Below are positions 1 to 64,000 of a stretch of DNA of 64,000 bases, in pieces (within the stretch, counting starts at the first letter, position 1; every line of letters begins with the position of its first letter). The notes under the pieces were generated by a model. The model saw only the letters and a program-made list of their open reading frames with translations, was not told the DNA's origin and searched no databases. Source of the stretch: Pagrus major. Its lineage: Eukaryota; Chordata; Actinopteri; Spariformes; Sparidae. Location: contig NC_133233.1 in the NCBI RefSeq assembly GCF_040436345.1, positions 6,767,992 to 6,831,991 of the forward strand. The letters are read 5' to 3'. Both the position numbers and the translations under genes were made by a program.

Positions 1-427
1 GATACCGATTATATCACGATATGATATCTGTCTAACTGAAGAATACAAAAAGCCTGTAAAAAGGTAAAGTGCAGGATTTCTCTGTTTATTCACAAAATAC
101 ACATTTCTTTATAAAAGGCGCATATAAAAATGAAAATGTTAGTGCTTTGCAAGCATCTCCAACTTGTGTATGTAAACCTGTACACATTTTATGCTTATAC
201 TTTTTAAAGCATGACAAACTTGTCTCTGTGTATAACTGGACACACTTAACTGCTTATCAACTTGTTTTATATAAACCTGACAGCATTTCAATTCATCCTC
301 AAATATGCATGTTCTTCTTCATGAACAGCAACTGATCATCACGCTCAGAGGTGAGTGCACGTCTCTGAGCGGTGAGCGGCACCGGTGTGAGTCTCTTGTA
401 GCATGAAGGAGTGCGTCCTACTCATTA

Positions 428-951
428 TCAATAAAAATGGGCAGTGATTGTCACGTAGGGCTCCGTGGCCACATCCAGCGCAGGTGAGCACAATTCTCTC
501 TGCAGACTGGAGTGCATCCTCCACCTTTCCTCTCGTCTCATCATAAAGAGCTGGAATAGCTTTTTCTGTGAAATATTTTCTGCTCGGTATTTCATACCTT
601 GGTTCCAGTGTTTGTAGCATTTGGCAAAACCTTTTTCATTTTCAGCCACGCTGTACGGGCAGAGGTCCTTTCAACTAAACCCAACAATGGACTTTGTAAT
701 ACTGGCAGCCCTTGGGGACGAGAAAGGAAGTTAAACATTGCATTCACCGCTGCAGGTTGACTTACAATGTTAGCAAAGAGATCAGGGTGGTGTTGCTGTA
801 AGTGGCTTTGCATGATCGTGGTGTTGCCCGTGTACATTACTTTTACCAGACAGTTCTTGCATATTGCGTAGTCTTTATCGATTTTGTTTGTCCTATTAAA
901 TGTGGCTGGGGCATCTCTGACTGTAACTTTCTTCACATTGATGTCCAACAT
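428..951 (-). pseudogene. hAT-family (ZBED-like) transposase fragment, N-terminal, frameshifted
   Basis: Read on the minus strand from 951, a 119-residue open stretch carries a BED-type zinc finger: C31 and C34 (CKNC), then H50 and H55 (HLQQHH, an HX4H pair). This is the DNA-binding N-terminus of hAT transposases and ZBED proteins. The frame then breaks. A second frame (345-620) continues with the region after the finger (LEPRYEIPSRKYF, then ALYDETRGKVEDAL), and a third (428-649) gives a piece like the start of the catalytic core (VATEPYVTITAHF). At least two frame changes in about 500 bp, and no catalytic domain or inverted repeats nearby, mark it as a decayed 5' fragment. It lies outside the receptor array. 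The hAT assignment is good; the subfamily is not resolved. Confidence 0.7.
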
Positions 952-3900
952 TATCCCACTGTAAACTTATCACACTGATATGTGCCATCGTGAGGAGCCA
1001 TGAAGTAGCGACGTTGGGGAGTCAAATTGGCAGGGAAATCTGTTTAGAGTGCCTTATTTTTTAAATTGGAAAATTGATATTTGGCACCAGCATATCGATG
1101 TTCGTATCACACGAGGAAGGACGATGATATTTCGCCTCATTGAGATTTTGTCCCACCCATTATACAATATTTATTTGATAACAACAAAGGAGGTGTAGGA
1201 TCCTATCCTATGATGTATGGTGCAATATGTGAAAAACACAGTATGTTGTCTCACAAGGATGTTAGGCCATTTCTGTTATATATGTTCTAAAAAGTACTTC
1301 GTTAGGATAAGGAAAAGACCATGCTTCATGCTGGTCAGGTGTTGAGGAGTCTGCCAACTGTTTTCTGATTTTCTGAACATCCAAAAAATTGTCTGTGGGG
1401 ACTATTAAAACTGTTTTTTTTTATTTTGTATCTATGTGTGCAGAACAATGCCTTTTTACGATTACCTACAATGTACATGTCTGTAATCAGGGTAAACACG
1501 CAAGCTTTAAGAAATAGCCACTGAATGACAGGTTAATAAAAACTCACAAACTGCTTCAGCTCACATTAACTGTGTGGGGCTTGAGTCGGGTTGGGACGTT
1601 ATATTTTTTATGAGAAGTCAACACATCTTCAGCTGTGTTTGTGTCGACCACAACAGGCATTTTAAGCCAAACCATGATGTTTTCCTAACCCTACCCAAGT
1701 GTTTTTTTGTTTTTGTTTGTAGCGCGGTGGTGTCACAACAGAAAATTTTAATTTTGGTTCACAGAAAATACGTTGCAAACATTTATTCTGGCAATTGTGT
1801 TGGTGCCAAATCTGCACACTCTTGGAGAACACTAGTATAGGAGGGTGCTATAACTTCAGAAAAATACATAGAGCTTAAATTTCTTCTATTTGGGGACGCT
1901 CCAGTAGCAGTAGAAGAGCTTGCATCACATGTACAGAGGGTGTGTCCTCGCCACATGCAGAGCTTTTATTGCATGTCATCAGCCTTCTCTCTCTTCTCGT
2001 TTCCTGTCACTCTTCAGGTGTATTATAACTGAAGCAATGAGGAGGCCAGAAATGACAATGAACTCAAATAGAGTTCAAATTCAAAACAAACACCGAGGAT
2101 ACAGTAGGCTTAGCAAATCATAAAAATAATAATAATATTTTCAGTCCAACTTTATGGTGATCAAAAGTATTTCATCATGAAACAGCTTCGCCGGTGATGT
2201 TTGCCTGCAGATAGTTTTGCCCTGTACAGTGGGGCTGTTAGTGTATGTGGTCAGAGCAGAAATATTGTACATATCAGAGAGCTGATTTACCACAATGACT
2301 CTGCTGAACCCCAAACAAGGCGTTCGAGTGTCTTCCTGTTAGCCACAGGATCATAAAGGCAAAGAGAAGGCATGAAAAAAATGTTCCAAAAATTGGTCCA
2401 GGAAGAGAAAACCATCATGACTTCAAAGGAACCAATTTCTAGTCATTTTTGTGCCATTTTAAAATGGTCCTCACACTCCATTCAAAATTCCCCTGGGTGT
2501 CAATTTCTTTCACTGTCAGCCTGGTGCTGACTTTCTTAAGTCAACAACCGTTTCTTGCTTTTATTAACATTTTATATGGACTCTTTGCAGCATTATAGTA
2601 TCCACTTTAGGCCCTTTCCTTGTGTAAGCCAACTGTAACTGAATCATTAGCACATTTCACTGCAATATGCTGTATGTATGATTTGCTACAGTAATTGTTT
2701 AGCAACTGCAGTGTGACAAATATAAAGTAGAAGGAGGGGGGCACAGCCTTGATGTGAGCCAGTGAGAGATATCATTTGCCATCATACACAAGCTGTCATA
2801 CATAAGCTGTCTTCTGAAAAATACAGTGCGCTTGTAAACCCGACATGACAGCACAAAACCGTATGTCCCTGCTGGTGTGACAAGAGAGTGGCTTATCATC
2901 AGTAACATCATCTTTTCTTTCTCTTTATTTGGAACCAAAGCACAGACTGCCGCAATAAAAGCCATACATATCTTCCAATACTAACACTGATACCATACAA
3001 AGATAAACCATATTCAGTTAGGATACAAAAAACGTGTATGGCAAGATATTTTTAAGAAAAGAGGTTAAAGTTTGATGCTCTGAGGAGGCTTAAAGCCTGG
3101 TCTGTGTGACCAAACCAGTGCAGTGGTCAATATAACTGGCCCAACAACCAGAACTTAAAATACTTCATAAGTCATCAAAGCTTTCCCTAAACAATTGTTA
3201 CATGTTGTGTGTGTGTGCGTGTATGTGTGCTTGTTTGTGTATGTGTGTGTGTGTGAAAGTGTTTGCAAAAATGGCATTTGCATTTTTTGTTGGCTAAACA
3301 GGATGTTAGCTCTTCCCTGGTTCCCTCGACAAAAAGCCCATGGGATTTTTCCACTGCAGTTTGGATTATTGGGGAACACAAGTTTATATATAACTTGAAA
3401 AAGATACTTGCATGTTTTGTGAAAAATGTAAATAAAGAGAGTTAGAATAGCTTACTCAATAGCTCTTAAGCGTGTGTTAACAACAGACTGAAACTGAAAA
3501 AACTCATTCATACAAACCATTGACTTTGAGACAAAGAGCCAAAAAGTATTTCCAGGTTTTAGGACTTGTTCCTGCGGCACTTTATTATTAGAGTCTTCTT
3601 TCTATAAGTCTAAAATAGTTTATTAACAGTAATACTGTATTTCAAGCCAGCTTAATGCTAATCATCATTGTACACACCAGGCTGTAAAGTATTACAAGAG
3701 TGGTTTAATTCATGTAAAAGCCTCTGTACATACTGGTTGCTTAACGACATTTTAATATTGGACAAAGGATTATACAGCAGCTTTGTTATAGTGAGAAATT
3801 GTACAACTTCAAGAGGTCCTGCTGAATGTGTCTCATGCATTCATGCATGCTCATACTTCAGATTAAAAAACTGCAAATGAGTATATGCTTACAGTATTTG

Positions 3901-4371
3901 ACATTGTATGAATGTATACATATTGTGCTGTATATTCATATTTCTCTGAGATTACTGTCCAGCAGATTCATGTTTAGACAAATGATGTTCACAATACCAT
4001 GAGACGATGAGCCCTGTATACCTATGATTAAGGTTCGTATTGAACAATGTTGCTCTGTTTGTACAGGGCCGATACTTAGTGCCACTGCAGAAGGGAATAT
4101 GTCCTATATGAGCAAAATGAGGGTTTGGAGATCGGGATGGTCCTTTCGCAGACTTGCAATTAGCATACAGCATTTAATTAACTTTACCCATAATATTTCC
4201 TGAACCTTAACCAAGTGTTTGAGTAGACTAACCCAAATCATGTTGTGAAGCAAATTTTATTTGCAGTAACCATGATCTCTTCCTAACCGTGAACATTCCA
4301 TGATGAAAAAAACAAAAAAAGTTGTGATTTTGGTATTTGGTAAGTATGGGGCGCCGATTGTAAAGTTGCGC
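952..4371. other. Intergenic stretch with no recognisable gene
   Basis: AT-rich sequence with only short open frames that show no domain. It contains a GT-rich microsatellite (3205-3255). It has no counterpart in units 2 or 3, so it lies outside the tandem array. Confidence 0.6.
3205..3255. repeat. (GT)n imperfect microsatellite
   Basis: About 50 bp of alternating GT with a few interruptions. It produces several false short open frames rich in Val/Cys (plus) or His/Thr (minus). Confidence 0.9.
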
Positions 4372-5817
4372 ATGCTAAAATAAACAGCAACTTTTCAACC
4401 CATTTAGCATCAAACCCCATTAAAAAAATGTATGTGAATTTTTTAGTATTACTTTTGACCAGGTTTACAGCAATATTTGTGAACTTTGTGATATTTACTT
4501 CTCTTGTAAAAATATGTCAATGTTAAATCTAAATGTTAATCTAAATCTAAATGTTAAATGTTAAATCTAAATGTTAAATCTAAATGTTAAATCTAAATCT
4601 AAATGTTAAATGTTAAATCTAAATGTTAAATCTAAATGTTAAATTTAAATCTAAATGTTAAATGTTAAATATAAATCTAAATGTTAAATGTAAATATAAA
4701 TGTTAAATCTAAATGTTAAATCTAAATCTAAATGTTAAATCTTAATGTTAAATATAAATATAAATCTAAATGTTAAATCTAAATCTAAATCTAAATCTAA
4801 AGTTAAATCTAAATGTTAAATCTAAATCTAAATCTAAAGTTAAATCTAAATGTTGAATCTAAATCTAAATGTTAAATCTAAATCTAAATGTTAAATCTTA
4901 ATGCTAAATGTTAAATCTAAATGTTAAATCTAAATGCTAAATGTTAAATCTAAATGTCACGGGTGAAACTAAATATTAAGCTGATATGCAAATTCCCACT
5001 GCCTGTCACTGGAAGTACCAAAATAAAAGCTACCGAGTGCTGTGGTGGCTCTACTGTGGTGGATGGAACAAACAACGACGGAGAATTGGCGAACCGCTGC
5101 TGCGGCGACTCTGTGAAAAGGGCTACTGTCGCTGTCGTTGCGGACGCATTGCTGAACCCTGTATTGCTGCCAAAACGGCCCTACCAATGTTTCCAGCTGA
5201 GTCGCTGGACATCGTAGCAGGCAACATGAGAGCAAGGAGACGTGGCTAACAGTGAAGTGCAATCACTTGCCTGACTACCCGAAGAAGACCGCGGATAGCA
5301 CTTGTTCGCGTCAATGAGCTTTTATTTTGGTACTTCCAGTGACAGGCAGTGTGAATTTGCACATTAGCTAAATATTTAGTTTCACCGTGACATTTAGATT
5401 TAACATTTAGATTTAGATTCAGATTTAGATTTAACATTTAGCATTTAGATTTATATGTAACATTGAAATTTAACATTTATATTTATATTTAACATTTATA
5501 TTTATATATAAAATTTAACATTTATATTTAAATGTAACATTTATATTTATATTAAACATTTATATTTAACATTTATATTTAGATTTAACATTTATATTTA
5601 GATTTAACATTTAACATTTAGATTTAATATTTAACATTTAGAATTAGATGTTGTATTTAGATTTAACATTGTGATATTTACTTCTCTTGTAAAAATATGT
5701 CAAAGTTCTCAAATATTGCTGTAAATCTGGTCAAAAGTAACATTTTAAAATTAACATATGTTTTTTAAATGTGTTTTTTTGCCAAATGTGTCGAAAAGTT
5801 GCTGTTTATTTTAGCAT
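4372..5817. repeat. 1.45 kb fold-back (palindromic) element with AT-rich minisatellite arms
   Basis: The left end (ATGCTAAAATAAACAGCAAC) is the reverse complement of the right end. The arms pair inward through a segment with TTTACAGCAATATTTG (near 4468; inverted near 5716). They continue as an AT minisatellite of the word TTAAATCTAAATG (about 4520-4950), inverted at about 5395-5670. An inner pair of arms follows (CCTGTCACTGGAAGTACCAA near 5003; inverted near 5327) around a loop of about 280 bp that is richer in GC. A 30-bp direct repeat (start TGATATTTACTTCTCTTG) sits at both inner shoulders. No transposase is seen. The right end coincides with the start of homology among the tandem units. 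Confidence 0.85.
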
Positions 5818-5989
5818 CTCTGCAGAGCTTTTACAATACTTATGTTAGAGTCTCTTCCACACTCTGCACGCCTTGTCAGCGACGTGCTCGGTCTCTTGTC
5901 TTTATCAAACGTTGCGTGATCATTTTGTCTGTGGTCTTCGACAGTGGTTTCCTCACAGTTAGTCAAATATGATATGAATTTAATATTAA

Positions 5990-6359
5990 AGGGATAGTTC
6001 GGATTTTTTGACATGAAGTTGTATGACATCCTCACGGAGCGGTGCGATGTGTCAACAGGCGGAAGCGCGCAGTGATACGAAGGGAGGGAACATAGTGCCA
6101 GGTGATCGTGAGGTCTGACTTTTTTGTTGTAAACGATTTTGTGATGCAAATGTTTTACTCTTTTGAACGGATATTGTTTTTTGAAGCAAAAAGCTTTATC
6201 TTCGTGACCCCGCAAACTAGCCGGAACTACTTTCTTCAGCAACAACAGCGGGACAGACCTCGGCTCACAGGACGCAGTGGGGGAAAAGTCACTGCTGATG
6301 CACGACACTGATGGTGAGGATGTCATACAACTTCATGTCAAAAAATCCGAACTATCCCT
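5990..6359. mobile_element. piggyBac-like MITE, 370 bp, TTAA target duplication
   Basis: Starts AGGGATAGTTCGGATTTTTT and ends with its reverse complement. The terminal inverted repeats extend about 45 bp (through GACATGAAGTTGTATGACAT). TTAA flanks both sides (5986-5989 and 6360-6363). Unit 3 carries the empty site with one TTAA (near 62990) and unit 2 a close variant, so the insertion came after the duplication or was lost from the others. It is non-coding. TTAA targeting is the hallmark of piggyBac transposases, which such short elements borrow. Confidence 0.85.
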
Positions 6360-6363
6360 TTAA

Positions 6364-6591
6364 CATGAGACGTGCACAGATGCATTTATCCTGTTTGTGT
6401 GAAGTGTTGCTGTGGTAATCCCTCCCTCACACATGCAAACACACATGCACAGACACACCCACTTTTCTGTGGCACTTCCTTCCCCTAACTCGCTGACTTA
6501 TCATGGAGTGACTTGAACTCACCGTGAGTCAGACAGCTGTGGCGTTCAGAGTCAGACAACAAGAAGAAGAAGCCTCCCTGCTGGCTGGACG
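6364..6591 (+). promoter_or_regulatory. Conserved upstream block and probable 5' noncoding exon of receptor copy 1
   Basis: This block is almost identical in front of all three receptor copies. It contains a perfect AP-1 type site TGAGTCA (6525-6531) and a purine-rich stretch (AACAAGAAGAAGAAG) before CTGGACG. A splice donor could follow: GCAAGT at 6592 here and in unit 3, GTAAGT in unit 2. A second candidate donor is CAG|GTAAAG at 6671. The acceptor TCTGGCAG ends at 6781, so 6782-6808 is 5' UTR joined to the start codon. No clear TATA box was seen. Promoter assignment is inference from conservation and position. Confidence 0.4.
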
Positions 6592-6808
6592 GCAAGTCAG
6601 CTCCCCTTAGCATCATCATCATTCCCACAAACATCTGCTATTATTTCCTGTGCTCCTCTGAGCCTCTCAGGTAAAGGCATTGTTGTCCAGCTCTCCTTAA
6701 ATCATTTCTAATAGATGAATTGTTTGATAATCATCATTTTGTGAATGTTATGTTTGATGGCTGTGTTTCTGTGTCTGGCAGATTCCCCTGCTGACCTTCC
6801 ATAAAAAG

Positions 6809-9800
6809 ATGGAGACTACAACATCTGATTATGATTACAGCCCTGATCCGTTCACGCATGCCAGTCCATGTAACAGGGACAGTGACAACAGTCTGGGATC
6901 TCATCTAGCCCCCCTGCTCTACTTTATGTTTCTCTTCAGCCTCGTTGGCAACGTGCTGGTTCTGGTCATCATCCATCGGTGAGTGGTTCAACAAAAACTA
7001 AATGAACAACAGTACTGCAGATGTCTTTTTAAAGAGAATACCATACAAACAAAGTTTTGGTGTTGCAGTTTGAAGGGGCAGCAGATGTATTCATGGCCTA
7101 ATTCAAACAGTTCTTACAATGTGTCATTTATTTTTAAATTATTTACACACATTTACTATAACTTTGGATTTTGTTTTACAAGGTGTAAACTGAAGTTATA
7201 ATTCCTGATCCTGGTTGATTTGGTAACACCTGTGGATACTGCAGCTTAATACTACAGCACGCAATCCTTGAGCAGCTATTTTGTCAGAAATACAACAGAA
7301 GATCAACTGCTGTGTGTGTTCACAGTGCAGCCAAACAAACACACATTGTCGAAGAATTGATGTTTAAGGAAAAGGTCAATAATCAGCCTTTCCTCATGCC
7401 ATAAGCTACTACAATCTTTAATACATAGATTGGTCAGCTTGTTGGGGAGTTGGAGGTGCTAACTGTAATGCTGAGGAGTTTTAGTCTTATGTTGCTGTCA
7501 AATACCCGAGTCCTGACTTCTACATACAGTATATGTAGTACTTTGACTATTTTGAGTTTTGGCGTATTTGTTGTTATATGGCTTTCAGGCCAAAAGAGAG
7601 CAGAGCACACTACCAGGATGTGAGGGTTTATGGGCTAAACTTGACACCATCTTGCGCTGGGAAAAAAACAGCCATGAGGTCAAATAGTAAAACATGACAT
7701 GAGAGAAGTGAGACCAGGTAAACTGTGCCAGATTTATTCAGAATGTCTCCCATTCTCTCAAGTCAGCATTTAACCTATGTTAGTCTTGAAACATATACAG
7801 TATGTGTTTAGCTGAAACATTCTCTCAGTTGATTCAAGGGATGAACATTATTATACATGGTACAGTTCACTTGTTTTTCAAGTGACTTTTTGTTGTATGT
7901 TATTTATGACCCGATCATTTCTAGATCAGTAATAATATTTTTTTAAATTGTATTTATTTTACTTTTAGCTCTATTAGTTTTAACAATGGCCAAAAATGTC
8001 TTCCATACAAAGGATGCTCAGAGCGCTCTGGAACAGTGAAATTCTGAACAACCATTTCTGACTGAATAAATGAACGCAACATGTTTTACAGCTAAACGAT
8101 CAGCAGACTAATGGTTTGGATAGTTAACTACGTAACACATCTGAGTTGGATGAGGAAACAAGAGAAACTATGAGCTCGGCAGTCTGTGTGTGTGTGTGCG
8201 CGCAGCCACCCACCCACACCCACACACACACTCACACACAGGATGTTTGGTTTATATTAGCATGAAGCTAACACAGCTCGAACATGGTTGAGAGAGTGAA
8301 CAGTAAACAGTGAGGCAGACCTCAAAGACGTCAAATTGCAAAACAAAACATTGGCTTCCACGCTGCATCTGTCCCATGTCGGTAAATCCTGTGCAGAAAT
8401 GGTGGACCCCGGCACTAATGCGAGAGTGGTACTTATAGAATGTAAATACACTGAAAAAATTGGGTAGCACTACATTTTGCCTACCCTCACTTGTAATAAA
8501 TGGGTGGATGAAATATTTAAAACACTCCTCAATGCAATACAATTCAGCACCACCACAAACTACATCCTCAAAATCTAATGGATCTAATGGAGCATAACTG
8601 AACACTATAACCTAACCACTTCTTCAGCCAAGACATCTAAAGAGAGATTTTAGTCCACTTGCCTCAGATTCTGATATTTGGGAGGCAGAATGGACAGAGC
8701 AGTCCTGCGTCAGGCTTCAGTTCTACACCATTTGTGGCACCGTTGGATTTGACTGGAGATGTCATCAGGTTGTCAGGAAAAAAACACACTGGGAGAGTAC
8801 AGATGAAGTCATACTAGGAGCGTCTTATTCGTGTGCCCACAGAGAAAAGAGTACAGTAGCTGTCCTCTGCCTGAGCCCCCTAAGAGTTACCTCTCCTCTG
8901 TCACTGTCGACCGACCCTCTGCACTCTACCCTCGCCTCCATCGCTGCTGTCTGCCTTCAAGAGCAAGCAAATGTGAAAATACATTCAGTCTTCATGGAAA
9001 CACAAATGGCAGAGTCAGAGGTGAACTCGGCAAAGTCTCCCTGGGCCTCTGACTGAAAGAAGTGTTTATAATGCAGAATATTATAAAGGGGAAGCAATGA
9101 GACGTGCTGGGTTAGCTGCATACTGACATGGTGAGGGCTCAGGGAAAGTACCATTCACAGCTCTGAACTTACAACTGACAACTCAAAACTAGCTTCATTG
9201 TCTTAATTCACAAAGCTTAGCTTCACATTTTTCCACATCTAAAAAAACAATCGATAAATATTGAACAGTGCTTCAGTGCTGCTTTTTCATCCATAGACTA
9301 TATTGAAATGAAACTATATCAATATCATCATTATTTGATGTATTTATCTCTAAGAATAAGGGTTATGATTCACTGAAGTTGGGAATGTTTACTCTGTGTT
9401 TCTCTTTGTTGGCTTCTATTTCAGATCATAAATATGCAGAAAGAAAAATATATGCTTATGTTTCTAAGGGCTGGACACAGATCATAAAGAAAAGTGTTGC
9501 GCAATAACAAAACTGTAATGATAATCCACACTACTTAACACATTGTAAAGTCCCTATGATTTAAGTCTTAAATTTTTCTCATAAAGTATGCATTACATCA
9601 TTTAATGTACTTAGTACTCAATTATAATTTTAAAAGTAACTGAGTACAATTTGAATGAATATCTAAACTTTTCATCTGCACACATAAAGACAAAAACAAA
9701 CAAACTACCATTCTTCTTGAGAAGACAGGCACAATGTTAGGAATGTTAAGATGACTGACAGCGTCACCCTCAACAAGATATCTCGCTAAGCATAACAAAA

Positions 9801-11101
9801 TGGAAAAGAGAATTTTGTAATTTTTTTAGACATGCTTATGGTGGGGTTAGGTTTAGGCACAAAAACCACTTCAGGTTAGGGTTAGGAAGCGATCATGTTT
9901 TGAGCAGAGACCTGTTTTGCTCTCCACCATTGCTGGCTCCTGACTTGCCTTCAAACATATCTGTTTTTTGTCATCACAAACAGCTGGAATTTGTTCCAAG
10001 GTCTCCTTAAAAATATGTAGTGTCACGTTTACAAATGTTCAACTGTAGTCTTGAACTGCAGTCACTGGCTTGACAGCCTTCTGGCCTGCAACTCCACCAC
10101 CACCCCCTCCACCTCCTGATATGAAAGTCAGGCCATAAATATATAATGTGAACATGATATGGCACTCATACAGAAATGTTGATTTCCTACTATGACATGA
10201 ACAAACAAACAGTGTGACCAATAAACATTTTTGTTTTTTCTCTCCTAGGTTTGAGAAGCTGACCACTGTGACCAACATCTTGCTGTTGAACCTGGTGTTC
10301 TCCTCCCTGATCTTCGTGAGCAGCCTTCCCTTCATGGGACTCTACATGCAGCTCTCCAACTGGATCTTCGGCGCAGCCATGTGCAGGATTGTTGGAAGCG
10401 CCTACTACCTGGGCTTCTACAGTTCTGTCCTCTTCCTAACTCTTTTGACCTTTGACAGACACCTTGCAGTTGTGTACTCCTTGAGCGCATCGCGAGTGAG
10501 GAATCAAAGGTATGCGGTAGTCTCCTGCGCTGTGGTGTGGGTGGTCAGCATCCTGTCCTGCATCAAGCAGATATTTATCCACAACCCTTATTTACATAAG
10601 ATGACCAACAAAACATACTGTGGTGAGTATCCTGGTGAATTATCTCGTCTTAGTTTTGAGAGGCTGAGGGAAACTGGATTTTACCTTCAGATCTTTCTTT
10701 TCTTGCTCTTTCCTCTGGCCGTTATTATTTACTGCTATGTCAGGATTGCCATCACCGTCATATCATCCAGGCTCGTTACCAAGTTCAAAACAGTGAGGTT
10801 AATATTCATCATTGTGCTGTTGTTTTTTGTGTGCTGGACCCCGTACAACATTGCAATGCTGATGCAAGATAAAGTGGAAGGCTGTGAGAAACAAAAGAAA
10901 TGGACTTATGCTCTTCATGTCACTCGTATCTTTGCTTACACTTACTTTTGCATCAGTCCTATCTTCTACACGTTTGTCGGGAGAAAGTTCCAGAACTATT
11001 TCAGACAGATGCTGGTCAAACGTTTCCCAGGGTTAAAGAAGCACATTTCTGTCAGTCAGCACAGCAATGTATCCACCAAAACGACACCAAATGATCTTTA
11101 G
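6809..11101 (+). CDS. xcr1-like: Chemokine receptor, XCR1-like, copy 1 (two coding exons 6809-6978 and 10249-11101)
   Basis: Class A GPCR of 340 residues. The first coding exon ends CATCG|GTGAGT and the second begins after CTCTCCTAG; the intron splits the Arg57 codon. The N-terminus has the acidic-tyrosine stretch DYDY (Y8, Y10; likely sulfated) and C21. TM1 carries GN (N48). TM2 reads NLVFSSLIFVSSLPF, so position 2.50 is Ser76, not Asp. C102 pairs with ECL2 C181. The DRY box is D126-R127-H128 followed by LAVVY. There is an N-glycosylation sequon at N177, a CWTPY motif at 252-256, and ECL3 C269, the usual partner of the N-terminal Cys. TM7 reads SPIFY (S293), not NPxxY. The tail is Ser/Thr-rich. 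SLSASRV after the DRH box and FYSSVLFLTLLTF in TM3 resemble XCR1; another XCR/CCR-like subtype is possible. It looks intact. Expected role: G-protein-coupled chemokine sensing at the plasma membrane of leukocytes. Confidence 0.85.
8185..8241. repeat. TG/CG/AC microsatellite in receptor intron
   Basis: (TG)n runs into CGCGCAG and then an (AC)-rich tract with CCCACC interruptions. It is also present in copy 2 (38796-38853). It is an alternating purine-pyrimidine tract inside the 3.3 kb intron. Confidence 0.85.
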
Positions 11102-12706
11102 GAAGGGGAAGGCCTTTGTTTATCAGTTTTTGGTCATTTTGGATTGTCATTGTGGCGAGCTAAAAAGCTTAATTAATAGAGAAACAAATGTGTATCTGAT
11201 AGTGAGTACTTACACTTTGGGTAGCTGGGTTGCTGGAGACGCGTTTGGTAATAGTCCAATCCTGCGCTACATATACAAATAATGTTGGCCAAGAGTCTGG
11301 GAAATGTTTTCTTAGCTGAACTGTTCAGCACGATGCTTCAGTGATTTGCAAGGGTTGTTCAAGTTCGTTGCCCTTATTTTCTGTTGTTTTTGGCGACTTT
11401 CTGCCCTCCAGTGATCAAAGGTTCATTAATGAAGCTCCGAAATGAATTTAAAATTGGGCAACTGTAAAAACATTGATTTCGGAGGGCTCTTTAAACCCTC
11501 AGTCATGTCAAACACAACAGAAACATTAAAGGAACAGTTCACAGAAAAATAAAAATCCAGTCATTATCTATTCAATCTCATGCCAATGGAAAGTCTTGTG
11601 AAGTTTCATTATCCACCTGACCATGCATTGAGGGTGTAAATAACATCTTTTCAAATCAGTTTGGGGTCTCAGGGGAGAGTTGGATTATGCCTGACAAGCT
11701 GTATAGAGCCATCTTATGCTTTTATGGTGGTTTTCCACGCTTCAAAACAAGTCCCCTGATACTTGAGTTGTTTAGGAGAATGCTGCAATGCTGTTTTGAT
11801 GTGAAGCTCCTACGAAACTTAACCTGACTCTTCATGTGCATGTGGGTGAGTACATAATGACTACATCTCTTATTTTTGGGTGAACTTATCTTTTTAACTG
11901 GTGGGATATTGCACACCATGAACTTTTCCCAGATGGAAGAGTTGAGAGAGTTCATTCACGCCTATCCACCACAAAAAGGCGCTCCCTGAGTCATCATTAA
12001 GGCTTATAGAATTTCACACTGGACATAGATGATGTGCTGCAGACTGTCTTCAATATGAATGTAATAACTAAGAATACTGACCTACAACTGTATCAAAAGT
12101 TAAGGTGGATTAACTGCGGTTCTGCTGCGAGATTGGCTATGTTCGTTTCTGCAAAACACAGCTTTGTTGAAACTTTACAATTCTTTATGTTGCAAATGTA
12201 TGTTTCTTTAGGTTCAAGGACCTGGTTCTGTCGCCACAGATACGACTAAATAATGCCATGACGTCTTGTTAAAAACATCCAGTGGTGTCACACTTTAAAA
12301 AAATTAAACACTGTCTTGAACAGTGGTCACTGGCTTGGAAGCTGTTACACGTAGCTGCATTGCCACCACCACCCCCTCAAAGTCTCTACATGAAAGTCAG
12401 CTCATAGTCATGTACTATGAGCGTAATGTGACACATATTGTATAAATGTTGATATGGTAAGCAACACATGTACACAATGGAAGATATGGTTTGAAGAAAT
12501 GGAAAATACTAATTTTGTTCTGCTAACTGAGCTGTCATTGCCACATTTACTGTTAGTAAAGACAACATTAAGGGCATTAAACAAAGCCCAGTCACCAGAA
12601 TCAAATGCTGGCAGTTAATGTTCATGCTAACCAGTGATACGCTCAAATTTGTCATACGTAACATGTTTACGACCTGACTTCTAGATCAGCAGGTGGAGGG
12701 GATAGT
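11102..12706. other. 3' flank of receptor copy 1, no gene seen
   Basis: Closely matches 41719-43314 in unit 2. Short open frames recur in both units only because the DNA is duplicated. A possible polyadenylation signal (AATAAA within GAAAAATAAAAATCC) lies near 11547. Confidence 0.5.
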
Positions 12707-12714
12707 GGTGGAGT

Positions 12715-14055
12715 CAGTGCCGGCCCAAGCCTTTTGGAGGCCCTAAGCAGAATTTGATTCGGGGCCCCCCTCCCACCACCGGGGAGTCACCTGTGCTTGA
12801 CAATTATTGACACAAATGTCACACTATAATGTTACATTATAACTTGTATTAATACAGTGACGGATTATGAACTACTGTCCACCTGGGCACAGATGCATAA
12901 GGACCCCCCCTACCTTATTTGTATGAAAGTGGGTGCAAATGGGGGAAGGGGGGTCTGGGGGTCCTCCCCCAGAAAATTCTGAATTTGGTAGATGTGATTT
13001 CCTGTATTCTGGTGCATTTTTGGGATGGCCAGCTGGAGAAGGGCAATACCTAAATTCGTTCAGATTCATAGCCTTTTGCTTTTTGACTTATTGAGGTAGT
13101 TACTTCACGCAATGACTTGGGCTTCAGGGCCCCTTGACCTCTTGGGCCCGGTAGGCTCATTCAGTTATCCATCCTTGCTCACATGCCACAAATGTTTTGG
13201 GGCTCCTGGCCCCTCTACACCTCTAGCCCCCTGGGCTTGGTAGACCCCTGTATTAATATAGTTGTTATTTACACCAAATCAGTCACCTTTTAACCTTAGA
13301 GGGTACTACAATCACAAATTTATTTTAAACTTTCATATTCAAAGTGAAGCACTAAGTGTGATTTACTGAACTTGAATTGAAAAATAATCAAAAAAACAGC
13401 AGAGATTGCATTTGTTGTAAACACGTGTGGCCAGGTCATAAATGAGGAGATCGGACACAGTAGAATAATTATTGTGGGTCTTTTATTCCCCGACTGCAAT
13501 TTATAAAAGAAACAGCATTAACACTGCAATTTTGAGGATTTGAGGTAATCAGTATCAAACAAACAAAATATTTTTCCACACTGTACGTCACACTGATGGT
13601 AAACCTCAGTTAGCTTATGAACTTCAAACACTTATCTCTGTGTCCTAGACATTTGCTCCAGTTAAAAGTGACTCTAGACTTGACCAGACAACAGCAGTGG
13701 CTCTTTCTGAATAAATAAAATAAAAAACAGAAAAACAAATGAATACATTTTCCCAGCCACATAACTCATAGTCACATTACAGCAGCATATTCTTTAATTC
13801 ACAGAAAACATACTGTAAATTACACTAATGAACAAAATACATTTTCAAGTAAACATTCTTGCATGAGCTTAAAACACATTTTTAAAAAACAGTAATAATT
13901 CCCTACAGAATAATAAAACACTGTCTTAACAGTCTGAAAACAGTCTTGGTCTCTTGTTCACCTGGCTACACAATTTTTTTCTCGATTGCGGGCCCCCTGG
14001 TGGCCAGGGGCCCCAAACAGCCGCTTAATTTCGCTTATGCCTCGGGCCGGCTCCG
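12715..14055. mobile_element. Non-autonomous hAT-type element, 1341 bp, 8-bp target duplication
   Basis: Flanked by GGTGGAGT on both sides (12707-12714 and 14056-14063). Unit 2 has the uninterrupted site with a single copy near 43320. The ends are imperfect inverted repeats: CAGTGCCGGCCCAAGCC at the left; the complement of the right end reads CGGAGCCGGCCCGAGGC. The 8-bp duplication and a CAG-type terminus are typical of hAT. No transposase frame is visible. It inserted in unit 1 after the duplication, or into one allele. Confidence 0.88.
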
Positions 14056-14063
14056 GGTGGAGT

Positions 14064-17000
14064 TACAGGCCAGAAAGCTGCAAAACCAGTGACCGTAGTT
14101 CTAGACTCTGTTTCAACATTTTCAAGCACGACACCACTGGATATTTTTAAGGAGACCTTTGGACAATTTCAAGCCATGTTTGTGGAGACAAAACCAAATA
14201 TTTTACAGTAAGTAGGGCTGTCAAGTGATTAAAAAAAACCAAATTGAATTAATTACAAGCTTTATGATTAATCATTTGTAATTAATGCCATATGCCAATA
14301 TTTGCCGTATTATTAAAAAGAATCTCAGTGCAAATACATTTTGGTAGATGAGTGAATCAGTTAATAAATGGACACTCTAAACTTTAAAAGCAGGTGATAT
14401 TTGAAGCTTGTAGTTCTGCGATGGTTAGAATATTCCTCACTGCATAAGTTGCACAAAACGGTTCTCCTGTCAACAGTTCCATTGAAGTACCACTCCAGTG
14501 TGTTTTGGCATTTTTATGATCTTTCCCGACAATTTTTTATAATTTTTCACAAATAAGTACAATTTTGTGCTTAAAAAAATTAAGCTGTCGCTAAAATGGA
14601 ATGGACTACAGTAGAACTTTTATGTCATCTGCCAACCTTGGCGTCCGGTGTTCTAAGAGTTGCGTGGCTCCTTTAATAACAGGGCAGTTTGTAGTGAGCG
14701 AGTGGAGAGCGACGGTCGGTGGCTGAGCTCAGAGCAGACAGCTGTTAGCCACCGTAACAGACGGAACGTTTAGCAGGGAGGTTGTCTAGTGGCAGTAAAT
14801 GTACAGTACAGGTTACAGTTTGACCATGAATAAACTCTGCAGCTCCTCAATACACAAGAGGACCTCGTGTTTGAGTGGCAGCTATCACTATCCCTGCTAA
14901 TATCCATGCTATTTGTGTCCATGCTAATGCTATCCATGTTACTATTAACCACAGTCCATTCTGGGATTGAGACAGAATGTTAACCGTTTGACAGTTAGGA
15001 ACACTGGCTGCAGTGGGACTTTTCCATTCAGTGCACTCAGCAGTGTTTAGTTATCACCTCCATCATGTTTACAAAGCTGCTGTGGAACGTGTTCAGTGAC
15101 GTAAGGTCAAGGGGTGTCATAGACTGCGATTAATCTGTGTTATTTTTTTTCATTGCATTATCTTTTCTGTAATTAATGAATCAATCGAAAAGTACACATT
15201 ATTAATATGTTATTTTGACAGACCTCATTTTAAGCCAAAACATAATCTTACTCTCAACCTAAACAAGTGGTTGTTGTGCCTAAACCTAACCAGATCAGAG
15301 CGTTGTCACAACATGAAATTGAAAAGTTAACATAGAGAAATGTACAGGTGGAACATGTAAAAATGTAAACATATCCATGGTTTACAGGAATGAACATTGT
15401 CAATTTTTGTACCGGAAACTGGATTGTTAAACAAAGACGGGGTAGTGTGTTGAAAACCTGCTGCTCACCCTGATCACCTTTTTCAAACACAGTAAAATTA
15501 AACATTGTGATATGATTTTGATTGCCATCAGAAACACTCAGTGTGAATGCAATTTTTTTACCCGGCATAATTAGTTATCTGCAGCACCAAGGGAAAGGGG
15601 TCCACAGTCCCTGAATCCTTAAATATTTGAGTAAATGTTAACATCCCACATGTAAAGAGATTTGAATATTATAAAATTGTGGTGTGCTCTGTATAATTAT
15701 CATATAGACCTTTTCCGGTTACGCTTAATTTGGGTTGTTCATATTCTTTGTTAACTTGTTTTTCTGTCATGTTTAATATGAGCCACAATCTACTTGTAAA
15801 ACTGAGGGAGCTGCACCAAAAAAGGGAATTAAAGCTTCATGCTTGGTTGTTTTTTGTTTGATTTGGTTCTTGCATTTGCTTCTGTAAATCTAAGCTGTTT
15901 GATTAAATCAGATCTTTTATTCAGCAGGCTTCATGTTTCTGTTTTTCACATTCCCTTAACGTTCTTCCCAAATACGTTCATCTCAGACAGCACTGCTTAA
16001 AAGTTTGAGTTCAAATAGTGTACATGTTTTTCATGCTCACGTTCAGAAGAGGACAAGACCAGCTGGTTGCACAACTGATCGAGACTGACAATATATGTTC
16101 TTTATACTGGATCTGCTCTTAAGTTTAAGACTGAGGAGGAGAAATAGTAAGACCAGTCTTAAAAGAGCAACTTGTAAGACATAGCCAGGATTTTAGTTCA
16201 GAGGGGCTCAATGTAACAATTTTTGGCAATTTACATGAATCACTCTTTTACTGGCCATATGTGAGCAGATTGTATCGTGAAGTGAAAAATGACACCTTCC
16301 CCGTCTCTCTCAGTTGCTCATACAAGCCTGTAGATGATGTGTTGAAGTTGTTTAATGCTGCCGGACTGCGTTTGTCTGTGAAAAGAGTGCAAATGATGTG
16401 ACTGTAGGCACTGTCTTGAGCACCTCATCTCAGTGCATCTCTCCGCTCCACTAACAGAGATGTTAATGTTAGTTCAGAAATATCGTCCTTGAACATAAAC
16501 TAAGAACTGGCTTCCAGCACAACTCAGAAGTTCCACAGAGCTGCTTTAAAACATTCAACCCTAACCCTAACATCATGAACAGAATGTGAAGGAACAATAG
16601 ATTTGACGTTGCATCAAAGAAGTCTATGTACAGTACTGTGTTGCATAAATGTCTACTGAAGTTAGCATGCTAACCAGCTAGCTTCGGCCTGTCCTCTCTT
16701 GTAATGCTACTTTGTAACACAAAAGGTGGTGGACTGATAGCCCTGTAGTTTCAGCAGGGAGATGTAAGAACAGCAAAGTAAATAAAATACATTCACAAAA
16801 TGTCAAAAAAGGAGATATTTTCCCCTTACTAAACAGAAAAACACAACCGTGCACCTTCTGAATTCAACTTTCTCTCTTATACCTGGTAAGAGCTTAACTG
16901 CCCCGTTATCTCATCTAAAACGCACTCAAACAGGACATAAATGAAATAAAACTCACCAAAACAGTCTTGGTTTGTCTTTTCACAATCCCCTCTGGTTTGG

Positions 17001-17898
17001 TCAAAATAAATCCTCAATTCAGAGAGTATGATGTAAAAATATTTCAGCGCTACACGCTGTTTTCATCCAGGTTCAATCGCAGTTTGGTGTCCAGATGTGT
17101 TGACTGTGAAGTGTCTGAGCCCCTTGTACCGCAGTGACTCCCCCATCATCTGAGGTTGCGGTGCGGGCAGACTTCTGCGGGCAGACTTCTGCAGGCTACT
17201 TAGCTCCACGGCTAATTGAGCTACCTGCTCAGTCATTAACTAGATGCTGCAGCCAAAGATAGCAACAGCAAAGACTACACTGAGCAGCAGTTAGAGGTTA
17301 AGCTGACCCCTATTCAAACAAATAAATGACCTTGTACCCTCTATAGTTTTGGAGCTACCTTCGAATTCTGACAATTATTTTTACAGGTACACCTTTTAGT
17401 TAGCATATTTTATGGTTGTAAACATCATTACTCATCATTTATTACATTATCTAGTTTGGTCCTAGCATGGGTTCTGTTTTAAAGCGCTGGCAGATCGCCT
17501 GCCAACCTACCCTCCTGCCTCAGTGGCTAATTTTTCCTCTTGTGGCTAAATTCTCCCTGCACACTGCTCGCTGATAAATTGTAAACCAGGCTTAAATTTC
17601 TGCCATCTTTTCCACTGGAGGAGGGAGGGAGGAAAAAATATCAAGCTGTCAAGAATGAATAGGGGCTTCAGCAGAGAGTAATGCTTTCAGATAAGTGTTC
17701 TTTCCAACCATTTTTCTCTGCTATGTCATGAGTAAAGTCAAGGCCAGTAAAAGTTAGAAGAGTCGCACATTATCGCACTGAAGATTATCAGATTAAACAT
17801 GTGTTCAAACGGGAGGAGACAGGAAGTGGACTCATGAGCAACACAAATTCAACATAAATTGGGGGATATGAGTATGTTTCCAAGTGATAAGAGCACAG
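14064..17898. other. Shared intergenic sequence, no gene recognised
   Basis: Matches unit 2 (43,321-46,947) with small indels. About 110 bp near 14483-14578 is missing from unit 2, a block near 44120-44180 is missing here, and unit 2 carries a short AAAT microsatellite (43484-43513). Only short open frames without domains are present. Confidence 0.5.
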
Positions 17899-18060
17899 CC
17901 CAGCCAACATGTACATGTGGGCCCCATATGGGTTACAGAGGGGCTGCATAGGTACCAAGTGGGCATGGGCTTGAACTGGGCAAATTGTCTGGGCCCCATA
18001 TGGTTTCAGTAACATGGGTCTTATATAGGAAGCCCATGTGGGCTCTCCCCAAAAGTTATG
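17899..18060. repeat. Satellite-like block rich in GGGCCCCATATGG words
   Basis: Begins CCCAGCCAACATGTACATGT and contains repeated GGGCCCCATATGG and CCCATGTGGGC words. The same vocabulary, with the end word ATGTTGGCTGGG in the opposite orientation, makes up the 182-bp array at 34768-35492. The unit 2 copy is 46948-47106. A 91-residue minus-strand frame here is a by-product of the repeat. Confidence 0.6.
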
Positions 18061-18210
18061 CAATCAACAGCGCCGCTGCAAATAATCCCCAAACGCAATT
18101 AATTTGCACTCAAGTAACAGCCAACATTGCCACCGAAAATTGCGAGACATGTTAAACACACTGCGCCAGGTGTCTGTGCGCACTGACACTGGGCCGACAG
18201 TCAACCTCTA

Positions 18211-18229
18211 GTGCAGTGCAGTGCAGTGC
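18211..18229. repeat. (GTGCA)n pentanucleotide repeat
   Basis: Just under four copies; unit 2 (47296-47318) has about one more copy. It is a potential length marker distinguishing units. Confidence 0.85.
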
Positions 18230-19200
18230 TGTCAGTGTCTCTGCTTGAAGTGCACCAGATTGACTGATGACAGTAGCTGCACTTAAACACAAGCCTATTT
18301 GTTCTGCATGAACATTTAAAAAAAACTTTCAGCAAGAAGCTCTGAATGTTCATATTGTTCTGATAATTGTACTTATAACATTTAATATAATATGAAAGGC
18401 TAGTGTACACTGTTTGACTGAGAGGGAAAAAACAGGAGTCTGTAAAATGCATTTGATTTTATTTTATTTACTCATAAAGCATTTAAAATGTGAACATTGT
18501 TTTACTGATGACAGGAAATAAAAACAACATAGTTAATATGACATAGCCTGTTAACTCTGCCTAAATGAATTTATTTGGTCTCATTTATTAAGTGTTTCAC
18601 GTGCATGAAACAAAGTTGTGATTTTTCAAACATATATTTCTTCAAAATCGCTGGTCTACTTATTCAAGTTAATATAAGATGATGTGGAAATGGCAGTGAA
18701 AATGGTCAGGAATGCAATTTCTGCACAAATTCGCTTTTCTTCTCTATGAATTGGGTCACAATGGTTTGTCATTTTTGTTAAAATGGGTGTTCATCCTAGC
18801 TCTTATTTATGAGAGTGCCATTAATTAACAGCTTCATGTAGCTGTCAAGGAGTTTAATTATATTCTTATTAGTTAATATGTGTGAATGCACCTGACATAA
18901 TTACTAAGAAAAAATATGACAAATCCAAACAAAATAAGAACTCTCCCATTGTTCTATTTCTAGGCTGGCTATATAGTTTCCATCTACAAGTGTGTTAAAA
19001 TTGTGAATTTAACCTGAAATTTTATTTTATAGTTATATATAGAACATAAATTATAAAAAGTGCCTCCTGTTGACTTCTCTCAACCATTGTCTTCCTGTCA
19101 CATTTAGATTTGTCCAGATCACAGTTGTTCACACACTGTTGGAAAGTGTTCTTCTTTGCCACGTAAGTAATTTGAATGTAATAGTTTGCCATATATGCAC

Positions 19201-19261
19201 AATGTATCTGTTGTCAGTTCATGCTCATTTGTCATTTTCATTTCTGATATTATCGCACTTG
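19201..19261 (-). other. Inverted fragment of transposase exon
   Basis: On the minus strand this 61-bp segment matches the plus-strand transposase coding sequence at 49987-50046 in unit 2 with few differences, and would encode SELKMTNEHELTTDTL-like residues. The corresponding plus-strand exon is deleted in unit 1 but the inverted piece remains. The unit 2 copy is at 48401-48461. Confidence 0.7.
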
Positions 19262-20076
19262 CAAGCTCAAAAATTTTAGTAGGCCACGTGAAGTGCATGA
19301 TGGTGGACAGTCGCTGCCTCCCTCTGCTCAGTTTCATTCATTCTGTAAGCATGTGTGTGTAAGATGAGGAAGGAAAGAACAGGGTCAGCAGACTTTCCAG
19401 TGCTAGTGTTTTGATTGATGGCCACAAAATTGGATTAAATTAGAATGAATAGTTTTGTTTGTTTAAGCTTACTTCTGAAATAATATTAACCCTTGTGCAC
19501 CCCTTTAAAAAAGTAATGTAGAGATTCCTCTCTGAAAAAATGTTCCCCTCCTAAAAGTGCTGAAAAAATATTATTTATGAATATTTTTTCCACTTTCATT
19601 GAGTCAGATCTTTTCATCAACTGAAGTCCTGATCATAACTATTAAATTTTCATTAATTTCAAAAATAATTTTAACCTTTTAATGTCATTTTTGGAATATA
19701 AAACCAGATTTCCTTGTGAAATAAACACAAAATATTTCAGCCACTGAGTAATGGGTAGTTTTCTTTTAAGTTTCCCGCTTAGTGATGTTAAGTTGAACCA
19801 CCTCAAAGAAGGCTAAGAGTTGAGTTTGATTTTAGATTAGACCTACAGTTTACATTATATTTTTGTTTAGTGGGCTTTGTTTACATGGGAGGCCTACCAG
19901 TTACTTCAAACCAATCGAACAAAATGATGATGTAGTACAAGCCATTTTACATGTGGGAAACACTATGGTCTCCTGTGTATTTTAGTGAAATGGATTACTT
20001 CCATGGCAATTCAAGGACAAGGAGGAGGATAATCAAAGCTAGAGTGCAGCAGCATTTAATGACCCTTGCCATGGAG

Positions 20077-20236
20077 GCTGTGGACCAGGCAGATCAGGCT
20101 GTGGACCAGGCAGTGCTGGCGGTGGACCAGGCAGATCAGGCTGTGGACCAGGCAGTGCAGGCGGTGGACCAGGCAGATCAGGCTGTGGACCAGGCAGTGC
20201 TGGCGGTGGACCAGGCAGATCAGGCTGTGGGACCAG
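20077..20236 (+). repeat. 42-bp coding minisatellite, about 3.8 copies
   Basis: Each 42-bp unit (GCTGTGGACCAGGCAGATCA and its variant half) encodes 14 residues, VDQADQAVDQAVLA or VDQADQAVDQAVQA. Unit 2 has exactly three more units (49277-49562). Two half-units of 21 bp make the 42-bp period. Confidence 0.9.
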
Positions 20237-20630
20237 GCAGTGCAGCCAGTGGATCAAGAAGTGCAGGCAGTGGATCAAGTAGTGCAGGCCGTGGACCAAG
20301 AAATGTAGGCAGTGGATCCGGATGTGCAGGTTGAGGGATATATGGAGAACAATGCTGATGAGGCTGTAAATCTGCATTTGGACTGTTGATGACTTGTACA
20401 TGTGTAGTGACTGTGATGAAGATCCTGCCTGTGATTTTACCGAAGAGAAACCTCACTCTGATGCGAAGAGGAAACTAGCTGAATGGGCAGCTAACCGTCA
20501 GGTGTCTCATTCTGCACTGTCAGAGCAATACTCTTGGAGCTAGGTTTGGATGTACCCAAGGATCCCAGAACTCTCAACTAAGATATATGGGACTAAATTT
20601 CTGGTTAACAATACACACAGTCTTATACAT

Positions 20631-21134
20631 TGGGAATGAGCTACAAAGACATTCTGAAAAGCCTGGCATTGCAAGGAACCATTATTACCAAGAGGCATTT
20701 AAACAGAATATTGAGAGCCAGGTTGCTTTGCCGGCGGCAGATAGGCTACCCGTTGTAAGTAAGTACAAGTATCAAACATAGGCCTAATTAAATAACTGGC
20801 TAAATGTGGGATAACAAGATATTGACTAGAACAGAATCAGAAAAGACACTCACCTTAAGGAAATCACGTAGGCTATTGCAGTTTCTAGAGAAGGTGCACT
20901 CGATTTGCTTACCCAGCCATCCTGGAATGATATTAATATTATTAATTAGTATTTCGTGCGCACATTATACCTACTTCGTGGCCACAAATTAGTATTTCGT
21001 GCGCAAGTTATACTTATTTCGTGGCCACAATTTAGTATTTTGTGGCCACGAATTAGTATTTTGTGCGCACGTTATAGCTATATTGTGGCCACAATTTAAA
21101 TTTCTTTTGACCTTGTCATGTCTGGGGCTCCGTA
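20631..21134 (+). mobile_element. Truncated copy of the long-inverted-repeat element, with integrase-type exon
   Basis: The left half is deleted; the right half matches unit 2. It starts inside the exon (GGAATGAGCTACAAAGAC), which ends CCCGTT|GTAAGT at 20754. It continues into tandem GTGGCCAC...TAGTATTTTGTGCGCAC words and ends GGGGCTCCGTA at 21134, followed by the target word GCCAAC. See the unit 2 copy for the complete structure. Confidence 0.7.
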
Positions 21135-21496
21135 GCCAACAGATTTTTCCATGCATCAGGGTGTTCAATATAAGATGTATAAACTCAAAGACACAATAAA
21201 CTCAAACTCCAGTGGTTCCAATTGTTTTGAACTGGGGGGCAGAGTTGCAATTGTGAGGAACATTGTGCATTCCACTGCAGAAACACATGTAGTGTATGAA
21301 CTTTTTGAGAAAGGGACATGTTTTTTCAACTACCCCATTGATTCGACATGGAGTTTGTTTACTATCAAAACTGTCTGGTCAGCTTGCCAGTGCTCCAGTA
21401 ACAGACTTCACAAAACCACTGCTGTTATTGCCTCTTCAGAAAATGTCTGTGGCTTTGCCTCAGCTACACAGCACATAACATGATGAACTTTGCAGG

Positions 21497-21614
21497 ATGC
21501 CCTCATTCAGTGTGGTGGAGTTTGTGGATGAAATTGACCCTGATGGCTGCAAGAAGGTGGACATTCCATCAGAGTGGTTCGAGGGCACTGACGGAAAATT
21601 ATGCTGGTGGCCAC
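21497..21614 (+). pseudogene. N-terminal exon of DUF4806-type protein, unit 1, cut by an LTR
   Basis: After an acceptor-like TTTGCAG the frame begins MPSFSVVEFVDE and continues to KLCWWP, the pattern (xVVEFxDE ... CWWPP) seen at the start of fish proteins that end in a DUF4806 domain. The exon stops at GCCAC (21610-21614), where an LTR starts. The other half of this exon is preserved only in unit 2 (from 56152). The downstream exons of the same gene are at 28462-29569. Confidence 0.6.
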
Positions 21615-21731
21615 TGTATAATAATAACACGGGACACCGATGTGTTGCTTCGAGCCGTATCTCTGTTTACTGTGATCCAGGTAGAGCATATTACACGCAC
21701 TGCATTGTGGGAGCTAAGCCTCCTGGGACTA
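21615..21731 (-). mobile_element. Remnant LTR of Ty3/gypsy element A, unit 1
   Basis: Begins TGTATAATAATAACACGGGA right after GCCAC and matches the intact LTR at 56015-56151 in unit 2. It is cut before the last 20 bases by the gag-pol fragment that follows. Orientation follows the unit 2 element (minus strand). It is the only left-side LTR edge kept in the window. Confidence 0.75.
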
Positions 21732-24345
21732 TTTATCAGGGCCCTCTCCCCCACTGAGTTACGTGTCCAGGTACAGCTGCAGCACCCTCAGACCTTGCAG
21801 GCAGCCTTGGAGATGGCTGTGGAGAGGGAGAATGTGTGGGGTGTGGCTGGTGCAAGCTGTCAAGATAAGACCTCACCTGCTGTAAGGGCTGCAGTGGGGA
21901 GCCCCCCAGTGGAAGAGAGGCCAGCGTGGGTTGATGAAGTAACTGGACTGTTAAGGGCTGTGTCACTACAGACAGCGTGCAGAACACGCCCAGGGCCCAG
22001 GGTCTGCTGGGGGTGTGGCCAACCTTGACATTTGGTCAGAGAGTGCTCCAACTCACGCCAGGCTCAGGGAAACGGCTCCAGGCCTGCATAGAGGGGAATA
22101 TGCAGACCCAAACATCAGCCCCATCTGCAACACGGCCACCACATCCCTCACCACAGTCCGGAGGTGCCCATCATCACAGCTGGGGGAGCCAGGCACCACT
22201 TCCCCCAGAAACAGATGACTCTGACAACTCAGACTGGGAGCCGGTTGTCGTGGTGGGGCGAGCCTCTGCAGGTGACTCTTTTTACATTCCCGTCACAGTG
22301 GAGGGAGTGTCCTGTTCGGCGCTAGTGGATACGGGGTCGACGGTGACTGTGGTGAGACCAGATGTGGTACCAGAGGGGACACAGCTCGAGCCCACCTTGG
22401 TGCGACTGCGCACAGTCACAGGTGAGCTGGCTCCTATGAAGGGCAAGGGAGTGCTGTCTGTGACTGTGGGGGGAAGAACGCTGCATCACCCAGCATGGAT
22501 AGCTGCAGTACAGGACCCATGTATCCTGGGTCTTGACTTCTTAAGGGCTGCAGGCTGCCAGCTGGATCTCCTGAGAGGGACAGTGAGTTTTCAGGAGGGG
22601 CCAGTTATCACCTTGTTCCCCAGGCTTCTTCCTGACATGCTCCCTAGCCATCATGCAGCTGATGCAGTAGAGACTGTTGTTGTCCACTCCTTTCCCAAGT
22701 CCCTGTCTCCTGTGTCTCCCCCCCAAGGTGAGAATTGCTCCATCAGCCCAAGCAGGGATCTCTCTGCGACAGCCCCACCTGCGTTACCACAGATGGAGGA
22801 GGAGAGGGTGTTGGCTGCAGTGAGAGAGATATGGGGGAGGAACTGTAGCAGCCTGGACCGCAGCAAGAACAGCTGTGGCAGGTGCTGCTGGAGTTTCGTG
22901 ACTGTTTTGCTCTGTGTGATGAAGAGGTGGGGAGAACTCATCTTTTGCAGCACGAGATCGACACAGGGGATGCACAGCCTATCAAGTGTCACCCTCGACG
23001 CCTCCCCCTGGCTCGTCAGCAGGCTTGTGATGAAGCTGTGGAGAAAATGCTGCAGGCAGACCTTATTGAGCCTTCAGATAGTCCGTGGGCAGCAGCTGTT
23101 GTCATGGTCCCTAAGAAAGTCGGCTGGCGGCTCTGCTCAGACTACAGACCAGTGAATGGAGTAACCAGGAAGGATTCATACCCCCTGCCTCGTATTGATG
23201 AGTCACTGGACCTGGTTTCTGGGTCCTCCTGGTTCTCATCCCTGGCCCTCCACAGCGGGTATTACCAAGTACCCCTCGCGGCTGAGTCCAGGCCCAAGAC
23301 TGCCTTCTGCTCTGGGCGGGGGCTATGGCAGTTCAAGGTTCTCTGTTTTGGTCTATGTAACGCTCCTGCCACCTTTGCCAGGTTGATGGACAAGGTGCTG
23401 GGAGGTGTACCCCGTCAAGAAGAGAGAGGCGAGAGAGGGAGAGCTGTGGGGAGAGGTGGAAGACGGGGCCACGAGGGGAGGAGCTCCTATGCCGGGAGCT
23501 GCAGACTGTGGACATGGCAGAGTGGAGACAACAGCAGGTACAGGATGTGGACCTTCAGCCCGTTCTGCAGTAGGTGGAGGCACAACAGCGACCACCATGG
23601 GAAGAAGTGGCAGCGCTCTCCACAACGACCAAGGGACTGTGGTCCAAGTTCGATGCTCTGCGCCTGCACCAGGGCGTGCTGCAGCGGGCATGGAAGGAGC
23701 CTGCAACAGGGGAGGAGCGTTGGCAGGTGGTGGTCCCCAAGGGCCTGCGTGAGGGTGTGCTTAAGGCCATGCATGGAGCCGCAGGTTCCAGGCATTTTGG
23801 AGTTACAAAAACTCTCCGCCGCCTCCGCCAGAGTTTCTACTGGGGGCAGTGCAGGAGGGATGTGGAGGATTTTTGCCGCTGCTGTGACCCCTGCACAGCC
23901 TGCACTCCAACAGTTTCCAGTGGGGGGCCTGATGGAGAGAGTGGCGGTGGACGTAGTGGGCCCTTTACCTTGCTCGGACAAAGGTAACCGCTACGTTCTC
24001 TCTGCCATAGACTACTTCACAAAGTGGCCCGAGGCCTACGCTCTGCCAGATCAGGAGACGGAGTCTGTGGTGGATGCCCTGGTGGAAGGCATGTTCAGCT
24101 GTTTTGGGGTGCCAGAGACCATACACTCCGACCAGGGAAGAAATTTTGAGTCCCGGGTGTTTGCCACCATGTCTGAATGTCTGGGAGCACACAAGACCCG
24201 CACCACTCCCTTACGGCCCAGAGTGACGGGTTAGTGGAGAGATTTCACCGCACCTTGGGTCAGCAACTGGCTATTCTCACTGCACAACACCAGCGGGACT
24301 GGGATGACCATCTGCCCCTGGTGCTCATGGCATGTCGTTCTGCAG
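21732..24345 (+). pseudogene. Ty3/gypsy gag-pol fragment B (plus strand), 5'-truncated and internally deleted
   Basis: Domains appear in order but in shifting frames. The C-terminal part of gag is followed by a CCHC zinc knuckle interrupted by a stop codon (CWGCGQP, stop, then H and C in register; near 22010-22050). Next come an aspartic protease (ALVDTGSTVTVV, then ILGLDFL; about 22320-22550) and reverse transcriptase up to the fingers/palm region (about 22880-23400). There the sequence jumps, before the catalytic Asp-Asp pair, so the rest of RT and RNase H are missing. An H2C2 zinc finger (about 23770-23900) and an integrase core with its D, D and E regions (about 23940-24260) follow. It ends abruptly at CRSAV. 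No LTR of its own is seen. It replaces about 350 bp that unit 2 keeps at 56132-56482. Not functional. Confidence 0.85.
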
Positions 24346-24361
24346 TTGCTCTTGTTTGGTG

Positions 24362-26690
24362 TGTAGGAACATATCTGTCCATCGCCTCTGCATTACCAGA
24401 GGCCCTGTTGTTCTTGTTAACCCTTTTCATCTGGATGAAGAAGATTTACAGGAAGGAGGCGTCTTCCAGGCTGACCATCTTATCTCCTGGCAGAGAGGAT
24501 AGTGTTCTCCTGGACCATAAAGACTTCAAATGAGGACAGTTTTAATTAATTTACAACCCAAAGCCTATGGATGAACTTTCTCTCCCATTTCTGAACTCTC
24601 TTTCCCCTCTGAACAGATAAACTCTTCCCACAGGTCATGTTGAGTCCTGTGCCAGTTCACCAGGAGGGACGAACGAACTGGTCATCAGAATGTGTTAATA
24701 CAATGTCTTTACATTTGCAGATTAAGTAACACGCCTGATCACTTTCTACCTATTTCTCTCTCTGTCTCTATGACTTCTGATCCACAAACACTCACAGAGT
24801 GGACATCGGACACCTTCTGACGTGTTGTTCTATGCTGTTACTCTGTCTTCTGTTATTTACGACATATGCCTGGTATCCTTATCTGTGGTCACATTCCATT
24901 CAAATGGCCTCTGTATTCTTCCAGATTTCAGACCATTTCTAATTAACCATTAAGTCAGTATCTCACAATCTTATTTCTAACACATTAAGAAACAGTAAGA
25001 GAAGTTCATGAAACTGATCTTTTTCCCGTTTCTCTACGATTAAGATTGACTGAAATCAAGTTTAATGTTTAATCTGTACTGTGTTCAGTGGAACCACAGC
25101 ACCTCCTGATGGTGAGTCCTGATACAGTTGGACCACAAATATTCTGTTTAATATGTTCATGGTTATAACCAGTAAATGACTCTGATATGTCTTTGTTTTA
25201 ACAAGTATTAAGCTGAATATGTATAATTAATGTTTAATCACGTCATAATCATTTTCATGATAGACAACGTACATCTATTAAGCCATGGTGAGAATCTGTG
25301 AGAAGGTGAAGCACTGTTTTGCAATGTTTAAATCTTGGAGACAAAAGCCGGTAAGCCCCGCCTAGACACGCCTCGATTTGCGAGTAATAAAACGGAGAGA
25401 TCACGTCTCTCGAGTCAGTTTTTAAAGTAGTTTTTATTTTCAGTTTCTAGTTGTTTTTGTTTAAGTTTTTCTTTTGTAACTTATTTTGAAGCTCTTTACT
25501 TTACTTTGAAACACGCTCCAAGACAGCGATCTCAACAGAAGTGCTCACGCGTTGATTTTTTCTCACTTTATATTTTTCGCAGTATTGATTAGCTTCTTTT
25601 ATTAAGTTTGTACCAGAACGAAGTTCTGTTTTAATTTGTTTTATACAGTTAAGTATCGTAACCTGCTTTTGAAGAAGTGAACTTAATTTAGATTACCTTG
25701 TATTAACTAACAACGGAAGATCCGCCTGATCAACGTATCATCCTCAGTTATTTTATTCAAGAAGTTAAATTTAGTTTACAAAGTCAGAGCCTGAGAACCA
25801 CTCGAAGAAACGAAGAAGAACATCCTTATCAAAATCATCATCACGACACTACAGCAACTTGCTGTGTCCGAGACCGTGCAAGCGGTTTCCAACGAAAGAC
25901 TCTGTGACAAGCCCCCAGCGATCGCTAGCGGTACCATCCCGCTGGGCATTGAGCCAAGATCTCACCGGATCGGTACGGGACCAGCTGCCCTCTTCCTAAG
26001 ACAAAGGACCGAGGTGCCCAACCGACTGATACTGGACGAGCTGACCCTCGGCCACTGGACCGGGACTGCCGGCTAGAGCCGCAAATCACCCGAGGGAATC
26101 CGCCGCCGCGGACTCTGCAACTCTGCTAAGAAAGTAGGCTCTCCATCACTCACAACAGCTGGATTCACACATGATACATGAGATGGTGTATATGGCTCTG
26201 GTTCTGATCTTGTAGCTTAAGAGAAATTTGTTTAGGGTCTTGTTAGTATTAAAATTACTACTGTAATATTTAAATGCTTCAACCTAACTCATGATCTCAC
26301 CATCAGCCTATATTCCACTAATAACCCATTACTTAGTTATTTCACTTTTCCTGTTACCTGTTGTTATTCATTTAAATTGCCATTTCATTTATTTAACCTG
26401 AATTATTTAGTCAATAAACATATTTAACCGTATGTCGTTGTCTGTGCAGGTTTGTTTTTAATGTGGAGAACCGATGGATATGTGTAGAATTCACTTCTTC
26501 ATATATGAGATTGAATAAATTGATCTGAAATTGATTAGAATTGATACAAACTAAACTTGTCCAGTCGAATTTGATTAATTACCTCCGGATTATTCAAATA
26601 GACAAAATAACGGAGGTGGTGCCCCATTAACGAGTGTTTTATTAATCCAGTGATTAATAAATTACATTTATTATTAGTGTATCTCCTACA
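24362..26690 (+). mobile_element. Long solo LTR (2.33 kb), plus orientation
   Basis: Starts TGTAGGAACA and ends TCTCCTACA, with GGTG duplicated on both sides (24358-24361 and 26691-26694). Unit 2 has the unfilled site (CTTGTTTGGTTGGATACC near 56492). An AATAAA lies near 26414. A 70-residue open frame (25864-26076) has no recognised domain. The inverted relative is at 32191-34297. TG...CA ends with a 4-bp duplication suit an LTR retroelement or endogenous retrovirus; the family is not assigned because no internal genes are present. Confidence 0.8.
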
Positions 26691-26694
26691 GGTG

Positions 26695-27650
26695 GGATAC
26701 CTGCAACCACACTATCCCTCTGCAGATTAGACATCTGCTTCATATTATGTATACTGTATGCGCATGTTTTTTTCAATTAATACTGGTTTCATGGCTGCAA
26801 AGTAGGGGTGTAGCGAATCGCTGTTGCTTTGTGGTTCGTACAGACCAGGGTTTGCCCACATGTGATCTGTGGACTAAATGAAACCCTCAAAGTGTGAAAT
26901 ACAGTTTACAGCAGAGGTTGCGCTAGATTTTTTCGTTGTCTGTCATTTTGACTGACAGGATCATAAAAATCCCGTCATAATCTATTTTTATCCATCATTT
27001 TAATTTTTGTTTTTTAATGATAAAGATCTATTCAATAGCATTTAATTTTCATTGTTTCAATTTGAATTAATATTCAATCCAAACAAGCGACATGAGAGAA
27101 AAGATGAACAGACATCCACACTGTGCCTTCACTTATGTCAACACCACATGAAGCAGATGAATTACTTTTTCTCCACTAAAACCACTGACTGTGGCCACTG
27201 TGCGTAACCAGTAATATATGAACAATATAATTTTACAAAATTAAACAATTGCTATTAAAATATGAACAAACCATTCGCAAGAAATCAGCTGAATTGAACT
27301 CAGTTCACCTGCTGTGGCCTGAACTCAGTGTCACACCTTCCTCCTGGTCCACATGGACTTGAACTACATCAGTCCCTCTTTTTTCATCTGTTTTATCAAC
27401 AGATGTTTTTTCTCCATTATTGGGCATTTTTTCTCTGTTATTGGGTGTTTTGAAGAAACTTTGGACACTCAGGTGCCATGACACTTTGCCGTGTGAAGCC
27501 AACGAGGTCATGCATCAAGACTAAACAATAGCTAGTTAATGTGCGCACTCGCCACCAACTGGGCAGGAGTGGTAATTACAATCTGTCAAAGTGATAGATG
27601 GCCTTCAGATTTTTCCATCACTGTTTTAAAAAAAGGATCAATGACGGATA
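26695..27650. other. Shared non-coding sequence between transposon-derived exons
   Basis: Matches unit 2 56505-57480 at high identity. No gene is seen. Unit 2 has one extra TTTTTCTCCGTTATTGGGCA-type repeat (near 57220-57275). Confidence 0.5.
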
Positions 27651-27654
27651 ATAT

Positions 27655-27937
27655 TGTAATGTTTCACAGAAGTGTCCGAGACGAGGAATACTCTGAACAG
27701 ACGTTTTATTTAGCCTCACACCAACTCTATACACTGTCTCGATTTTTAGCTCCCAGCAACACACACAAACTCTTTCTCTTTCTTTCTCTGAGACTTCGAG
27801 ACTCCCCCCCCCCCCCCGACTCTCTCCACCAACCACCGGCCCGCACGCTGATTGACTTGACCTGCAGTCCAGTGTTTGACAGAGAGACCGGAGAGTAACA
27901 GGCTGACAGCCTATGGCTTTTAACCAGGGACGTTACA
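27655..27937 (-). mobile_element. Short solo LTR, 283 bp, minus orientation, ATAT target duplication
   Basis: Ends TGTAATGT / ACGTTACA with ATAT on both sides (27651-27654 and 27938-27941). The empty site is in unit 2 (GGATAATATTCTATTAACG near 57475). On the minus strand it contains AATAAA (from TTTTATTTAGCC). It also includes a C14 homopolymer. It is read as a solo LTR; a MITE is an alternative. Confidence 0.65.
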
Positions 27938-28461
27938 ATATTCTATTAACGCGACACCCGGTTTAGAGTTTAAGTTACAAGATCCCTGAATCTTGATGCA
28001 GAGTTGCAGTGGAAGAACAACAGATGCGCCCTGTGTTTCTCTCTGCAGCTCATGTCTGTGTGACAGCAGAGGAAGAGGAAGATTGACTTATTTAAAAGCC
28101 GTCACACTTCTATCAAGTGAATTCCTGACCATGACTTTGCGCATTTACAGCGGTGTAACTGGGAAGCTGTGCAGGCTGTCGTCACAGAAATAGATCATTA
28201 GATTGTGATGTTTATTCTAATTTCGGTGATTTCTTTACTTCTTCACAGAGCTAGAGTTCACCTCTGTTCACTGGTGCAGCCCTGTCTGACACAATGTGTC
28301 TGTCTGATCTGAAAAATGGACTGAATCATGGCTCAAAACTGTGATGTGATCCAAATTGTGAATTTTGTGATCCACGACACCTATTTTAAATGCCTATGGA
28401 AATCTAGTTCTATTTTAATATCTGCTTCACTCCTTTTATTTTGTGTCATTGTATTTTACAG

Positions 28462-29569
28462 CCACTTATGCAGAGGCCAGGGTAAAGCTACATCAAGCTG
28501 AGTATACATCAGACCTGACAGACACCGAAGATGGCTTGATAAAGAGAAAGTAGATGTTTGTGGGGGAATACAAGATAAAGGTCATTTCCATAATATAGAG
28601 GCAGTAGGTATGGTTTACCTTATATATCTTCATATTAACCTCTCTAGGGCAAGGGCAAAACTCTTCCAGAGTCAGAGCAAGCAACTAGAATCAAGTGAGT
28701 ATTCTGATTCAGAGAAGGAACTTCCACCCACTCCCCCAGAAAAACTCCTTGGGCCAGCAGCAAAGAAAATGACCAGCCGGATCACCATCCCCACTGCCCA
28801 GCGAGTCGCCAGTTCCACTGTCCAGCAGGTCGCCAGCCCCACTGCCCAGCGAGTCGCCAGTTCCACTGTCTAACAGGTCGCCATCCCCACTGCCCAGCGA
28901 ATTGCCAGTTCCACTGTCCAGCAGGTCGCCAGCCCCACTGCCCAGTGAGTCGCCAGTTCCACTGTCCAGCAGGTCGCCAGCCCCCACTGCCACTGCCCAC
29001 AAGCCCCAGTTGTGAAGCCATGTTAACTTCTTACAATTGTAGAAGAAATTAAGGAGACCCAGAAGGTTCATGGTAAGATGCTAAATGTCCTGCTGAAGAA
29101 GCAAGATGCATCAGTGATGGAGGTTCCTGATGGAGTGGTGTTCCCGCTGCAAACTCAAGCAGATGTTGAGGCTCTCGAGGAGAAACTGGGGGACCGCAGT
29201 CTAATGTCTGCTGTTGTAAGTTTTTTTTTGTTTGTTTGTTTTTTTTAATACTTTTTTTCCAAATTGATTTGCATTAGCCTACAAAATAAAAATATGTATT
29301 ACATTAGGTGGTGTGCCCCTAAGCACAGATTATGTGCTTTCGGTGGTTAAGAAGGGCCTCTCTGGGCCAGGGATCGGAGGGTTAAAGAGAATATGTTTTT
29401 AATGTTAGCTCATGCTGTCAACCAAATTTGTTTTACAGAGGCTCTTAAGAAGAATTCATTGATGGCACAGGTGAACCAGCAGGAAGCAGAGAGGGCACTG
29501 TCGAAATGGTTCACTGGGACAAGAGACAGAGGAGGACGAAGGGCATCCAGACAGCCAGTGCCAAATTAA
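28462..29569 (+). pseudogene. DUF4806-type protein, middle and C-terminal exons, unit 1
   Basis: Exon 28462-28549 follows TTTTACAG and encodes TYAEARVKLHQAEYTSDL; it is followed by GTAGAT. The exon from 28648 follows CTCTCTAG and continues in phase (KRK|ARAKLFQSQSK), running through ELPPTPPEK into the 48-bp repeat, where it stops at 28873. The DUF4806 core (VVFPLQTQADVEALEEKLGD) lies before donor GTT|GTAAGT (exon end 29215). A last exon 29439-29569 encodes NQQEAERALSKWFTG and ends RQPVPN. The frame lost in the expanded repeat, and the N-terminal exon broken by an LTR, make it non-functional. Family function is unknown; these proteins are often carried by fish DNA transposons. Confidence 0.65.
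28789..28984 (+). repeat. 48-bp coding minisatellite, 4 copies
   Basis: The unit CCCCACTGCCCAGCGAGTCG... encodes 16 residues (PTAQRVASSTVQQVAS). There are four copies here and one in unit 2 (58317-58366). The third copy boundary has TCTAACAGG in place of TCCAGCAGG, creating a stop in the reading frame. Confidence 0.88.
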
Positions 29570-30389
29570 ACAGTACTGAGCAGTGGTGGAATATGAGTGA
29601 GTGCAGAAAATTTGTATTCAGGTACAAGTACAGTTAAACTGTTAAAATATTACTCAGTTACAAGTAAAACTACTAAAGTAAAGTAAAGAACCTATCTTCA
29701 AGAGTAACTTGTAATATAACATTGTTTTCTGCCAATGTTAGCTAAAAAGTTTGCAAAATGTTGACAAACTGTTACATTGTTTTTCTGGAACAATTATTTT
29801 CATTACCAATAAATCTGTTGATCATTTTGTCTGTTAATCAGCAAAATGTTTGGTCCATAAAATGTTAGAAAATATGTGATTGAAAACCAGAAAGTATTCA
29901 TAAGTAAAAAGTTGAAATCAGAGAATGTGGCCATTTTTTAAATTAGATAGAGCCAGACTCAAACTGGTTTGTGATTAATAATTATTTTTTTTGATTAATT
30001 GTTGCAATTCTAGGTTGGATGTTATTCAAACTGTACTCAGTACTCAATTAGGATTTTTTAAAGTAACTAAGTAGATTACTTTGTGTAATGCATAAGTACA
30101 ATTAAAACTACAAGCTTTAAAATTTACTCTGAGAAGTACAAATATGGAGCCAGTTTATTTGAAAAACAAAGTAATTTAAGGTCTAAAATTTGTAACTGAA
30201 AGTTCAAGTTTTGAATTGTAGAAAAAAATAAAATAACACCGCTTTTTAAACTAAAAATTATTGTAGGAAAACATTAATTTAAATTTAATACAATTGTGAT
30301 TTAATTCTGATATTCTTTGAAACAAATTATTTATTTTTAATTTCCACTTATTTTCACATTTGAGTTTTTTTTTTGCTAATTTAATGTTT

Positions 30390-30650
30390 TCAGATTCAGA
30401 TCTTTTTTCCACATTGAAATTCAAAGTTTCAGAGTCTTGGCCCTGATCTGGCGTGAGGGGCAGGGCATCAACTGAGAGGACCGTGGGATCATGAGTATCA
30501 GCATAACAAAGAAGATTCTGGGTCTGCCCCAATTGCCTTCAGGAGTCATGGGTACTTTGATAATTGTGTGTATTCATGCTTGCTATGCTCTGGATTAGCA
30601 GTAAATAAAGTGATGCTCATGACAAAGGTACATCTAACAAGCTGTTTTAG
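30390..30650 (+). repeat. Left arm of diverged inverted repeat
   Basis: The stretch with CCCTGATCTGGCGTGAGGGG and AACAAGCTGTTTTAGACC is found inverted at about 31870-32125 (GTCTAAAACAGCTTGTTAAA, CACGCCAGATCAGGGCCAA), clearly diverged. The spacer is about 1.2 kb. Unit 2 has only the left arm (about 59,680-59,940, 61,036). Confidence 0.65.
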
Positions 30651-30819
30651 ACCACTTGAGGCGGTTATCAATATATAAGCTCATTTTGCAGTTTAGACCA
30701 TTTCTCAAGACTGTGTGGGGGTGTCAGCTCACGTTTGATTGACAGCTGCCTAGTTTCTATTGTTTACTTTAGTTTTTATTTCTATAGTTATTTACAACAC
30801 AAAAATAAATGTAAGCCTT

Positions 30820-30843
30820 ATGGATGGATGGATGGATGGATGA
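30820..30843. repeat. (GGAT)n tetranucleotide repeat
   Basis: About six copies; a longer version with one GGAC variant sits in unit 2 at 61501-61537. Confidence 0.9.
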
Positions 30844-31869
30844 ACTAACAAACAACACACAGTGGGAAATCACATCAGTGGTCAAATTATCTAAACTATC
30901 AAGCTAGTTTGGAGGATGCTGCAAACCATCAAAGTATTAAACTGGACAGTTAAACACCACCAGCGTCAATTTAAAATTACTTTATATTCACTAGTCTTGA
31001 CTAGCTCCTTACTTTGTTGTATTTTATCCAACAGATTATCATTTGATGGCACACGTCAGTTCATGTCGTACACCGGTATGATCCTGTAAACTGTCGTCTA
31101 AAGCAGCTCATCTGTCTGTTAGCTTCTGAGCGAGGGGTTGGTTTGTTTTTAGACCGGCATACCACGAGTGGGTGGTGGTTTGTTGTTCCGGTTAACAGTA
31201 ACTATGTTGTCTCCGTGTCTCATACAAGGCTACATGTTCAAACGGAAAACAAAACGAGCGCAAACTGCAGACGACGGCTGATGAAAGTCATAAACGTTTG
31301 CCCACGATGCACTATTTCTAAACTTTAGAGGTGGTTAAACAACGTCATGTTACGCCGACAATAAGCTTACATTTAAAATTATATGGGGGTTAAGGCGAGC
31401 AGCTGGTGAGGAGGTCTGGTACTTACCGGCCCCCTCTGCCATGCTTGTTTGTTGTGTTGCGCTGCCTATGTCCGCACTGCATAATGTGTGACGTCATTAT
31501 GCCGTCATCTCGTAATCTGGCAATATTCATTTTTGCAGATTTTGACGCAAAACCTATTTACAGGAGTTGTCTCAGTCTGCTAATTAGCTTACAAGCTAAT
31601 ATCTTGCTGAGGCAAGTCAGACTCTGTTTTGTTCACGTCTGACGTGCCTGCTCTTAAAATGCTTGTGCATTACCAACGTGCAGTGGAAAAAAACTTAGAT
31701 AACAATACTTCAAATTTTGATTAAATTTAATTTCTATATACTCACTATCATGTACATACGACCCTAAATTACATGGTTAGATGACTGTTGTGGATTTGTG
31801 TTTACAGTGGCTTTAAACTTTACAACCTGGCATATTTCACAGCTCTACACCGATAACTACCTAGAGTGG

Positions 31870-32125
31870 TCTAAAACAGCTTGTTAAATCCAAGTTTGTC
31901 ATTAGCATCACTTTGTTCACTGCTAATCACATGAATACAGTGTATAGTCAGCATTAAGTCACATTTATCAAAGTATCCACGACTCCTGGCAATATAATTG
32001 GGGCAGACCGAGAATCTTCTTTGCTACGTCCAGTTGATGCCCTGCCTGACACGCCAGATCAGGGCCAAACTCTGAAACAGAAAAAATATGATCTGAAAGT
32101 GAAAAAAAAATCTGAAAATTAAAAA
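31870..32125 (-). repeat. Right arm of diverged inverted repeat
   Basis: Reverse-complement relative of 30390-30650 (see that entry). The long solo LTR at 32191 lies just beyond this arm. Confidence 0.65.
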
Positions 32126-32190
32126 ACATTTTTAAAAAATCAAAAGCATTTGAATGTGAACAAAAGATGAATCTGATAACATTTGCAACT

Positions 32191-34297
32191 TGTAGGAGAT
32201 ACACTAATAATAAATGTAATTTATTAATCACTGGCGTTTAATAAAACACTCGTTAATGGGGCACCACCTCCGTTGTTTTGTCTATTTGAATAATCCGGAG
32301 GTAATTAATCAAATTCGACTGGACGAGTTTAACTTGTATCAATTCTAATCAATTTCAGATCAATTTATTGATTTAGATTACGGGAGTAATTTTTAATACT
32401 AACGAGGCCCTAACCGAATTTCTTTTAAGCTAAAAGATCAGAATCAGAGCTATAGACACCATCTCATGTATCATGTGTGAATCCAGCTGTTATGAGTGAT
32501 GGAGAGCCTACTTTCTTAGCAGAGTTGCGGAGTCCGCGGCGGCGGGTTCCCTCGGGTGATTTGCGGCTCTAGCTGGCAGTCCCGGTCCAATGGCCGAGGG
32601 TCAGCTCGTCCGGTATCAGTCGGTTGGGCACCTCGGTCCGTTGTCTTAGGAAGAGGGCAGCTGGTCCCGTACCGATCCGGTGCAGATCTTGGCTCAATGC
32701 CCAGCGGGACGGTACCGCTAGCGAGCGCTGGGGGCTTGTCAAAGAGTCTGTCTTTCGTTGGAAACCGCTTGCACGGTCTCGGACACAGCAAGTTGCTGTA
32801 GTGTCGTGATGATGATTGATAAAGATGTTCTTCTTCGTTTCTTCAAGTGGTTCTCAGGCTCTGACTTTGTAAACTAAATTTAACTTCTTGAATAAAATAA
32901 CTGAGGATGATACGTTGATCAGGCGGATCTTCCGTTGTTAGTTAATGCAAGATAATCTAGATTAAGTTCACTTCTTCAAAAGCAGGTTACGATACTTAAC
33001 TGTATAAAACAAATTAAAACAGAACTTCGTTCTGGTTCAAACTTAATAAAAGAAGCTAATCAATACTGCGAAAAATATAAAAGTGAGAAAAATCAACACG
33101 TGAATACTTCTGCTGAGATCGCTGTCTTGGAGCGTGTTTCAAAGTAAAGTAAAGAGCTTCAAAAATAAGTTACAAAAGAAAACTTAAAACAAAAGAAAAC
33201 TTAAACTAAAGAAAACTGAAAACTAAAAACTCAAACTGGACTCTAAAAAAAAAACTGACTCGAGAGACGTGATCTCTCTGTTTTTTTATTTGCAAATCGA
33301 GGCGTGTCTGCTTACCGGCTTTTGTCTCCAAGATTTTAATGTTACAAAACAGTACTTCACCTTTCACAGAATCTCACCATGGCTTAATAGATGTACTTTG
33401 TCTATCATGAAAAGGATTATGACGTGATTAAAATCACGTATACATATTTTTTCCTAGATCTAGCTTAATACTTGTTAAACCAAGACATATCAGAGACATT
33501 TACTGGTTATAACCATAAACATAGAATATTTCTCGTCCAACTGTACCAGGACTCACCATCAGGAGGTGCTGTGGTTCCACCGAACACAGTACAGATTAAA
33601 CATTAAAACTTGATCTCAGTCAATCTTAATCGTAGAGAAACGGGAAAAAGATCAGTTTTATGAACTTCTTTCACTGTTTCTTAATGTGTTAGAATTAAGA
33701 ATGTGAGATACTGACTTAATGGTTAATTAGAAATGGTCTGAAATCTGGAAGAATACAGAGGCCATTTGAATGGAATGTCCCACAGATAGTGAGACCAGAT
33801 GTGTCGTAAATAACAGAAGACAGAGTAATAGCATAGAACACAAGTCAGAAGGTGTCTGGTGTCCACTCTGGAGAGTGTGTTTGTGGATCAGAAGTCAGAC
33901 AGACAAAGAGGGTGAGAGAGAGAGAGAGAGACATCAGGCGTGTTACTTAATCTGCAAATGTAAAGACATTGTATTAACACAGTCTCTGATGACCAGATAG
34001 CTCCGGTCCCTCCTGATGTGGAGAGAATAGGTAACTCCATGTTTACTCAGACTGACCTGTGAGGGAACAATTTATCTGTTTGGAGGGGAAAGTAAGTTCA
34101 AAAATGGGAGTTTAGTTGTAAATTAATTAAAACTGTCCTCATTTGAAGTCTTTATGGTCCAGGAAAACACTGTCCTCTCTGCCAGGAGATAAGGTGGCAG
34201 CCTGTAGCCTGTAAATCGTCTTCATCCATATGAAAGGAGTTAACAAGAACAACAGGGCCTCAATGTAATGCAGAGGCGATGGACATGTGTTCCTACA
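32191..34297 (-). mobile_element. Long solo LTR (2.1 kb), minus orientation
   Basis: Reverse-complement relative of 24362-26690 along its whole length with scattered substitutions and indels. On the plus strand it begins TGTAGGAGATACAC and ends GTTCCTACA. AACT is duplicated on both sides (32187-32190 and 34298-34301). Absent from unit 2. With the plus-oriented copy it makes an inverted pair separated by 5.5 kb. Confidence 0.82.
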
Positions 34298-34767
34298 AAC
34301 TTAAAAAAAAACCTCAAGTGTGAACATATATAGAAATGAAAATTGAAAAAAAAACATAACTAGTAATTACCCAAAAATAACCTACTTACTGTAATTTGAG
34401 TATTTGAAATAAGTTACTTCCACACCTGGTACTGAGTAAATTAAACTGTTTTCTCTATTATACTGTTTTTTTATCATGCTGTTATTTTATTTAGTTTTCA
34501 TGGTTATAAGCAAGGTGTTTATACCTGCTGTATATAGCATCTGAACTAAAAGTTGATTTGAATTTGAAAAGATAGTAGTCTCACCGTGTGCTCTAGTACT
34601 CTCAGCCATGGTAATATTTTGTTAATTAATTGGTGTGGTGTTGCTACTCAAATTTTCCAGATTTTGTGTGTTTAGAGGTTTGTGAATGAGGCATGTATCA
34701 TTTTATTTGAAAATTATTCAAATCCTTTCCTTCTGGTCAGTGGGTTAGCATAGACCAGGGATCTTAA
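34298..34767. other. Unit-1-only sequence, nothing recognised
   Basis: AT-rich flank of the solo LTR with no open frame or known motif. The whole stretch from about 31496 to 36204 is absent from unit 2. Confidence 0.4.
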
Positions 34768-35492
34768 AGCTGGGACCAAGATGGGTCTTGTGTATTTAGC
34801 CCAGTTGGGGCCCACTTAACACCTTGTGTAAACCTGCCTTATACCCACATGGGCAAGCATGCGACCAACATAGAACCCACAGACAATCCCACTTGCAACA
34901 CATGTTTCCGCTCATGTTGTCCCCATGTAGGACCCACATAGGACTAAAAGCTGGGACCAAAATGGGACTTTCATATCTTGCCCAGTTGGAGCCCACCTAA
35001 CACCTAGTGTAATCCTGCATTAAACCCACATGGTCAGTTAGCATGGGGCCAACATGGAACCCGCGAACAATCCAACTTGCAACCCATATTTTAGCCAGGT
35101 TGTCCCCATGTAGGACCCACATAGGACTTAAAGCTGGGACCAAGATGGGTCTTGTCTGTTTTGCCCAGCTGGGGCCTACCTAAAACCTGGTGTAATCCTG
35201 CCTTAAACCAACATCGTCAGTTAGCATGGGGCCAACATGGAACCCGCAAACACTCTGACTTGCAACCCATATTTTAGCCATGTTGTCCCCATGTAGGACC
35301 CACATAGGACTTAGAGCTGGGACCAAGATGGGTCTTGTCTGTTTTGCCCAGCTGGGGCCCACCTAGTGTAATCCTGCCTTAAACCCACATGGGCAATTGG
35401 CTTGGGGCCAACATGGAACCCGTGGACAATCCCATATGGGGCCCATTATTCAGCCCACTTTGTACCCACGTGGGCCCCACATAAAAATGTTG
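34768..35492. repeat. 182-bp tandem array, 4 copies
   Basis: AGCTGGGACCAAGATGGG recurs at 34768, 34949, 35132 and 35315, spacings 181, 183 and 183 bp. Units share GTCCCCATGTAGGACCCACA and GGGGCCAACATGGAACCCG. The last copy ends in GGGCCCCACATAAAAATGTT and GGCTGGG, the reversed end word of the blocks at 17899 and 46948. Only unit 1 has the array. Confidence 0.88.
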
Positions 35493-35717
35493 GCTGGGAG
35501 TGACACAAATACCCCCATGTTGCAGCATTAGGCTGTTTACTGCAGAATAGTCAGATGTATTCACATTTAGGAAAGGACCCTGTAGATTGAGTTATTGAAA
35601 AAAACTACAGGTCAGCTACTGAGTGTGACCTGCATGTTAACAACAGGCTACCAGCTCACTGTTACAGCAGCTTCTCTCCAGCAGCTAGAGAGGTGATATG
35701 ATTAATGATATAAAACT

Positions 35718-35754
35718 CACACACACGCGCACGCGCGATCGCGCACACACACAC
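35718..35754. repeat. Alternating purine-pyrimidine tract (possible Z-DNA) with palindromic centre
   Basis: (CA)n-(CG)n-(CA)n with the self-complementary centre GCGCGATCGCGC. Strictly alternating CG/CA runs of this length are classic Z-forming sequence; nothing nearby shows a use for it. Confidence 0.6.
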
Positions 35755-36204
35755 AATGGGGTCTGTGTGCTTCAGTAGCTGCAGTCTTCACAAACTATAA
35801 AAAGGGACAATATCTTATAAGTAAAATATAATCAGTAAAAGTATTAAAGGAGAAAGTACACAATGCAGAAAAATGGTCCCTGAGAGTGTATGCATTATAC
35901 TGTTAGATTTATTATTACTACCAAAAAAAACCTATGGAGTTTATTTTTTTACAGGAATGCAAGTAATAATTATTTTCATTATAGATTAATCTGTTTATTA
36001 TTTTCTCTGTCAATATATGAATTGTTTGATATGAGAAATATGAGAAAATAGTGAGAACTGCTATCACAATACGTATCAGAAAAACAGCAGAACCATCCTT
36101 TAAGTACAACAAATGTCAGAAAACACCTGACAACACCACTCCACCTGAGACCCCCGAGCCGCAACGCTCGCAGGACCCCCCGGCTACTCTCTGGTAGCCC
36201 CGCA

Positions 36205-36372
36205 CCTTAACCCAGCCAGCCACCAAGCTTCTCTGCACAATCTGCAGCTTCATGACCTCAAGTAACGCCTTTCCTCATGGAGCCCTCTTCACCTGCTTCA
36301 ACGAGCTACCCCTGAACTGCACTATTATCCCTCTGATTGTTGAATAAATCACCTTATAACCTTAACCTGTCT
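36205..36372 (+). other. Possible retroelement 3' end or LTR fragment
   Basis: A GC-richer block starting AGCCAGCCACCAAGCTTCTC, containing GTTGAATAAATCACC (AATAAA) and ending near TTTTGGGTCCATCTACAAAC. This resembles the transcribed 3' part of a fish LTR element. Also present in unit 2 (62296-62480). No coding sequence is attached; assignment is tentative. Confidence 0.35.
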
Positions 36373-36977
36373 GCTTTTGGGTCCATCTACAAACCGTCAC
36401 AAAAAACCTTTTTAAAAAGTGTTTTAGTTTGACAATAGTAAGCAAACCACACTCTTTCCTGAACTCTAATCATAGTATAGTTGTCTTTAAAAAAATAGAT
36501 CCTTGGCTCCATACAGTGTGGTGCACACTAATGCTTTTAGCTTAGCAGCTAAAATGATAATTTCGGCTCAAAACGGCTGGAAATCAAGTCTTTTCAGATC
36601 AGTTTGGGATGACTATGAAACTTCACCTGAGTGTTGGTGGGCCGGGGGGTTTCTGGACAATGACATTTTCATGAACTACTGAATACATACATTTTAGGGT
36701 AAACTTACCCTAAGTCCAGAATGTAATATTCAACCTTGACCTGTTTTTCGTTCGGACACCTGATTAGGCTATGTATGAACTATATGACGGCAGCTTTTTG
36801 CAGGTGCTCTGCAGAGCTTTTACAATACTCATGTTAGAGTCTCTTCCACACTCTGCACGCCTTGTCAGCGACGTACTCCTTCTCTTGTCTTTATCAAACG
36901 TGCGTGATCATTTTGTCTGTGGTCTTCCACAGTGGTTTCCTCACAGTTAGTCAAATATGATTTGAATTTAATATAAA

Positions 36978-37205
36978 CACGAGACGTGCACAGATGCATT
37001 TATCCTGTTTGTGTGAAGTGTTGCTGTGGTAATCCCTCCCTCACACATGCAAACACACATGCACAGACACACCCACTTTTCTGTGGCACTTCCTTCCCCT
37101 AGCTCGCTAACTTATAATGGAGTGACTTGAACTCACCGTGAGTCAGACAGCTGTGGCGTTCAGAGTCAGACAACAAGAAGAAGAAGCCTCCCTGCTGGCT
37201 GGACG
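36978..37205 (+). promoter_or_regulatory. Conserved upstream block and probable 5' noncoding exon of receptor copy 2
   Basis: Same block as in unit 1, including TGAGTCAG. The candidate donor here is the standard GTAAGT (37206) where copies 1 and 3 have GCAAGT. The acceptor GGCAG lies just before the start codon. Confidence 0.4.
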
Positions 37206-37422
37206 GTAAGTCAGCTCCCCTTAGCATCATCATCATTCCCACAAACATCTGCTATTATTTCCTGTGCTCCTCTGAGCCTCTCAGGTAAAGGCATTGTTGT
37301 CCAGCTCTCCTTAAATCATTTCTAATAGATGAATTGTTTGATAATCATCATTTTGTGAATGTTATGTTTGATGGCTGTGTTTCTGTGTCTGGCAGATTCC
37401 CCTGCTGACCTTCCATAAAAAG

Positions 37423-40400
37423 ATGGAGACTTCAACATTTGATTATAATTACGACCCTGATCCGTACACGCATGTCGGTCCATGTAACAGGGACAGTGAC
37501 AACAGTCTGGGATCTCATCTAGCCCCCCTGCTCTACTTTATGTTTCTCTTCAGCCTCGTTGGCAACGTGCTGGTTCTGGTCATCATCCATCGGTGAGTGG
37601 TTCAACAAAAACTAAATGAACAACAGTACTGCAGATGTCTTTTTAAAGAGAGTACCATACAAACAAAGTTTTGGTGTTGCAGTTTGAAGGGGCAGCAGGT
37701 GTATTCATGGCCTAATTCAAACAGTTCTTACAATGTGTCATTTATTTTTAAATTATTTACACACATTTACTATAACCTTGGATTTTGTTTTACAAGGTGT
37801 AAACTGAAGTTATAATTCCTGATCCTGGTTGATTTGGCAACACCTGTGGATACTGCAGCTTAATACTACAGCACGCAATCCTTGAGCAGCTATTTTGTCA
37901 GAAATACAACAGAAGATCAACTGCTGTGTGTGTTCACAGTGCAGCCAAACAAACACACATTGTCGAAGAATTGATGTTTAAGGAAAAGGTCAATAATCAG
38001 CCTTTCCTCATGCCATAAGCTACTACAATCTTTAATACATAGATTGGTCAGCTTGTTGGGGAGTTGGAGGTGCTAACTGTAATGCTGAGGAGTTTTAGTC
38101 TTATGTTGCTGTCAAATACCCGAGTCCTGACCTCTACACACAGTATATCTAGTTCTTTGACTATTTTGAGTTTTGGCGTATTTGTTGTTATATGGCTTTC
38201 AGGCCAAAAGAGGGCAGAGCACACTACCAGGATGTGAGGGTTCATGGGCTAAACTTGACACCATCTTGCGCTGGGAAAAAAACAGCCATGAGGTCAAATA
38301 GTAAAACATGACATGAGAGAAGTGAGACCAGGTAAACTGTGCCAGATTTATTCAGAATGTCTCCCATTCTCTCAAGTCAGCATTTAACCTATGTTAGTCT
38401 TGAAACATATACAGTATGTGTTTAGCTGAAATATTCTCTCAGTTGATTCAAGGGATGAACATTATTATACATGGTACAGTTCACTTTTTCAAGTGACTTT
38501 TTGTTGTATGTTATTTATGACCCGATCATTTCTAGATCAGTAATAATATTTTTTTAAATTGTATTTATTTTACTTTTAGCTCTATTAGTTTTAACAATGG
38601 CCAAAAATGTCTTCCATACAAAGGATGCTCAGAGCGCTCTGGAACAGTGAAATTCTGAACAACCATTTCTGACTGAATAAATGAACGCAACATGTTTTAC
38701 AGCTAAACGATCAACAGACTAATGGTTTGGATAGTTAACTACGTAACACATCTGAGTTGGATGAGGAAACAAGAGAAACTATGAGCTCGGCAGTCTGTGT
38801 GTGTGTGTGCGCGCAGCCACCCACCCACACCCACACACACACTCTCACACAGGATGTTTGGTTTATATTAGCATGAAGCTAACACAGCTCGAACATGGTT
38901 GAGAGAGTGAACAGTAAACAGTGAGGCAGACCTCAAAGACGTCAAATTGCAAAACAAAACATTGGCTTCCACGCTGCATCTGTCCCATGTCGGTAAATCC
39001 TGTGCAGAAATGGTGGACCCCGGCACTAATGCGAGAGTGGTACTTATAGAATGTAAATACACTGAAAAAATTGGGTAGCACTACATTTTGCCTACCCTCA
39101 CTTGTAATAAATGGGTGGATGAAATATTTAAAACACTCCTCAATGCAATACAATTCAGCACCACCACAAACTACATCCTCAAAATCTAATGGATCTAATG
39201 GAGCATAACTGAACACTATAACCTAACCACTTCTTCAGCCAAGACATCTAAAGAGAGATTTTAGTCCACTTGCCTCAGATTCTGATATTTGGGAGGCAGA
39301 ATGGACAGAGCAGTCCTGCGACAGGCTTCAGTTCTACACCATTTGTGGCACCGTTGGATTTGACTGGAGATGTCATCAGGTTGTCAGGAAAAAAACACAC
39401 TGGGAGAGTACAGATGAAGTCATACTAGGAGCGTCTTATTCGTGTGCCCACAGAGAAAAGAGTACAGTAGCTGTCCTCTGTCTGAGCCCCCTAAGAGTTA
39501 CCTCTCCTCTGTCACTGTCGACCGACCCTCTGCACTCTACCCTCGCCTCCATCGCTGTTGTCTGCCTTCAAGAGCAAGCAAATGTGAAAATACTTTCAGT
39601 CTTCATGGAAACACAAATGGCAGAGTCAGAGGTGAACTCGGCAAAGTCTCCCTGGGCCTCTGACTGAAAAGAGTGGTTATAATGCAGAATATTATAAAGG
39701 GGAAGCAATGAGATGTGCTGGGTTAGCTGCATACTGACATGGTGAGGGCTCAGGGAAAGTACCATTCACAGCTCTGAACTTACAACTGTCAACTCAAAAC
39801 TAGCTTCATTGTCTTAATTCACAAAGCTTAGCTTCACATTTTTCCACATCTAAAAAAACAATCGATAAATATTGAACAGTGCTTCAGTGCTGCTTTTTCA
39901 TCCATAGACTATATTGAAGTGAAACTATATCAATATCATCATTATTTGATGTATTTATCTCTAAGAATAAGGGTTATGATTCACTGAAGTTGGGAATGTT
40001 TACTCTGTGTTTCTCTTTGTTGGCTTCTATTTCAGATCATAAATATGCAGAAAGAAAAATATATGCTTATGTTTCTAAGGGCTGGACACAGATCATAAAG
40101 AAAAGTGGTGCGCAATAACAAAACTGTAATGATAATCCACACTACTTAAGACATTGTAAAGTCCCTATGATTTAAGTCTTAAATTTTTCTCATAAAGTAT
40201 GCATGACATCATATAATGTACTTAGTTACTTTTAAAATTATAATTGAGTACTGAGTACAATTTGAATGAATATCTAAACTTTTCATCTGCACACATAAAG
40301 ACAAAAACAAACAAACTACCATTCTTCTTGAGAAGACAGGCACAATGTTAGGAATGTTAAGATGACTGACAGCGTCACCCTCAACAAGATATCTCGCTAA

Positions 40401-41718
40401 GCATAACAAAATGGAAAAGAGAATTTTGTAATTTTTTTAGACATGCTTATGGTGGGGTTAGGTTTAGGCACAAAAACCACTTCAGGTTAGGGTTAGGAAG
40501 CGATCATGTTTTGAGCAGAGACCTGTTTTGCTCTCCACCATTGCTGGCTCCTGACTTGCCGTCAAACATAGCTGTTTTTTGTCATCACAAACAGCTGGAA
40601 TTTGTTCCAAGGTCTCCTTAAAAATATGTAGTGTCACGTTTACAAATGTTCAACTGTAGTCTTGAACTGCAGTCACTGGCTTGACAGCCTTCTGGCCTGC
40701 AACTCCACCACCACCCCCTCCACCTCCTGATATGAAAGTCAGGCCATAAATATATAATGTGAACATGATATGGCACTCATAGAGAAATGTTGATTTCCTA
40801 CTATGACATGAACAAACAAACAGTGTGACCAATAAACATTTTTGTTTTTTCTCTCCTAGGTTTGAGAAGCTGACCACTGTGACCAACATCTTGCTGTTGA
40901 ACCTGGTGATCTCCTCCCTGATCTTCGTGAGCAGCCTTCCCTTCATGGGACTCTACATGCAGCTCTCCAACTGGATCTTTGGCGCAGCCATGTGCAGGAT
41001 TGTTGGAAGTGCCTACTACCTGGGCTTCTACAGTTCTGTCCTCTTCCTAACTCTTTTGACTTTTGACAGACACCTTGCAGTTGTGTACTCCTTGAGCGCA
41101 TCGCGAGTGAGGAATCAAAGGTATGCGGTAGTCTCCTGCGCTGTGGTGTGGGTGGTCAGCATCCTGTCCTGCATCAAGCAGATATTTATCCACAACCCTT
41201 ATTTACATAAGATGACCAACAAAACATACTGTGATGAGTATCCTGGTGAATTATCTCCTCTTAGTTTTGAGAGGCTGAGGGAAACTGGATTTTACCTTCA
41301 GATCTTTCTTTTCTTGCTCTTTCCTCTGGCCGTTATTATTTACTGCTATGTCAGGATTGCCATCACCGTCATATCATCCAGGCTCGTTACCAAGTTCAAA
41401 ACAGTGAGGTTAATATTCATCATTGTGCTGTTGTTTTTTGTGTGCTGGACCCCGTACAACATTGCAATGCTGATGCAAGATAAAGTGGAAGGCTGTGAGA
41501 AACAAAAGAAATGGACTTATGCTCTTCATGTCACTCGTATCTTTGCTTACACTTACTTTTGCATCAGTCCTATCTTCTACACGTTTGTTGGGAGAAAGTT
41601 CCAGAACTATTTCAGACAGATGCTGGTCAAACGTTTCCCAGGGTTAAAGAAGCACATTTCTGTCAGTCAGCACAGCAATACCAATGTGTCCACCAAAACG
41701 ACACCAAATGATCTTTAG
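37423..41718 (+). CDS. xcr1-like: Chemokine receptor, XCR1-like, copy 2 (two coding exons 37423-37592 and 40860-41718)
   Basis: Paralogue of copy 1 with the same exon structure and phase, 342 residues. All landmark residues are kept: Ser at 2.50, DRH, CWTPY, SPIFY, C21/C269 and C102/C181 positions, and the NKT sequon. Differences from copy 1 cluster in the N-terminus (T4S, S6F, D9N, S11D, F15Y, A18V, S19G). Beyond it there are only F74I in TM2, G182D and R190P in ECL2 next to the conserved Cys181, and a two-residue insertion (Thr-Asn) in the C-terminal tail. Exon 2 shows about five silent changes beside three replacements. Tyrosine Y15 is added to the acidic N-terminal segment, a further possible sulfation site. 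Intact and probably functional; specificity may differ from copy 1. Confidence 0.85.
38796..38853. repeat. TG/CG/AC microsatellite in receptor copy 2 intron
   Basis: Counterpart of 8185-8241 with a CTCTCACA variant at the right end. Confidence 0.85.
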
Positions 41719-44700
41719 GAAGGGGAAGGCCTTTGTTTCTCAGTTTTTGGTCATTTTGGATTGTCATTGTGGCGAGCTAAAAAGCTTAATTAACAGAGAA
41801 ACAAATGTGTATCTGATAGTGAGTACTTACACTTTGGGTAGCTGGGTTGCTGGAGACGCGTTTGGTAATAGTCCAATCCTGCGCTACATATACAAATAAT
41901 GTTGGCCAAGAGTCTGGGAAATGTTTTCTTAGCTGAACTGTTCAGCACGATGCTTCAGTGATTTGCAAGGGTTGTTCAAGTTTGTTGTCCTCATTTTCTG
42001 TTGTTTTTGGCGACTTTCTGCCCTCCAGTGATCAGAGGTACATTAATGAAGCTCCGAAATGAATTTAAAATTGGGCAACTGTAAAAACATTGATTTCGGA
42101 GGGCTCTTTAAACCCTCAGTCATGTCAAACACAACAGAAACATTAAAGGAACAGTTCACAGAAAAATAAAAATCCAGTCATTATCTATTCAATCTCATGC
42201 CAATGGAAAGTCTTGTGAAGTTTCATTATCCACCTGACCATGCATTGAGGGTGTAAATAACATCTTTTCAAATCAGTTTGGCGTCTCAGGGGAGAGTTGG
42301 ATTATGCCTGACAAGCTGTATAGAGCCATCTTATGCTTTTATGGTGGGTTTCCACGCTTCAAAACAAGTCCCCTGATACTTGAGTTGTTTAGGAGAATGC
42401 TGCAATGCTGTTTTGATGTGAAGCTCCTACGAAACTTAACCTGACTCTTCATGCGCATGTGGGTGAGTACATAATGACTACATCTCTTATTTTTGGGTGA
42501 ACTTATCTTTTTAACCGGTGGGATATTGCACAGCATGAACTTTTCCCAGATGGAAGAGTTGAGAGAGTTCATTCACGCCCATCCACCACAAAAAGGCGCT
42601 CCCTGAGTCATCATTAAGGCTTACAGAATTTCATACTGGACATAGATGATGTGCTGCAGACTGTCTTCAATATGAATGTAATAACTAAGAATACTGACCT
42701 ACAACTGTATCAAAAGTTAAGGTGGATTAACTGCGGTTCTGCTGCGAGCTATGTTCGTTTCTGCAAAACACAGCTTTGTTGAAACTTTACAATTCTTTAT
42801 GTTGCAAATGTATGTTTCTTTAGGTTCAAGGACCTGGTTCTGTCGCCACAGATACGACTAGACAATGCCATGACGTCTTGTTAAAAACATCCAGTGGTGT
42901 CACACTTTAAAAAAAATTAAACACTGTCTTGAACAGTGGTCACTGGCTTGGAAGCTGTTACACGTAGCTGCATTGCCACCACCACCCCCTCAAAGTCTCT
43001 ACATGAAAGTCAGCTCATAGTCATGTACTGTGAGCGTAATGTGACACATATTGTATAAATGTTGATATGGTAAGCAACACATGTACACAATGGAAGATAT
43101 GGTTTGAAGAAATGGAAAATACTAATTTTGTTCTGCTAACTGAGCTGTCATTGCCACATTTACTGTTAGTAAAGACAACATTAAGGACATTAAACAAAGC
43201 CCAGTCACCAGAATCAAATGCTGGCAGTTAATGTTCATGCTAACCAGTGATACGCTCAAATTTGTCATACGTAACATGTTTACGACCTGACTTCTAGATC
43301 AGCAGGTGGAGGGGATAGTGGTGGAGTTACAGGCCAGAAAGCTGCAAAACCAGTGACCGTAGTTCTAGACTCTGTTTCAACATTTTCAAGCACGACACCA
43401 CTGGATATTTTTAAGGAGACCTTTGGACAATTTCAAGTCATGTTTCAGTCATATTTTACAGTAAGTAGGGCTGTCAAGTGATTTAAAAAAAATAAATAAA
43501 TAAATAAATAAATTCCAAGCTTTATGATTAATCAATTGTAATTAATGCCATATGCCAATATTTGCCGTATTATTAAAAAGAATCTCAGTGCAAATACATT
43601 TTGGTAGATGAGTGAATCAGTTAATAAATGGACGCTCTAAACTTTAAAAGCGGGTGATATTTGAAGCTTGTAGTTCTGCGATGGTTAGAATATTCCTCAC
43701 TGCATAAGTTGCACAAAACGGTTCTCCTGTCAACAGTTCCAGTAAAAAATTAAGCTGTCGCTAAAATGGAATGGACTACAGTAGGACTTTTATGTCATCT
43801 GCCACGCTTGGCGTCCGGTGTGCTAAGAGTTGCGTGGCTCCTTTAATAACAGGGCAGTTTGTAGTGAGCGAGTGGAGAGCGACGGTCGGTGGCTGAGCTC
43901 AGAGCAGACAGCTGTTAGCCACCGGAGCAGACGGAACGTTTAGTAGGGAGGTTGTCTAGTGGCAGTAAATGTACAGTACAGGTTACAGTTTGACCATGAA
44001 TAAACTCTGCAGCTCCTCAATACACAAGAGGACCTCATGTTTGAGTGGCAGCTATCACTATCCCTGCTAATATCCATGCTATTTGTGTCCATGCTAATAT
44101 CCATGCTAATGCTATCCATGGTAAGGATATTATTCATGCTGAAACGACAGCATCTGGTAGCAATGGTACAACGTCCGACTATTAACCACAGTCCATTCTG
44201 GGATTGAGACAGAATGTTAACCGTTGGACAGTTAGGAACACTGGCTGCAGTGGGACTTTTCCATTCAGTGCACTCAGCAGTGTTTAGTTATCACCTCCAT
44301 CATGTTTACAAAGCTGCTGTGGAACGTGTTCAGTGACGTAAGGTCAAGGGGTGTCATAGACTGCGATTAATCTGTGTTATTTTTTTCATTGCATTATTTT
44401 TTCTGTAATTAATGAATCAATCGAAATGTACACATTATTAATATGTTATTTTGACAGACCTCATTTTAAGCCAAAACATAATCTTACTCTCAACCTAAAC
44501 AAGTGGTTGTTGTGCCTAAACCTAACCAGATCAGAGCGTTGTCACAACATGAAATTGAAAAGTTAACATAGAGAAATGTACAGGTGGAACATGTAAAAAT
44601 GTAAACATATCCATGGTTTAAAGGAATGAACATTGTCAATTTTTGTACCGGAAACTGGATTGTTAAACAAAGACGGGATAGTGTGTTGAAAACCTGCTGC

Positions 44701-46947
44701 TCACCCTGATCACCTTTTTCAAACACAGTAAAATTAAACATTGTGATATGATTTTGATTGCCATCAGAAACACTCAGTGTTAATGCAATTTTTTTACCCG
44801 GCATAATTAGTTATCTGCAGCACCAAGGGAAAGGGGTCCACAGTCCCTGAATCCTTAAATATTTGAGTAAATGTTAACATCCTACATGTAAAGAGATTTG
44901 AATATTATAAAATTGTGGTGTGCTCTGTATAATTATCATATAGACCTTTTCCGGTTACGCTTAATTTGGGTTGTCCAAAGCTGATACTACTACACCTATT
45001 TGTTTTAATTTTATGTTTTCATCTGATGTTATTCCTTTGTAAAGATTTGGTTCTTGCATTTGCTTCTGTAAATCTAAGCTGTTTGATTAAATCAGATCGT
45101 TTATTCAGCAGGCTTCATGTTTCTGTTTTTCACATTCCCTTAACGTTCTTCCCAAATACGTTCATCTCAGACAGCACTGCTTAAAAGTTTGAGTTCAAAT
45201 AGTGTACATGTTTTTCATGCTCACGTTCAGAAGAGGACAAGACCAGCTGGTTGCACAACTGATCGAGACTGACAATATATGTTCTTTATACTGGATCTGC
45301 TCTTTAGTTTAAGACTGAGGAGGAGAAATAGTAAGACCAGTCTTAAAAGAGCAACTTGTAAGACATAGCCAGGATTTTAGTTCAGAGGGGCTCAATGTAA
45401 CAATTTTTGGCAATTTACATGAATAACTCTTTTACTGGCCATATGTGAGCAGATTGTATCGTGAAGTGAAAAATGACACTTTCCCCGTCTCTCTCAGTTG
45501 CTCATACAAGCCTGTAGATGATGTGTTGAAGTTGTTTAATGCTGCTGGACTGCGTTTGTCTGTGAAAAGAGTGCAAATGATGTGACTTTAGGCACTGTCT
45601 TGAGCACCTCATCTCAGTGCATCTCTCCGCTCCACTAACAGAGAGCAGCAATAGCTAATGTTAGTTCAGAAATATCTGAAATACTGTGTTGCATAAATGT
45701 CTACTGAAGTTAGCATGCTAACCAGCTAGCCTCGGCCTGTCCTTTCTTGTAATGCTACTTTGTAACACACAAGGCGGTGGACTGATAGCCCTGTAGTTTC
45801 AGCAGGGAGATGTAAGAGCAGCAAAGTAAATAAAATACATTCACAAAATGTCAAAAAAGGAGATATTTTCCCCTTACTAAACAGAAAAACACAACCGTGC
45901 ACCTTCTGAATTCAACTTTCTCTCTTATACCTGGTAAGAGCTTAACTGCCCCGTTACCTCATCTAAAACGCACTCAAACAGGACATAAATGAAATAAAAC
46001 TCACCAAAACAGTCTTGGTTTGTCTTTTCACAATCCCCTCTGGTTTGGTCAAAATAAATCCTCAATTCAGAGAGTATGATGTAAAAATATTTCAGCGCTA
46101 CACGCTGTTTTCATCCAGGTTCAATCGCAGTTTGGTGTCCAGATGTGTTGACTGTGAAGTGTCTGAGCCCCTTGTACCGCAGTGACTCCCCCATCATCTG
46201 AGGTTGCGGTGCGGGCAGACTTCTGCGGGCAGACTTCTGCAGGCTACTTAGCTCCACGGCTAATTGAGCTACCTGCTCAGTCATTAGCTAGATGCTGCAG
46301 CCAAAGATAGCAACAGCAAAGACTACACTGAGCAGCAGTTAGAGGTTAAGCTGACCCCTATTCAAACAAATAAATGACCTTGTACCCTCTATAGTTTTGG
46401 AGCTACCTTCGAATTCTGACAATTATTTTTACAGGTACACCTTTTAAGTTAGCATGTTTTATGGTTGTAAACATCATTACTCATCATTTATTACATTATC
46501 TAGTTTGGTCCTAGCATGGGTTCTGTTTTAAAGCTCTGGCAGATCGCCTGCCAACCTACCCTCCTGCCTCAGTGGCTAATTTTTCCTCTTGTGGCTAAAT
46601 TCTCCCTGCACACTGCTCGCTGATAAATTGTAAACCAGGCTTAAATTTCTGCCATCTTTTCCACTGGAGGAGGGAGGGAGGAAAAAATATCAAGCTGTCA
46701 AGAATGAATAGGGGCTTCAGCAGAGAGTAATGCTTTTAGATAAGTGTTCTTTCCAACCATTTTTCTCTGCTATGTCATGAGTAAAGTCAAGGCCAGTAAA
46801 AGTTAGAAGAGTCGCACATTATCGCACTGAAGATTATCAGATTAAACATGTGTTCAGACGGGAGGAGACAGGAAGTGGACTCTTGTGCAACACAAATTCA
46901 GCATAAATTGGGGGATATGAGTATGTTTCCAAGTGATAAGAGCACAG
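41719..46947. other. 3' flank and shared intergenic sequence, unit 2, no gene recognised
   Basis: Matches 11102-17898 apart from the absent hAT element (empty site near 43320), an AAAT microsatellite, and small indels near 43743, 44120, 44980 and 45680. Confidence 0.5.
43484..43513. repeat. (AAAT)n microsatellite, unit 2 only
   Basis: About six copies of AAAT; unit 1 has AAAAAAAACCAAATTGAATT in the same place. Confidence 0.85.
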
Positions 46948-47106
46948 CCCAGCCAACATGTACATGTGGGCCCCATATGGGTTACAGAGGGGCTGCATAG
47001 GTACCAAGTGGGCATGGGCTTGAACTGGGCAAATTGTCTGGGCCCCATATGGTTTCAGTAACATGGGTCCTATATAGAAAGCCCATGTGGGCTCTCCCCA
47101 AAAGTT
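46948..47106. repeat. Satellite-like GGGCCCCATATGG block, unit 2
   Basis: Counterpart of 17899-18060. Confidence 0.6.
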
Positions 47107-48400
47107 ATGCAATCAACAGCGCCGCTGCAAATAATCCCCAAACGCAATTAATTTGCACTCACTACGCTGTCAGAGTCGATGACGAATTATGTTTTTAAGT
47201 AACAGCCAACATTGCCACTGAAAATTGCGAGACATGTTAAACACACTGCGCCAGGTGTCTGTGCGCACTGACACTGGGCCGACAGTCAACCTCTAGTGCA
47301 GTGCAGTGCAGTGCAGTGATGTCAGTGTCTCTGCTTGAAGCGCACCAGATTGACTGATGACAGTAGCTGCACTTAAACACAAGCCTAGTTCTGCATGAAC
47401 ATTTAAAAAAAACTTTAAGCAAGAAGCTCTGAATGTTCGTAATGTTCTGATAATTGTACTTGTAACATTTAATATAATATGAAAGGCTAGTGTACACTGT
47501 TTGACTGAGAGGGAAAAAAACAGGAGTCTGTAAAATGCATTTGATTTGATTTGATTTACTCATTAAGCATTTAAAATGTGAACATTGTTTTACTGATGAC
47601 AGGAAATAAAAACAACATAGTTAATATGATTTGTCAAACATATATTTCTTCAAAATCGCTGGTTTACTTATTCAAGTTAATATAAGATGATGTGGAAATG
47701 CCAATGAAAATGGTCAGGAATGCAATTTCTGCACAAATTCGCTTTTCTTCTCTATGAATTGGGTCACAATGGTTTGTCATTTTTGTTAAAATGGGTCCCC
47801 GGGAAAAAGGTTTGAGAAAGAATGATTTAATGGATAGTTCTGACAATTTAACTAGACTGACATCTAACAGCCATGCTGGCCCTTTGTTAAAACAAATCGT
47901 TCAGTTTAGTTAAAGTCCAGAAGCATTATTCTGCAATAGTACATCTAGGCCTATCGGTGTTCATCCTAGCTCTTATTTATGAGAGTGCCATTAATTAACA
48001 GCTTAATGTAGCTGTCAAGGAGTTTAATTATAGTCTTATTAGTTAATATGTGTGAATGCACCTGACATAATTACTAAGAAAAAATATGACAAATCCAAAC
48101 AAAATAAGAACTCTCCCATTGTTCTATTTCTAGGCTGGCTATATAGTTTCCATCTACAAGTGTGTTAAAATTGTGAATTTAACCTGAAATTTTATTATAG
48201 TTGGTGGGTGAATGTTAACCACACAGTAGTTACCTGTGCAAAAACATAAATTATAAAAAGTGCCTCCTGTTGACTTCTCTCAACCATTGTCTTCCTGTCA
48301 CATTTAGATTTGTCCAGATCATAGTTGTTCACACACTGTTGGAAAGTGTTCTTCTTTGCCACGTAAGTAATTTGAATGTAATAGTTTGCCATATATGCAC

Positions 48401-48461
48401 AATGTATCTGTTGTCAGTTCATGCTCATTTGTCATTTTCAGTTCTGATATTATCGCACTTG
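48401..48461 (-). other. Inverted fragment of transposase exon, unit 2
   Basis: Reverse complement of 49987-50046 within the transposase gene 1.5 kb downstream; see 19201-19261. Confidence 0.7.
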
Positions 48462-49276
48462 GAAGCTCAAAAATTGTAGTAGGCCACGTGAAGTGCATGA
48501 TGGTGGACAGTCGCTGCCTCCCTCTGCTCAGTTTCATTCATTCTGTAAGCATGTGTGTGTAAGATGAGGAAGGAAAGAACAGGGTCAGCAGACTTTCCAG
48601 TGCTAGTGTTTTGATTGACGGCCATAAAATTGGATTAAATTAGATAGAATAGTTTTGTTTGTTTAAGCTTACTTCTGAAATAATATTAACCCTTGTGCAC
48701 CCCTTTAAAAAAGTAATGTAGAGATTCCTCTCTGAAAAAATGTTCCCCTCCTAAAAGTGCTGAAAAAATATTATTTATGAATATTTTTTCCACTTTCATT
48801 GAGTCAGATCTTTTCATCAACTGAAGTCCTGATCATAACTATAAAATTTTCATTAATTTCAAAAATAATTTTAACATTTTAATGCCATTTTTGGAATATA
48901 AAACCAAATTTCCTTGTGAAATAAACACAAAATATTTCAGCCACTGAGTAATGGGTAGTTTTCTTTTAAGTTTCCCACTTAGTGATGTTAAGTTGAATCA
49001 CCTCAAAGAAGGCTAAGAGTTGAATTTGATTTTAGATTAGACCTACAGTTTACATGATATTTTTGTTTAGTGGGCTTTGTTTACATGGGAGGCCTACCAG
49101 TTACTTCAAACCAATCGAACAAAATGATGATGTAGTACAAGCCATTTTACATGTGGGAAACACTATGGTCTCCTGTGTATTTTAGTGAAATGGATTACTT
49201 CCATGGCAATTCAAGGACAAGGAGGAGGATAATCAAAGCTAGAGTGCAGCAGCATTTAATGACCCTTGCCATGGAG

Positions 49277-49562
49277 GCTGTGGACCCAGCAGATCAGGCT
49301 GTGGACCAGGCAGTGCTGGCGGTGGACCAGGCAGATCAGGCTGTGGACCAGGCAGTGCTAGCGGTGGACCAGGTAGATCAGGCTGTGGACCAGGCAGTGC
49401 AGGCGGTGGACCAGGCAGATCAGGCTGTGGACCAGGCAGTGCAGGCGGTGGACCAGGCAGATCAGGCTGTGGACCAGGCAGTGCAGGCGGTGGACCAGGC
49501 AGATCAGGCTGTGGACCAGGCAGTGCAGGCGGTGGACCAGGCAGATCAGGCTGTGGGACCAG
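49277..49562 (+). repeat. 42-bp coding minisatellite, about 6.8 copies
   Basis: Same unit as 20077-20236. The array is 126 bp longer, exactly three 42-bp units, so the frame across the array is unchanged. Confidence 0.92.
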
Positions 49563-51180
49563 GCAGTGCAGCCAGTGGATCAAGAAGTGCAGGCAGTGGA
49601 TCAAGTAGTGCAGGCAGTGGACCAAAAAATGCAGGCAGTGGATCTGGATGTGCAGGTTGAGGAATATATGGAGAACAATGCTGATGAGGCTATAAATCTG
49701 CAGTTGGACTTTGACAGTGATGTTGATGACTTGTACATGTGTAGTGACTGTGATGAAGATCCTGCCTGTGATTTTACTGAAGAGGAACCTCACTCTGATG
49801 CGAAGACGAAACTAGCTGAATGGGCAGCTAACCGTCAGGTGTCTCATTCTGCACTGTCAGAGTTACTAGCAATACTCTTGGAGCTAGGTCTGGATGTACC
49901 CAAGGAACCCAGAACTCTCCTCGGTACAGTGAAAGATTGTGCGGTCAAAGAGATGAGACAGGGAAGTTACTACCACTTTGGACTTGCAAGTGCAATACTG
50001 TCAGAACTGAAAATGACAAATGAGCATGAACTGACAACAGACACATTGACTATTTGTGTGAATGTTGATGGGCTGCCTCTTTCAAGGAGCTCTAATATGC
50101 AGCTGTGGCCTATTTTAGGTCAAATAGTTGAACTACTACCAAAAGCAAAAGTGTTTATCATAGGTGTATATGCAGGTCCCTGTAAACCTGAATCTGTGAA
50201 CGACTACATGCATGATTTTATTGAAGATTTAAAAGCCGTCACAACAACTGGTGTAATGTTAAGTGGGAAACAGTACGATGTCGCACTTCCAGATGCTTTT
50301 ATTTGTGACACTCCAGCAAGAGCTTTTTAAAAATGTATCATATAGGCTATAGTTCTTGTGAGCGTTGCACACAGTATGGCATTTGTGTTGACAGTAGAGT
50401 TGTGTTTCCAGACATGGATTCCAGCCTGAGGACAGACACTCAGTTTGAACAAATGTCTGATGAAGACCACCATCACTCTAAATCACCTTTCCAGGGGCTA
50501 GGCATTGGTATGGTTTCTGCTTTTCCTCTGGACTACATGCATTTAGTTTGCTTGGGCATTGTGCGTAAATTGATTGCTCTGTGGTTTAAGGGGCCATTGC
50601 AATGTCGGGTTCCATCTTCTGTCCTTTCTGCCATCTCTGATCACTTGAAACTGTGTAGACAAAGCTTACCCTGGATCTTCTCCAGAAAGCCAAGATCTTT
50701 GTCCGAGTACAGTCAGTGGAAGGCTACAGAATTCAGGCAGTTCTTATTATATACAGGGCCAGTTGTGCTTTTTCAAAGATTGTCCAATCAACATTACAGA
50801 AACTTCCTGTTTTTGTCATGTGCTATGAGAATACTTCTGTCTCCTCTGTGTAGAGAGTTCTGTGGTTTTGCCAGAAAATTGTTAAGATTCTTTGTTACCA
50901 ACTTTGCTAAGATATATGGGACTAAATTTCTGGTTAACAATACACACAGTCTTATACATTTAGCAGATGATGCTGAAAAATATGGCCCTCTGGATTCAGT
51001 TTCATGTTTTCCTTTTAAGAATTATTTGGGACAGTTGAAAAAAATGGTGAGAAGACCACAGGGTCCTGTGCAACAAATTGTCAGACGTGTCTATGAAAGG
51101 CAATTATTTCCTCACATGTCGAAAGACATGCCTGAAGGTGTTGAACTGTAACAGCCCCGTGCATCTGGACCACTGCCAAC

Positions 51181-51931
51181 TACGGAGCCCCAGACATGAC
51201 ATGGTCAAAAAACAATTAAATTGTGGCCACAATATAGCTATAACGTGCGCATGAAATACTAATTCATGGCCACAAAATACTAATTCGTGGCCACAAATTA
51301 GTATTTTGTGGCCATGAATTAGTATAATGTGCGCACAAAATACTAATTTGTGGCCACGAAGTAGGTATAATGTGCGCACAAAATACTAATTAATAATATT
51401 AATATCATTCCTGGACAGCTGGGTAAGCAAATCGAGCGCACCTTCTCTAAGGTCTAAGGTAGAGGCAGTAGAGGGGCTAAAGCTACACGATGGACAGGGA
51501 TAGTATGATTGAATTTTATTTTAGGCTGGGAATGAGCTACAAAGACATTCTGAAAAGCCTGGCATTGCAAGGAACCATTATTACCGAGAGGCATTTAAAC
51601 AGAATATTGAGAGCCAGGTTGCTTTACCGGCGGCAGATAGGCTACCCGTTGTAAGTAAGTACAAGTATCAAACATAGGCCTAATTAAATAACTGGCTAAA
51701 TGTGGGATAACAAGATATTGACTAGAACAGAATCAGAAAAGACACTCACCTTAAGGGCATCACGTAGGCTATTGCAGTTTCTAGAGAAGGTGTGCTCGAT
51801 TTGTTTACCCAGCTGTCCAGGAATGATATTAATATTATTAATTAGTATTTTGTGCGCACATTATACCTACTTCGTGGCCACGAATTAGTAATTTAATTTT
51901 TTTTTGACCATGTCATGTCTGGGGCTCCGTA
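51181..51931 (+). mobile_element. 751-bp element with long terminal inverted repeats, inserted in the transposase gene, carrying an integrase-type exon
   Basis: Starts TACGGAGCCCCAGACATGAC and ends with the reverse complement. GCCAAC is duplicated on both sides (51175-51180 and 51932-51937). The left inverted arm (to about 51455) is built of tandem GTGGCCAC, TAGTATTTTGTG and GCGCAC words; the right arm (about 51780-51931) is shorter. Between the arms lies an exon with good signals: acceptor TTTTATTTTAG, exon 51525-51650, donor GTAAGT. It encodes GMSYKDILKSLALQGTIITE followed by RHLNRIL and LYRRQ, resembling the N-terminal helix-turn-helix part of fish integrase-core transposases. The rest of that gene is absent, so the element is non-autonomous. 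Family is uncertain (Ginger-like is one option). Confidence 0.75.
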
Positions 51932-52307
51932 GCCAACAGATTTTTCCATGCATCAGGGTGTTCAATATAAGATGTATAAACTCAAAGACACAATAATCTC
52001 AAACTCCAGTGGTTCCAATTGTGAGGAACATTGTGCATTCCACTGCAGAAACACATGTAGTGTATGAACTTTTTGAGACAGGGGCATGTTTTTTCAACTA
52101 CCCCATTGATTCGACATGGAGTTTGTTTACTATCAAAACTGTCTGGTCAGCTTGCCAGTGCTCCAGTAACAGACTTCACAAAACCACTGCTGTTATTGCC
52201 TCTTCGGAAAATGTTTGTGGCTTTGCCTTAGCTACACAGCACATAACATGATGAACTTTGCAGGATGCCCTCATTCAGTGTGGTGGAGTTGTCATTGTCC
52301 ACTTAAT

Positions 52308-55300
52308 TCACAAGTCCAGTTTGTCAGGCGGCTTTGTCACCCGACCAACTCTTGTAACAGTTCCTATAGGTTGGAGGTGACTTCTGTTTCTCCTGAGGAG
52401 ACCCCTGTCGGTCTCTACCATATAAGACCTCGGAGTATTGGCTGATCCGACGACTGCTCCTGTGGTTCTCTCAGTGGTAATCCAGACCTTTTGACCAGCA
52501 GTCAGTTCTGGGAGAGGTCTTGAGCGGTGTCTCAGGTTGTAGTTTGTGGCCTGCCTTCGCCTTCCCTTCTCCTCCTTCTTGCGAAAGGCCTCCAGGTCTT
52601 GCCACTTAGGATCCAGCTTGGTCGTTGATTGGGGTAGAGATGAACGCAGGTTTCTTCCCATCAGCAGCTGAGCTGGTGAGAACCCGTGCGCCAGTGGGGT
52701 GGACTTGTAGGCCAGCAGTGCTCTGCTGTAATCACTGTCTTTTTTCCACAAGTCCTTGATGGTCCATACAGCGCGTTCCGCCTACCCGTTCGCTTGAGGG
52801 TAGCGGGGGCTGCTTGTGGTATGTATGAAATTGTTCTCTTTTGCAAACTCTCTGAACACTGTTGATGAAAACTGCGGCCCGTTATCTGATATGACAAACT
52901 CTGCAGTCCCGTGCCTGGCGAAGACCTCTTTAATAGCCCTGAACCTCAGCCGAAGTGCTTTTGAGCTCTGCTATCTCAATGTATCTTGAGAAATAGTCTA
53001 TGATCAACAGGTAATCTCTCTTGGACCACGCAAATAGATCTATACCCACTTTCTGCCACGGGCAGTCTGGCAGGGGAGTGGGCACCAGTGGTTCTTTGAG
53101 CTGTGTTCTGTGTTTTTGACATAGTTCACACCTTTCCACCATTTGTCCTATCTGGGCGGAAATGCCAGGCCACCAGACGGATTCTTTTGCTCTTGCTCTG
53201 CATTTTGAAATCCCCTGATGTCCTTCATGCAGCCACTGTAGCACATCTGCTCTTAAGGGGGGTGGAATAACAAGTCTCTCTCCCTTCATAAGGAGGCCGT
53301 GAGCGATGTGGAGATCTGTTCTGTCCCACCAGTATGGGTTGATGTGTGGGTCAGCCTCACAGTTCTCCGGCCACCCTGTGAGACAGTGTTCTGTCACTTT
53401 TGTGCACACTTTATCTTCTTTCTGTGCCTTTTCGATTTCCTCCAGCCTTTTCTCTGTAGCTGGGAGAGAAGACAGTACACAGTCCACAAAAACCTCAACC
53501 TCTTTCTCCAGCTGTAGGTCTCGTGCTGTAGGCGGACCCTCCAGGGGAGCTCTGGAGAGGGCATCTGCTGTGATGAGTTGCTTCCCTGGGACATGGACGA
53601 TGGTGTAGGAGAACCGCAGCAGCCGCAGACGAAACCTCAGGATCTGCGGCGGGAGGTCATCTAACCCTCTTGAACTCAGCAGTGGAACCAATGGCTTATG
53701 ATCTGTCTGTAGTGTGAAATGCAGACCTAATAGGTAAGACGCGAGTCTCTCACATGCCCATGTAGCTGCCAACGCCTCTTTTTCTATTTGCACATAGCGC
53801 TTCTCTGTGTTAATCCTCTAGAAATGTATGTCACTGGTCGCCATGAACCGTCAGTCTGTTGCTGGGTGAGAACGGCTCCTAAGCCGTATGGCGATGCATC
53901 TGCGGCAACCTTTGTCTCAGCAGTGTTGGAATACTGGGCTAATACTTCTGGAGAGCTCAGTATTTGTTTCAATCTCCGAAAGGCTGTTTCCTGGGGCTCT
54001 GCCCATATCCATTCGTTCCTCTCTTTCTGCAGTTCCTTTAGTGGTGTGGTTATTGTGGCTAGCTGGGGCAAGAATTTGGCAAGGTAATTTGCCATGCCCA
54101 TGAGGCGCTGCACGTCCTCCACGCATGTGGGCTGTGGCAACTGCTGGATAGCCTTGACTTTATTTGGGTCAGGCTCGATGCCTTTTGCAGAGACTTTGTG
54201 GCCCACAAACATGACTTCTTCTCTTGCAAATTCACATTTCTCATTCAGAGTGAGACCCTCCTGTCGTATCTTCTTAAGCACGTGGTGCAATCTTTGGTCG
54301 TGCTCCTGCCTGTCCCTGCCATACACGCGGACGTCGTCCGCATGACAGAGCACTCCATCGCAACCCTCCAACATCTGTGACAATCTCCTCTGAAAATGTT
54401 CCGGAGCGGATCCAATACCAAAAGGGAGTCGGTTGAATTGGTATCTCCCGAAAGGAGTGATGAAGGTCGTGAGGGGTCGTGATTCTGGTGTGTTAGGAAT
54501 CTGCCAAAATCCAAATCGAGCGTCAAGTTTGGTGAAAACTTTGGCATTTTTCATCATTGCCAGTGTTTGGTCCACAGCTGGGAGAATGTGACATTCTCTT
54601 TTCACGACCAAATTCAGGGAGATCCACACAGATCCTTGGTGGTTTCTTTCCTGGTTTCGGAACGACAACCATTCCTGAACACCATTCTGTCAGCTCCATG
54701 ACCTTAGAGATAACTCCCATGTCTTCCATTCTGTTCAACTCTGCCTGCACTGTGTCTCTGAGGGGCAAGGGGGTCCTTCTGGGTGTGGAGAGAGCAACTG
54801 GTGTGGCACCTTGGTCAAGCTGTATGTGGTAAGGCTCTTTTAATTTGCCTAGTCCTTGGAAAACATCTGGATAGGCTGCTCTCTCTGGGTTGTACAGTCT
54901 CTCAGGTATTGATGTTACATCTGCCCCACAGTCTAGTTTAAACTCAACATTCTCCCCATTTAGCTGGATTCTTTCCATCCATGGTTCTGATGTTTCAGTT
55001 CCTATGTCTCCTAGAAAATAATAATCATCAGTGTCTGTGTCGCCCTGAATTTCTATGACTTCGCGCAGACCTACTGTATCCCCTGTGCGACATACTGCAG
55101 CAAAATGTCCTTTTTTCCTGCATTTCCAACATTCTGCATCTCTCGCTGGGCAGTCTTTCCATGAATGTTTTTGTTTACGGCCACACCTGCCACACTCTCT
55201 CTGCGTCTGGTTATTTGGCTTTTGTTGCCATTTCTGTTTCCTCTGTTTTTCCTTGGTGTTGATGGCATCCATGTTTGCTTTTTGTATGGCTTTAGCAAGT

Positions 55301-55768
55301 GTCAGGTCAGAGTCCATTTGTAGCTGGTCAGACAATCTTTTGTCTCTTATCCCAACTACTATTCTGTCCCTTATGAGCTCCTCTTTCAGTACTCCAAAGC
55401 CACAATTTTCAGCAAGTTTGTGTACTGCTGTGATATAAGCCTCCACAGTCTCTCCGTCATGCTGACGTCTGTTGTTGAACTGTGCTCTTTCGAAAATTAT
55501 GTTGTGCTTTCCAATGTAGTGCTGCTCAAATGCTGCTTCGACAGCCATATTTCTTTTTATCTGCATCAGTCAATGGTAAAACTGCTAGCACATCATCAGC
55601 TGCATCACCCATTGCATACAGGAGTGAATTCACCTGGTATTCCTCCTCCTTTTTATCAAGAGCTGTTGCGATGCGAAACCTCTCAAATCTGCGGATCCAT
55701 CGCGGCCATTCTGCTGGGCTTGCAAAGTCGAACGGGTCTGGGGGTATTAATTGTAGAGCAGTCGCCAT
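52308..55768 (-). pseudogene. gag-pol of Ty3/gypsy element A
   Basis: Gag starts at 55768 (MATALQLIPPDPFDF) and shifts frame near 55540. The next frame (to 54523) holds a Cys-rich motif pair including CCHC (CWKCRKKGHFAAVC, about 55100) and a protease with DCG in place of the usual DTG (FKLDCGADV). RT spans about 54750-54000 across another frameshift near 54630; its catalytic motif reads HADD. RNase H begins near 53940 (KVAADASPYGLGAVL) and crosses a further shift near 53790. Integrase has an H2C2 finger (about 53260-53110) and the first catalytic Asp region. The core then breaks at about 52930-52750, and a tail with YNLRHRSRPLP and QKVW motifs ends LDL at 52308. At least four frame changes mean it is inactive. 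Confidence 0.85.
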
Positions 55769-56014
55769 CTGCGTTGATTCCCTCGTCCTTTCACATTCGG
55801 AATCCGGGTCCTCTGGTGCGCTGTCTCTCTCGACTCACTCGCCGGTTTGCTGGTGCTAACGAGCTAGCACTCTACTCCGTATACTGCTTGGGGCTCTGCC
55901 GTCGTCTTCGTAGCGGCTAGTTCCGGTTTAAACTGCACAAAACTTTTGTATTCGCCAGCTAACACTCTTACTGAAACTACCGCGGAGACTTACAGTTCAC
56001 CACTTCTGATACCA

Positions 56015-56151
56015 TGTATAATAATAACACGGGACACTGATGTGTTGCTTTGAGCCGTATCTCTGTTTACTGTGATCCAGGTAGAGCGTATTACCCGCAT
56101 TGCATTGTGGGAGCTAAGTCTCCTGGGACTAGTAGTTCTACTACTACTACA
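56015..56151 (-). repeat. LTR of Ty3/gypsy element A, 137 bp
   Basis: TGT...ACA ends (minus-strand start TGTAGTAGTAGTAGAACTAC; end TTATTATTATACA). Unusually short for a gypsy LTR but complete by its ends, the adjoining primer-binding site and the 5-bp target word. Confidence 0.8.
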
Positions 56152-56275
56152 GCCACCAGCCACATTGCTCAATGTGACCAAGGCTGTGAAAGAGGGCACA
56201 CCACCAGCTCAAAACAGGATTCTGTGTAATGTGCGTGTGATGGGAAATGCAGATAACTTTGATTTTCCTCATTAA

Positions 56276-58002
56276 CTACTGCTCTATTTCCTTTACATAC
56301 TTTAAATCCTCTGTGATCCTAACTTATTCTTTTTTGTGTTGATTTTTCTCTACAGGGTTCTCTGAGCTAATTGGTCAAGGGCTGGTGTAGCCGCAGATCG
56401 TCATTCCAAACAAGCAGGATCACACCAAACTCGATTCATTCAATTCAATTGATTTCAGTCCTCACACATGTGATAGATGTAGGTGTGCTCTTGTTTGGTT
56501 GGATACCTGCAACCACACTATCCCTCTGCAGATTAGACATCTGCTTCATATTATGTATACTGTATGCGCATGTTTGTTTCAATTAATACTGGTTTCAGGG
56601 CTGCAAAGTAGGGGTGCAGCGAATCGCTGTTGCTTCGTGGTTCGTACAGACCAGGGTTCGCCCACATGTGATCTGCGGACTAAATGAAACCCTCAAAGTG
56701 TGAAATACAGTTTACAGCAGAGGTTGCGCTAGATTTTTTCGTTGTCTGTCATTTTGACTGACAGGATCATAAAAATCCCGTCATAATCTATTTTTATCCA
56801 TCATTTTAATTTTTGTTTTTTAATGATAAAGATCTATTCAATAGCATTTAATTTTCATTGTTTCAATTTGAATTAATATTCAATCCAAACAAGCGCCATT
56901 GAGAGAAAAGATGAACAGACATCCACACCGCGCCTTCACTTATGTCAACACCACATGAAGCAGATGAATGACTTTTTCTCCACTAAAACCACTGACTGTG
57001 GCCACTGTGCGTAACCAGTAATATATGAACAATATAATTTTACAAAATTAAACAATTGCTATTAAAATATGAACAAACCATTCGCAAGAAATCAGCTGAA
57101 TTGAACTCAGTTCACCTGCTGTGGCCTGAACTCAGTGTCACACCTTCCTCCTGGTCCACATGGACTTGAACTACATCAGTCCCTCTTTTTTCATCTGTTT
57201 TATCATCAGATGTTTTTTCTCCATTATTAGGGTTTTTTTCTCCGTTATTGGGCATTTTTTCTCCGTTATTGGGCGTTTTGAAGAAACTTTGGACACTCAG
57301 GTGCCATTACATTTTGCCGTGTGAAGCCAACGAGGTCATGCATCAAGACTAGACAATAGCTAGTTAATGTGCGCACTCGCCACCAACTGGGCAGGAGTGG
57401 TAATTACAATCTGTCAAAGTGATAGATGGCCTTCAGATTTTTCCATCACTGTTTTAAAAAAACGGTCAATGACGGATAATATTCTATTAACGCGACCCCC
57501 GGTTTAGAGTTTAAGTTACAAGATCCCTGAATCTTGATGCAGAGTTGCAGTGGAAGGACGACAGATGTGCATTGTGTTTCTCTCTGCAGCTCATGTCTGT
57601 GTGACAGCAGAGGAAGAGGAAGATTGACTTATTTAAAAGCCGTCACACTTCTATCAAGTGAATTCCTGACCATGACTTTGCGCATTTACAGCGGTGTAAC
57701 TGGGAAGCTGTGCAGGCTGTCGTCACAGAAATAGATCATTAGATTGTGATGTTTATTCTAATTTTGGTGATTTCTTTACTTCTTCACAGAGCTAGAGTTC
57801 ACCTCTGTTCACTGGTGCAGCCCTGTCTGACACAATGTGTCTGTCTGATCTGAAAAATGGACTGAATCATGACTCAAAACTGTGATGTGATCCAAATTGT
57901 GAATTTTTTGATCCACGACACCTATTTTAAATGCCTATGGAAATCTAGTTCTATTTTAATATCTGCTTCACTCCTTTTATTTTGTGTCATTGTATTTTAC
58001 AG
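56276..58002. other. Shared non-coding sequence between DUF4806-type exons, unit 2
   Basis: Includes an acceptor-like TTTTTCTCTACAG near 56355 and the empty sites of the two unit 1 solo LTRs (near 56492 and 57475). No further gene is recognised. Confidence 0.5.
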
Positions 58003-58955
58003 CCACTTATGCAGAGGCCAGGGTAAAGCTACATCAAGCTGAGTATACATCAGACCTGACAGACACCGAAGATGGCTTGATAAAGGGAAAGTAGGTGTTT
58101 GTGGGGGAATACAGGTTAAAGGTCATTTCCATAATATAGAGGCAGTAGTTATATATCTTCATATTAACCTCTCTAGGGCAAGGGCAAAACTCTTCCAGAG
58201 TCAGAGCAAGCAGCTAGAATGAAGTGAGCATTCTGATTCAGAGGAGGAACTTCCACCCACTCCCCCAGAAAAACTCCTTGGGCCAGCAGCAAAGAAAATG
58301 ACCAGCCGGATCACCATCCCCACTGCCCAGCGAGTCGCCAGTTCCACTGTCCAGCAGGTCGCCAGCCCCACTGCCACTGCCCACAAGCCCCAGTTGTGAA
58401 GCCATGTTCTCTAAACTTCTTACAATTGTAGAAGAAATTAAGGAGACCCAGAAGGTTCATGGTAAGATGCTAAATGTCCTGCTGAAGAAGCAAGATGCAT
58501 CAGTGATGGAGGTTCCTGATGGAGTGGTGTTCCCGCTGCAAACTCAAGCAGATGTTGAGGCTCTCAAGGAGAAACTGGGGGACCGCAGTCTAATGTCTGC
58601 TGTTGTAAGTTTTTTTTATTTTTTTATTTTTTTTAACTTTTTTTCCAAATTGATTTGCATTAGCCTACAAAATAAAAATATGTATTACATTAGGTGGTGT
58701 GCCCCTAAGCACAGATTATGCGCTTTCGGTGGTTAAGAAGGGCCTCTCTGGGCCAGGGATCGGAGGGTTAAAGAGAATATGTTTTTAATGTTAGCTCATG
58801 CTGTCAACCAAATTTGTTTTACAGAGGCTCTTAAGAAGAATTCATTGACGGCACAGGTAAACCAGCAGGAAGCAGAGAGGGCACTGTCGAAATGGTTCAC
58901 TGGGGCAAGAGACAGAGGAGGACGAAGGGCATCCAGACAGCCAGTGCCAAATTAA
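58003..58955 (+). pseudogene. DUF4806-type protein, middle and C-terminal exons, unit 2
   Basis: Same exons as 28462-29569: 58003-58090 (donor GTAGGT), the exon from 58177, the DUF4806 core ending 58604 before GTAAGT, and the last exon 58825-58955 ending RQPVPN. A TGA stop replaces the Ser codon after QLE (near 58222), and the repeat has one 48-bp copy instead of four. A frame change separates the repeat from the MFSKLLTIVEEIKETQ segment. Non-functional. Confidence 0.65.
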
Positions 58956-59941
58956 ACAGTACTGAGCAGTGGTGGAATATGAGTGAGTGCAGAAAATTTG
59001 TATTCAGGTACAAGTACAGTTACACTGTTAAAATATTACTCAAATATTACTGTTACATTGTTTTTCTGGAACAATTATTTTCATTACCAATAAATCTGTT
59101 GATCATTTTGTCTTTTAATCAGCAAAATATTTGGTCCATAAAATGTTAGAAAATATGTGACCGAAAACCAGAATATATTCATAAATAAAAAGTTGAAATC
59201 AGAGAATGTGGCCATGTTTTAAATTAGATAGAGCCAGACTCAAACTGGTTTGTGATTAATAATTTATTTTTTTGATTAATTGTTGCAATTCTAGGTTGGA
59301 TGTTATTCAAACTGTACTCAGTACTCAATTAGGATTTTTTAAAGTAACTAAGTAGATTACTTTGTGTAATGCATAAGTACAATTAAAACTACAAGCTTTA
59401 AAATGTACTCTTAGAAGTACAAGTATGGAGCCAGTTTATTTGAAAAACAAAGTAATTTAAAGAATAAAATTTGTAACTGAAAGTTCAAGTTTTGAATTGT
59501 AGAAAAAAATTAAATAACACCGCTTTTTAAACTAAAAATTAGTGTAGGAAAACATTAATTTAAATTTAATACAGTTGTGATTTAATTCTGATATTCTTTG
59601 AAACGAATTATTTATTTTTAATTTCCACTTATTTTCACATTTGAGGTTTTTTTTAAGTTGCTAATTTAATGTTTTCTGATTCAGATCTTTTTTCCACATT
59701 GAAATTCAAAGTTTCAGAGTCTTGGCCCTGATCTGGCGTGAGGGGCAGGGCATCAACTGAGAACTGGACCGTGGGATCATGAGTCTCAGCATAACAAAGA
59801 AGATTCTGGGTCTGCCCCAATTATGTTGCCTTCAGGAGTCATGGGTACTTTGATAAATGTGTGTATTCATGCTTGCTATGCACTGGATTAGCAGTGAATA
59901 AAGTGATGCTCATGACAAAGGTACATGTAACAAGCTGTTTT

Positions 59942-61034
59942 GATGTCTAATCAGAAATGCCAATACCATGCTGGAATACGCCTCAAGATGGTTTCAGATG
60001 AACAAGCTTTCCTTGAATGTAAACAAATCAAATTATATACTTTTTAGAAACAAAAATAAAACTTTTCCTAAGCAGGACTCAAAGCTGCAAATTAATAACA
60101 TTGAAATCAAACAAGTCTCGTGTGCAAAATTTCTTGGTATATTAGTAGATGAAAGATTGTCCTGGGGAAACCATATTGAGTATGTATGCAAAAAAAATAT
60201 GAAGTCCTATGGCATTATCAGAAGAGTCTCTTCCTTAGTTAATCAGTCCTGTCTTATGACATTATATCACAGTTTAATTTATTCATATTTGACATACTGT
60301 AACATTGTTTGGGGTGCTTCATATTCCTCGTACCTTAATCAGTTATTCTCAATTCAGAAAAGATTCTTGAGAATGATTTCAAATTCTACTAATCAAGTGC
60401 CATCTGCACCCTTATTTAGCAAATTTAAACTTTTATCAATTTTTTCTATTAATATGTTTCAAACATGTCTGTTTATGTTTAAATTCATTCATTACAAACA
60501 AGACATTCCAGGCACTTTTCATAAGTTTTTTTTGTTATCATCAGATATTCACTCTTATTCAGTGAGAGGCCTGAAGAACTTTCATTTACCTCTTTGTCGT
60601 ACCTCCAGTCATAAATCTTGTATTAAATTCCATGGCCCCCAACTCTGGAACTCTTTAGATAGGTCTCTTAAGCTTATATCATCCTACAAAATGTTTAGGA
60701 CTAGTCTGGTGAGGTATCTTCTATCCAGGCAAAACAATACTCATGTCTAGTATAACCGAAATGAATTTGTAATTTTATGGATATTTTTCTCTCTCTGTTT
60801 GTTTGTTTATTGTGTCTTTTCTTTGTCTTTTTCCCTTTTTTGCTCTTTTATCTTTTTTTTTCTTTTTTTTTCTATTGGTTAATTTGTTTTAGTGATTTTA
60901 TATTAAGGGGGAGGAATTCATATAAGCCCTTTGGGCTTCTTTTCCTCTCCTGCACAATTATTTGCCTTTGTATTATTAAATATAATTCTTGTTTTTTTAT
61001 CATTGTGCATATGAATAAAAAAAAAAAAAAAAAA
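59942..61034 (+). mobile_element. 5'-truncated LINE (non-LTR retrotransposon), unit 2 only
   Basis: An open frame 59968-60750 encodes the C-terminal part of a non-LTR reverse transcriptase (MNKLSLNVNKSNYILF thumb-entry motif, KFLGILVDERLSW, LTYCNIVWG, and FHGPQLWNSL near the end). A 3' UTR and a poly-A run (61017-61034) follow. Unit 1 has the empty site (GCTGTTTTAGACCAC near 30645); a TTTT target duplication is possible. The frame is still open for 260 codons, suggesting a fairly young insertion. Clade not resolved (Rex1/CR1-like is one possibility). Confidence 0.82.
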
Positions 61035-61141
61035 TTTTAGACCACTTGAGGCGGTTATCAATATATAAGCTCATTTTGCAGTTTAGACCATTTCTCAAGA
61101 CTGTGTGGGGGTGTCAGCTCACGTTTGATTGACAGCTGCCT

Positions 61142-61431
61142 CTAAAGTCCCAGCAGGACTAAAAAAATTATCAGTTTAAGTGTATGCTATATTTGGAACA
61201 TCTTCGCTGCTTTACTTTGTCATCAGTAGGGGTGGGCGATATGGCCCAAAACTGATATCACGATATTTCTCAGAATTTTTGCGATAACAATATTATTGAC
61301 GATATCACATAATATTAATGATTTCTTGCTCTCTCTCTTTTTTAATTAATTTTAATATCATACTAGTTGAGCAGGCCAGCATGAACAGTCATTTACTTTC
61401 AACATATCCAACAAACATGTCTTATTTCTAT
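61142..61431. other. Unit-2-only block with hAT-like CAGTAGGGGTGGGCGATATG motif
   Basis: About 290 bp absent from unit 1 at the point GACAGCTGCCT. It contains the start word CAGTAGGGGTGGGCGATATG (61224), common at ends of hAT-type non-autonomous elements in fish, followed by TGATATCACGATATT words. No clean target duplication was found, so a deletion in unit 1 is equally possible. Confidence 0.45.
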
Positions 61432-61500
61432 AGTTTCTATTGTTTACTTTAGTTTTTATTTCTATAGTTATTTACAACACAAAAATAAATGTAAGCCTTA

Positions 61501-61537
61501 TGGATGGATGGATGGATGGACGGATGGATGGATGGAC
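61501..61537. repeat. (GGAT)n tetranucleotide repeat, unit 2
   Basis: Longer counterpart of 30820-30843, with an interrupting GGAC. Confidence 0.9.
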
Positions 61538-62998
61538 TAACAAACAACACACAGTGGGAAATCACATCAGTGGTCAAATTATCCAAACTATCAAGCTAGT
61601 TTGTATTAAACTGGACAGTTAAACAGCACCAGTGTCAATTTAAAATTACTTTATCTTCACTAGTCTTGACTAGCTCCTTACTTTGTTGTATTTTATCCAA
61701 CAGATTATCATTTGATGGCACACGTCAGTTCATGTCGTACACCGGTATGATCCTGTAAACTGTCGTCTAAAGCAGCTCATCTGCCTGTTAGCTTCTGAGT
61801 GAGGGGTTGGTTTGTTTTTAGACCGGCATAGCACGAGTGGGCGGTGGTTTGTTGGTCCGGTTAACAGTAAGTATGTTGTCTCCGTGTCTCATACAAGGCT
61901 ACATGTTCAAACGGAAAACAAAACGAGCGCAAACTGCAGACGACGGCTGATGAAAGTCATAAACGTTTGCCCACGATGCACTATTTCTGAACTTTAGAGG
62001 TGGTTAAACGGCGTCATGTTACGTCGACAATAAGCTTACATTTAAAATTATATGGGGGTTAAGGCGAGCAGCTGGTGAGCAGGTCTGGTACTTACCGGCC
62101 CCCTCTGCCATGCTTGTTTGTTGTGTTGCGCTGCCTATGTCCGCACTGCATAATGAAGAAAAACCACCATGGTAGTTACTTTCCAGCCCAATTCCGAGTG
62201 TAATTTCTTAGTGCTACCTTGTCTTTCTACCTCAGTTAACCCTGTCCTTCTCCTCGTCCTCCCCAGTGTCGGCTGGTAAACACGCACCGTAACCTAGCCA
62301 GCCACCAAGCTTCTCTGCACACTCTGCAGCTTCATGACCTCAAGTAACGCCTTTCCTCATGGAGCCCTCTTCACCTGCTTCAACGAGCTACCCCTGAACT
62401 GCACTATTATCCCTCTGATTGTTGAATAAATCACCTTATAACCTTAACCTGTCTGCTTTTGGGTCCATCTACAAACCGTCACAAAAAACCTTTTTAAAAA
62501 GTGTTTTAGTTTGACAATAATAAGCAAACCACACTCTTTCCTGAACTCTAATCATAGTATAGTTGTCTTTAAAAAATGAGATCCTTGGCTCCATACAGTG
62601 TGGTGCACACTAACGCTTTTAGCTTAGCAGCTAAAATGATAATTTCGGCACAAAACGGCTGGAAATCAAGTCTTTTCAGATCAGTACTGAATTAATACAT
62701 TTTAGGGTAAACTTACCCTAAAAACCCTAAAAGTCCAGAATGTAATATTCAACCTTGACCTGTTTTTCGTTCGGACACCTGATTAGGCTATGTATGAACT
62801 ATATGACGGCAGCTTTTTGCAGGTGCTCTGCAGAGCTTTTACAATACTCATGTTAGAGTCTCTTCCACACTCTGCACGCCTTGTCAGCGACGTACTCCTT
62901 CTCTTGTCTTTATCAAACGTGCGTGATCATTTTGTCTGTGGTTTTCCACAGTGGTTTCCTCACAGTTAGTCAAATATGATTTGAATTTAATATTAACA

Positions 62999-63224
62999 CG
63001 AGACGTGCACAGATGCATTTATCCTGTTTGTGTGAAGTGTTGCTGTGGTAATCCCTCCCTCACACATGCAAACACACATGCACAGACACACCCACTTTTC
63101 TGTGGCACTTCCTTCCCCTAGCTCGCTGACTTGTCATGGAGTGACTTGAACTCACCGTGAGTCAGACAGCTGTGGCGTTCAGAGTCAGACAACAAGAAGA
63201 AGAAGCCTCCCTGCTGGCTGGACG
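62999..63224 (+). promoter_or_regulatory. Conserved upstream block and probable 5' noncoding exon of receptor copy 3
   Basis: Same block as units 1 and 2 with TGAGTCAG; the candidate donor is GCAAGT (63225) as in copy 1. Confidence 0.4.
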
Positions 63225-63441
63225 GCAAGTCAGCTCCCCTTAGCATCATCATCATTCCCACAAACATCTGCTATTATTTCCTGTGCTCCTCTGAGCCTCT
63301 CAGGTAAAGGCATTGTTGTCCAGCTCTCCTTAAATCATTTCTAATAGATGAATTGTTTGATAATCATCATTTTGTGAATGTTATGTTTGATGGCTGTGTT
63401 TCTGTGTCTGGCAGATTCCCCTGCTGACCTTCCATAAAAAG

Positions 63442-63611
63442 ATGGAGACTTCAACATTTGATTATGATTACAGCCCTGAACCGTACACGCATGTCAGTCC
63501 ATGTAACAGGGACAGTGACAACAGTCTGGGATCTCATCTAGCCCCCCTGCTCTACTTTATGTTTCTCTTCAGCCTCGTTGGCAACGTGCTGGTTCTGGTC
63601 ATCATCCATCG
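63442..63611 (+). CDS. xcr1-like: Chemokine receptor, XCR1-like, copy 3, first coding exon only (window ends)
   Basis: 170 nt encoding 56 codons plus two bases, ending CATCG|GTGAGT exactly as in copies 1 and 2. The N-terminus reads METSTFDYDYSPEPYTHVSP, a mosaic: S4, F6, Y15 and V18 as in copy 2, D9, S11 and S19 as in copy 1, and E13 unique. From C21 onward it is identical to both other copies. The intron continues to the window end; exon 2 is not visible, so intactness cannot be judged. Confidence 0.82.
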
Positions 63612-64000
63612 GTGAGTGGTTCAACAAAAACTAAATGAACAACAGTACTGCAGATGTCTTTTTAAAGAGAATACCATACAAACAAAGTTTTGGTGTTGCA
63701 GTTTGAAGGGGCAGCAGGTGTATTCATGGCCCTAATTCAAACAGTTCTTACAATGTGTCATTTATTTTTAAATCATTTACACACATTTACTATAACCTTG
63801 GATTTTGTTTTACAAGGTGTAAACTGAAGTTATAATTCCTGATCCTGGTTGATTTGGCAACACCTGTGGATACTGCAGCTTAATACTACAGCACGCAATC
63901 CTTGAGCAGCTATTTTGTCAGAAATACAACAGAAGATCAACTGCTGTGTGTGTTCACAGTGCAGCCAAACAAACACACACTGTTTAAGGAAAAGGTCAAT

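Follow-up and report, generated by a model that had tools for sequence, protein, structure and literature searches.

Replacement changes clustered in the N-terminal tail of three tandem CC chemokine receptor copies in Pagrus major suggest diversifying selection

Gene array and receptor identity

Three tandem copies of one teleost CC chemokine receptor gene, all with intact reading frames, were found in Pagrus major. The window (the whole stretch of DNA analysed, 64,000 nt) holds copies 1 and 2 and exon 1 of copy 3. Exon 2 of copy 3 is located outside of it, at 67451–68303 on the window scale, and was fetched from there; its frame is intact. The features are as follows; units were delimited by self-comparison.

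6361..36974, no strand: tandem unit 1, ~30.6 kb
6809..6978, + strand: copy 1, exon 1, coding part (codons 1–56 plus two bases of codon 57)
6818..6865, + strand: copy 1, codons 4–19, variable N-terminal segment (three-way alignment)
6979..10248, + strand: copy 1, intron between both coding exons, used in the neutral yardstick
10249..11101, + strand: copy 1, exon 2 including stop codon
10580..10672, + strand: copy 1, codons 168–198, extracellular loop 2 (ECL2) and top of TM5, second replacement-only cluster
36975..62993, no strand: tandem unit 2, ~26.0 kb
37423..37592, + strand: copy 2, exon 1, coding part
37432..37479, + strand: copy 2, codons 4–19 (alignment)
40860..41718, + strand: copy 2, exon 2 including stop codon, 6 bases longer than in copy 1
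41191..41283, + strand: copy 2, codons 168–198, ECL2 and top of TM5
62994..64000, no strand: beginning of tandem unit 3, matched on to about 75017 on the window scale
63442..63611, + strand: copy 3, exon 1, coding part
63451..63498, + strand: copy 3, codons 4–19 (alignment)

Copies 1 and 2 are 98.5% identical over 6.4 kb aligned, the divergence between copies being ~1.5%, and large insertions and deletions separate the tandem units. A DNA search of the Pagrus major genome with the exon 1 region returned three candidates, which are the three copies, and no other. With exon 2, three members of the receptor family were found and the next match was 47% identical among the 137 of 540 candidates scored, both counts being lower bounds.

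The spliced product of copy 1 matches P0001 (C-C chemokine receptor type 3-like [Pagrus major]) at 100% identity; the gene is annotated 'CCR3-like' and the relatives P0038 and P0089 are named ccr12b. The protein has a 7tm_1 domain (PF00001, E 1.4e-50), and chains of CCR1, CCR8, CCR3, CCR2 and CCR5 head the 60 solved structures listed as matches. Best among these is CCR1 (7vl8, E 3.2e-62, query residues 3–316), a closeness by sequence only. In CC chemokine receptors the DRY-type motif after TM3 is DRYLAIV. At this position the sea bream receptor has DRHLAVV (126–132), of which D126 and R127 are invariant in 58 sequences and H128 is found in at least 90% of them. The four extracellular cysteines in N-terminus, TM3, ECL2 and ECL3 (C21, C102, C181, C269) are likewise invariant in this set. 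An identity as XCR1 was considered and dropped, as the protein matches are CCR3-like and the top structures are CC chemokine receptors.

Distribution and rate of the changes

The three-way alignment of exon 1 contains nine variable bases, in codons 4, 6, 9, 11 (two bases), 13, 15, 18 and 19, all nine replacing the residue (T4S, S6F, D9N, S11D, D13E, F15Y, A18V and S19G) and none silent, which agrees base for base with what the first-pass annotation had read by eye. The silent sites within codons 1–20 are the same in all three copies. From codon 21 on, the remaining 110 bases of exon 1 are all invariant, and so are the 224 bases upstream and the 174 bases downstream of the cluster; the earlier statement that codons 21–56 and the splice surroundings are identical thus holds. 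Two tyrosines, Y8 and Y10, are kept in all copies amid varying charges, and a third, at position 15, varies, being F in copy 1. Y8 and Y10 are nearly invariant in the 58-sequence alignment; in a wider one Y10 is present in 82 of 117 rows, 22 of the remaining rows being gaps. The AlphaFold2 model has no helix ahead of residue 24.

Between copies 1 and 2, exon 2 differs by five silent and three replacement codons and one 6-base in-frame indel, which makes exact the rough count of five against three given before. Including copy 3 reveals a second, weaker cluster consisting only of replacements at codons 174–198, in and beside ECL2: the ratio of replacement to silent bases is 6:0 in codons 168–198 and 5:7 in the rest. 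In ECL3 no change was found among the three copies, though it is as variable as ECL2 between species; across species, N-terminus, ECL2 and ECL3 are the most variable parts of the receptor family in the wider alignment.

Since nine changes would all be replacing with a chance of P 0.051–0.065, the lack of silent changes is no more than suggestive on its own, and the density of changes relative to the flanking DNA carries the case. Among 5555 gap-free alignment columns, 103 of them variable, the maximum is nine variable columns per 46 bases, reached in 1 of 20000 random placements (P = 5e-5). As the copies are about 98% alike, their own introns and flanking DNA supply a neutral rate. In clean noncoding DNA of the array 1.68% of sites are variable; this yardstick omits 9610–9642, 8195–8600 and 7860–7880, which together hold 183 of the 4715 noncoding columns and 32 of the 108 that vary. 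The intron has 47 differences between copies 1 and 2, including a small inversion at about 9612–9638, and leaving out only the inversion did not change the result. For codons 1–20, 0.73 neutral replacements are expected and nine were observed (Poisson P = 8e-8); the unfiltered intron rate of 2.69% raises P to 1e-4, and to 6e-4 if the double change is treated as a single one. The N-terminal segment, when set against noncoding divergence as the first-pass annotation had proposed, thus changes at roughly ten times the neutral rate.

A codon-based test, also proposed there, gave an N-terminal omega well above 1. We used a codon model with the rate tied to the noncoding DNA (our own script, three sequences, asymptotic P values). 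Omega for the N-terminus is about 7–11 and omega 1 is rejected with P = 2e-5 to 4e-7: with the N-terminus taken as codons 1–33, omega is 7.7 (P = 7e-6), and with codons 1–23 it is 11.1 (P = 4e-7); counting each double change once, P = 4e-6. Loop 2 has an omega of 4–6 with P = 0.001–0.06 depending on boundaries; under strict ECL2 limits omega 1 is rejected only at P = 0.01, and no longer rejected (P = 0.058) when double changes are treated as single ones. Elsewhere in the receptor omega is 0.45–0.68. Strict loop limits weaken the contrast between domains (Fisher P = 0.033), and comparing the N-terminus with all remaining coding sequence yields Fisher P = 0.059. The region was singled out for its odd look, which makes the test post hoc, although the domain of codons 1–23 was taken from the structure model.

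At the protein level, copies 1 and 2 are unlike at 7 of the 19 N-terminal positions and at 1 of the 245 in the core; the corresponding counts for either copy compared with Sparus are 6 of 19 and 21 of 245. Relative to Sparus, private changes are found at positions 6, 15 and 18 in copy 1, at 9, 11 and 19 in copy 2, and at 13 in copy 3. Tuna and mackerel paralogs have a similar contrast between N-terminus and core, seen in proteins only and with gaps scored as differences.

Another array in the genome, eight copies on contig 17 which we take to be free fatty acid receptor-like, was compared pairwise by eye and has no replacement cluster at the N-terminus in these pairs. Its closest pairs have replacement to silent codons of 1:5 (L040/L042), 11:8 (L038/L040) and 12:7 (L041/L043), and in the other pairs printed replacements exceed silent codons by about 2 or 3 to 1. 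This array is a weak control, with short N-termini, presumably small ligands, and counts taken without a noncoding yardstick.

Diversifying selection and its alternatives

The N-terminus of a chemokine receptor is the first contact of the chemokine, and ECL2 adjoins the pocket. From the sequence data we consider it likely that after duplication diversifying selection acted on this ligand-contact surface, as divergence scaled to the copies' own noncoding DNA rejects omega 1. On this reading the gene was triplicated recently in the sea bream lineage; replacements were then fixed repeatedly in the N-terminal tail and, less strongly, in ECL2, so that the copies diverged there, with the rest kept under purifying selection. 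Because of these contact sites, the replacements may alter which chemokines each copy binds and with what affinity, and the copies might divide up or widen the ligand set. Ligand recognition is deduced here from receptor architecture, and pathogen-driven change would look alike. Keeping Y8 and Y10 amid varying charges and a varying Y15 is as tuning around a putative sulfotyrosine site would predict.

The same selection could, with a modest but real probability, be driven by pathogens or parasites which exploit or mimic the outer surface of the receptor. This is a sub-case of the reading above, with which its odds overlap, and its sequence pattern would not differ from that of chemokine-driven selection. 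We know of no pathogen ligand for this sea bream receptor, and the near-invariance of Y8 and Y10 in 58 sequences fits a retained role in chemokine binding. For mammalian CCR2 and CCR3, pathogen interaction is offered beside ligand binding to account for extracellular selection (PMC2880985).

Rather improbably, the N-terminal variants could be old and held by selection, gene conversion between copies having homogenised the rest so that they look young elsewhere. The 398 flanking sites hold no variable site against 6.7 expected, a figure biased by limits set at the nearest variants. Furthermore, copies 1 and 3 lack six exon 2 bases present in copy 2 and, as residues, in Sparus P0003, and they have R190 in place of the P found in copy 2 and Sparus, whereas S4 is found in copies 2 and 3. 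Exchange between copies is hinted at, since the deletion common to copies 1 and 3 conflicts with the residue common to 2 and 3. However, each conversion tract would need to break off only a few codons away on either side, the silent sites in codons 1–20 do not differ, and new mutation from a Sparus-like state explains the private changes. An outside donor is disfavoured by the 47% identity of the next genome match among the candidates scored. Thus, of the earlier proposal of diversifying selection, or gene conversion combined with selection, in a recently expanded family, the first part is supported and the conversion part is suggestive at most, with no close donor found in the assembly among the candidates scored and a mosaic that hints at exchange.

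It is very unlikely that, without positive selection, the pattern arose from a mutational hotspot in this segment or from loosened constraint on a disordered tail. The N-terminus does belong to the most variable parts of the family across species, and nine replacements out of nine have a chance P of 0.05–0.07. But relaxation cannot exceed the neutral rate, which the segment surpasses about tenfold, and the fit is poorer for a hotspot at omega 1 (P = 0.015–0.027 for the N-terminus, 0.002–0.009 with ECL2). Hardly credible is an artefact of falsely duplicated haplotypes or base errors: the ~1.5% divergence is within the range of marine fish heterozygosity, but three tandem copies need true duplication, two haplotypes being insufficient, the units differ by large insertions and deletions, errors would not skip silent sites or spare 110 adjacent bases, the copy 1 product is also found, without a difference, in a record with a contig of different size (30535255 vs 30523972, possibly not an independent assembly), and the 90% cluster of this record has three members on one contig, possibly the three copies.

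Tentatively, and with diversifying selection still the preferred reading, this receptor clade may repeatedly spawn tandem copies with a near-constant body and a rewritten N-terminal tail, a system with an 'interchangeable sensor tip'. Such a pattern is seen in the sea bream array, and in tunas and mackerels at the protein level only. If this were true, copy number and tail rewriting would track changing chemokines or pathogen mimics.

Comparison with known systems

In this farmed fish, three natural receptors which differ mostly in the presumed chemokine-contact surface form a rare experimental set. A 2013 study of the miiuy croaker reportedly dealt with CCR3 and selection by domain. The teleost CCR12 or 'CCR3-like' group is listed with multiple copies in certain fishes and without a clear ortholog in mammals (PMC4690017, PMC3568907); the CCR12 passages of these accounts do not deal with selection on the N-terminus among newly duplicated genes.

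This type of pattern is already known from mammalian CCR2 and CCR3, also CC chemokine receptors under extracellular positive selection, where 19 of 20 selected codons are extracellular and the authors discuss gene conversion as a confounding factor (Metzger and Thomas 2010, PMC2880985). The mammalian genes are orthologs compared across mammals, whereas the sea bream copies are paralogs in one genome and about 98% alike. These are so young that neutral divergence can be timed directly from the introns, and silent sites are unsaturated; therefore selection can be assigned to individual residues, eight in the N-terminus and a few at ECL2, which makes the array an unusually clean, young example.

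The tandem array and its receptor genes

The window corresponds to G000:C19:6767992-6831991. Once spliced, copy 1 encodes a product that matches P0001, 'C-C chemokine receptor type 3-like [Pagrus major]', with 100% identity across 340 residues and contains a 7tm_1 domain. The solved structures nearest to it by sequence are CC chemokine receptors, with CCR1 at the top. Among the matches listed, two relatives (P0038 and P0089) are named ccr12b; according to the review PMC4690017, the teleost names CCR3, CCR11 and CCR12 do not mark clear mammalian orthologs. In an AlphaFold2 prediction for P0001, built on 58 aligned sequences (mean pLDDT 76.7, with residues 1-17 below 50), TM1 spans residues 24-58, the strands of the ECL2 hairpin lie at 168-173 and 178-183, and TM5 begins at 190. 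The three receptor copies are carried by three tandem units, with the following features:

6361, 36975, 62994: starts of tandem units 1, 2 and 3, from self-comparison
21938-24234, + strand: retroelement frames in unit 1, overlapping, with aspartyl protease, reverse transcriptase and integrase core matches
52308-55569, - strand: second retroelement, in unit 2, with reverse transcriptase, RNase H and integrase zinc-binding matches in two ORFs
67451-68303, window numbering extended beyond 64,000: exon 2 of copy 3, beyond the window, with intact frame, from flanking sequence in four pieces

Copy 1 matches copy 2 at 98.5% identity across 6.36 kb, and the other matched pieces between units do so at about 89 to 99%; insertions and deletions distinguish the units. 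The stretch around each retroelement is unmatched in the other of units 1 and 2. In the second element the domain scan covered ORFs outside 52308-52781 and gave no match for one of them, 54523-55566. Genome searches (785.9 Mb, 25 contigs) found three copies of the receptor, the next-best match having 47% identity and lying on a different contig (137 of 540 candidates scored in the second of these searches).

Several other repeats were observed. A 13-base tandem array lies upstream of unit 1 (4510-5006), and a 21-base array coding AVDQADQ-type repeats (49136-51151, + strand) occurs in unit 1 too, at another length (20030-20413); an adjoining ORF has a weak DUF4218 match under the Pfam cut-off. 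Unit 1 also holds an inverted repeat of about 1.9 kb and 88% identity (24362-26267 versus 32377-34297). Within the receptor intron, about 27 bases are inverted between copy 1 (9612-9638) and copy 2 (40223-40249), which are reverse complements there; at the variable sites of this inversion copy 3 sides with copy 2.

Variation among the copies and tests for selection

The first-pass annotation held that exon 1 variation is confined to codons 4-19 and consists of replacements only. The three-copy alignment confirms this, all nine variable bases falling in these codons and changing the residue. The comparison with noncoding divergence that it suggested gave 9 of 48 variable bases in codons 4-19 versus 76 of 4532 noncoding columns (1.68%) after removal of the inversion and two other stretches, or 108 of 4715 with no columns removed. 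Between copies 1 and 2, differences amount to 8/60 bases in codons 1-20, 0/110 in the remaining exon 1, 47/3267 in the intron (small inversion counted in), 8/853 in exon 2 and 19/1608 in the 3' flank.

Once exon 2 of copy 3 is added, 25 codons vary across the three copies. The N-terminus has 8 replacement codons (9 bases) and codons 168-198 have K174S (two bases), Y180F, G182D, R190P and E198D, both without silent changes; elsewhere 5 replacement codons (74, 248, 284, 330, 335) stand beside 7 silent ones (97, 107, 113, 124, 254, 300, 331). Fisher's test of this domain contrast yields P = 0.0009 under broad limits, 0.009 when codon 97 is taken as extracellular, and 0.033 under strict limits, which place silent codon 97 within ECL1 and both R190P and E198D at the top of TM5.

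The codon model used HKY mutation on a three-branch star, with branch lengths common with the noncoding columns and a separate omega per region.

Omega for N-terminus, ECL2 and rest; P for rejecting omega 1 in N-terminus and ECL2
Broad limits (1-33, 168-198): 7.7, 5.5, 0.52; P = 7e-6, 0.0013
Broad, inversion alone removed: 6.7, 4.8, 0.45; P = 2e-5, 0.0027
Strict limits (1-23, 168-189): 11.1, 5.2, 0.68; P = 4e-7, 0.010
Strict, inversion alone removed: 9.7, 4.5, 0.59; P = 1e-6, 0.017
Limits 1-23 and 168-190: 11.1, 6.2, 0.58; P = 4e-7, 0.0019
Strict, each double change counted as one: 9.8, 3.9, 0.68; P = 4e-6, 0.058

The codon-based test supports the proposed selection on the N-terminus, where omega reaches 6.7-11.1 and a value of 1 is rejected at P = 2e-5 to 4e-7; this outcome is robust, and the one for ECL2 is supportive. 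With the N-terminal mutation rate left free, omega above 1 has P = 0.015-0.027 for the N-terminus, and P = 0.002-0.009 for N-terminus and ECL2 jointly.

Comparison with relatives

The family alignment comprised 117 of the 120 listed matches (433 in all), those of 300-380 residues. Over these 117 rows of 433 matches, mean site entropy is 2.06 bits at N-terminal positions 2-20, 1.99 in ECL2 and 2.14 in ECL3, and over the same rows 0.38-0.71 bits in five TM-helix blocks. The proteins of copies 1 and 2 differ at 7/19 N-terminal and 1/245 core positions, and the corresponding figures for copy 1 against Sparus are 6/19 and 21/245; the N-terminal fraction of replacements is higher among the three copies than in the Sparus comparison (Fisher P = 0.0013-0.0042).

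We also assembled 40 within-species paralog pairs from 11 further species, hand-picked among the matches listed (Lates, for example, was omitted). At the protein level the N-terminal difference fraction exceeds the core fraction in 40/40 of these hand-picked pairs, with ratios from 2.2 (Larimichthys) up to 33, figures inflated by scoring a gap against a residue as a difference. On the same scoring, T. maccoyii P0045/P0077 differ at 22/33 N-terminal versus 5/245 core positions, and S. scombrus P0084/P0098 at 15/22 versus 5/245. P0061, present in 5/40 pairs, is a partial model without a start, P0119 is apparently mis-started, and clustering of the relatives' sequences at 90% conceals the nearest paralogs. 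Whole-exon exchange could be excluded as the cause in eight pairs, since positions 22-57, the remainder of the same exon, show there only 0-2 differences per 36. Two further tandem GPCR arrays lie in the Pagrus genome (G000:C17:24628087-24658900 and G000:C7:6933692-7000399); judged by eye, the eight copies of the former show no N-terminal cluster.

Origin of the changes and the ligand-binding face

Polarised against Sparus P0003, the changes at positions 6, 15 and 18 fall to copy 1, those at 11 and 19 to copy 2, and the one at 13 to copy 3. Copy 2 has probably changed at 9 too, where Sparus has E and most relatives D. Copies 2 and 3 have S4 in common. Six in-frame bases of exon 2 (residues TN, codon 330 region; 11064 in copy 1 versus 41676 in copy 2) are kept in copy 2, present as residues in Sparus and absent from copies 1 and 3, which may reflect either a deletion common to copies 1 and 3 or a tract of gene conversion. 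This absence conflicts with the S4 of copies 2 and 3, and hints at exchange of sequence among the copies. Tyrosines 8 and 10 are retained in at least 90% of 58 sequences, and in 104 and 82 of the 117 alignment rows from the matches listed (7 and 22 gaps). Position 15 is F in copy 1 and Y in copies 2 and 3; positions 9, 11 and 13 are also variable.

ECL2 borders the ligand pocket of chemokine receptors. We infer that selection acts on what is bound and not on signalling, which fits the concentration of replacements on the N-terminal and ECL2 faces with the remainder conserved. As described in PMC5343877, the receptor N-terminal tail binds a groove made up of the chemokine N-loop and third strand, the chemokine N-terminus goes into the receptor helical bundle, and tyrosine sulfation is an established receptor modification. 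Among the open-access titles listed in literature searches, none concerns this sea bream array, subscription papers being mostly outside their scope. Positive selection at extracellular sites, as we propose for the sea bream copies, has already been published for mammalian CCR2 and CCR3 (PMC2880985).
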